28,565 nucleotides of DNA. It comes from a virus. The notes under the pieces are model-generated. The model worked only from the letters and a program-made list of their open reading frames with translations, was not told where the DNA came from and did not search any database. This document shows, one piece after another, positions 1 through 28,565 of the stretch (position 1 is its first letter; each line of letters begins with the position of its first letter). The translations under genes and the position numbers were made by a program. The stretch lies in IMG/VR virus record IMGVR_UViG_3300044970_002001, positions 1 through 28,565 of that record; one strand, 5' to 3'.

Positions 1-23
1 AGGTTCGAATCCTGTCCTGACTA
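1..23 (+). tRNA. 3' end of a tRNA-like gene, cut by the window edge
   Basis: The first 23 bases are the T loop, half of the T stem and the 3' acceptor strand of a tRNA. They match the 3' ends of the two tRNA-like genes at 194 and 337. The acceptor strand CCTGACT is at 16-22 and the discriminator A at 23; no CCA is encoded. The following leader (AAAATTAAATAATATGG) is also shared with the one after the third copy. Confidence 0.75.
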
Positions 24-38
24 CAAAAATTAAATAAT

Positions 39-188
39 ATGGATGATAAATTAACAGAATGGGAAAAAGAGTATATTGATAAACATCTTACTGAAAGAGT
101 AGAAACAGATTGTTATTGGGATAATCCAGATTTAGCAACTGAAGATGTTCAATGGTTGTTAGAAGTAATTAAAAAACTGAGAAGTTAA
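39..188 (+). CDS. small acidic protein, 49 aa, unknown
   Basis: A 49-residue frame beginning MDDKLTEWEKEY and ending VIKKLRS. It is helical and charged with no recognisable domain. The ATG lies 15 nt after the end of the tRNA remnant, so the gene is probably co-transcribed with the tRNA and released by tRNA 3' processing (inference). The same tRNA-end, leader and ATG arrangement recurs at 458-479, which supports the start. It does not match a family I know. Confidence 0.6.
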   Translation: MDDKLTEWEKEYIDKHLTERVETDCYWDNPDLATEDVQWLLEVIKKLRS

Positions 189-193
189 TAAAT

Positions 194-281
194 AGTCAGG
201 TGGTGGAATTGGTCGTTAAATGCATGGTATGTTCTTTTCGGACTACCCTCTGTGTTACAGGTTCGAATCCTGTCCTGACTG
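194..281 (+). tRNA. tRNA-like gene, leucine-type body, anticodon unclear
   Basis: The acceptor strands AGTCAGG (194-200) and CCTGACT (274-280) pair over seven bases. The T arm ACAGG-TTCGAAT-CCTGT is perfect. The D region GTGGAATTGG is typical of bacterial tRNA-Leu. The total of about 88 nt fits a class II tRNA. The middle does not fold into a clean five-pair anticodon stem with a seven-base loop: the best helix is GGTA/TACC continued by GTTC/GGAC around 225-246. The decoded amino acid is therefore not assigned, and this could be a degenerate or repurposed tRNA. Confidence 0.7.
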
Positions 282-336
282 CACGTAGGTATATTTGAAA
301 GTAAAGTCCTATTCAAAAAACTTAATAACTTTCGTT

Positions 337-458
337 AGTCAGGTGGTGGAATTGGTAGACACACCCTTAGTAATGGGGATTCAACTCAATGTACAAATGT
401 ATGAGAGAAACTATTACCTTAGATATATTGAACACAGGTTCGAATCCTGTCCTGACTA
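337..458 (+). tRNA. tRNA-like gene with an enlarged central region, leucine-type body
   Basis: The acceptor AGTCAGG (337-343) pairs with CCTGACT (451-457). The D arm GTG...CAC with AATTGGTAGA is typical of tRNA-Leu, and the T arm is identical to the copy at 194. The total of about 122 nt is some 35 nt longer than a normal class II tRNA. The extra sequence lies between the anticodon region and the T arm; TTCAA and TTGAA can close it, with an inner CTCA...TGAG hairpin. No standard anticodon stem is evident, and group I introns are much larger than this insert. Confidence 0.65.
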
Positions 459-476
459 CAATAAAAATTAAATAAT

Positions 477-623
477 ATGGCAACAGTTTATAAAGTAGAA
501 GTAACATCACATTGGATCAGTTATTCAAAGGAACAACTTGAAGAGATACTCACTGAGGCTGTAAAGAAGATTGAACGTAAGAAGGGTAATATGATTCAGA
601 TTAGAGTGGAAGAAAAGAAATAG
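477..623 (+). CDS. small protein, 48 aa, unknown
   Basis: A 48-residue frame, MATVYKVEVTSHW... to ...IRVEEKK. Alternation of residues suggests a strand, a basic/acidic helix (KEQLEEILTEAVKKIERKK) and a second strand. It begins 18 nt after the third tRNA-like gene with the same leader as the gene at 39, and ends 4 nt before the gene at 628. Not recognised. Confidence 0.6.
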   Translation: MATVYKVEVTSHWISYSKEQLEEILTEAVKKIERKKGNMIQIRVEEKK

Positions 624-627
624 AACC

Positions 628-948
628 ATGAATCATAAACTTAAAAAGGTAGATGGTGGAGTTGTGCTTACGGAGGAAATCAGTGTATATGATGACCTGA
701 ATGATGGGGATGAATATGTGATCTTGGGTAAGAATAAAAGAGTTGTTCTTTCCGTATCAGAATCTCATTTTGGATTGGCCAGAGTCATCTGGGATTATGG
801 TGTGAGGAATAGAGAAAAGTATGTGAGTAAATTCCGAACAGATGAATACAACTCATATAAAGCACATGCTGCATTGAGGCTGAAGGATGGTGCAAAATGC
901 CCACCTTTTATTGGAATAAGATGGGAATATGCTGCGGATCCTGAGTGA
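628..948 (+). CDS. hypothetical protein, 106 aa
   Basis: Begins MNHKLKKVDGG. It is mixed beta-rich, with no signal peptide or membrane segment and no family I recognise. It follows the gene at 477 by 4 nt, so the two probably share a transcript that starts upstream of the tRNA-like genes; no local promoter of the common type is present. It is the last plus-strand gene before a convergent minus gene. Confidence 0.7.
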   Translation: MNHKLKKVDGGVVLTEEISVYDDLNDGDEYVILGKNKRVVLSVSESHFGLARVIWDYGVRNREKYVSKFRTDEYNSYKAHAALRLKDGAKCPPFIGIRWEYAADPE

Positions 949-1190
949 ATTCTGCCGAGAAATGGACATACCCCTTTCACCCTGAAAATGAATGCATTAT
1001 CGTAAGTCATTGATTATCAGAGAATACCTTGGAAATCAGTAAGTTACACCGTTTACCACATCCTCCCACTTACCCCCACAATCCCCCACTTTCATACACT
1101 TTTACAGTGAAAAGAATTTGAGCCTCCCGACAATTTGAGACGTATTTTTTTTAAATTTTTAAAAAAACGCTGTAAATTTAGGGTTTTAAG
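949..1190. other. intergenic region between convergent genes
   Basis: 242 bases with no credible gene. It contains three helically phased C-rich decamers at about 1061-1090 (runs CCC, CCCCC and CCCCC ten bases apart) followed by an A/T-rich tract at 1145-1168. No clear rho-independent terminator is visible for either flanking gene. Confidence 0.5.
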
Positions 1191-1490
1191 TTAATCGCAA
1201 CCGAAGATGCCCTTGATCGCATCGATGATCAGGGACAGGAAAGAGGTGTAATGAAATGGTGCGTATATGATGGACAACCATGCGAAATCCGAATCATAAA
1301 CTTTGCTATCGGTGAACCAGAAACACCAGATGAGAACCAGGATCGGAAGACCGAAAAAGAACCTGGAAGTGGTGAGCGGAATAAGGGCCACCAGAACGGA
1401 CATGATGAAAACCCAGAATGTGAATTCTCCACCCATGATATAATACATGGCCACAAGACCCAATGTGTAAATTGTATTTATTGTATTCAT
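1191..1490 (-). CDS. small multi-spanning membrane protein, 99 aa
   Basis: Begins MNTINTIYTLG. Three to four hydrophobic segments are visible: about residues 5-20, 25-40, 45-62 and 72-95. The last stretch is amphipathic and ends GIFGCD. The ATG at 1490 is chosen because an upstream in-frame TTG sits inside the leader. Promoter 1507-1538 reads into it with a 16-nt leader. It faces the single-span protein at 1630, and a small-membrane-protein pair could be a lysis or superinfection-exclusion module, but nothing here proves that. Confidence 0.75.
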   Translation of the reverse strand: MNTINTIYTLGLVAMYYIMGGEFTFWVFIMSVLVALIPLTTSRFFFGLPILVLIWCFWFTDSKVYDSDFAWLSIIYAPFHYTSFLSLIIDAIKGIFGCD

Positions 1491-1506
1491 GTTATTTAAT
1501 TTCAAA

Positions 1507-1538
1507 CAAAGATAATGTATTCAAATTTAATGTGCAAA
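1507..1538 (-). promoter_or_regulatory. Bacteroidota-type promoter, class YA
   Basis: Upstream box TTTGCACATTAAA, downstream box TTATCTTTG, 32 nt end to end. It drives the membrane protein ending at 1191; the leader is 16 nt. Confidence 0.8.
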
Positions 1539-1586
1539 TTTTTTACAAAAAAAATTAATGTATTCAAGCTAAACGGTCTTTTTTAA

Positions 1587-1594
1587 TATATTTG
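1587..1594 (+). promoter_or_regulatory. possible -7 box for the gene at 1630
   Basis: TATATTTG matches TAnnTTTG, 35 nt before the ATG, but there is no TTTG box at the usual distance upstream. It is weaker than the common promoter of this window. Confidence 0.4.
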
Positions 1595-1629
1595 TACTAT
1601 TTATTAGTATATAAAAAATTATTAAGAAA

Positions 1630-1884
1630 ATGAAGGACACTCTTATAAACCAGGTAGCGGATACCTTAACAAAAAGACCCGAGTACGGAATAGTTTCATC
1701 CATGTTATCAATATCAATGAGCGCAACAGATCTTTTACAGTTAGTGGGGGTTATCCTGGGTTTGTTCATCGCAATAATAACTGCGATCCTGAAGGTGATG
1801 GAATTAAGGGACAGGATACGTGAGAAAAAAGGATTGCCAGCAAGAAGAAGAAAAAAGAGTAGCTCCAGTGAGTCCGATGAGTAA
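1630..1884 (+). CDS. single-span membrane protein with a basic tail, possible holin
   Basis: 84 residues starting MKDTLINQVADTL. A hydrophobic helix covers roughly residues 36-58 (LLQLVGVILGLFIAIITAIL). It is followed by a strongly basic segment (residues 62-77, including ARRRKK) and a serine/acidic end (SSSSESDE). One helix plus a cationic C-terminus fits small phage holins, but it also fits other phage membrane peptides. A clear terminator follows at 1911. Confidence 0.75.
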   Translation: MKDTLINQVADTLTKRPEYGIVSSMLSISMSATDLLQLVGVILGLFIAIITAILKVMELRDRIREKKGLPARRRKKSSSSESDE

Positions 1885-1910
1885 TCGAATCTGAATACAT
1901 AAAAATACTG

Positions 1911-1947
1911 AAAGGTGAATTCTGGTAGAGTTCACCTTTTTTATTTT
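1911..1947 (+). terminator. rho-independent terminator after 1630-1884
   Basis: AAAGGTGAA (1911-1919) pairs with TTCACCTTT (1931-1939) and is followed by a T-rich run. It can also fold on the minus strand and may end the RNA started at 2168. Confidence 0.85.
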
Positions 1948-2168
1948 GTGATAAAGTTAATTATGAATTCTGAAAGATTCGTGAATATGAATTCTGAAAA
2001 AGACGCCAGTATGAATTCTAAAAATTCTGGCAATATGAATTCTGGGAATCTGAATACAAGTTGAAAATCGGAAACAGAACCTGGAGGACTTTTAGTATGA
2101 AATCAAAAACAAAACAGAGATTTGCCTCCAGGCCTGTAACCTTATAAACCAAAACAATTATACATTGT
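1943..2168 (-). ncRNA. candidate noncoding RNA containing four 24-nt repeats
   Basis: A full-strength minus promoter (2174-2205) fires into a stretch with only one minus-strand ATG (2165), which opens a seven-codon frame (MYNCFGL). The predicted transcript contains an 8-bp perfect inverted repeat (CCTGGAGG/CCTCCAGG, about 2081-2136) and four AGAATTCAT units spaced 24 nt apart. It then runs into the hairpin at 1911-1939. It could also be read through from the operon ending at 2234. The ends are inferred. Confidence 0.5.
1963..2058 (+). repeat. four 24-bp direct repeats with GAATTC cores
   Basis: ATGAATTCT recurs at 1963, 1987, 2011 and 2035, exactly 24 bp apart; the other 15 bases of each unit differ. 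Because 24 is a multiple of three, the plus strand also reads as a 33-codon frame (1963-2064) of MNS-led octapeptides. No promoter leads into that frame, so a DNA-level or RNA-level role is more likely. Confidence 0.75.
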
Positions 2169-2173
2169 TGATA

Positions 2174-2205
2174 CAAAGATAATGCTTCTTTTTTTAATAT
2201 GCAAG
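2174..2205 (-). promoter_or_regulatory. Bacteroidota-type promoter, class YA, no normal gene downstream
   Basis: CTTGCATATTAAA and TTATCTTTG boxes, 32 nt end to end, pointing left into the repeat region. It lies just downstream of the stop at 2234. Confidence 0.75.
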
Positions 2206-2233
2206 TTTTTCTTGCTTTTTTTTTATCTTTTTT

Positions 2234-2782
2234 TTAATCGGTTTGAATGAATGTAAATTCATCCAGATCATATATCCAGATCGCCAGTAGATTCTCGATG
2301 ATCACGTAATTGAATTCCCCAGCCCTGGCATCCATGGCATCGGTGAGCTGTTGTACCGTCTGATCATCGATTCCCCTCAGATTAAAAACAAATTTTTCTT
2401 GTCCCACCGTCAGAAGGTATTTTTCGATCAGCATCGCTTCCAGATCATCAACTTCATTATGGTGATTCGTTAGCATGTTTATGGTGTCCCTGGAAAGTTC
2501 CCAGTCCATGTAGATCACACACACTTCTTTTTTTATCACGTTATCCAGCTTACCCCTGAAGAGATCTGAGCTGGTCGCCCTTACATGGTCGATCGGGCCC
2601 AGAACTTCACCAATCTTGGGAAGCCCGTTAAAATTCTTTCTGCTGTCATCGAACGCGATCATTGCATCTTCCGCCTCTTCGTCCGTTATGTGATCACCTA
2701 GTAGTACTACTGTCAGTGAATCTTCGAACGGGGACATGAATTCGCTTACAACTTCGATCGCGCTGCTTTCTGATTCATTCAT
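2234..2782 (-). CDS. hypothetical acidic protein, 182 aa
   Basis: Begins MNESESSAIEVVSEFM. It is soluble, acidic and without a recognised domain; the aligned strands and helices suggest a compact alpha/beta fold. The start overlaps the stop of the upstream gene by one base (TAATG), so it is translationally coupled as the last gene of the operon from promoter 3804. The gene is very rich in GATC, unlike most of the window. Confidence 0.7.
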   Translation of the reverse strand: MNESESSAIEVVSEFMSPFEDSLTVVLLGDHITDEEAEDAMIAFDDSRKNFNGLPKIGEVLGPIDHVRATSSDLFRGKLDNVIKKEVCVIYMDWELSRDTINMLTNHHNEVDDLEAMLIEKYLLTVGQEKFVFNLRGIDDQTVQQLTDAMDARAGEFNYVIIENLLAIWIYDLDEFTFIQTD

Positions 2783-3147
2783 TAATTTACATTCTTAAAA
2801 TAACATTTATTACCTGTCATGATGATCGAGCTTGCATGCTTGATGGGCTCATCTGAATTCTTGATCCTGAATGAATCCATCTTATATGGGTTGTAGTAGA
2901 TCTCCTCACCATGGGCCTGAATCGATTCCGCGGCGAAGCTGTGACAGTATACAAATGCATGTACGTTCTTTTGCTTCGTCTCCAGAACCTTATTCCTTCC
3001 AGCCTGAGAGACTCTGAATTCTACATCATGAGCTACTAGATCCTTTACGTGTGAATGCAACCTGTAACCTTTTTTCTCCTGATTCCACTTCATCACACTG
3101 AAGCAATCCTTATGTAGGTTTCTGTATATTCTGAATTCTGGTCTCAT
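2782..3147 (-). CDS. conserved phage protein with KNVHA motif, 121 aa
   Basis: Begins MRPEFRIYRNLHKDCFSV and contains VEFRVSQAGRNKVLETKQKN then VHAFVYC. I recall small phage and plasmid proteins with this layout (R-N-L-H/N...FSV...VEFKV..GR.RV....KNVHA); their function is unknown. The start at 3147 is chosen because it makes an ATGA overlap with the upstream stop at 3144. It is the third gene of the 3799-2234 operon. Confidence 0.75.
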   Translation of the reverse strand: MRPEFRIYRNLHKDCFSVMKWNQEKKGYRLHSHVKDLVAHDVEFRVSQAGRNKVLETKQKNVHAFVYCHSFAAESIQAHGEEIYYNPYKMDSFRIKNSDEPIKHASSIIMTGNKCYFKNVN

Positions 3148-3467
3148 AATCCAAACGGGCTGTTTTTGTTTTTCTCTTTTATACACTCATCAATGATCTT
3201 GGTGAGCTCTTCATATGGCATGTTCTTTCTGTTAAGTTCCTTTCGTCCCAGATCAAAGATGATCCACCCTGAATCGATATAACCCTGGTTACCTTCGAAC
3301 TCAACATCCTCATCTCTCCAGTACTTCAACCCGTAGTTCTTCAGGTAACTGGGAGTCACATCTAACTTCCTGGCCGCTTCAGCATAACTGGTTGCACAGG
3401 TTTTGACCCATGTTTGGTACCCTCGATAAATATTACTGGTTTCGTATATGTATACTTTCTTTGCCAT
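3144..3467 (-). CDS. hypothetical protein with possible helix-turn-helix, 107 aa
   Basis: Begins MAKKVYIYETSNIYRG. Residues about 29-47 (SYAEAARKLDVTPSYLKNY) look like a helix-turn-helix: a small helix, a turn at VTPS and a second helix, as in DNA-binding adaptors. The rest is not recognised. The ATG at 3467 lies 5 nt after the stop of the upstream operon gene, and the longer frame would overlap that gene. It could be a small transcription or DNA-binding factor, but this is weak. Confidence 0.65.
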   Translation of the reverse strand: MAKKVYIYETSNIYRGYQTWVKTCATSYAEAARKLDVTPSYLKNYGLKYWRDEDVEFEGNQGYIDSGWIIFDLGRKELNRKNMPYEELTKIIDECIKEKNKNSPFGL

Positions 3468-3472
3468 GGTAT

Positions 3473-3799
3473 TTAAATTGCTTCTCTCCATTCATCAAAG
3501 TAACCTTCTGCTTCCGCTAGTTTATAATTGGTCTTCATGGTTGGTGAGATGTATTCCCATTCACCAGAAGCCAGGGCTTCGTTCAGGCCCACGAACGCGA
3601 AGTAGTTATTGGATACAATCTCCAACTTGCTGTCGCCCCTGTCATGCGGGTTCGACATTGCTAGTCTTCTGTACATCTCGCAGCAGGCGTTCTCATCACC
3701 CTCTTTATAGTTAACATAGAAGACGAAGTCAGAAGTTATCAGGGCCCTATAAAAAAGACCGTTCCAACGTTTAATAAACTTTGGGTAATTTGATTTCAT
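3473..3799 (-). CDS. hypothetical protein, 108 aa, leaderless start
   Basis: Begins MKSNYPKFIKRWNG. No known domain; aromatic-rich and soluble. It is the first gene of a four-gene minus operon. Its ATG is only 4 nt from the promoter's TTTG box, so the messenger should begin at or next to the ATG. The GAATTC/GATC-rich style of the downstream genes is less marked here. Confidence 0.7.
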   Translation of the reverse strand: MKSNYPKFIKRWNGLFYRALITSDFVFYVNYKEGDENACCEMYRRLAMSNPHDRGDSKLEIVSNNYFAFVGLNEALASGEWEYISPTMKTNYKLAEAEGYFDEWREAI

Positions 3800-3803
3800 A
3801 ACG

Positions 3804-3835
3804 CAAATATATATGAATTTAATTTAACTTGCAAA
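3804..3835 (-). promoter_or_regulatory. Bacteroidota-type promoter, class RG, leaderless
   Basis: TTTGCAAGTTAAA and TATATATTTG boxes, 32 nt end to end; ATG 4 nt downstream. It drives the operon 3799-2234. Confidence 0.8.
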
Positions 3836-3859
3836 TCTGAATGCAAAAAAAATAAGGGG

Positions 3860-4603
3860 TTAGTTACAACCCCTTACCACGAAACCTGTCGTGTCTTTCT
3901 TTGCGTCACCCTTTGCTTTCAATCCGACAATAACACCATTGCCATGTAAGAAAGTCAAATCGTGTTCGTCACCATTGATAACCTTTACACCTTTGTATTC
4001 AGCAGGTAATTCTGTTTCATCCTTAACAGCAAATACAGCGGCGACATTGAAGCCCAACATCAAAGCATTGTCAGCCCCTCTCTGGTTATCGATCGTTTCA
4101 GCACGTGAAAACGTAAGGTGATAATTCGCGGGAAGTTTTTTTGTCAACCTGGAAAAGATCTTTGTGTAATCGTAGAACTGAACATCAGGAAACATTTCCA
4201 TAATATTTTTAAAACCACCGACAGGTATGTTTTCATATGGGATATCAGAAGTACCATTTAAACGTACACACATTTTATCAGCGCCATGTTTCTTGACACC
4301 CTTTGCAATTTCTTTTACAACATCGTCCATGAAGTTAACCCTGTCACGTAGAAAGTATTCAGTCTTATTGAGACGACCTTTCATTACATTGCTAAACTTA
4401 CCACGCCCCGCTGTGAAGAGACATGAAGCGGAACAACCCGCTGTGGCTTTAGGGCAAATGTTTTTACCGAACGTGTTTTGTTTTTCTGGTGACATATATA
4501 GGATATAGGTAGTATACCCCAGTTTTTCACCTTTCTTTGTTTTCGCATTCTGCGTACCGAACAGTGTTGTCGGTTTCTTGTAAGTGTAACCTAAATTGAA
4601 CAT
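3860..4603 (-). CDS. GP88-like phage protein, 247 aa
   Basis: Begins MFNLGYTYKKPTTLFGTQNAK. It has the hallmarks I know from the phage 'gene product 88' family: a Cys-rich core near residues 46-62 (NICPKATAGCSASCLFTAGR), a following NKTEYFLRDR, then VRLNGTSDIPYE and VQFYDYTK. The role is unknown, and a radical-enzyme-like use of the cysteines has not been shown. The longer frame translates the promoter itself (ICTLNLFHLPLYS), so the ATG at 4603 is used. It is transcribed divergently from the YubB-like gene. Confidence 0.85.
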   Translation of the reverse strand: MFNLGYTYKKPTTLFGTQNAKTKKGEKLGYTTYILYMSPEKQNTFGKNICPKATAGCSASCLFTAGRGKFSNVMKGRLNKTEYFLRDRVNFMDDVVKEIAKGVKKHGADKMCVRLNGTSDIPYENIPVGGFKNIMEMFPDVQFYDYTKIFSRLTKKLPANYHLTFSRAETIDNQRGADNALMLGFNVAAVFAVKDETELPAEYKGVKVINGDEHDLTFLHGNGVIVGLKAKGDAKKDTTGFVVRGCN

Positions 4604-4630
4604 AGTATATCGTTTTTGATTTATTGAGTA

Positions 4631-4662
4631 CAAAGGTAAGTGAAATAAATTTAATGTGCAAA
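4631..4662 (-). promoter_or_regulatory. Bacteroidota-type promoter, class YA
   Basis: TTTGCACATTAAA and TTACCTTTG boxes, 32 nt. It drives the GP88-like gene with a 27-nt leader. Confidence 0.85.
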
Positions 4663-4693
4663 TAAAAATAAGAAAAAGATTTTTGTAATAAAA

Positions 4694-4725
4694 TTTGCAA
4701 GTTAAAAAACTCCTTAATATATTTG
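4694..4725 (+). promoter_or_regulatory. Bacteroidota-type promoter, class RG
   Basis: TTTGCAAGTTAAA and TATATTTG boxes, 32 nt; leader 25 nt to the YubB-like gene. It is back to back with the promoter at 4631, with 31 nt between them. Confidence 0.8.
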
Positions 4726-4750
4726 CATTCATAAACCAAAAAAATATACT

Positions 4751-5593
4751 ATGCCGAACTGGTGCGAAAATCGTTTAATGGTATCTGGTGATACCAAAGA
4801 ACTCAAAAGATTTCTGGCAATGGGAATTGCCGAAGAACCTGTGCGTTACAGCAAAACAGGTGAAAAAGAATTGGTCTGGAGAATGTCCAGATACTTACCA
4901 ACCCCAGAAGAACTTTCCAGGTCTGTGTCACCACCTGGTGATCGTGAGTGGATGAATGAATGGGAGGTGAACCACGCAAAGAGGCGTGTTGAGGAACAGC
5001 CAACCAAAATCGCTGAACTGGAAAAGGAACTGGAAACAACAACTGGTGAAGAAAGAATGCTTGTGTTGTCCCAACTGGAAGAAGCCAGAAAACCAATTGA
5101 GATACCAGAACTGGTTGAATGCTCAAATGGTACAGAAGAGAAACGCAAGGCGTTGAAAGAAAAGTATGGTTATGATAACTGGTACGACTGGTGTCACGCC
5201 AACTGGGGAACTAAATGGGATTGTTCATCAGAAGAACTGGGTTACCAGACAGATAACGAAAGTTATTTTGAAACCCACTTCAACTCCGCCTGGTCACCAC
5301 CAATCGGTTGGTTGAGTAATGTAATAAAGTTATTCCCAACCTTGAACTTCAAACTGGTGTATATGGAAACTGGTAACTGGTTTGCGGGTTGTGCTTATAG
5401 TGATGAGGGTGAACTTTATCTGGCAGAGGGTGAACCTGAATACCAGTATGATGGCGTTACCTACAAATATAACAGCGACAGCGAAAGTTATGTTGGTGAG
5501 GATGGTAATGTGATGACATCAGATGAATGGGAAGAGGTTGCTCAATCATATCCGTACAATCCGTTTGATGACTTTGATGCTCCCTGGGAATAA
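4751..5593 (+). CDS. YubB / Api92-like (DUF1281) protein, 280 aa
   Basis: Begins MPNWCENRLMVSGD, the signature opening of the YubB ferredoxin-like / Api92-like family found on plasmids and phages. A second hallmark, YDWCHANWGTKWD, lies near residues 138-150. AWSPPIGWLSNVIKLFP and a FAGCAYSD-type segment follow. Residues about 75-120 form an acidic coiled insertion, and the tail is acidic. The molecular function is not established in the family. A hairpin follows at 5608. Confidence 0.9.
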   Translation: MPNWCENRLMVSGDTKELKRFLAMGIAEEPVRYSKTGEKELVWRMSRYLPTPEELSRSVSPPGDREWMNEWEVNHAKRRVEEQPTKIAELEKELETTTGEERMLVLSQLEEARKPIEIPELVECSNGTEEKRKALKEKYGYDNWYDWCHANWGTKWDCSSEELGYQTDNESYFETHFNSAWSPPIGWLSNVIKLFPTLNFKLVYMETGNWFAGCAYSDEGELYLAEGEPEYQYDGVTYKYNSDSESYVGEDGNVMTSDEWEEVAQSYPYNPFDDFDAPWE

Positions 5594-5607
5594 TGTAATA
5601 AATTTAA

Positions 5608-5638
5608 TTTGGGGAGGTTGAAAAAAAATCTCCCCAAA
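5608..5638 (+). terminator. hairpin after the YubB-like gene
   Basis: TTTGGGGAG (5608-5616) pairs with CTCCCCAAA (5630-5638) around an A-rich loop. There is no proper T run after it, and the next promoter starts three bases later, so termination may be partial. Confidence 0.55.
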
Positions 5639-5640
5639 TA

Positions 5641-5672
5641 TTTGCATATTAAAAATAATAAACTTATATTTG
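5641..5672 (+). promoter_or_regulatory. Bacteroidota-type promoter, class YA, leaderless
   Basis: TTTGCATATTAAA and TTATATTTG boxes, 32 nt; ATG 4 nt downstream (TTTGTGCTATG). Confidence 0.8.
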
Positions 5673-5676
5673 TGCT

Positions 5677-5910
5677 ATGATTATAATTGGAAGACCTATC
5701 GAGGGTATATCGTTAAATGGGTTGGAGTATCTTATGAATGAAGATAACACCGACTATAAGTACTTCAAGGATAAAAATGAAGCCATGGAGTTTTTGAATT
5801 CTGTTATGGAAACACCGTTGACAGAAGAAGAACTGGAAGATGGATTCATGTTTCTGGATACTGAAACAGATTTTGAGAATCCTGAAATATTTAAAAGAGA
5901 TGAACAGTAA
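5677..5910 (+). CDS. small acidic protein, 77 aa, leaderless start
   Basis: Begins MIIIGRPIEGISLNGLEYLM and ends IFKRDEQ. It is strongly acidic in the second half (TEEELEDGFMFLDTETDFE). Not recognised. The start is fixed by the promoter 4 nt upstream. Its last 11 bases overlap the start of the lipoprotein gene (ATGAACAGTAA), which suggests coupled translation. Confidence 0.75.
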   Translation: MIIIGRPIEGISLNGLEYLMNEDNTDYKYFKDKNEAMEFLNSVMETPLTEEELEDGFMFLDTETDFENPEIFKRDEQ

Positions 5911-6163
5911 ACTACTTTTGTTTCTGGGATTGATTCTGGTTGGATACAGCTCATGCGCCGAACGGGTACCCAGAAAGGTGACGGTTGTACCACACGTTGT
6001 TAAAAGCATTGATACGATTCAACGGTATAATCCCAATTCGCTGAACCATGAAACCTGTTACAGGTATGAATTCTGGGACAGCACAGCTCCAGTCGTCCTG
6101 AATAAAAACCAGGAACAGTACGGCGTGGGAGATACAATTGAATACATTTACTATCAATATTAA
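5900..6163 (+). CDS. small predicted lipoprotein, 87 aa
   Basis: Begins MNSKLLLFLGLILVGYSSCAE: a short basic start, a hydrophobic core and a cysteine at residue 19 in a Bacteroidota-type relaxed lipobox (YSSC). The rest is polar (DTIQRYN, GDTIEYIYYQY) and should lie outside the inner membrane. Phage-encoded lipoproteins often block superinfection, which is a possible role here only by analogy. The start at 5900 makes an 11-bp overlap with the previous gene. Confidence 0.75.
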   Translation: MNSKLLLFLGLILVGYSSCAERVPRKVTVVPHVVKSIDTIQRYNPNSLNHETCYRYEFWDSTAPVVLNKNQEQYGVGDTIEYIYYQY

Positions 6164-6189
6164 GGGTTGTTTTTGGTTTATGTGGTAAG

Positions 6190-6220
6190 AGCGGTTCCGA
6201 AAGGGCCGCTTTTATATTTT
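6190..6220 (+). terminator. terminator after the lipoprotein gene
   Basis: AGCGG...CCGCT hairpin (6190-6210) with a GAAA-containing loop, followed by a T-rich run. It lies between convergent genes. Confidence 0.8.
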
Positions 6221-6694
6221 ATTTAACACCAGGTTCTTCAGATCCAGAATCTGGCTGTAATAGAATTCAACCAGATCTCTTTTGTATTTTTCCAGAGCAG
6301 CTTGAGCTTCGTTGTAATCAATGTAAGTATCAACCTGGTTCTCACCCTTCACGTACCAGTCTGTATAACACTTAAGATCTGGGACTCCCATGAACGGTCT
6401 CTTTTTGTACTGTACGAAATATCTGGGCTCGAATATATCCTTCACCCTGAATATCTTTATCACAGAATTCTGGTAAATGTCGTTACCAGAAAAAACTTCC
6501 TGGGCAACCTTCTGGACAGCTTTAAGCTCTTTGTAGATCTTTGCTTCCCTAAATTCTATTGATGTTACTGGTTTGCTTTGAAACTTTCTGGTGAATACAG
6601 AATACTGTTTATTATCACCGACAACCACGATCAGATATCGTTCGCCGTCATCTATGTCAAAAGGTCTTTCATTTAATATCTGGGATTTCACCAT
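6212..6694 (-). CDS. hypothetical protein, 160 aa
   Basis: Begins MVKSQILNERPFDIDDGERY. An early beta segment (YLIVVVGDNKQYSVFTRKF) is followed by helical and mixed stretches; no family recognised. It is rich in GATC, CCAGA and GAATTC like the 2.2-3.5 kb block. There is no common-type promoter; instead the start codon lies in an 8-bp inverted repeat (6692-6699/6713-6720) that also flanks a weak TATATTTA box. Confidence 0.7.
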   Translation of the reverse strand: MVKSQILNERPFDIDDGERYLIVVVGDNKQYSVFTRKFQSKPVTSIEFREAKIYKELKAVQKVAQEVFSGNDIYQNSVIKIFRVKDIFEPRYFVQYKKRPFMGVPDLKCYTDWYVKGENQVDTYIDYNEAQAALEKYKRDLVEFYYSQILDLKNLVLNKI

Positions 6695-6720
6695 CTGGAA
6701 ATAAATATAAGCTCCAGATG
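6692..6720 (-). promoter_or_regulatory. inverted repeat covering the start codon of 6212-6694
   Basis: CATCTGGA (6692-6699) and TCCAGATG (6713-6720) are perfect complements with 13 bases between them. In the message this hairpin would bury the ATG; in DNA it flanks a TATATTTA -7-like box. It could be an operator or a translational switch. Confidence 0.55.
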
Positions 6721-6748
6721 AAAAAAATAAAGGGGCTTTTAAAGCCCC
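6721..6748 (-). terminator. terminator of the 7559-6752 operon
   Basis: GGGGCTTT/AAAGCCCC hairpin (6732-6748), followed on the minus strand by a T-rich run. Confidence 0.85.
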
Positions 6749-6751
6749 CTG

Positions 6752-6982
6752 TTATTCTTCGTCATTTGGTACGGTGAATATACCAATGTCTGGTACACAA
6801 ACTTCTTTACCTGCAAGTTCATCGATTGAATACTTGCGACCATGTTCATCCTCGAACATCATATCATCTGTCCAGTCTTCGACATTGTTCAGGGCTGAAA
6901 AGATAATATCACCTTTCATTGAACTCTCGGTTCTACCCCAGTTATCAATAACTTCGGAGTAATAAATTATTTTGATTGCCAT
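6752..6982 (-). CDS. small acidic protein, 76 aa
   Basis: Begins MAIKIIYYSEVIDNWGRT. Acidic, with ALNNVEDWTDDMMFEDEHGRKYSIDELAGKEV split across the middle; no known family. Its ATG is one base after the stop of 6984-7559, so the two form an operon from promoter 7576. Confidence 0.75.
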   Translation of the reverse strand: MAIKIIYYSEVIDNWGRTESSMKGDIIFSALNNVEDWTDDMMFEDEHGRKYSIDELAGKEVCVPDIGIFTVPNDEE

Positions 6983-6983
6983 A

Positions 6984-7559
6984 TTAGTTGAAGATTATTT
7001 TACCAATTCTAAATGTCCAAGTCATATCAGTTGAATGTCCGAAATACGCATCGGAATACATATCGCTGTAATGTGTTTCCTGATACAAGGTCATACCGTC
7101 TTTGTCTTCCCAAGTGTCTTGGTGATAACGACTGATTTCCACACCCTGATATTGTGAAGCCAAAACGATTTCCTCATCAATCTTATCGTTCCATACCTCT
7201 TTGGCTTTTTCTTCGGTGAAGAAATCAATCACACTCTCATCAACCCACTCGGAAAAGTCAGCAACATAGTGAGTAACATCTTCGTTCACCTTAACCATAC
7301 CCAATCGGTAATAGTGGTTGCACTCACCAAGTGCTTTGTCCAAGTCCTCATCGTAACCACTATCGAAGCGAACGCAATCCCTTTCTTGACCGAATGAGAA
7401 CGCCTCATCTTCTTCCAATTCATTCTTGACACAAATATCCAATAAAGGTTTGGTTAAACCTTTGAAGCACCTAACGGCTTCCTTTCTTGTTTCAAAGAAC
7501 TGAACTTCGCTGTCACCTGTAAGGTGCTTTGCTGTTAATACAAAATGTAATTGTTTCAT
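6984..7559 (-). CDS. hypothetical protein, 191 aa
   Basis: Begins MKQLHFVLTAKHLTGDSEV. The pattern of a beta opening and then FFETRKEAVRCFKGL resembles many small phage proteins with a short strand-helix unit. Residues 127-150 (EEIVLASQYQGVEISRYHQD) lead into an aromatic C-terminal part ending FRIGKIIFN. No assigned function. First gene of a two-gene operon. Confidence 0.75.
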   Translation of the reverse strand: MKQLHFVLTAKHLTGDSEVQFFETRKEAVRCFKGLTKPLLDICVKNELEEDEAFSFGQERDCVRFDSGYDEDLDKALGECNHYYRLGMVKVNEDVTHYVADFSEWVDESVIDFFTEEKAKEVWNDKIDEEIVLASQYQGVEISRYHQDTWEDKDGMTLYQETHYSDMYSDAYFGHSTDMTWTFRIGKIIFN

Positions 7560-7575
7560 TGTTTTTGATTTGATA

Positions 7576-7607
7576 CAAAGATAAGTGAATTAAATTTAAT
7601 GTGCAAA
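7576..7607 (-). promoter_or_regulatory. Bacteroidota-type promoter, class YA
   Basis: TTTGCACATTAAA and TTATCTTTG boxes, 32 nt; leader 16 nt to the gene ending at 6984. Confidence 0.85.
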
Positions 7608-7608
7608 T

Positions 7609-7639
7609 AAAAATAAAAAAAGGGGACTTTTTGTCCCCT
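7609..7639 (-). terminator. terminator of the DUF932-like gene
   Basis: AGGGGAC/GTCCCCT hairpin (7621-7639), then a T run on the minus strand, directly before the next promoter. Confidence 0.85.
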
Positions 7640-7647
7640 CTCTTTTT

Positions 7648-7674
7648 GTTTACAGTAAACTGTCTACTGTAAAC
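7648..7674 (-). repeat. 10-bp inverted repeat just after the DUF932-like stop codon
   Basis: GTTTACAGTA (7648-7657) and TACTGTAAAC (7665-7674) are perfect complements with a 7-nt spacer. There is no T run next to it, so it is a second hairpin in front of the real terminator. Confidence 0.6.
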
Positions 7675-8487
7675 TTAGTTAGCAAACTCCTCAGCAAGTG
7701 TCCACAGCCCTTTGTTGATTAACACATTCATACGAATGTTGCTGATAGGTCGAGCAGAACGTGGTTTATCACCCTCACCTTGATGTTGGAAGCCACCCTT
7801 GATGAGTTTCTCCTGTACTCGGTTGTAAACTCTCCACAAGTCAGGCCCATTGTCCTCAGGACGGACTGCTTTAAGGATTTCATCAATCGCAACATTCTTG
7901 TTGAGTTTCTTAACATCAAGTTTGTTGTTCTTAGGATTGATGTACTCGGGGAAGCGGATTGCAAACGCTTTCATCGCGAACTCGGTTTGTGCTTCCTCAC
8001 TCATAATGACACCCTCGAAGCGGTTGATTGTGTTGAAGACAACAGGTAAGTTCTCGGTGATGTTTGTAATCAACCCTTTCACCTCACCAAAGGTTGTACC
8101 CATATGGCGAATACGAAACTTGTTAAAGGTTTCATCAGCAACCACAAGACCATTTGAACAGATGATACGGAAGATACCAACGTGGAAGTTCAATGAAGTG
8201 GTGCGGTCGTGAGAGTTCACCAACAGGACTTCAGGCACATTACCTTTCACACCAAGTGAACCAAACTCATCGTGGCGGAAGCGAAGCATATGCTTTGTGG
8301 TTTCGGGGTTCTTCTTGGATTTTTGTTGCATTGCTGAATGAACATTCCAACCCATTCCACCCAAACCATCAATGATTTCGGCTGTGGTCATAAACTGGTA
8401 GTGCTTTGATACATTACCCTCAGCACCTTGTTCAGGCATACGGAAAGCCGCAGGTGCAAGTTCTTTGATTTTTTCGATGTCGTACAT
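7675..8487 (-). CDS. DUF932-family phage/plasmid-like protein, 270 aa
   Basis: Begins MYDIEKIKELAPAAFRM. Recognisable blocks of the DUF932 (phage/plasmid-like TIGR03299-type) family are YQFMTTAEIIDGL, the segment HMLRFRH, VLLVNSHDRTTSLNFHVGIF, then RIICSNGLV. The family is common on mobile elements and its biochemical role is unknown. The longer frame starts inside the promoter at a TTG; the ATG at 8487 follows a normal 21-nt leader. It is single, with its own promoter and terminator. Confidence 0.85.
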   Translation of the reverse strand: MYDIEKIKELAPAAFRMPEQGAEGNVSKHYQFMTTAEIIDGLGGMGWNVHSAMQQKSKKNPETTKHMLRFRHDEFGSLGVKGNVPEVLLVNSHDRTTSLNFHVGIFRIICSNGLVVADETFNKFRIRHMGTTFGEVKGLITNITENLPVVFNTINRFEGVIMSEEAQTEFAMKAFAIRFPEYINPKNNKLDVKKLNKNVAIDEILKAVRPEDNGPDLWRVYNRVQEKLIKGGFQHQGEGDKPRSARPISNIRMNVLINKGLWTLAEEFAN

Positions 8488-8508
8488 TTCTTTTTTTTTA
8501 AGTTGATA

Positions 8509-8540
8509 CAAAGATAAGTGAAATAAATTTAATGTGCAAA
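8509..8540 (-). promoter_or_regulatory. Bacteroidota-type promoter, class YA
   Basis: TTTGCACATTAAA and TTATCTTTG boxes, 32 nt; leader 21 nt to the DUF932-like gene. Confidence 0.85.
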
Positions 8541-8593
8541 TTTTATTATGGTTTTTTTAATTTTTTTTTTGATCCAGAATTCAGGTTGAAAAT

Positions 8594-8614
8594 GAGAGGG
8601 AATTAATCCCTCTC
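8594..8614 (-). terminator. hairpin overlapping the stop of 8603-9220
   Basis: GAGAGGG/CCCTCTC stem (8594-8600/8608-8614) with the stop codon in its 7-nt loop; a short T run follows on the minus strand. Confidence 0.65.
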
Positions 8615-9220
8615 TTGATACTTGCTAACAGCATCGTATATTGTAATCTCGTTGTCGTGAACAACAATCTTACCTCTATCTTCGCTGTCCTCCCCAACCC
8701 ATTTGATTTCTCCGTTGAGTTTAATCTCCCAAGGTTTGAAGAAGTGAACGATAAGATACTCCAACCATTTAGTGTAGTGGTAAAACTTTTCGCCACCATC
8801 CCAAGCGAGTTCATCGCCATCATCGTTGAGTTTCCACTGCAACCAAAGACCTGGCTGTTTAATCTTGTCAGCATTCAGTGCCTTTTGAAGTTCCTCACGC
8901 TTGCTCCAATCGCCATCATACTCTTTCCAAGAAATATCGCCACTGGCTAAATTCCCATCGATAACGCTATCATCGAAGTTCTGCCCTGCGTAACCACTAC
9001 CACCGACAAAGTATTCCCCTTTGAAACCATAGACCTCATCAGGATTTGTTTTGTCTTTAGCAAACGGATAACCATGCTTACCCTTATGGATTTCCATAAG
9101 TTTCTGCGGGTCGCGTTGCATTCTGCGGGTTTCAGCAAGTTTGTCCAAATAGGCTTTTTGCTTTGCTGTTACTGGCTTGCTCAATGAGAGTGAGCCATAG
9201 AAATCGGTTGAATATCCCAT
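8603..9220 (-). CDS. conserved MGYSTDF-type protein, 205 aa
   Basis: Begins MGYSTDFYGSLSLSKPVTAK and carries LAETRRMQRDPQKL, QPGLWLQWKL, then WDGGEKFYHYTKWLEYLI and FKPWEIKLNGEIKWVGED. I recall this set of blocks (MGY-TDF, TRRM-R, PGLW-QW, GEKFY-Y--WL-YLI, LNG---W-GE) from a widespread uncharacterised family in phages and bacteria. No enzymatic motif stands out. Start supported by a 21-nt leader from promoter 9242. Confidence 0.8.
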   Translation of the reverse strand: MGYSTDFYGSLSLSKPVTAKQKAYLDKLAETRRMQRDPQKLMEIHKGKHGYPFAKDKTNPDEVYGFKGEYFVGGSGYAGQNFDDSVIDGNLASGDISWKEYDGDWSKREELQKALNADKIKQPGLWLQWKLNDDGDELAWDGGEKFYHYTKWLEYLIVHFFKPWEIKLNGEIKWVGEDSEDRGKIVVHDNEITIYDAVSKYQERD

Positions 9221-9241
9221 ATGTTTTTGATTTTAATGGTA

Positions 9242-9273
9242 CAAAGATAAGTGTAATTTATTTAACTCGCAAA
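9242..9273 (-). promoter_or_regulatory. Bacteroidota-type promoter, class RG
   Basis: TTTGCGAGTTAAA and TTATCTTTG boxes, 32 nt; leader 21 nt. It begins two bases after the stop of the preceding gene. Confidence 0.85.
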
Positions 9274-9275
9274 TT

Positions 9276-9854
9276 TTAATTCAAAAACTTTTCGAGGTTT
9301 GTGTTGTAAATCATTTCGCCCTCAACCAGTTTGGCTTTAACGCCATCGACAACAGTTTTGAAACGAGCAACACCGATAGTTGCAACAACCTCTTCCAAAG
9401 TTTTAACGCCTTTCCAAGATACAATTCTATAATTGCTTGAACGAGGATTACCATACAATATGGCTTTCTTTGTTTGGCGTTCGATTGATTTCAGGAAGTT
9501 CAATCGTTCACAAATAAACTCCACCTGATTGTCAAAACTGAAATCATCAGCAACCCAATCGTTCTTACCACTCGGCATTTGTGGATGTGGTTTGTTGTAA
9601 TCATCTGCTTGAAATTGTCCGAAGTTCTGCTCGATAAGAAAGTTTTCAAACGCTTTCATCTTTGCAACATCTTTTGGTTGATAACCATAAGGTCGAATGT
9701 CAGGGCAACCACCCCAACCATCGTTGTTCAGGTAACCAATCTTCTTGTTGTCGAAGTAGATGTCGCAAAAGAAACCACCCAAGTCGTGACCGAAGTTCTC
9801 TTTTACATTCTTGATAGATACTCTATCAGTAATTGATTTTGGTAAAATATTCAT
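9276..9854 (-). CDS. hypothetical protein, 192 aa
   Basis: Begins MNILPKSITDRVSIKNVKEN. Notable segments are GGFFCDIYFDNKKIGYLNND, WGGCPDIRPY and a C-terminal helix pair (LEEVVATIGVARFKTVVDGV) ending NLEKFLN. The first half looks like a beta sheet carrying a GWGG turn. Not recognised. Single gene with a 21-nt leader from promoter 9876; its stop abuts the next promoter. Confidence 0.75.
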   Translation of the reverse strand: MNILPKSITDRVSIKNVKENFGHDLGGFFCDIYFDNKKIGYLNNDGWGGCPDIRPYGYQPKDVAKMKAFENFLIEQNFGQFQADDYNKPHPQMPSGKNDWVADDFSFDNQVEFICERLNFLKSIERQTKKAILYGNPRSSNYRIVSWKGVKTLEEVVATIGVARFKTVVDGVKAKLVEGEMIYNTNLEKFLN

Positions 9855-9875
9855 ATCGTTTTTGATTTATGAATG

Positions 9876-9907
9876 CAAAGATAAGTGGAATTTTTTTAAT
9901 ACGCAAA
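9876..9907 (-). promoter_or_regulatory. Bacteroidota-type promoter, class YA
   Basis: TTTGCGTATTAAA and TTATCTTTG boxes, 32 nt; leader 21 nt. Confidence 0.8.
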
Positions 9908-9934
9908 TTTTAATTCACTTTTTTTTGGATCGTT

Positions 9935-9961
9935 AAAAAAGCCCCATTGTTAGGGGCTTTT
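9935..9961 (-). terminator. terminator of 9965-10570
   Basis: GCCCC/GGGGC stem (9941-9956) with flanking A/T runs that also pair. Confidence 0.85.
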
Positions 9962-9964
9962 CTT

Positions 9965-10570
9965 TTAATCATCATTTTGGGTATCATCATCATCACCCCA
10001 ATCATCATCCTCATCATCTTCTTCCTGACCGATATACTCGACACAGAAAGCAACATACTCACCATTGTCTTTGATACCTCTTACCTCGTAAGAGCCATCA
10101 CCATAACCTGACGAAGATACAACACCATTTGGAATAACACCCCAACTTTCTTCACCAAGAGTAAGGTGACAACAGGTTTCATACCAAGCCTCACCTTCCT
10201 CATCACTTCGCGGAAACTGACCACCGAAGTCATACTTTGGTAAACCCTCAACACTGCTATCCTTACGATAGTTATCGAAGTCAAAGAAACCAAACTGACC
10301 ACTGTCAACACCAAAGGTATAAGGTAAGGTAGACCCCATAAACCTTTCAATGTCTTCTTTAATACTTGGGTTTTTGATAACGGCATCAATGTTGTAAACC
10401 CATAGATGTGATACCCTTTCACCCCAAGAACCCTCATCGGAAGTTGCAATACCCGCTTCCCACTTTCCGTTTCGGACATTCTCGATTACACCTTGACACC
10501 AAGTTGGGATTGAGTAGCAAGGGTCGGAACAAACCATTTTGTTCGAAGTTACGCTAAAAATTCTTGACAT
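9965..10570 (-). CDS. SDPCY-type conserved phage protein with acidic tail, 201 aa
   Basis: Begins MSRIFSVTSNKMVCSDPCYS. SDPCY, WCQGVIENVRNGKW, SWGERVSHLWVY and FGVDSGQFGFFD match a conserved uncharacterised phage protein (I think related to DUF4241, not certain). The VDSGQ-G-FD block is the most conserved part of such proteins. The last 20 residues are almost all Asp/Glu. Single gene, 20-nt leader, terminator at 9935. Confidence 0.75.
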   Translation of the reverse strand: MSRIFSVTSNKMVCSDPCYSIPTWCQGVIENVRNGKWEAGIATSDEGSWGERVSHLWVYNIDAVIKNPSIKEDIERFMGSTLPYTFGVDSGQFGFFDFDNYRKDSSVEGLPKYDFGGQFPRSDEEGEAWYETCCHLTLGEESWGVIPNGVVSSSGYGDGSYEVRGIKDNGEYVAFCVEYIGQEEDDEDDDWGDDDDTQNDD

Positions 10571-10590
10571 ATTGTTTTGATTTTAGATTA

Positions 10591-10622
10591 CAAAGATAAG
10601 TATAATTTTTTTAATCTGCAAG
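10591..10622 (-). promoter_or_regulatory. Bacteroidota-type promoter inside the end of the upstream gene
   Basis: CTTGCAGATTAAA and TTATCTTTG boxes, 32 nt; leader 20 nt. The upstream box encodes the last residues KLAD and the stop of 10611-10865. It is the only site breaking the RG/YA rule (it has GA), plausibly because of the coding constraint. Confidence 0.8.
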
Positions 10623-10865
10623 TTTGTCTGCATATTTTTGCGCGTGTTCTTTAATCTCGGTGATTTCCTCTTGAGTCAACCCTGGAAGTTCATCCTCGTT
10701 AGCCAAAGTGGTTTCCCAACTTGGAAAGCCTGTGTTCTCATCATCATAGAGTATACAGGTGACATTTGCTTCGTGGAATTCACCATCCTTTTCAAATTGC
10801 ACATCGACTGCATAACACACTGTCTTGCTTGTAACCTCGATGTCGGTTGTAAGTAATTTTAACAT
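10611..10865 (-). CDS. small acidic protein, 84 aa
   Basis: Begins MLKLLTTDIEVTSKTVCYAV. Beta-rich first half (VQFEKDGEFHEANVTCILYD), then an acidic helix ending YADKLAD. Not recognised. Its C-terminal codons and stop are the upstream box of the next promoter. Leader 21 nt from promoter 10887. Confidence 0.75.
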   Translation of the reverse strand: MLKLLTTDIEVTSKTVCYAVDVQFEKDGEFHEANVTCILYDDENTGFPSWETTLANEDELPGLTQEEITEIKEHAQKYADKLAD

Positions 10866-10886
10866 ATGTAATTGTTTTGATTACTG

Positions 10887-10918
10887 CAAAGATAAGTGGA
10901 ATATATTTAATGTGCAAA
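10887..10918 (-). promoter_or_regulatory. Bacteroidota-type promoter, class YA
   Basis: TTTGCACATTAAA and TTATCTTTG boxes, 32 nt; leader 21 nt. It follows the stop of the 35-aa gene by two bases. Confidence 0.85.
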
Positions 10919-10920
10919 TT

Positions 10921-11028
10921 TTATTTGGTTTTTTTTCTCGGTTTTGGTACCCTCCCTTGTTTACTTGTTGGTTTGCTAACATACTTGTAGGTGCTTTTTG
11001 TGATTCTTACTTTTACTGATTTGGCCAT
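10921..11028 (-). CDS. very small basic protein, 35 aa
   Basis: Begins MAKSVKVRITKSTYKYV and ends VPKPRKKTK. About a third of the residues are Lys or Arg, so it could bind nucleic acid or the ribosome. Its stop lies two bases before the next promoter, exactly as for accepted genes here, which supports it. No common-type promoter is visible upstream, so it may depend on readthrough of the hairpin at 11061. Confidence 0.5.
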   Translation of the reverse strand: MAKSVKVRITKSTYKYVSKPTSKQGRVPKPRKKTK

Positions 11029-11060
11029 ATTACTTTAATGTATCTAATTTATAAATGTAT

Positions 11061-11094
11061 AAAAAAAGGGGAGGATATTAATCCGCCCCTTTAA
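11061..11094 (-). terminator. terminator of 11114-11734
   Basis: GGGG(C)GGAT...ATCC(T)CCCC imperfect hairpin (11068-11089), then seven T on the minus strand. Confidence 0.8.
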
Positions 11095-11113
11095 AGGTTA
11101 AAATGCTGCGGAA

Positions 11114-11734
11114 TTAGTTGTGCATATCCACCATAACTGCCCACCACTCTTCGGGGTTCTTAAGTGCCTCTTCGGGGTCGTTGGTATGGTTCACGGTATC
11201 GTAGACATTACTATCGAAACAAAATTCATCGTACTTTGCCTCTGCATATCGCTTGGCGTAGTATGGAGACATATCGTGGGCATCTTCTTCTTTCTTGGCC
11301 TCAATCATTTTGTTCCATTGTTCTTCCGCCTCTTTGTCCATATCTTTTGTCCATTCTTTTACAACGGAAATACAATCGGACAACCGAACAATATCATCTT
11401 CATCCCCAAGATTATTGTAAGTGTTGCGTTTGTATGGGTTCGTTGAGGTCTCACCCAAACTTTCCCAAATCTCTTGCAACGCGGTCGCTTGTTCCTCAAC
11501 CATTGTTGAGGTAAGGAATGGGTTCTCGTTGTCGGGATAAGCCGCTTTGAAATGTTCTTCCGCTTTCTTGTAAAAGGTATTGGCACTTTTGTTCAGTGTA
11601 CCACTCCAACGGCCACCGATTACATACCAATCCCAAACATCGCCATCCCCAAATGGTTCAAGAAAGTTGTTGACTTGGCTTGTGGCGTCTTGTGCATCAT
11701 CCGCCTTTACTAATAAAATTACTCCTTTATGCAT
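11114..11734 (-). CDS. conserved WDWYVIGGRWSG-type protein, 206 aa
   Basis: Begins MHKGVILLVKADDAQDATSQ. The block VWDWYVIGGRWSGTLN near residues 33-48 is a signature I have seen in uncharacterised phage and actinobacterial proteins that start with a short ferredoxin-like unit. The rest is acidic and helical, ending EEWWAVMVDMHN. The longer frame runs through the promoter (LQVKFNSLIFVF), so the ATG at 11734 is used. Function unknown. Confidence 0.8.
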   Translation of the reverse strand: MHKGVILLVKADDAQDATSQVNNFLEPFGDGDVWDWYVIGGRWSGTLNKSANTFYKKAEEHFKAAYPDNENPFLTSTMVEEQATALQEIWESLGETSTNPYKRNTYNNLGDEDDIVRLSDCISVVKEWTKDMDKEAEEQWNKMIEAKKEEDAHDMSPYYAKRYAEAKYDEFCFDSNVYDTVNHTNDPEEALKNPEEWWAVMVDMHN

Positions 11735-11754
11735 ATTGTTTTTGGTTTTGAATA

Positions 11755-11786
11755 CAAATATAAGTGAATTAAATTTAACCTGCAAA
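11755..11786 (-). promoter_or_regulatory. Bacteroidota-type promoter, class RG
   Basis: TTTGCAGGTTAAA and TTATATTTG boxes, 32 nt; leader 20 nt. Two bases after the preceding stop. Confidence 0.85.
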
Positions 11787-11788
11787 TT

Positions 11789-12133
11789 TTATCGAGAAAA
11801 AAGTTTTTCCATAGCGATACGGGAAGACACCAATTGCTCAACCATATTACGGGGAAGTGTATTCTCCTCACCCAACAAACTATCACAGTAGTCATCCAAG
11901 CAAATACCATCACAAAGTGTAACGGTCGCCGTTCTAGCTGTAACCTTTGTAACCTGATACCAAGCTCGACCATCAGCGACAGGCCTGTGAAAGTAACGGT
12001 AAAGTAAACCCTCACCTTTCTCAGCCTGAGTACGGTCAATTGATTTCAGGTGGTTCAGATTTGTTTCTGAGTTTTTGATAAGTTGGTCGATGTTTGACCA
12101 ATCATCTGTTGGAGCTTGTTGTGTATATTTCAT
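11789..12133 (-). CDS. hypothetical protein, 114 aa
   Basis: Begins MKYTQQAPTDDWSNIDQLIK. An N-terminal helix (SETNLNHLKSIDRTQAEKGE) leads to a beta part (YRYFHRPVADGRAWYQVTKV, then TARTATVTLCDGI). The end is DDYCDSLLGEENTLPR followed by a helix. Not recognised. Start chosen downstream of promoter 12152 (18-nt leader). Confidence 0.75.
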   Translation of the reverse strand: MKYTQQAPTDDWSNIDQLIKNSETNLNHLKSIDRTQAEKGEGLLYRYFHRPVADGRAWYQVTKVTARTATVTLCDGICLDDYCDSLLGEENTLPRNMVEQLVSSRIAMEKLFSR

Positions 12134-12151
12134 TGTTTTTGATTTTGAATA

Positions 12152-12183
12152 CAAAGATAAATGAATTTAATTTAACCTGCAAG
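12152..12183 (-). promoter_or_regulatory. Bacteroidota-type promoter, class RG
   Basis: CTTGCAGGTTAAA and TTATCTTTG boxes, 32 nt; leader 18 nt. Confidence 0.85.
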
Positions 12184-12211
12184 TTTTAATTCATATTTTT
12201 TTTTACGGGGA

Positions 12212-12243
12212 CTTGACTTTTATCTACTTGTTTACTATTATTG
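12212..12243 (+). promoter_or_regulatory. degenerate Bacteroidota-type promoter, leaderless
   Basis: CTTG at 12212-12215 and TATTATTG at 12236-12243 keep the 32-nt geometry but lack the extended upstream block. The lipoprotein ATG is 5 nt downstream. Confidence 0.5.
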
Positions 12244-12248
12244 TGAAC

Positions 12249-12422
12249 ATGAAGAGAATTCTTATGACACTTGCCATTTTTGGAGTAATCCTAACCATGG
12301 CATCTTGCGGATCGGGCACATCTACCGAATCAACAGCAACTGACTCAACAGTTGTTGTTACCGATACCACAGGCGTAGACACTACGAATGTTACCACTAC
12401 AACAACGGATTCGGTACAATAA
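12249..12422 (+). CDS. very small predicted lipoprotein, 57 aa
   Basis: Begins MKRILMTLAIFGVILTMASC: basic start, hydrophobic core and a lipobox (MASC) with the cysteine at residue 20. The mature part is a low-complexity Ser/Thr/Asp/Val tail (STESTATDSTVV and so on), like extracellular linkers. It is the only plus-strand gene between 6.2 and 15.3 kb. The ATG at 12249 is preferred over the longer frame because it gives a proper signal peptide. A surface decoy or exclusion role is only a guess. Confidence 0.7.
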   Translation: MKRILMTLAIFGVILTMASCGSGTSTESTATDSTVVVTDTTGVDTTNVTTTTTDSVQ

Positions 12423-12426
12423 AAAA

Positions 12427-12457
12427 GATTGGGGAAGAGAAATCTTCCCCTTTCTTT
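12427..12457. terminator. bidirectional terminator between convergent genes
   Basis: GGGGAAGA-GAAA-TCTTCCCC hairpin (12431-12450) with A run before and T run after; serves both the lipoprotein gene and 12458-12745. Confidence 0.9.
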
Positions 12458-12745
12458 TTATATGCAGGGCAACCACTCGCTTGGTTTACTCATAGTTCCT
12501 TTTGCATCACGAAAGCCCTCCACAACATCTTTGGATATTTTGTGGCTTGCTTCATTTCTTCCATCAAAACGATAATCCTCGTTCGCACAGTTCTCAAGCC
12601 AGGCCAAGCATAACTTGGTGAATGATTGTTGAAGTGTACGATGTTCCCTGTTCATTTCCTGAATGAATTCCTGTTCCTTACTGGAAAAACTGTTCAGGTA
12701 ATCGGTTACGGTTTCTACCGTTTCTTTTGCTGTCGCTTTGCTCAT
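12458..12745 (-). CDS. hypothetical helical protein, 95 aa
   Basis: Begins MSKATAKETVETVTDYLNSF. Mostly helical (SSKEQEFIQEMNREHRTLQQ), then FTKLCLAWLENCANEDYRFD and a C-terminal SEWLPCI. I recall similar small proteins in Bacteroidota phages (WLE-CA---YR-DGRNE) but no function. Leader 21 nt from promoter 12767. Confidence 0.75.
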   Translation of the reverse strand: MSKATAKETVETVTDYLNSFSSKEQEFIQEMNREHRTLQQSFTKLCLAWLENCANEDYRFDGRNEASHKISKDVVEGFRDAKGTMSKPSEWLPCI

Positions 12746-12766
12746 TGCTGTTTTGATTTATTGATA

Positions 12767-12798
12767 CAAATATAAGTGAAATATTTTTAACCTGCAAA
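12767..12798 (-). promoter_or_regulatory. Bacteroidota-type promoter, class RG
   Basis: TTTGCAGGTTAAA and TTATATTTG boxes, 32 nt; leader 21 nt. Two bases after the preceding stop. Confidence 0.85.
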
Positions 12799-12800
12799 TT

Positions 12801-13106
12801 TTATTTCAGTAATTTATTAATAAATTTTTTATTACCGAATGTAACTGATTTCCAACCACCTCTAACACCAAACTCTTCATTTGTTACCTCACCGTATTTT
12901 GTGATTGCTTCATCCCTTGTTAATACTTTCTCGATCACCATCCAATTACCATCAATGTATTGAACATTGTGCTTTTGTCGAACAGCAGTAAATTCTTCCT
13001 CACCCAGTCTTTTAACAATATACCTACCCCACATGATAGGTTCACCACACCAACCATCCTTGATGATGCTTTGTTTTTCGCTTACAAATTCTCTTAATTG
13101 ATCCAT
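12801..13106 (-). CDS. hypothetical protein, 101 aa
   Basis: Begins MDQLREFVSEKQSIIKDGWC. Mixed alpha/beta, ending with the basic segment SVTFGNKKFINKLLK. Not recognised. Second gene of a two-gene operon, 6 nt after 13113-13325. These two genes contain several GATC sites, unlike their neighbours. Confidence 0.7.
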   Translation of the reverse strand: MDQLREFVSEKQSIIKDGWCGEPIMWGRYIVKRLGEEEFTAVRQKHNVQYIDGNWMVIEKVLTRDEAITKYGEVTNEEFGVRGGWKSVTFGNKKFINKLLK

Positions 13107-13112
13107 CGTTAT

Positions 13113-13325
13113 TTAATTATCTTTTTCTGTTAATTTTTTTCCGCATTCCTCACAGGTGTAATCTGTTTCCTCATATGGTGGATGATCTTCATTGTAACTA
13201 AAACAATTGCCTCGATCATCTGGGCCATCACCCAGATCACCAAATTTAATTAACGCTTCCTGTTCTGTTGGGAAACAATCGCAACAGAAATCGATCGGAT
13301 TAGATTCGGATGTATAGATTCTCAC
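13113..13325 (-). CDS. small cysteine-rich protein, 70 aa, GTG start
   Basis: Reads from GTG at 13325: VRIYTSESNPIDFCCDCF..., ending EETDYTCEECGKKLTEKDN. Two cysteine groups (CCDC near residue 15 and CEEC near 60) could bind zinc as a small ribbon. The ATG-initiated longer frame runs back through the promoter and terminator, and no ATG lies between promoter and coding region, so GTG is the likely start (20-nt leader). Confidence 0.65.
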   Translation of the reverse strand: MRIYTSESNPIDFCCDCFPTEQEALIKFGDLGDGPDDRGNCFSYNEDHPPYEETDYTCEECGKKLTEKDN

Positions 13326-13345
13326 TGTGTTTTGATTTATGAATA

Positions 13346-13377
13346 CAAATATAAATGAAATAAATTTAACCTGCAAA
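13346..13377 (-). promoter_or_regulatory. Bacteroidota-type promoter, class RG
   Basis: TTTGCAGGTTAAA and TTATATTTG boxes, 32 nt; leader 20 nt to a GTG start. Confidence 0.85.
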
Positions 13378-13385
13378 TTTTTATA

Positions 13386-13413
13386 AAAAGAAAAGGGAGA
13401 CCTAGAGTCTCCC
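13386..13413 (-). terminator. terminator of the 14416-13445 operon
   Basis: GGGAGAC/GTCTCCC stem (13395-13413), then a T-rich run on the minus strand. Confidence 0.85.
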
Positions 13414-13444
13414 AATCCCAATCAAAACAAAACAGAAATATACA

Positions 13445-13801
13445 CTATTCATCATCCCCATATGGGGCTTCGTTGAATGTCTTATAATTATCATTCAGGG
13501 GCTTCTCATACACCTGATAATACACATGCTCGTAGATAGCAACCATGTCATCAGTTTCAAGGTCTGAATAATCCCAGACCTCTCCAGAAGTCGTTTTAAT
13601 ACACACCACCTTCGAAAGGTTTTCATAGAAAATGGTTTTAATGTCTTGCGTTCCTTCCGCAGTTGAAATCGCCAGACCCTCGCCTTCCACATCGAATTCA
13701 GCAAAAGGTGGTTGGTCTGATTTCATCAATGCTTCCGTTGCTCGCATAAGGTCAACGCGAAGTTTTGACAGCCGTTCGTTAAAGTCTATAAAGTTGCTCA
13801 T
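13445..13801 (-). CDS. hypothetical protein, 118 aa
   Basis: Begins MSNFIDFNERLSKLRVDLMR. A helix is followed by a short beta domain (LAISTAEGTQDIKTIFYENL, VVCIKTTSGEVWDY) and an acidic C-terminus. Not recognised. Last gene of a four-gene operon from promoter 14436, 3 nt after the gene at 13805. Confidence 0.75.
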   Translation of the reverse strand: MSNFIDFNERLSKLRVDLMRATEALMKSDQPPFAEFDVEGEGLAISTAEGTQDIKTIFYENLSKVVCIKTTSGEVWDYSDLETDDMVAIYEHVYYQVYEKPLNDNYKTFNEAPYGDDE

Positions 13802-13804
13802 ATT

Positions 13805-14005
13805 TTATTTATCAGTTTCTTCATCATAAGGACATTCATTGTCATACCAAATATCCTCAATATGTTCAGAGAGTTCGTTCTCAACCTTCTCAATAAACTT
13901 TGGTCGGGCTGTATTCAAAATCTCTTCCTCACTTGCATTCTCATCGACAACAACCCTTGTTACCAATGAAACATATACCAGTTTTGCTACCTTTTTACTT
14001 TTCAT
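13805..14005 (-). CDS. conserved small phage protein, 66 aa
   Basis: Begins MKSKKVAKLVYVSLVTRVVV. A beta strand is followed by DENASEEEILNTARPKF and an acidic helix ending IEDIWYDNECPYDEETDK. The layout (V-TRV-VDE-A-EEEI---A...ENI--I--D-ECPYD) recurs in many phage small proteins without known function. The ATG at 14005 overlaps the upstream gene by 11 bp (ATGAAAAGTAA). Confidence 0.75.
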   Translation of the reverse strand: MKSKKVAKLVYVSLVTRVVVDENASEEEILNTARPKFIEKVENELSEHIEDIWYDNECPYDEETDK

Positions 14006-14204
14006 ATATTGAATAATGGTTGAAAGCAATCTCAAATAAATCATCTTCGGGTACATCCTCCACATCGGTATAACCCCAAGCGGATAACATTTCGGTATCT
14101 TCACTCAAAATGTTTTTGATGTGTTTGATAACCTCATCCCTTGATTTGAATTCCAATGGGCTGTTGATAGCACCCTCATCCACCCAAACTCTTTCCGTAC
14201 TCAT
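13995..14204 (-). CDS. small protein, 69 aa
   Basis: Begins MSTERVWVDEGAINSPLEFK. A helix (RDEVIKHIKNILSED) and an acidic end (VEDVPEDDLFEIAFNHYSIY). Not recognised. Coupled to both neighbours: ATGA overlap with the gene upstream and 11-bp overlap with the gene downstream. Confidence 0.75.
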   Translation of the reverse strand: MSTERVWVDEGAINSPLEFKSRDEVIKHIKNILSEDTEMLSAWGYTDVEDVPEDDLFEIAFNHYSIYEK

Positions 14205-14416
14205 TCTGCAATCTCCTCAATTTTGGTTAAGAAATAATCGTAGTAATCATTGAAGATGTCTTGTGCTTCTTCGGTGTAATATGAAACACCCTCGTTCACA
14301 ACATACATTTCGTTTTCATCAACGATTAAACCCTTTGAAAACATTTCGTGTTTGGTAAACTCGTTAGCAATCTCACTTGCGAGTTCCAATTTGTTGATTT
14401 TAATAATATCGCTCAT
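14201..14416 (-). CDS. small acidic protein, 71 aa
   Basis: Begins MSDIIKINKLELASEIANEF and ends YFLTKIEEIAE. Helical N-terminus, then MYVVNEGVSYYTEEAQDIFN. Not recognised. First gene of the operon, 19-nt leader; its stop overlaps the next start as ATGA. Confidence 0.75.
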   Translation of the reverse strand: MSDIIKINKLELASEIANEFTKHEMFSKGLIVDENEMYVVNEGVSYYTEEAQDIFNDYYDYFLTKIEEIAE

Positions 14417-14435
14417 TATGTTTTTGATTTGAATA

Positions 14436-14467
14436 CAAATGTAAGTGAATTATTTTTAACTCGCAAA
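14436..14467 (-). promoter_or_regulatory. Bacteroidota-type promoter, class RG
   Basis: TTTGCGAGTTAAA and TTACATTTG boxes, 32 nt; leader 19 nt. Drives four genes (14416-13445). Confidence 0.85.
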
Positions 14468-14476
14468 TTTGAATGC

Positions 14477-14503
14477 AAAAAAAGTTTGGGGAATTTCTTC
14501 CCC
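14477..14503 (-). terminator. terminator of 14511-14861
   Basis: GGGGAA-GAAA-TTCCCC hairpin on the minus strand (14503-14488), then a T-rich run. Confidence 0.85.
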
Positions 14504-14510
14504 ATTCTTT

Positions 14511-14861
14511 TTAGGCAGTTTCTTCCTCAAGTTGACACGCCTCACCTCTCTCAACTGAATTAATCAGTTCGCAGATGTCGTGTTGAATGCCACCTCTAAA
14601 TGTATCAGTTTCAAACTTTATATCCTCAACTTGAATTTCATTTCCGTTTTGAATGTAGAATTCACATCGGTTTGTATTCACCTCAATGTCTTCATCATCT
14701 GCTTCATCAATGATTGCTTCAATCCTGTCCTTTAACTCTTCAAAGTTAATGTTGGATTTTGGGTTTTCCTCAAACTTGTTAAGTAGGTTAATGACATCCT
14801 CTTTGGTAAAGAGTGAACCTGCTGATTGGTTTACCAATTCGATAATCTCTTGTTTTTGCAT
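14511..14861 (-). CDS. acidic protein, 116 aa
   Basis: Begins MQKQEIIELVNQSAGSLFTK. An N-terminal helical part (KEDVINLLNKFEENP) is followed by an extremely acidic helix (IEAIIDEADDEDIEV) and a polar C-terminus (CQLEEETA). It could mimic nucleic acid or bind a basic partner, but no family is recognised. Leader 23 nt from promoter 14885. Confidence 0.75.
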   Translation of the reverse strand: MQKQEIIELVNQSAGSLFTKEDVINLLNKFEENPKSNINFEELKDRIEAIIDEADDEDIEVNTNRCEFYIQNGNEIQVEDIKFETDTFRGGIQHDICELINSVERGEACQLEEETA

Positions 14862-14884
14862 ATTATGGGTTTTTGATTGTGATA

Positions 14885-14916
14885 CAAAGGTAACTTATAT
14901 TTTTTTAACCTGCAAA
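14885..14916 (-). promoter_or_regulatory. Bacteroidota-type promoter, class RG
   Basis: TTTGCAGGTTAAA and TTACCTTTG boxes, 32 nt; leader 23 nt. Three bases after the preceding stop. Confidence 0.8.
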
Positions 14917-14919
14917 TTT

Positions 14920-15216
14920 TTAATACATTTTTTCTGTAAGTTCTTTTGCTTTCTCGTAGTGCTTGGCAATCTGCTTGGCAAACGATTCTAATCTTGTTCT
15001 TGTCTTGGCGTATGCAAAGAACTGGGAATACTCGCTATCAAACTCAATACCACTACAATTTACATTGCGTTTAACGGCATCCTCAAAGTCATAGGCGGAC
15101 TCGTATTGGTGACCTAATTGTTCACTTGACGGAATACCTGTTAGTGTCCATTGGGCACCCTCCCAATCACCTTTGTAGATACCTAACCCTTTAACTGCCG
15201 ATGGAAAATCACTCAT
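14920..15216 (-). CDS. hypothetical protein, 98 aa
   Basis: Begins MSDFPSAVKGLGIYKGDWEG. A beta start is followed by helices (SYAYDFEDAV-like segment at 40-47, then LESFAKQIAKHYEKAKELTE at the end). Not recognised. The long upstream frame runs through the divergent promoter region, so the ATG at 15216 is used (27-nt leader). It is the first minus gene left of the strand switch. Confidence 0.7.
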   Translation of the reverse strand: MSDFPSAVKGLGIYKGDWEGAQWTLTGIPSSEQLGHQYESAYDFEDAVKRNVNCSGIEFDSEYSQFFAYAKTRTRLESFAKQIAKHYEKAKELTEKMY

Positions 15217-15243
15217 AACTATTATTATTTTTTGGTTATGGTG

Positions 15244-15275
15244 CAAAGATATGTGCAATATTTTTAACCCACAAA
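15244..15275 (-). promoter_or_regulatory. Bacteroidota-type promoter, class RG
   Basis: TTTGTGGGTTAAA and CATATCTTTG boxes, 32 nt; leader 27 nt. Left half of the divergent pair. Confidence 0.75.
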
Positions 15276-15315
15276 TTTTAACGCAAAAAAAAATAAAAAA
15301 ATTTTCATCGTAAAG

Positions 15316-15347
15316 TTTGTGAGTTAAATTTATTGTGTTTATATTTG
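15316..15347 (+). promoter_or_regulatory. Bacteroidota-type promoter, class RG
   Basis: TTTGTGAGTTAAA and TTATATTTG boxes, 32 nt; leader 21 nt to the SprT-like gene. Right half of the divergent pair, 40 bases of almost pure A/T from its partner. Confidence 0.8.
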
Positions 15348-15368
15348 CACCAATCAAAAACACAAACA

Positions 15369-15839
15369 ATGGACTTAAACAAAGCACAAGCACTCGCAAA
15401 CGAACTCATGCAAAAGCATGGCATCAAGCAACATGGTTGGATTTTCCGTTTTGACAACGCAAGACGCAGGTTTGGTTGTTGCAAATATCGGTCAAGGACA
15501 ATCACATTATCAAAATACCTAACGCACTTAAACGATGAAAAAGAAGTTAGAAATACCATATTACACGAAATCGCACACGCCCTTACACCTGGACACCACC
15601 ACGATTGGGTATGGAAAGCCAAAGCAAGAGAGATTGGTTGTTCGGGGGATAGATGTTATAGCGGTAAAAGTGTTACAACACCCGAAAGCCGTTATATTGC
15701 AGTTTGTTCGGGTTGTGGTCATACACATAAGAAACATAGAGCAACACGCACAATATCTTCTTGTGGTTTTTGTTCGGGTGGTCGCTATAACCCTACATAC
15801 AAATTGGAGTTCAAATTAAACCCAAAAATTTTGCAATAA
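15369..15839 (+). CDS. SprT-like zinc metalloprotease, 156 aa
   Basis: Begins MDLNKAQALANELMQKHGIK. The HEIAHALTPGHHHDWVW block near residues 66-82 carries the HExxH zinc site with a further His downstream, as in the SprT / Spartan family. Two CxxC pairs (CSGCG near 117 and CGFC near 134) form a C-terminal zinc ribbon typical of SprT. Spartan relatives cleave DNA-protein crosslinks; a phage copy could protect its DNA or degrade a host protein (inference). ATG chosen after the promoter; the longer frame translates the promoter. Confidence 0.9.
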   Translation: MDLNKAQALANELMQKHGIKQHGWIFRFDNARRRFGCCKYRSRTITLSKYLTHLNDEKEVRNTILHEIAHALTPGHHHDWVWKAKAREIGCSGDRCYSGKSVTTPESRYIAVCSGCGHTHKKHRATRTISSCGFCSGGRYNPTYKLEFKLNPKILQ

Positions 15840-15841
15840 AA

Positions 15842-15873
15842 TTTGCAAGTTAAATTTATTTCACTTACCTTTG
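15842..15873 (+). promoter_or_regulatory. Bacteroidota-type promoter, class RG
   Basis: TTTGCAAGTTAAA and TTACCTTTG boxes, 32 nt; leader 22 nt. Two bases after the SprT-like stop. Confidence 0.85.
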
Positions 15874-15895
15874 TATTCACAAAACAAAATAAGAT

Positions 15896-16408
15896 ATGAA
15901 ATCACTTTTCACCAAAGAATGTTTATCGGTATCAGTAAACCGAATTCAAGACAACAAATTGCGTTTATCCATTAGTTCGGACTATTCGGGTTCGGGTAGA
16001 AAATCGCAGTTGTATGTAAACGAAAAACGACTTGCAGAAGTTGTTGAGGGTTTTTGGAAATCAATCAAGACCAAAAACTTGTTGTCAATGTCCGTATCAT
16101 TCAGCGAGATTGATTGGTATGATGATATGACCGATATGTACGAAACACCTATTATCCGTATGGAAAGAGGGTTAAAAAAGGCTCGTATCGGTTGCAAAGA
16201 CCACGGCTCAATACCAAAGGATTGGTCGGTTGATGTTTACTTTACATTCAGCGACACCACAAAGAACACACCGATACTTGAAGTTGTAAAGGGTGCGTTG
16301 GGTTCATACTTTGACGCTGACGCTGAAAAATCATTTGTTAAATCATTAAAACCTTTATTGCAGAAGAAAAGCGATAGAGCAAGTTGGGAGGTTGAATATG
16401 AGTACTAA
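15896..16408 (+). CDS. hypothetical protein, 170 aa
   Basis: Begins MKSLFTKECLSVSVNRIQDN. Beta-rich N-terminus (KLRLSISSDYSGSGRKSQL), a helix (EVVEGFWKSIKTKNL), then strands and a helical C-terminal part (FVKSLKPLLQKKSD). Not recognised. Followed by an 11-bp overlapping gene (ATGAGTACTAA), so the two are coupled. Confidence 0.75.
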   Translation: MKSLFTKECLSVSVNRIQDNKLRLSISSDYSGSGRKSQLYVNEKRLAEVVEGFWKSIKTKNLLSMSVSFSEIDWYDDMTDMYETPIIRMERGLKKARIGCKDHGSIPKDWSVDVYFTFSDTTKNTPILEVVKGALGSYFDADAEKSFVKSLKPLLQKKSDRASWEVEYEY

Positions 16409-16586
16409 TTTTATCACAATACCAACGATGAGAGAGAAGTTATTGGATGCCATCATTGAGATGGCATCCGATGAATTTGAAACAATGGATGATGTTCTTG
16501 CACTGGCAAAGAAGTCCGATGAGGAACTTGTTGATGTTGTTATCGGGATTGCGAGGTACTACAAAGAAGAAAATAATTTGTCGTAA
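16398..16586 (+). CDS. small helical acidic protein, 62 aa
   Basis: Begins MSTNFITIPTMREKLLDAII. Almost entirely helical and acidic (MASDEFETMDDVLALAKKSD, then EELVDVVIGIARYY). Not recognised. The ATG at 16398 lies inside the end of the previous gene; an upstream TTG is less likely. Confidence 0.7.
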   Translation: MSTNFITIPTMREKLLDAIIEMASDEFETMDDVLALAKKSDEELVDVVIGIARYYKEENNLS

Positions 16587-16588
16587 AA

Positions 16589-16620
16589 TTTGCAAGTTAA
16601 ATTTATTTCACTTACCTTTG
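16589..16620 (+). promoter_or_regulatory. Bacteroidota-type promoter, class RG
   Basis: TTTGCAAGTTAAA and TTACCTTTG boxes, 32 nt; leader 21 nt. Two bases after the preceding stop. Confidence 0.85.
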
Positions 16621-16641
16621 TATTCATAAACAAAATAAGAT

Positions 16642-17250
16642 ATGGGACAGTATTACAAACCTTGTATTCTTGCTGATAAAACAGAAGAAACACAATCGGA
16701 AAAAGTTTTGGGTTGGATGTATTCACACGAATACAACAACGGGCTCAAACTAATGGAACACTCGTGGTTGCGAAACGACTTTGTGAACACCTTTGAAAAG
16801 TTGTTGTCCCCTCGTGGCAAGTTCAACAAAGCCCGTGTAGTTTGGGCGGGTGATTATGCAGACGGAGAACCCGAAATGACACACCAAAACGAAGAGGGCA
16901 AAGCCGTTGAGGTGAACCTTTACGAACTATGCGAAGACGAAAACAAGTTGAACCCAAAGCGTGTAACCAAGTCAAACTACCGCTTTATTCTTAACCACAC
17001 CAAAAAGCAGTTTGTGGATAAAGAGAAAGTGCCCGTGTCGGAATATTGGACTGATGATAAAACGGGGAAAAAATACCCGTTCACAATTCACCCGTTACCT
17101 TTACTAACTTGCGAGGGCAATGGTCGTGGTGGTGGTGATTTCAGGGGTGATGAACGGGGACAAGTTGGGGTATGGGCAAGGCACTCAATATCTGTCGCAA
17201 ATAAAGTCCCAAATGGTTATACAGAGTTTACCTTTGATTTGACCGAATAA
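16642..17250 (+). CDS. conserved MGQYYKP-type protein, 202 aa
   Basis: Begins MGQYYKPCILADKTEETQSE. Further blocks are GLKLMEHSWLRNDFVNTFE, RVVWAGDYADGEPE, then YRFILNHTKKQFVDKEKVP, HPLPLLTCEGNGRGGGDFRG and VGVWARHSISV. I recall this protein type from phages of many hosts; its role is unknown. The conserved GRGGGD loop followed by an invariant-looking W could be a ligand site (inference). Own promoter, 21-nt leader, and a terminator after it. Confidence 0.8.
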   Translation: MGQYYKPCILADKTEETQSEKVLGWMYSHEYNNGLKLMEHSWLRNDFVNTFEKLLSPRGKFNKARVVWAGDYADGEPEMTHQNEEGKAVEVNLYELCEDENKLNPKRVTKSNYRFILNHTKKQFVDKEKVPVSEYWTDDKTGKKYPFTIHPLPLLTCEGNGRGGGDFRGDERGQVGVWARHSISVANKVPNGYTEFTFDLTE

Positions 17251-17280
17251 AATTTGTTGTGTTTTTTGATTTGCAACAAT

Positions 17281-17310
17281 GGGGGTGGTGGAAACATTGC
17301 CCCCTTTTTA
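17281..17310 (+). terminator. terminator of 16642-17250
   Basis: GGGGGTGGTG-GAAA-CATTGCCCCC hairpin (17281-17304) with three wobble pairs, then a T run. Confidence 0.75.
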
Positions 17311-17353
17311 TTTTATAGGTGATCCAAAAAAAATAAAAAATTTTGCAATAAAA

Positions 17354-17385
17354 TTTGCGAGTTAAAAAAATTGCATATACATTTG
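17354..17385 (+). promoter_or_regulatory. Bacteroidota-type promoter, class RG
   Basis: TTTGCGAGTTAAA and ATACATTTG boxes, 32 nt; leader 30 nt to the ParB/Srx-like gene. Confidence 0.8.
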
Positions 17386-17415
17386 TACCCATAAACCAAA
17401 AAACAATTATTCATC

Positions 17416-18225
17416 ATGGCAAAACAAAAGACAAGGAACTTCGCGTTCAAAACCTTATTAAAAGGTTCAGTAGAAACAGATGTTAATGGTAATGTTATCT
17501 GTTACCCCGACATCGTTGAAACAAGTAACTATGAGTTACTTAAATTACTCAAATTCAATCGTGACATCGCACCTGCACACGTTCAGAAAATGGGTACGAG
17601 TGTTACTCAGTTGGCTAACGTACTTCGTGACGTTGTTATCGTTAAAATTGGTATGCACTATTTTATCGTTGATGGTCAACATTTGTATGCTTACCTTAAA
17701 TCAGCAAATCTACCTATCCGTTGCAAATTGATTGAAGCAAGGGATGAAAAGGAAGCGTTGAAGATTGTTACAATGTTAAACAGCACTTCACGAAACTGGG
17801 GTATCAAAAACTTCGTTGATGGTTGGGCGAACTTTAACAAAGACGTGAAAATCCTAAAAGACCTTACAAAGCGTTTTTCACTTACCTACACAACCATTGG
17901 TGCTTTACTTACCAATTCAACAAGCGCACTTGCAAAGAAACAAATCGCAAATGGCGAATTCAAGGTTGTTGATATGGAAGAAGCGATTAAGCGTATCAAT
18001 GCGATTGATTTCTTCTACAACGCAACAGGGTTTGTTCGTAGTCAGTATGCAACAACAGGGTTGATTGACTTTATGGGTAACTTGGGTGTTGAGAAATACT
18101 ACAAAAATCAAGATAAGTTTATTACTTGTATTAAGCGTGGTATGAAGAAACGCAACTTCAATGGGAAAACCTATGGAAGAAAAGAAGATTACTTGGAGTT
18201 CTTCAATGCTTGTTGGAACAACTAA
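17416..18225 (+). CDS. ParB/Srx-like domain protein, 269 aa
   Basis: Begins MAKQKTRNFAFKTLLKG. Residues about 35-105 resemble the ParB N-terminal / sulfiredoxin-like fold: FNRDIAPAHVQKMGTSVTQL, the DVVIVKIGMHYFIVDGQHLY block with the DGQH motif, and a following IRCKLIEARDEKEALKIVTM with L-N-S-T-SRNW. The DGQH motif resembles the D-G-x-H/R nucleotide-binding loop of the family. The C-terminal half is helical without a clear ParB helix-turn-helix, so partition is unlikely; a DNA-processing or regulatory role is more plausible. Confidence 0.75.
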   Translation: MAKQKTRNFAFKTLLKGSVETDVNGNVICYPDIVETSNYELLKLLKFNRDIAPAHVQKMGTSVTQLANVLRDVVIVKIGMHYFIVDGQHLYAYLKSANLPIRCKLIEARDEKEALKIVTMLNSTSRNWGIKNFVDGWANFNKDVKILKDLTKRFSLTYTTIGALLTNSTSALAKKQIANGEFKVVDMEEAIKRINAIDFFYNATGFVRSQYATTGLIDFMGNLGVEKYYKNQDKFITCIKRGMKKRNFNGKTYGRKEDYLEFFNACWNN

Positions 18226-18244
18226 ATTTCTCAAAACAAAAAGA

Positions 18245-18271
18245 GGGGACAAATAAAGTCCCCTTTTTTTT
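18245..18271 (+). terminator. terminator of the ParB/Srx-like gene
   Basis: GGGGAC/GTCCCC hairpin (18245-18263) and eight T. Confidence 0.9.
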
Positions 18272-18280
18272 ATCTTAAAA

Positions 18281-18312
18281 CTTGCAAGTTAAATTTATTG
18301 TATTTATATTTG
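18281..18312 (+). promoter_or_regulatory. Bacteroidota-type promoter, class RG
   Basis: CTTGCAAGTTAAA and TTATATTTG boxes, 32 nt; leader 16 nt. Starts ten bases after the terminator. Confidence 0.85.
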
Positions 18313-18328
18313 TACCAATCAAAAAACA

Positions 18329-18634
18329 ATGAGCAAGTATAAAACAACTTTGGACTATTGGAACCCACGAAACGAAACGGTTGTAACCGAAGATGGGTTT
18401 CGTTATGTTGATACAACTTCAATCGTAACAAACACAAAAGAGATTGAGGACGATACCGAAATCGGTATGTTTGAACAATTTTACAAACTAAACAATCGTT
18501 TGAGGTATTGTAATGGTTCATACTACAAATGGCAAGATGGTGTTTGGGCAACCAAATATAGTGAATGGTTAAAGTCCGATGATTACAAAGAAAAGAGTTT
18601 TAACCTTTACTATGGTAATGGGGTTGTGGATTAA
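18329..18634 (+). CDS. hypothetical protein, 101 aa
   Basis: Begins MSKYKTTLDYWNPRNETVVT. Aromatic-rich, with an acidic stretch (KEIEDDTEIGMFEQFYKLNN) and repeated W/Y in the C-terminal part (SYYKWQDGVWATKYSEWLKS). Not recognised. Single gene. Confidence 0.75.
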   Translation: MSKYKTTLDYWNPRNETVVTEDGFRYVDTTSIVTNTKEIEDDTEIGMFEQFYKLNNRLRYCNGSYYKWQDGVWATKYSEWLKSDDYKEKSFNLYYGNGVVD

Positions 18635-18652
18635 AAAAAATTTACATTAAAA

Positions 18653-18684
18653 TTTGCACATTAAATTTATTTCGTTTATCTTTG
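18653..18684 (+). promoter_or_regulatory. Bacteroidota-type promoter, class YA
   Basis: TTTGCACATTAAA and TTATCTTTG boxes, 32 nt; leader 20 nt. Confidence 0.85.
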
Positions 18685-18704
18685 CTGTATCAAAAAACAA
18701 AACA

Positions 18705-18953
18705 ATGGCAACAAAGAAATTACCAAAATTAGCACAAAGACAAATCAGTTCAAACGGACACAATGTGTATGTTAGTTTGGTTGGTAATGTTGGGTGCATT
18801 AGTATTGAGGATAACAACTTATATCCCGATAGTGATAGTCGTTCAGAGAGAAGAAATTTGAACTATCATACAATGATGATACCTTTAATGACAAGAGAGG
18901 ATTTGAAGGATTTGCATATTGCGATTGGTGAGGTATTAAAAAATTCAAAATAA
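18705..18953 (+). CDS. hypothetical protein, 82 aa
   Basis: Begins MATKKLPKLAQRQISSNGHN. A beta hairpin (VYVSLVGNVGCISIEDNN) is followed by a charged loop and a C-terminal helix (TREDLKDLHIAIGEVLKN). Not recognised. The longer frame would translate the promoter, so the ATG at 18705 is used. Confidence 0.7.
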   Translation: MATKKLPKLAQRQISSNGHNVYVSLVGNVGCISIEDNNLYPDSDSRSERRNLNYHTMMIPLMTREDLKDLHIAIGEVLKNSK

Positions 18954-18955
18954 AA

Positions 18956-18987
18956 TTTGCAGGTTAAATTTATTTCACTTACCTTTG
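18956..18987 (+). promoter_or_regulatory. Bacteroidota-type promoter, class RG
   Basis: TTTGCAGGTTAAA and TTACCTTTG boxes, 32 nt; leader 25 nt. Two bases after the preceding stop. Confidence 0.85.
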
Positions 18988-19012
18988 TATCATAATCAAA
19001 ACGCAAAACAAA

Positions 19013-19693
19013 ATGAAATTAGTAATCAGTAATGTAGAGTTCCCCTTTGACTTGGGTTGTCGTGTAATGAAAATGAAATACACCGATTGTCCAATGGAAC
19101 AATTAAGTGATTTTTGGGAAGAAATCCAGCCACTTACATTCAAAGAAATTGCACAATTATCTAACTTGGAACAAAGGCGAATTGCCATACTTCACTTGGG
19201 GTTGGAAAAGATTGTTGCAGATGTAAACCCAAAATTGTTATCAAAGAAAACAATTAAGAAAACAACCACTTGGGTTGATACCAATGGCGAATTGGTTGAA
19301 CACACCTTTAACGATACCTACGAACTTTATGAGGTTAGTGGTAGTTATTTCAGCGAGGGTTTGTCGGGTTTTAGGCAAATGGAAAATGCCTATTATGTGA
19401 GGTGCAAAGATACTTCCACCGATAGAGAATATCTTATTTGGGTTGATGTGAAATCAGTATTCAACACAAACAATGAGGACGATTGGTTTCGTGTTGAAAA
19501 ACTTAAACAAGTTAATGCGATACAATGTATTGCGTGGACTATTCAAACCAATGTTCCAAAAGGCAACATAGAGAAAATTATTAGGCAAGGGGATTGTATT
19601 ATGATTAAACCAAAGGGCAAATACAAACCTTTGGATAGTGTGCGACACTTGACTGAAAATGAATATCGGGAGTTAATTGTTGCAGAAAGTTAA
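19013..19693 (+). CDS. hypothetical protein, 226 aa
   Basis: Begins MKLVISNVEFPFDLGCRVMK. The N-terminal third is helical (FKEIAQLSNLEQRRIAILHL). The middle is beta-rich with YELYEVSGSYFSE and YYVRCKDTSTDREYLIWVDV. A third block carries IQCIAWTIQTNVPKGNIEKI and DCIMIKPKGKYKP. The last block resembles an SH3-like or peptide-binding end but no family is identified. Single gene. Confidence 0.75.
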   Translation: MKLVISNVEFPFDLGCRVMKMKYTDCPMEQLSDFWEEIQPLTFKEIAQLSNLEQRRIAILHLGLEKIVADVNPKLLSKKTIKKTTTWVDTNGELVEHTFNDTYELYEVSGSYFSEGLSGFRQMENAYYVRCKDTSTDREYLIWVDVKSVFNTNNEDDWFRVEKLKQVNAIQCIAWTIQTNVPKGNIEKIIRQGDCIMIKPKGKYKPLDSVRHLTENEYRELIVAES

Positions 19694-19700
19694 AATAAAA

Positions 19701-19732
19701 CTTGCACATTAAAATAATTATACTTATCTTTG
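19701..19732 (+). promoter_or_regulatory. Bacteroidota-type promoter, class YA
   Basis: CTTGCACATTAAA and TTATCTTTG boxes, 32 nt; leader 20 nt. Confidence 0.85.
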
Positions 19733-19752
19733 TATCATAAAACAAAATAGAT

Positions 19753-20022
19753 ATGCCAAAAAAACAATTTCAAAAACACACCTTGCTTGTGGGCGAGGGT
19801 GTTAATCAGCACACACTTTATGGGGAGTTTGCCCTTGACACCGATGTTATGGACTTCCCCGAAATCGCAGTCAAAAGAGATAGCGAGTTGAAACACGAAA
19901 AACCTAATGGTGCGTGGAGTAACGAACACAAAACCTTAAAGGTTGAACAAGGTAATTGGGTTATGGGAAAACAAGTTGAGTACAACCCTTTTAACCAACA
20001 AATAACACGAATTTGGGATTAA
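19753..20022 (+). CDS. hypothetical protein, 89 aa
   Basis: Begins MPKKQFQKHTLLVGEGVNQH. Beta-rich, with LYGEFALDTDVMDFPEIAVK and a C-terminal TLKVEQGNWVMGKQVEYNPF. Not recognised. Own promoter and terminator. Confidence 0.75.
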   Translation: MPKKQFQKHTLLVGEGVNQHTLYGEFALDTDVMDFPEIAVKRDSELKHEKPNGAWSNEHKTLKVEQGNWVMGKQVEYNPFNQQITRIWD

Positions 20023-20044
20023 AGATTTTGTTTGTTTGATGATT

Positions 20045-20069
20045 GGGGGGAGTAATCCCCCCTTTTTTT
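20045..20069 (+). terminator. terminator of 19753-20022
   Basis: GGGGGGA-GTAA-TCCCCCC hairpin with a GNRA loop (20045-20062), then T run. Confidence 0.9.
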
Positions 20070-20079
20070 TGAAATAAAA

Positions 20080-20111
20080 TTTGCACATTAAATTTATTTC
20101 ATTTACCTTTG
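20080..20111 (+). promoter_or_regulatory. Bacteroidota-type promoter, class YA
   Basis: TTTGCACATTAAA and TTACCTTTG boxes, 32 nt; leader 22 nt. Confidence 0.85.
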
Positions 20112-20133
20112 TATCAATCAAAAAACAAAACAA

Positions 20134-20553
20134 ATGGCAAATCCTTTAATTCATTCAAAATCCAGCGTTAAGCGTTGGGGTGGTAATGTGGAAGATTACT
20201 TGGCAATCCACGAACTTATTGATAGTCCCAAAGCGACTATGAACAACAATTCAGCAAGGGTATTAACACATAACACTTGGTTTGCTTACACGATTATTCC
20301 AAAGATATTCGGTTACAACATTACCAATTCAAGTGGTAAAAGTGTGGACACGATTGATATTGCTATGTTGCATATCTTGGAAGATTTCCGTATGAAGTTT
20401 GTACCAACGGCACAAGATTACTTGAAACATTTTAATTTGCCCGATTGGGTACACAACGGAGTGAAAATGATTGACAACCCCGATAGTGTTGAAATTGCAG
20501 ACCTTTTCTTGGAAAAATTAAGAAAAGAATGTGAAGAAAAGTTTGCAAGTTAA
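20134..20553 (+). CDS. DUF6915-like protein, 139 aa
   Basis: Begins MANPLIHSKSSVKRWGGNVE then DYLAIHELIDSPKA. This opening (M-A-x-P-L-x-H-x-x-S-S-x-x-x-x-G-G-x-x-x-D-Y-L-x-I-H) matches proteins I know as DUF6915 in bacteria and phages. Later blocks are WFAYTIIPKIFGYNI and LPDWVHNGVKMID. No function is established. Its last residues KFAS and stop are encoded by the next promoter's upstream box. Confidence 0.8.
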   Translation: MANPLIHSKSSVKRWGGNVEDYLAIHELIDSPKATMNNNSARVLTHNTWFAYTIIPKIFGYNITNSSGKSVDTIDIAMLHILEDFRMKFVPTAQDYLKHFNLPDWVHNGVKMIDNPDSVEIADLFLEKLRKECEEKFAS

Positions 20554-20573
20554 ATTTATTTCATTTATCTTTG
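20542..20573 (+). promoter_or_regulatory. Bacteroidota-type promoter inside the end of the upstream gene
   Basis: TTTGCAAGTTAAA (class RG) and TTATCTTTG boxes, 32 nt; leader 22 nt. Its first 12 bases are the last codons and stop of 20134-20553. Confidence 0.85.
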
Positions 20574-20595
20574 TATCATAATCAAAAAAAACAAA

Positions 20596-21249
20596 ATGGA
20601 ACAAGAAATTAAACATTGGAAAGAACTTGGTATCGCTTACGCTGATTTCAATTTCAGTTGTGGTGGCGATAGTATGAATGACACCGAATTATCCTTCTAT
20701 GACAACAAAGGAAACCAAATTGATGTTAGCAACACAAATTTGGATAGCTACTTTGATAACGAGGTTTACAACGCAGTTAGTTTCTATGAAGCGTCTGACG
20801 GACACTATCAAGGCGAGAGTGGTTATGTTCGTATTAACTTGGAAGATGATGAAGAAAGTTTTGCTTACACAAAGGTTGCCCAAAGTGAATGGAGTGAAAG
20901 TTATAGTGAAACGATTATTGTTGAATTAACCGAAGCCGAAAAAAAGTTTATTGAGGAAAACATATCCAATATGAACTATGGGGATAATTGGAGTACCGAG
21001 GTTAATGTAAACTACAAAAAAGACCTTATCCTTACTGATGAAATGGAAAGTATGCTTACTGACTTACACGATAAGTTTTTGAATGAAGCAAAAAGTTGGA
21101 CACCAAAAACTGAAAATGGCGAAATTGAAGATGATACTTTGACCTATTCCACCGACATTGAGGGCGAAGATATTGTTCAGTTTGTGGACAATGGTATTAA
21201 GTTAGAGGTTGGTTGCAGAGTGATTGAATACACCGATAGCGATGAATAA
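20596..21249 (+). CDS. acidic conserved phage protein, 217 aa
   Basis: Begins MEQEIKHWKELGIAYADFNF. The block FNFSCGGDSMNDTELSFYDN followed by FYEASDGHYQGESGYVRINL reminds me of DUF6878-type proteins (G-GDSG... then DG-YG-...), but this is a weak match. The protein is acidic throughout and ends CRVIEYTDSDE. Own promoter; terminator at 21267. Confidence 0.7.
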   Translation: MEQEIKHWKELGIAYADFNFSCGGDSMNDTELSFYDNKGNQIDVSNTNLDSYFDNEVYNAVSFYEASDGHYQGESGYVRINLEDDEESFAYTKVAQSEWSESYSETIIVELTEAEKKFIEENISNMNYGDNWSTEVNVNYKKDLILTDEMESMLTDLHDKFLNEAKSWTPKTENGEIEDDTLTYSTDIEGEDIVQFVDNGIKLEVGCRVIEYTDSDE

Positions 21250-21266
21250 AAATAAGTGAAAAGAAA

Positions 21267-21288
21267 GGGGAGTAAAATCCCCTTTTTT
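21267..21288 (+). terminator. terminator of 20596-21249, adjoining the next promoter
   Basis: GGGGA/TCCCC hairpin (21267-21282) and a T run that ends one base before the next TTTG box. Confidence 0.85.
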
Positions 21289-21289
21289 A

Positions 21290-21321
21290 TTTGCACATTA
21301 AATTTATTATACTTACCTTTG
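21290..21321 (+). promoter_or_regulatory. Bacteroidota-type promoter, class YA
   Basis: TTTGCACATTAAA and TTACCTTTG boxes, 32 nt; leader 22 nt. Confidence 0.85.
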
Positions 21322-21343
21322 TATTCATAAATCAAAACAAACA

Positions 21344-21592
21344 ATGAGCAAACCAAAGTTTTTTCAAGCGGTATTACAAGAAGTGAATGGAAATGTGCTT
21401 GACCATGTTTACCCACACTTAAAAGGAAAAGGACAATTAACCATGACTGAACGCATGGGTAATGAGAATGCTGAATGCACCGAATGTGGCGAGAATGAAT
21501 GGTGGTTGTATCCAAAGGAAAGTAATTGTTGCACATGGGGTGGTAAACCTTATATTGAATGCTTAAATTGTGGGCATATTACACACCTATAA
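21344..21592 (+). CDS. small zinc-ribbon-like protein, 82 aa
   Basis: Begins MSKPKFFQAVLQEVNGNVLD. Cysteine pairs CTECGENEWWLYP (near residues 45-57) and CLNCGHITHL at the end form a likely two-knuckle zinc ribbon, with a CC pair between them. Such phage ribbons often bind nucleic acid or RNA polymerase, but this one is unassigned. Single gene. Confidence 0.75.
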   Translation: MSKPKFFQAVLQEVNGNVLDHVYPHLKGKGQLTMTERMGNENAECTECGENEWWLYPKESNCCTWGGKPYIECLNCGHITHL

Positions 21593-21593
21593 A

Positions 21594-21625
21594 TTTGCAC
21601 ATTAAATTTATTTCACTTATGTTTG
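21594..21625 (+). promoter_or_regulatory. Bacteroidota-type promoter, class YA
   Basis: TTTGCACATTAAA and TTATGTTTG boxes, 32 nt; leader 19 nt. One base after the preceding stop. Confidence 0.8.
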
Positions 21626-21644
21626 TATTCATAACAAAAAAACT

Positions 21645-21812
21645 ATGATAAACTACGAGTTTTGGTTGAGAAATTTGAGTTCAAATAATTTCTTGCAAGA
21701 AGAAACAAACCTTATTTGGGTTGTTGTGAATAGTGGTAACAAGGAAGCAAAAGAAAGTGCAAAGTCAAAATTGGTAATTCTTAACAAAGTAAAAGAAGAA
21801 AAAAATGGCTGA
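21645..21812 (+). CDS. small basic-tailed protein, 55 aa
   Basis: Begins MINYEFWLRNLSSNNFLQEE, then LIWVVVNSG and a lysine-rich end (ILNKVKEEKNG). Not recognised. It sits 19 nt after a strong promoter and overlaps the following start by 8 bp (ATGGCTGA), so it is the first gene of a two-gene operon. Confidence 0.7.
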   Translation: MINYEFWLRNLSSNNFLQEETNLIWVVVNSGNKEAKESAKSKLVILNKVKEEKNG

Positions 21813-22044
21813 CAAGTATAAAAAACAAGACACTTATTTGGTATTTGAACGAGAAACCAATCGCTTATTGCGTTGGAAATCGGATAACACCATATTTTTT
21901 GCGGGAAGTGTTGATGATGCTCTTGAAGGTTTACCACACGAGGCGTTTCACGCAATCCCAGTTTCACAATGTAGCGAGGCGATCCAAGAAGAATATGAGG
22001 AACGGATTGATGAGTTGATTGCAACGGGTGAAATTGAAATTTAA
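21805..22044 (+). CDS. hypothetical acidic protein, 79 aa
   Basis: Begins MADKYKKQDTYLVFERETNR. A beta start, then FAGSVDDALEGLPHEAFHAI and an acidic helix ending ELIATGEIEI. Not recognised. Second gene of the operon from promoter 21594. Confidence 0.75.
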   Translation: MADKYKKQDTYLVFERETNRLLRWKSDNTIFFAGSVDDALEGLPHEAFHAIPVSQCSEAIQEEYEERIDELIATGEIEI

Positions 22045-22076
22045 TTTGCGAGTTAAAAAAATTATACATACATTTG
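22045..22076 (+). promoter_or_regulatory. Bacteroidota-type promoter, class RG, leaderless
   Basis: TTTGCGAGTTAAA and TACATACATTTG boxes, 32 nt; ATG 4 nt downstream (TTTGCCCTATG). Begins immediately after the preceding stop codon. Confidence 0.8.
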
Positions 22077-22080
22077 CCCT

Positions 22081-22398
22081 ATGAGATACAAACACGAATA
22101 TCACAATCAGCGAATTGTCAATCATAGACAAGAAATCATTGAGGATATTAAAACCGAAATGATACGCAATAACGCACAAGAAATTAACCTACACAATGGT
22201 ATTATCTTTAACTATATTGATGACCAGATGAACGAGGTTATTGGTGGCGTTACATTGGATGAACGAGTGTTTATTGATAGTGGTGTTGATATGGACACTA
22301 TCTCTTTGCAAGACCTTTCAACCGACCAACTTATTTGTGTATTGCAAATGATTGAAGAAAAGGACTTTGAGGTTGAAGAAATGATTGAAGAAAAATAA
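22081..22398 (+). CDS. hypothetical protein, 105 aa, leaderless start
   Basis: Begins MRYKHEYHNQRIVNHRQEII. A basic helix at the start, a central beta part (IIFNYIDDQMNEVIGGVTLD) and an acidic C-terminal helix (DFEVEEMIEEK). Not recognised. The ATG is fixed by the promoter 4 nt upstream. Confidence 0.75.
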   Translation: MRYKHEYHNQRIVNHRQEIIEDIKTEMIRNNAQEINLHNGIIFNYIDDQMNEVIGGVTLDERVFIDSGVDMDTISLQDLSTDQLICVLQMIEEKDFEVEEMIEEK

Positions 22399-22420
22399 TT
22401 TCAACTATTTTGCAATAAAA

Positions 22421-22452
22421 TTTGCGAGTTAAATTTATTTCACTTACATTTG
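22421..22452 (+). promoter_or_regulatory. Bacteroidota-type promoter, class RG
   Basis: TTTGCGAGTTAAA and TTACATTTG boxes, 32 nt; leader 24 nt. Confidence 0.85.
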
Positions 22453-22476
22453 TATCATAATCAAAAAACAAACAAT

Positions 22477-22995
22477 ATGAACAAAGAACAAATCATCTTC
22501 AATGCGATTAACGATGGCGGGAGTGCCACATTCGCAACAATCATTGCCAATGTTGAACAAGACATGGTAAAAACAGGTAATCCTTTGCGTAGTGCAAATG
22601 TTACCAAACTTGTAAACTACAAGTTTTTGCTTAATGCGGTTTACCAAAATGCTGTAAACAATCAGCGTGTTCGTGAGGACAAGGAAGCCGATTTCAAAGC
22701 AAAAAGTAATTGGCACGAGAAAGTTTACGATAGCAAAAATGGTGCTATTGTACGCAACAAAAACAAGCACGAAAACACTTACCTTTCGGGTATTGTTGAA
22801 AGTGCAGAAGTGTTGCAATACTTTGTTAATGGCAAGGAAGCGACCACAGAAGAAATTGAAATTATCAAAAATTTCAAGCGTGTTTCAAGTGCCAAAAATC
22901 AAGGTGTTGAAGATGAAATAATCTTCCGTACAATCAAGATTGAGGGCATAAAGGAAGTACGAGCCAACAAGAATGTAATCGCTTTCAAGGACTAA
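22477..22995 (+). CDS. conserved phage/plasmid protein, 172 aa
   Basis: Begins MNKEQIIFNAINDGGSATFA. Blocks NVTKLVNYKFLLNAVYQNAV, NNQRVREDKEADFKAKSNWH, KNKHENTYLSGIVES and YFVNGKEATTEE resemble a small protein I have seen in Bacteroidota phages (...Y-NAVN-QR-REGKEADF-AK...); the role is unknown. Start corrected to lie 24 nt after the promoter. A bidirectional terminator follows. Confidence 0.8.
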   Translation: MNKEQIIFNAINDGGSATFATIIANVEQDMVKTGNPLRSANVTKLVNYKFLLNAVYQNAVNNQRVREDKEADFKAKSNWHEKVYDSKNGAIVRNKNKHENTYLSGIVESAEVLQYFVNGKEATTEEIEIIKNFKRVSSAKNQGVEDEIIFRTIKIEGIKEVRANKNVIAFKD

Positions 22996-23011
22996 AAGAA
23001 AGCGAAACAAA

Positions 23012-23123
23012 ACAAAAAGGGGAGCAATCCCCTTTTTTTTATTTAACATAATACGAGAGTAAAGGGCAGGTTCCCTTAGAACACCCCAGCCACCTTTTGA
23101 GTGCCCGCCCTTCCTTAATTGGA
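23012..23123 (-). ncRNA. candidate structured noncoding RNA, about 110 nt, antisense to the gene run
   Basis: A full-geometry minus promoter (23129-23160) points into this stretch, which ends at a bidirectional terminator (23019-23032). The interior is clearly more GC-rich than its surroundings, and its one ATG-led minus-strand frame is short and reads out through the terminator. It can form an outer stem AAGGGCGGG/CCTGCCCTT (one wobble), an inner CACTC/GGGTG hairpin and a GTTC...GAAC hairpin, a three-way-junction shape. I do not recognise it as a known RNA family. Confidence 0.65.
23014..23042. terminator. bidirectional terminator
   Basis: GGGGA-GCAA-TCCCC hairpin (23019-23032) with A run before and T run after. 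It ends 22477-22995 on the plus strand and the candidate RNA on the minus strand. Confidence 0.9.
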
Positions 23124-23128
23124 CAATA

Positions 23129-23160
23129 CAAAGGTAAATGTATTTTTTTTAATGTGCAAA
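23129..23160 (-). promoter_or_regulatory. Bacteroidota-type promoter, class YA, for the candidate RNA
   Basis: TTTGCACATTAAA and TTACCTTTG boxes, 32 nt. It is the only minus promoter in the 15.3-28.6 kb plus-strand run. Confidence 0.85.
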
Positions 23161-23201
23161 TTTTATTACAAGTTTTTTTCTTTATTTTTTTTGCGTTAAA
23201 A

Positions 23202-23233
23202 TTTGCAAGTTAAATTTATTCCACTTATATTTG
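23202..23233 (+). promoter_or_regulatory. Bacteroidota-type promoter, class RG
   Basis: TTTGCAAGTTAAA and TTATATTTG boxes, 32 nt; leader 21 nt. Divergent from 23129. Confidence 0.85.
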
Positions 23234-23254
23234 TATCATTAAAACAAACAGATA

Positions 23255-23605
23255 ATGAAAGCATTTAGAATTAACTCCGCTGACCGCAAGGTTGAAGAAA
23301 TCGAAATCAACGATTGGAAAGACATTGCACCTGCTATTGGTAATGGTTGCGACATTTTCACCGCACCAGTTACCCTTGAAAACGATGACACTATCTATGT
23401 TGATGACGAGGGTTTGTATCATCCGTTTGAGGGTGGTTTTATGATGGGAGGGTGGCAGTACCCTTGCGTTGGTAACGCTATCGTTCAAGGAACTGACGAG
23501 GAAGGCGAAAGCACCGAGCCAAAGACCACAAAGGAAGAATTGGAAGCCATGATACAATGGATTGACAAATCAACTTGTGAGCGTTGGGCAGCACAATTTA
23601 ACTAA
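23255..23605 (+). CDS. DUF3846-like phage protein, 116 aa
   Basis: Begins MKAFRINSADRKVEEIEIND. The order of motifs, I-D-W-K-D-I, then FTAPVTLENDDTIYVDDEGL, then GNAIVQGTDEEGESTEPKTT and a final helix (KEELEAMIQWID), resembles DUF3846 and related phage proteins. No known activity. Own promoter and terminator. Confidence 0.75.
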   Translation: MKAFRINSADRKVEEIEINDWKDIAPAIGNGCDIFTAPVTLENDDTIYVDDEGLYHPFEGGFMMGGWQYPCVGNAIVQGTDEEGESTEPKTTKEELEAMIQWIDKSTCERWAAQFN

Positions 23606-23611
23606 AAGAAT

Positions 23612-23637
23612 GGGGGAGAAATTCCCCCAAACTTTTT
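23612..23637 (+). terminator. terminator of 23255-23605
   Basis: GGGGGA/TCCCCC hairpin (23612-23628); the T run is a few bases further on. Confidence 0.75.
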
Positions 23638-23646
23638 GCATTAAAA

Positions 23647-23678
23647 TTTGCGAGTTAAATTTATTTCCCTTATCTTTG
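23647..23678 (+). promoter_or_regulatory. Bacteroidota-type promoter, class RG
   Basis: TTTGCGAGTTAAA and TTATCTTTG boxes, 32 nt; leader 21 nt. Confidence 0.85.
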
Positions 23679-23699
23679 TATCAACAAAAAAAACAAACA

Positions 23700-23978
23700 A
23701 TGAACGCATTTACATTAGCACACGAAATTAAACAACTATTGGTTGAAATGGCAGTGAACGATGAGTTGCCGTTGGATATGACCCAGTTGAACACCGAGAA
23801 GATTGAGGAGTTGATAATGAGCAACACCCAAACCAATCACGGAATACCGACCGAGGTTAATGTTGGGGTTTATTACTACATTGATGATGAAACCGACAAG
23901 CCTGTTTTTGACTTTGAGGAAATGACAACCGAGTTTAATTTAATGTTAAACGAATTGGAAAATAAATTTGCGAGTTAA
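23700..23978 (+). CDS. acidic protein ending KFAS, 92 aa
   Basis: Begins MNAFTLAHEIKQLLVEMAVN. A helix is followed by LPLDMTQLNTEKIEELIMSN and VGVYYYIDDETDKPVFDFEE. Not recognised. The final KFAS and stop are the upstream box of the promoter at 23967. Start corrected; the longer frame translates the promoter. Confidence 0.75.
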   Translation: MNAFTLAHEIKQLLVEMAVNDELPLDMTQLNTEKIEELIMSNTQTNHGIPTEVNVGVYYYIDDETDKPVFDFEEMTTEFNLMLNELENKFAS

Positions 23979-23998
23979 AAAAAATACGCTTATATTTG
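23967..23998 (+). promoter_or_regulatory. Bacteroidota-type promoter inside the end of the upstream gene
   Basis: TTTGCGAGTTAAA (class RG) and TTATATTTG boxes, 32 nt; leader 21 nt. First 12 bases are coding for 23700-23978. Confidence 0.85.
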
Positions 23999-24019
23999 TA
24001 TCAATCAAAAAACAAAACA

Positions 24020-24259
24020 ATGAATGTAAGAGATTTCGCAGAATTGTACCAATCCGAACGCGACCGAGCATTTAGAGTGCTGAATAGTTGCAAGACAATG
24101 GAACAAGTAAATGTCGCAAAGAATTACTTTGAGGCATTGAAACAAAGGTGGAGTGGTGTTACGAGCATCAACCAAACGATAAAGTTTTTGGTTGATACTG
24201 ATGAAAAGAAGTTTATAGATAAAGTTATTAGGTTGGAAAATTGTTTGTTCATTTGTTGA
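24020..24259 (+). CDS. hypothetical helical protein, 79 aa
   Basis: Begins MNVRDFAELYQSERDRAFRV. Mostly helical and charged (SCKTMEQVNVAKNYFEALKQ). Not recognised. Own promoter and terminator. Confidence 0.75.
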   Translation: MNVRDFAELYQSERDRAFRVLNSCKTMEQVNVAKNYFEALKQRWSGVTSINQTIKFLVDTDEKKFIDKVIRLENCLFIC

Positions 24260-24261
24260 TT

Positions 24262-24287
24262 GGGGGGAGAAATCCCCCCTTTTTTTT
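24262..24287 (+). terminator. terminator of 24020-24259
   Basis: GGGGGGA-GAAA-TCCCCCC hairpin (24262-24279) with a GNRA loop and eight T. Confidence 0.9.
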
Positions 24288-24296
24288 GCAATAAAA

Positions 24297-24328
24297 TTTG
24301 CAAGTTAAATTTATTTCACTTATCTTTG
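24297..24328 (+). promoter_or_regulatory. Bacteroidota-type promoter, class RG
   Basis: TTTGCAAGTTAAA and TTATCTTTG boxes, 32 nt; leader 22 nt. Confidence 0.85.
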
Positions 24329-24350
24329 AATTAACAAAATAAACAAACAA

Positions 24351-24626
24351 ATGGCAATCAAACAAATCGACATTCGCTTAATGGAAATGAAAGCGAAATT
24401 GCAGAAACTTGAAAATCGTGGAGCTGAAATCCTTGAGGAAAAACTTACCTTAATGGCTAAACTTGAACGAGAGGAAGTTGACCCTATTCTTTGTATGTTA
24501 AAGGTACAAGCAATGGACTACGAAATGTTTTTAATGGTTCAACAAGCAAAGGAACTTGAAGCAGAGTTTGGTGTTATACAAATGGCACAAGACCTAAACA
24601 TTGACTTTGCAAAGGAAGATTTTTAA
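24351..24626 (+). CDS. coiled-coil protein, 91 aa
   Basis: Begins MAIKQIDIRLMEMKAKLQKL. Nearly the whole protein is a heptad-like charged helix (ENRGAEILEEKLTLMAKLER, then LEAEFGVIQMAQDLN). It could oligomerise or act as an adaptor. Not recognised. No terminator separates it from the next gene. Confidence 0.75.
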   Translation: MAIKQIDIRLMEMKAKLQKLENRGAEILEEKLTLMAKLEREEVDPILCMLKVQAMDYEMFLMVQQAKELEAEFGVIQMAQDLNIDFAKEDF

Positions 24627-24633
24627 CATAAAA

Positions 24634-24665
24634 TTTGCACATTAAATTTATTTCACTTATCTTTG
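24634..24665 (+). promoter_or_regulatory. Bacteroidota-type promoter, class YA
   Basis: TTTGCACATTAAA and TTATCTTTG boxes, 32 nt; leader 22 nt. Confidence 0.85.
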
Positions 24666-24687
24666 TATCATAATCAAAAACAAACAA

Positions 24688-25008
24688 ATGAAAAAGTTAT
24701 TTTTAATCGCAGTAATGTTGTTAGCAGTTGCAACAACAAAAGCACAAACACTTTCGGATGATAACCCACCGAAGTTACCCGCAAACCTAACCGAGAAAAT
24801 GGTTATTGAGCAAGTTAATCGTGGAACAATTAACGCCACATTGATTGTTACATTTAATCGCAACTTGTCCGAAAGTGAGATTGAATTGGTTAAGGGTTAT
24901 GTTTTGTATTTCTATCATTGGAAACAACCGATTGATAACCGATACAACGCAAATTCACCCGATATTGACAACACTAAAAAGTGTGTGATGAAATTCTATA
25001 AATTTTAA
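24688..25008 (+). CDS. secreted or periplasmic small protein, 106 aa
   Basis: Begins MKKLFLIAVMLLAVATTKAQ: a classical signal peptide with probable cleavage after residue 19 (TKA-Q). The mature part is small with ATLIVTFNRNLSESEIELVK and an aromatic stretch GYVLYFYHWKQP, ending MKFYKF. No lipobox. Exported phage proteins can modify the envelope or block other phages, but the family is unknown. Confidence 0.75.
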   Translation: MKKLFLIAVMLLAVATTKAQTLSDDNPPKLPANLTEKMVIEQVNRGTINATLIVTFNRNLSESEIELVKGYVLYFYHWKQPIDNRYNANSPDIDNTKKCVMKFYKF

Positions 25009-25030
25009 TTCCTTTTCATTAACTATGCGA

Positions 25031-25060
25031 AAAAGGGGCGAAGAAATTTGCCCTTTTTTT
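25031..25060 (+). terminator. terminator of 24688-25008
   Basis: A-run, GGGC/GCCC stem (25036-25053) and T run, with A/T runs able to pair. Confidence 0.75.
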
Positions 25061-25070
25061 GTTGTTAAAA

Positions 25071-25102
25071 TTTGCAGGTTAAATTTATTTCGTTTATATT
25101 TG
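25071..25102 (+). promoter_or_regulatory. Bacteroidota-type promoter, class RG
   Basis: TTTGCAGGTTAAA and TTATATTTG boxes, 32 nt; leader 22 nt. Confidence 0.85.
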
Positions 25103-25124
25103 TATCAACAAAACAAACAAACAA

Positions 25125-25529
25125 ATGGAAACTTTAATCAAAGAACAAAAAAGAATTTTAGCGGGTTGGGATATGCCCGAAGTTGAAGATGAAATGGAAG
25201 CACAAATCTATTGGGAAGATTTTGTGTATGAAGTTAAAACAATGATGAAGAAAATGCGTACAAAGAAATTCTTTTGTTACGGGTTATCTTTAACTTGGAG
25301 AAATGTTGCTGGATATACCGAATTTGAAACGGAGAGTGCAGAAACTTTAATCCGTAAACTTGCACCGAACACGGGAGAGTTTACAATGTTGTTTCACCCA
25401 ACGGACAACAAAGGTATCATTGAAGTTGTTATATCGCACCACGATAAGCCAACGGGAGAAACAATGTATCTTATGAGCCAATCAATGGAGAAGAAACAAG
25501 GTATAAAAGAACAATACTTTACACGATAA
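25125..25529 (+). CDS. hypothetical protein, 134 aa
   Basis: Begins METLIKEQKRILAGWDMPEV. An acidic helical N-terminus, then FFCYGLSLTWRNVAGYTEFE, LIRKLAPNTGEFTMLFHPTD and IIEVVISHHDKPTGETMYLM, a beta-rich core. Not recognised. Own promoter and terminator. Confidence 0.75.
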   Translation: METLIKEQKRILAGWDMPEVEDEMEAQIYWEDFVYEVKTMMKKMRTKKFFCYGLSLTWRNVAGYTEFETESAETLIRKLAPNTGEFTMLFHPTDNKGIIEVVISHHDKPTGETMYLMSQSMEKKQGIKEQYFTR

Positions 25530-25532
25530 AAG

Positions 25533-25556
25533 AACGGGGAGAAATCCCCGTTTTTT
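25533..25556 (+). terminator. terminator of 25125-25529
   Basis: AACGGGGA-GAAA-TCCCCGTT hairpin (25533-25552) with T run. Confidence 0.9.
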
Positions 25557-25564
25557 GTTTGTAT

Positions 25565-25580
25565 ATTTTCGATCGAAAAT
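25565..25580. promoter_or_regulatory. 16-bp perfect palindrome abutting a promoter
   Basis: ATTTTCGATCGAAAAT reads the same on both strands and ends on the first T of the promoter's TTTG box. It contains one of the few GATC sites in this half of the window. An operator for a dimeric regulator is plausible. Confidence 0.5.
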
Positions 25581-25611
25581 TTGCACATTAAATTTATTTC
25601 ATTTATCTTTG
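25580..25611 (+). promoter_or_regulatory. Bacteroidota-type promoter, class YA
   Basis: TTTGCACATTAAA and TTATCTTTG boxes, 32 nt; leader 16 nt. Confidence 0.85.
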
Positions 25612-25627
25612 ACATAACAAAAAACAA

Positions 25628-25948
25628 ATGGAAAATTTTAATCAGTTATGCGTTTGGCCTGGAACTGTTGTTGGGGCCAACGAAATAGAAAACTTTGAAC
25701 AATGGCTCAAAGATGAGTTTGGTATACGGGGAAAGTATTGTGAAGAAGTGCTGACCTTACCAACGGAAGGTGTCGAAGGTACTGGCGGAAGGAATGACCT
25801 TTTCTTTCGTGTTCACGATGAAGATGTGATGAAGTTTGCCGTAAAACGATTGGTGTTTGGTATCAGTTGGTGGGAAGATGTTTTGGGTAACGGAAACGGA
25901 GTTTTGTACCCACAAAACATTTTGGACAAATACCCAAACACTTGGTAA
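25628..25948 (+). CDS. conserved phage protein with GGRND motif, 106 aa
   Basis: Begins MENFNQLCVWPGTVVGANEI. The blocks NFEQWLKDEFGIRGKYCEEV, TGGRNDLFFRVHDEDVMKFA and GISWWEDVLGNG match a small conserved protein type I recall from phages (C-WPGT...GGRNDL-F-VH-ED...RWWEDVL-N). Function unknown. It is the only gene here with a palindrome next to its promoter. Confidence 0.8.
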   Translation: MENFNQLCVWPGTVVGANEIENFEQWLKDEFGIRGKYCEEVLTLPTEGVEGTGGRNDLFFRVHDEDVMKFAVKRLVFGISWWEDVLGNGNGVLYPQNILDKYPNTW

Positions 25949-25976
25949 CAATTTATGAAATAAACCTTGTTGAAAA

Positions 25977-26008
25977 CTTGTGGGTTAAATTTATTATACT
26001 TACCTTTG
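25977..26008 (+). promoter_or_regulatory. Bacteroidota-type promoter, class RG
   Basis: CTTGTGGGTTAAA and TTACCTTTG boxes, 32 nt; leader 28 nt. Confidence 0.8.
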
Positions 26009-26036
26009 CACTCACAAATAAGATACTACTAAAAAA

Positions 26037-26240
26037 ATGGAAAACACAAAAACTTGGTATGAGGTATTTCGCACAAATGATGATGAAAGCACCGAAACAA
26101 TTTTCGCAGACGAGAACTTGGAAACTTGCGTAAAAGTTTACCGAAAGGAAAAGATTAAGGACAAGACCATTAAATTGGACAAGTGGTTATCAGCACCATT
26201 CTTGGAATTTCCCATACCTTACCAATCAATTTTGAATTAA
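26037..26240 (+). CDS. hypothetical protein, 67 aa
   Basis: Begins MENTKTWYEVFRTNDDESTE. A beta-helix-beta unit (IFADENLETCVKVYRKEKIK) with a hydrophobic end (FLEFPIPYQSILN). Not recognised, although similar short W-Y-E-V-F-R proteins occur in phages. Confidence 0.7.
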   Translation: MENTKTWYEVFRTNDDESTETIFADENLETCVKVYRKEKIKDKTIKLDKWLSAPFLEFPIPYQSILN

Positions 26241-26242
26241 AA

Positions 26243-26274
26243 TTTGCAAGTTAAATTTATTTCACTTATCTTTG
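26243..26274 (+). promoter_or_regulatory. Bacteroidota-type promoter, class RG
   Basis: TTTGCAAGTTAAA and TTATCTTTG boxes, 32 nt; leader 22 nt. Two bases after the preceding stop. Confidence 0.85.
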
Positions 26275-26296
26275 TATTAACAAAACAAAACAAGAT

Positions 26297-26674
26297 ATGA
26301 ACAATCCATTTCCACGAGCCGCTTCGGGCAGTTACAAATCAATCCTTGTTGAGGGGTTGAACAAAATTGGTGAACATTCAGTTGCTGATGAATTCGCAAG
26401 GGGTAATATGAAACTTGCAATCGCTTCAAGTATTGTCGGTAGTGTAAAACTATTCCCCGAACTAAAAGAAGTGTGTGAGAAAGCCTTGAATGCAGTTGAT
26501 GTGAATGATAGTGTGCGTTATTACTTTTGGGGTATTGCAAACAAGCAGTTTGTTATCGCTTCAAGCAATGTTGATTTCATTTATGACCCAATGGACAAGG
26601 AAGCAGTTGCATACAACGAAGTGAGAAAGAATTTGAGTGATAACGAAATTATTCAACCATATTTTTCACATTAA
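26297..26674 (+). CDS. hypothetical helical protein, 125 aa
   Basis: Begins MNNPFPRAASGSYKSILVEG. Helical (NKIGEHSVADEFARGNMKLA, ELKEVCEKALNAVDVNDSVR) with an aromatic YYFWGIANKQFVIAS block. Not recognised. Ends FSH; its final CACATTAAAA resembles the promoter element that follows two bases later. Confidence 0.75.
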   Translation: MNNPFPRAASGSYKSILVEGLNKIGEHSVADEFARGNMKLAIASSIVGSVKLFPELKEVCEKALNAVDVNDSVRYYFWGIANKQFVIASSNVDFIYDPMDKEAVAYNEVRKNLSDNEIIQPYFSH

Positions 26675-26676
26675 AA

Positions 26677-26708
26677 TTTGCACATTAAATTTATTTCGTT
26701 TATCTTTG
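26677..26708 (+). promoter_or_regulatory. Bacteroidota-type promoter, class YA
   Basis: TTTGCACATTAAA and TTATCTTTG boxes, 32 nt; leader 21 nt. Two bases after the preceding stop. Confidence 0.85.
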
Positions 26709-26729
26709 TATCAACAAATCAAACAAACA

Positions 26730-26933
26730 ATGGCAAAGAAAAAATTTGATGTAATCAGTCCCGATGGATTCAGCATTCATTTCAGCGACACTTACAAGAC
26801 AAAAGAACAAGCGGTTGAAGCCCTTGAAAATTGGGTAAAACGCTACGAATTTCAAGGTTATTATTCTTCGGTAAACTACGGAAGAATACCTTTGGAAGAA
26901 CTACCAAACTATTGTGAAATCGTTGAGGTATAA
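26730..26933 (+). CDS. conserved small phage/plasmid protein, 67 aa
   Basis: Begins MAKKKFDVISPDGFSIHFSD, then EQAVEALENWVKRYEFQGYY and GRIPLEELPNYCEIVEV. This layout (FDV-SPDGF-I-----Y-T-EEA---L--W--R---QGYYS...GRI-L-EL---C) is common in small proteins of Bacteroidota mobile elements. Function unknown. Start corrected to lie after the promoter. Confidence 0.8.
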   Translation: MAKKKFDVISPDGFSIHFSDTYKTKEQAVEALENWVKRYEFQGYYSSVNYGRIPLEELPNYCEIVEV

Positions 26934-26936
26934 ACT

Positions 26937-27047
26937 ATGGAAGCACTAATTAAAACAATAGCGGTATTATCAATCTATGCGTTAATCTATTTGTCGGTAC
27001 TGGCATACAACAAATGGTGGTATGAAAACAAATGGAGGGATGAATAA
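26937..27047 (+). CDS. very small membrane protein, 36 aa
   Basis: MEALIKTIAVLSIYALIYLS and then VLAYNKWWYENKWRDE: one hydrophobic helix (about residues 4-23) and a Trp-rich charged tail. It starts 3 nt after the stop of 26730-26933 and so shares that transcript. Its stop lies one base before the next promoter. Not recognised. Confidence 0.7.
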   Translation: MEALIKTIAVLSIYALIYLSVLAYNKWWYENKWRDE

Positions 27048-27048
27048 A

Positions 27049-27080
27049 TTTGCGAGTTAAATTTATTTCATTTATCTTTG
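27049..27080 (+). promoter_or_regulatory. Bacteroidota-type promoter, class RG, leaderless
   Basis: TTTGCGAGTTAAA and TTATCTTTG boxes, 32 nt; ATG 4 nt downstream (TTTGAACTATG). Confidence 0.85.
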
Positions 27081-27084
27081 AACT

Positions 27085-27228
27085 ATGAAACAAAACGAAA
27101 CAGATTGGAAACAAGGTTTATCCGAAAGGCACATCGCTCAAATCATTCGCAGAAATATGATAACAAGGAGCAAACCTTCGGGCAAGGTTTATGACCGAAA
27201 AAAAGTTGCAAAAAAGTTTGCACATTAA
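27085..27228 (+). CDS. very small basic protein ending KFAH, 47 aa, leaderless
   Basis: Begins MKQNETDWKQGLSERHIAQI and ends VYDRKKVAKKFAH. Basic, with a helix (ERHIAQIIRRNMI) then TRSKPSGKVYDRKK. It could bind nucleic acid or the ribosome; not recognised. Its last four codons and stop are the upstream box of the next promoter, and its ATG is 4 nt from the TTTG box of its own promoter. Confidence 0.7.
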   Translation: MKQNETDWKQGLSERHIAQIIRRNMITRSKPSGKVYDRKKVAKKFAH

Positions 27229-27248
27229 ATTTATTTCGTTTATCTTTG
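27217..27248 (+). promoter_or_regulatory. leaderless promoter inside the end of the upstream gene
   Basis: TTTGCACATTAAA (class YA) and TTATCTTTG boxes, 32 nt; first 12 bases code for FAH and stop of 27085-27228. ATG 4 nt downstream (TTTGAACTATG). Confidence 0.85.
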
Positions 27249-27252
27249 AACT

Positions 27253-27399
27253 ATGAAAATAAACATATATAGAATTAAAAAGGCTTGGATCTGTTACACC
27301 AGTGGTCGCGAGAATGGTCGCAACATTTATTGGTCAATCCGTTTGGCTTTATATTGGTTCAGTAGTGGGTTTAATTTTGAGGGAGATAAGGTATGTTAA
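27253..27399 (+). CDS. very small aromatic protein, 48 aa, leaderless
   Basis: MKINIYRIKKAWICYTSGRE opens it; SIRLALYWFSSGFNFEGD follows. Rich in Trp and Tyr with a hydrophobic middle, possibly a membrane-associated peptide. Not recognised. The ATG is 4 nt from the promoter. Confidence 0.65.
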   Translation: MKINIYRIKKAWICYTSGRENGRNIYWSIRLALYWFSSGFNFEGDKVC

Positions 27400-27421
27400 T
27401 TGGTAAAAAAATGAAATAAAA

Positions 27422-27453
27422 TTTGCAAGTTAAATTTATTTCATTTATCTTTG
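27422..27453 (+). promoter_or_regulatory. Bacteroidota-type promoter, class RG
   Basis: TTTGCAAGTTAAA and TTATCTTTG boxes, 32 nt; leader 21 nt. Confidence 0.85.
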
Positions 27454-27474
27454 TATCAACAAAAAAAACAAACA

Positions 27475-27705
27475 ATGCCAACAACAGACTATTTTTATGT
27501 TTCAAGCAAAGACAATTCGGTTAGAAGGACAACCGAACCAACAAGGGAGTATTTCATTCCCAACGGAAAGAAAGAGGGTAATGCGAAGTATATCATTGAG
27601 GTATTTGGGTACAATCACCACGAAACCGCAAAAAAGGTTAGAGATATGGTAGATAAGGCTGGAATGTCTGACGAATTATTTACCATTAAAGTAGAAACAA
27701 GATGA
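27475..27705 (+). CDS. hypothetical protein, 76 aa
   Basis: Begins MPTTDYFYVSSKDNSVRRTT. A beta start, then YIIEVFGYNHHETAKKVRDM and a final strand (ELFTIKVETR): a compact beta-alpha-beta fold. Not recognised. Start corrected to lie after the promoter. Confidence 0.75.
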   Translation: MPTTDYFYVSSKDNSVRRTTEPTREYFIPNGKKEGNAKYIIEVFGYNHHETAKKVRDMVDKAGMSDELFTIKVETR

Positions 27706-27712
27706 AATAAAA

Positions 27713-27744
27713 TTTGCAAGTTAAATTTATTTCGTTTATCTTTG
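27713..27744 (+). promoter_or_regulatory. Bacteroidota-type promoter, class RG
   Basis: TTTGCAAGTTAAA and TTATCTTTG boxes, 32 nt; leader 17 nt. Confidence 0.85.
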
Positions 27745-27761
27745 CATTAACAAAATAAACA

Positions 27762-27971
27762 ATGAACGAGGTAGAACAATTAAAGCACCGACTTGCAATG
27801 GTTGAAGATGACCTAAGGGTTATAAGAGCATTCATTTATCGGGAAGAGTTGAATGAAACATTCCAAAAGCCAACGGAAATGGCTGACGAGTGTTGGACAC
27901 ATTTGAACAACATTGAAATTGCTTGCGACCTTACAAGTGATGAATCATTAACTTGGACAAAGTTTTCTTAA
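27762..27971 (+). CDS. coiled-coil-like small protein, 69 aa
   Basis: Begins MNEVEQLKHRLAMVEDDLRV. An acidic coiled-coil helix in the first half, then FQKPTEMADECWTHLNNIEI. Not recognised. Three bases separate its stop from the next start, so the two form an operon. Confidence 0.7.
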   Translation: MNEVEQLKHRLAMVEDDLRVIRAFIYREELNETFQKPTEMADECWTHLNNIEIACDLTSDESLTWTKFS

Positions 27972-27974
27972 CAT

Positions 27975-28172
27975 ATGGCGAACTATCATGTAACAATCAT
28001 GTCGATTGACCCTAACGACCATTATGGTAGAGAACAAGGGGACGACCACCAAAAGTACGGGTTGAGTGTTCAAGCGAACAATCAACGGGACGCAGAAGAA
28101 AAGGGGGTTGCTAAATTCAAACAAGAACATCCAAATTTGCCTATCTTTTGGGTAAAAGTTTTTGAAGAATAA
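27975..28172 (+). CDS. hypothetical protein, 65 aa
   Basis: Begins MANYHVTIMSIDPNDHYGRE. Contains HQKYGLSVQANNQRDAEEKG and a C-terminal PIFWVKVFEE: strand, helix, strand. Not recognised. Second gene of the operon from promoter 27713. Confidence 0.75.
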   Translation: MANYHVTIMSIDPNDHYGREQGDDHQKYGLSVQANNQRDAEEKGVAKFKQEHPNLPIFWVKVFEE

Positions 28173-28204
28173 TTTGCACATTAAATTTATTTCGTTTATC
28201 TTTG
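28173..28204 (+). promoter_or_regulatory. Bacteroidota-type promoter, class YA
   Basis: TTTGCACATTAAA and TTATCTTTG boxes, 32 nt; leader 21 nt. Begins immediately after the preceding stop. Confidence 0.85.
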
Positions 28205-28225
28205 CATCAACAAATCAAACGAACA

Positions 28226-28453
28226 ATGGCAAAGTTTACATTACAATCAAATCAGTACATTCCGTACAGAGCAAAGAAATCACCAAGCGGTTTACCACTT
28301 GCTGAAACTTATTATTATTTTACCAACGAACAAGGTAAGGTAATTGACAAAAAGACCTTAAAGCCGTACAGAGGTAAGCAAATGGACAGGTATGCGATGA
28401 AGTCCAAAACAGAAGCAGAAGCATATTTGGAAGTTATCAACAAAGGGGAGTAA
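28226..28453 (+). CDS. small basic protein, 75 aa
   Basis: Begins MAKFTLQSNQYIPYRAKKSP. Contains LAETYYYFTNEQGKVIDKKT, then a basic stretch (KPYRGKQMDRYAMKSKTEAE). Not recognised. Its stop codon lies in the loop of the terminator hairpin. Confidence 0.75.
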   Translation: MAKFTLQSNQYIPYRAKKSPSGLPLAETYYYFTNEQGKVIDKKTLKPYRGKQMDRYAMKSKTEAEAYLEVINKGE

Positions 28454-28466
28454 TCCCCTTTTTTTT
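28445..28466 (+). terminator. terminator overlapping the stop of 28226-28453
   Basis: GGGGA-GTAA-TCCCC hairpin (28445-28458) and eight T; the TAA stop is in the GNRA loop. Confidence 0.9.
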
Positions 28467-28475
28467 ACAATAAAA

Positions 28476-28507
28476 TTTGCATATTAAATTTATTTTATTT
28501 ATCTTTG
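28476..28507 (+). promoter_or_regulatory. Bacteroidota-type promoter, class YA
   Basis: TTTGCATATTAAA and TTATCTTTG boxes, 32 nt; leader 21 nt to the gene cut by the window edge. Confidence 0.85.
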
Positions 28508-28528
28508 TATCAACAAAAAACAAAACAA

Positions 28529-28565
28529 ATGAAAATTAAAGTTATTCCTTTCGTATTATCAATCC
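28529..28565 (+). CDS. start of a gene cut by the window edge
   Basis: Twelve codons, MKIKVIPFVLSI, are visible. The basic start and hydrophobic run could be a signal peptide or a buried strand. The ATG has the usual 21-nt leader. Confidence 0.6.
   Translation, partial: MKIKVIPFVLSI

Follow-up and report, generated by a model that had tools for sequence, protein, structure and literature searches.

Rigidly spaced, extended Bacteroidota-type promoters in a T4-like jumbo phage are probably early promoters read by the host polymerase

Promoters of the Bacteroidota primary sigma factor (sigma-ABfr/sigma-A) have a TTTG box at -33 and a TAnnTTTG box at -7 (PMC7366714, PMC9723704). In T4 (PMC2988021), the early promoters use sigma70 with -35/TGn/-10 elements, to which they are excellent matches while also showing 'additional regions of consensus', and the middle promoters carry a MotA box at -30, which replaces the -35 box. 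RpoD-like sigma factors are known from group-2 jumbo phages (PMC7824862).

In the window, by which we mean the whole 28,565-nt stretch of viral DNA analysed here, a near-identical and rigidly spaced promoter precedes almost every gene. Fifty sites match [TC]TTG-N20-TAnnTTTG, 32 on the plus and 18 on the minus strand, every one 32 nt long. A sequence-only reading of this DNA had placed 51 such promoters between positions 1507 and 28507; the span is correct and the 18 minus-strand sites are all there, but the plus strand has 32 rather than 33, and the position weight matrix (PWM) scan that had been called for finds no degenerate site in the window beyond the 50. The features are listed below, each promoter being a match to the 32-nt pattern.

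1507..1538, minus, promoter
2174..2205, minus, promoter, downstream ORF not clear
3804..3835, minus, promoter, predicted leaderless, ATG 4 nt past box
4631..4662, minus, promoter of GP88-family gene 3860-4603
4694..4725, plus, promoter of gene 4751-5593
5641..5672, plus, promoter, predicted leaderless
7576..7607, minus, promoter
8509..8540, minus, promoter of DUF932 gene 7675-8487
9242..9273, minus, promoter
9876..9907, minus, promoter
10591..10622, minus, promoter, GA dinucleotide
10887..10918, minus, promoter
11755..11786, minus, promoter
12152..12183, minus, promoter
12767..12798, minus, promoter
13346..13377, minus, promoter
14436..14467, minus, promoter
14885..14916, minus, promoter
15244..15275, minus, promoter, divergent pair with 15316
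15316..15347, plus, promoter of SprT-like gene 15369-15839
15842..15873, plus, promoter
16589..16620, plus, promoter
17354..17385, plus, promoter of ParB-like gene 17416-18225
18281..18312, plus, promoter
18653..18684, plus, promoter
18956..18987, plus, promoter, GG dinucleotide
19701..19732, plus, promoter
20080..20111, plus, promoter of DUF6915 gene 20134-20553
20542..20573, plus, promoter
21290..21321, plus, promoter
21594..21625, plus, promoter
22045..22076, plus, promoter, predicted leaderless
22421..22452, plus, promoter
23129..23160, minus, promoter of candidate noncoding RNA
23014..23128, minus, candidate noncoding RNA, ~115 nt
23202..23233, plus, promoter
23647..23678, plus, promoter
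23967..23998, plus, promoter
24297..24328, plus, promoter
24634..24665, plus, promoter
25071..25102, plus, promoter
25580..25611, plus, promoter
25977..26008, plus, promoter
26243..26274, plus, promoter
26677..26708, plus, promoter
27049..27080, plus, promoter, predicted leaderless
27217..27248, plus, promoter, predicted leaderless
27422..27453, plus, promoter
27713..27744, plus, promoter
28173..28204, plus, promoter
28476..28507, plus, promoter

The claimed invariant geometry holds at all 50 sites, where Markov shuffles give a mean of 0.23 matches to the 32-nt pattern (maximum 2) and a mean of 0.26 to TTTGYRNNTTAAA. When total lengths of 27-37 nt were scanned, sites on the plus strand occurred at 32 nt alone, and on the minus strand 18 of 25 had this length, the 7 others being spread over 28-37 nt in a chance-like manner. 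Conversely, 36 of the 40 intergenic TAnnTTTG boxes in the window have an upstream box at exactly 32 nt. The upstream box is TTTG at 44 sites and CTTG at 6, as in sigma-ABfr-type promoters with TTTG near -33, and TAnnTTTG at -7 is present in 50/50 by construction of the pattern. In 46 of the 48 sites with a called gene, the distance from the box to the start codon downstream is either 4 nt or 16-30 nt, and if TAnnTTTG ends at -5 (PMC9723704), the five ATGs at 4 nt sit exactly on +1, so that these five genes are predicted to be leaderless. One promoter serves instead a candidate noncoding RNA that ends in a terminator hairpin and is almost letter-identical in relatives; an Rfam search with this ~115-nt candidate returned no family.

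The boxes are of the Bacteroidota type, as had been claimed, and both boxes, the -7 position and the AT-rich spacer are common to the window sites and primary-sigma promoters. However, host promoters have a spacer that varies in length, and in three 400-kb host samples, taken from Bacteroidota other than the phage's own host, spacing is loose and the -33 box is weak, whereas spacing in the window is fixed and the conserved part comprises ~13 nt plus the spacer. All 50 window sites carry [CT]-R-N-R-TTAAA at positions 4-12, which bears out the extended block proposed earlier (C/T-R-N-N-TTAAA at 50 sites). The block is also, as had been claimed, far longer than its host counterpart, the three host samples being without the TTAAA block. 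Conservation is in fact wider than was described before, running from an A-tract before TTTG through TTTG-C-R-N-R-TTAAA-(TTT/AAA)-ATTTCACTTA-T-C/A-TTTG-TATCA, and, measured from the first T, between-site identity reaches background past ~30 nt on the upstream and ~70 nt on the downstream side.

Within the block, the two bases preceding TTAAA are coupled, with AG/GG or CA/TA at 141 of the 143 sites of this lineage and, in the window, a single exception, the GA of site 10591..10622 (-). This coupling is new beyond the earlier finding. In 15 of 15 changes of the dinucleotide between orthologs, the second base never changed without the first, as at 18956..18987 (+), which has GG where the ortholog in relative G006 has CA in an otherwise identical site. 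The linkage is local, since the mutual information of position 7 is 0.88 bits with position 6 and at most ~0.1 with any other position. Viral loci without a detectable protein common to this group have the same motif with the coupled pair weaker, and in host promoters the RG/YA coupling is not evident, 31 of 75 host sites having RA. The coupling suggests specific reading of this part of the block, and two neighbouring letters that change only together hint that something may read them as a pair.

The window is a piece of the genome of a T4-like Bacteroidota jumbo phage, from what we infer to be its early region. In a ~299-kb relative (G001), which encodes a family B DNA polymerase and a T4-type terminase, the promoter family is confined to ~186-222 kb. 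This cluster holds 60 of the 90 32-nt sites of the genome, with TTAAA in 57 of the 60 as against 7 of the 30 outside. Elsewhere G001 has a separate motif, TATTTATA, and [ACG]TATTTAT stands before 39 of 106 other upstream regions and before 2 of 58 inside the cluster; G009 (34/77 outside vs 2/46) and G012 (44/163 vs 4/53) are divided alike. In G001 the family thus forms a cluster in front of small genes without a known function, separate from late promoters, in the manner of T4-type early promoters. A search for RNAP beta' (PF04998) in G001, G009 and G012 gave no match over the cut-off, and a jumbo phage with its own multisubunit RNAP was rejected on this basis. No close cultured relative was found by DNA, and a search with the promoter consensus gave weak matches only. 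Flavobacterium phage immuto, the cultured T4-like phage nearest by terminase, contains a single 32-nt site over 160 kb, indicating that the promoter pattern is no general solution. Strong Bacteroides phage promoters were reportedly described by Whitaker in 2017.

It is appealing to propose, at a probability of about 0.66, that the sites are super-consensus host-sigma(ABfr) early promoters of a T4-like Bacteroidota jumbo phage and hence the Bacteroidota counterpart of the T4 early promoters. As with the latter (PMC2988021), host-sigma promoters are numerous and have near-perfect host boxes, an upstream A/T element and extra conserved positions, the window sites showing extra consensus beyond the host boxes; both kinds lie among small genes whose function is unknown, and the phage is T4-like by its relative's terminase and family B polymerase. 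They differ in having Bacteroidota -33/-7 boxes in place of -35/TGn/-10 elements and in the coupled dinucleotide, which is not described for T4 early promoters in the part of the T4 account covered here (PMC2988021). The boxes fit the host sigma, and reading by the host holoenzyme is predicted from them. A site would consist of an upstream A-tract, the full -33 TTTG, the adjoining C-R-(RG or YA)-TTAAA, an optimum 17-bp spacer, the full -7 TAnnTTTG and a fixed start region. On DNA entry, host RNA polymerase would start at such presumably strong promoters, each driving one small host-takeover gene, often closed by a G-rich hairpin, and the elaborate promoter probably lets early virus genes outcompete the host's own. 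The rigid 32 nt would then follow from the optimum spacer of the sigma70 family, 17 bp (TTG[CAN] - 17 - TAnnTT). The same 32-nt geometry, with a different spacer sequence, recurs in clusters of two other jumbo phages, as expected if the host sigma sets the spacing.

It is possible, if unlikely, that the block is read by a factor of the phage, either its sigma-ABfr homologue or an activator sitting beside the host sigma at -30 to -24, the promoters being middle-type or early-maintained. C-R-(RG|YA)-TTAAA might then be a dedicated element of a Bacteroidota-specific takeover, with two equivalent dinucleotide forms and intermediates selected against, a version to which we give similarly little credence. 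The second DNA-binding factor of the sequence-only reading is not required, given the 17-bp sigma70-family spacer, the T4-like extra consensus (PMC2988021) and the geometry in other jumbo phages, which lack the same block. Yet the RG/YA rule, near-absolute in this lineage (141/143) and weaker or absent elsewhere, would oblige a pure host-polymerase account to invoke stronger selection. Moreover, the product of G001 gene 12235-13032(-) is a complete sigma factor. It shares 41-42% identity with the primary sigma of the host, matches the PHROG 'RNA polymerase sigma factor' at E 2e-56 and has LTKERVRQIKEKAIKKL in region 4.2 where the host has LTRERVRQIKEKAIRRL. Its near-identical -33-reading helix makes a phage reader conceivable, but such host-like recognition helices predict no new specificity, and the gene lies outside the promoter cluster alongside a recombination gene. 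Host-like sigmas in G001, G009 and G012, the family B polymerase and the lack of a detected RNAP beta' in G001 recall group-2 jumbo phages with their RpoD-like sigmas, for which no early-promoter family of the window type is described in the available part of that source (PMC7824862). T4 middle promoters likewise come to mind, as they too have a conserved element near -30 and, downstream of it, a host -10-type box left intact; however, the -33 TTTG is here kept and strengthened, general domain scans gave no match to MotA/AsiA, and the window proteins scanned have no recognisable transcription-factor or DNA-binding regulator domain apart from a ParB-like match.

The conservation could also reflect shared descent in place of selection, if a promoter cassette had recently been copied by duplication or as a mobile repeat. 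Some 32-mers do occur 2-4 times identically, and gene conversion among copies could account for some exchanges between orthologs, but this scenario, also raised by the sequence-only reading, is highly improbable because flanks are mostly near background even at identical 32-mers (18-40% vs 27%), linkage is restricted to neighbouring bases, and the geometry is kept in 38 of 39 ortholog promoter pairs despite an overall identity of ~76%. A mobile cassette was rejected, as neither shared flanking sequence nor target-site duplications were seen around the promoter copies. Nor is it at all probable that these are ordinary host-type promoters with a block general in the phage's own host lineage. Single exact matches exist, mostly upstream of ORFs, in 4 of 396 genomes sampled from Bacteroidota other than the phage's own host, one copy each vs 50 in 28.6 kb of window, and the other promoters of G001 mostly lack the block. 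With these counts and the three host samples, a host-general block, which would have spoken against the earlier claim, was rejected.

The window sites provide some 50 variants, made by nature, of a single Bacteroidota promoter that looks very strong, and their orthologs are ~76% and ~95% identical. They constitute a data set on which bases outside TTTG/TAnnTTTG are read by the unusual primary sigma of Bacteroidota, as well as a promoter part list for Bacteroidota genetics, and the strict pairing of adjacent bases allows dinucleotide recognition in a promoter to be tested. More generally, they suggest that uncultured T4-like Bacteroidota jumbo phages with a copy of their host's type of sigma factor divide their promoters into early and late ones.

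The window (28,565 bp, 37% G+C, an IMG/VR virus record) carries a promoter family that is confirmed and striking: the pattern [TC]TTG-N20-TAnnTTTG occurs 50 times, on the plus strand in 32 cases and on the minus strand in 18, against 0.23 matches in Markov shuffles of the window, and spacings other than 32 nt are found there at chance level only. The sequence-only reading had counted 51 promoters, one more than we find, but the exact 32-nt length that it claimed for every site holds in 50 of 50, as does the extended upstream block, [CT]-R-N-R-TTAAA (R, purine) after TTTG. The logo is wider than it had described: an A-tract immediately precedes TTTGC, then come R, N, R and TTAAA, TTT or AAA, and ATT; position 20 is C, and TTA, the -7 box and TATCA complete it.

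To account for this uniformity, a second DNA-binding factor or recent spread of a promoter cassette had been suggested. When TTG-C-A-N and TAnnTT are taken as sigma70-family hexamers, they lie 17 nt apart, which is the known optimum separation for that family, so that the fixed length by itself can be accounted for without an extra factor. Nor is the block general in host promoters, a possibility that the same reading had raised against itself: the exact extended pattern occurs in 4 of 396 Bacteroidota genomes, one copy each, one of the four being the centre genome, picked for its match. Three 400-kb host samples (Bacteroides, Polaribacter, Kaistella) contain no TTAAA block, and in them the upstream TTTG is weak, at distances that range from 30 to 33 nt. 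Spacer length also varies in B. thetaiotaomicron (PMC7366714). Cassette spread is not borne out, since identity between sites drops to background outside the promoter, and copying of a larger unit is thus not supported; a perfect-run analysis was left out for promoters because it picks the best one among all alignments and so inflates their identity.

Since no sigma, polymerase or structural gene was recognised in the window, the phage type is taken from relatives, which are about 76-80% identical to it over ~25 kb. Viral contig scans found dozens of the same sites in related records, which include those of 298,833, 76,691, 70,830 and 41,275 bp. In the 298,833-bp record, G001, the family is limited to about 186-222 kb, and the genome encodes a family B DNA polymerase, T4-type terminase, portal, ribonucleotide reductase, SbcC-like protein, bS21 and a sigma factor. 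By gene content it resembles the bS21-encoding phages of up to 331 kb whose predicted hosts are freshwater Bacteroidetes (PMC9723584), although its bS21 gene does not adjoin the terminase. In two other jumbo phage records, G009 (242 kb) and G012 (340 kb), separate clusters of 32-nt promoters occur, and their spacer sequences are different. Outside the G001 cluster, [ACG]TATTTAT precedes 39 of 106 upstream regions, versus 2 of 58 inside, and G009 and G012 are divided in the same way. We infer from this partition, timing included, that the two are early and late classes, the window promoters being most likely a Bacteroidota counterpart of T4 early promoters. The TATTTATA-type motif stands ahead of many G001 genes outside 186-222 kb. 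Close to the terminase, at 113,621-114,334 (L264:13621-14334), another protein gives a weak match to sigma region 2, and together the two raise the possibility of a T4 gp55-like late system.

The G001 sigma (12235-13032, minus strand; 265 aa) matches its five nearest host primary-type sigmas at 40-42% identity in BLASTP, and the best host sigmas at 44-46% in tblastn, which covers a slightly different stretch. Its region 4.2 is LTKERVRQIKEKAIKKL, versus LTRERVRQIKEKAIRRL in the host, and its predicted targets are the boxes that the host primary sigma recognises. Its gene adjoins the SbcC-like gene, outside the early cluster, and homologues occur in G012 (41%) and, more diverged, in G009. RpoD-like sigmas are already known from group-2 jumbo phages (PMC7824862).

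Among the mechanically called ORFs of the window, the start codon lies 16-30 nt after the box in most units and exactly 4 nt after it in five. If TAnnTTTG is placed at -12 to -5, where it was mapped in Flavobacterium psychrophilum (PMC9723704), these five ATGs fall on +1, and leaderless early messages are predicted from the following promoters.

Window promoters whose -7 box is followed by ATG at 4 nt
3835
5641
22045
27049
27217

The promoter at 2174-2205 (minus strand) has no ORF of at least 30 codons within 160 nt, and the stretch downstream is only ~71% identical to the relative. Another early-type promoter precedes a candidate new phage small RNA.

Candidate noncoding RNA and its promoter
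23129-23160, minus strand, early-type promoter driving no ORF
23014-23128, minus strand, candidate noncoding RNA of ~115 nt ending in a terminator hairpin

Over the first ~80 nt of this RNA, three lineages that are otherwise ~76-95% identical agree in every letter. It is found in these relatives only, an Rfam search returned no family, and its fold is not unusually stable (z -1.0). Terminator-like hairpins number 33 in window 15000-28565 versus 8.2 in shuffles (overlapping variants counted), often as GGGG-loop-CCCC then a T-run between single-gene units. ARAGORN calls a tRNA-His at 194-282 and Rfam gives a long-span tRNA match at 337-458; 194-458 is possibly an interrupted or unusual tRNA.

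Within the block, two adjacent bases are coupled: among 143 distinct sites pooled from the window and its relatives, partly non-independent as many are orthologs, 141 have AG, CA, GG or TA at positions 6-7 (counted from 0 at the first T; about -30/-29). The two positions share 0.88 bits of mutual information, whereas shuffles reach 0.058 at most. The window alone has 29 RG, 20 YA (Y, pyrimidine), 1 RA and 0 YG (Fisher p 4e-13). Between orthologous promoters (35 pairs with the closer relative G006, about 95% identical, and 39 with G001, about 76%), all 15 changes at position 7 are joined by a change at position 6, which itself changes alone seven times. Solo changes at position 7 would be plain transitions, which are common at positions 5, 6, 22 and 26, yet they are absent, which suggests that RA and YG are selected against. 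A few of the RG/YA exchanges could come from gene conversion by another copy. With all other positions, 6-7 show little linkage (about 0.1 bits or less). A second local coupling lies at positions 13-15, where TTT or AAA/AAT follows TTAAA (0.66 bits for 13 versus 14, window and relatives).

The RG/YA rule is kept in 58 of 64 upstream sites of other viruses and is weaker (52 of 64) in viral loci that have no detectable protein in common with this group; it is not clearly present in host promoters (41 of 75, p 0.12). Such a distribution would fit either host polymerase acting on promoters of great strength or a reader specific to this lineage. The paired-base rule, itself unexplained, allows a direct test of what reads the block.
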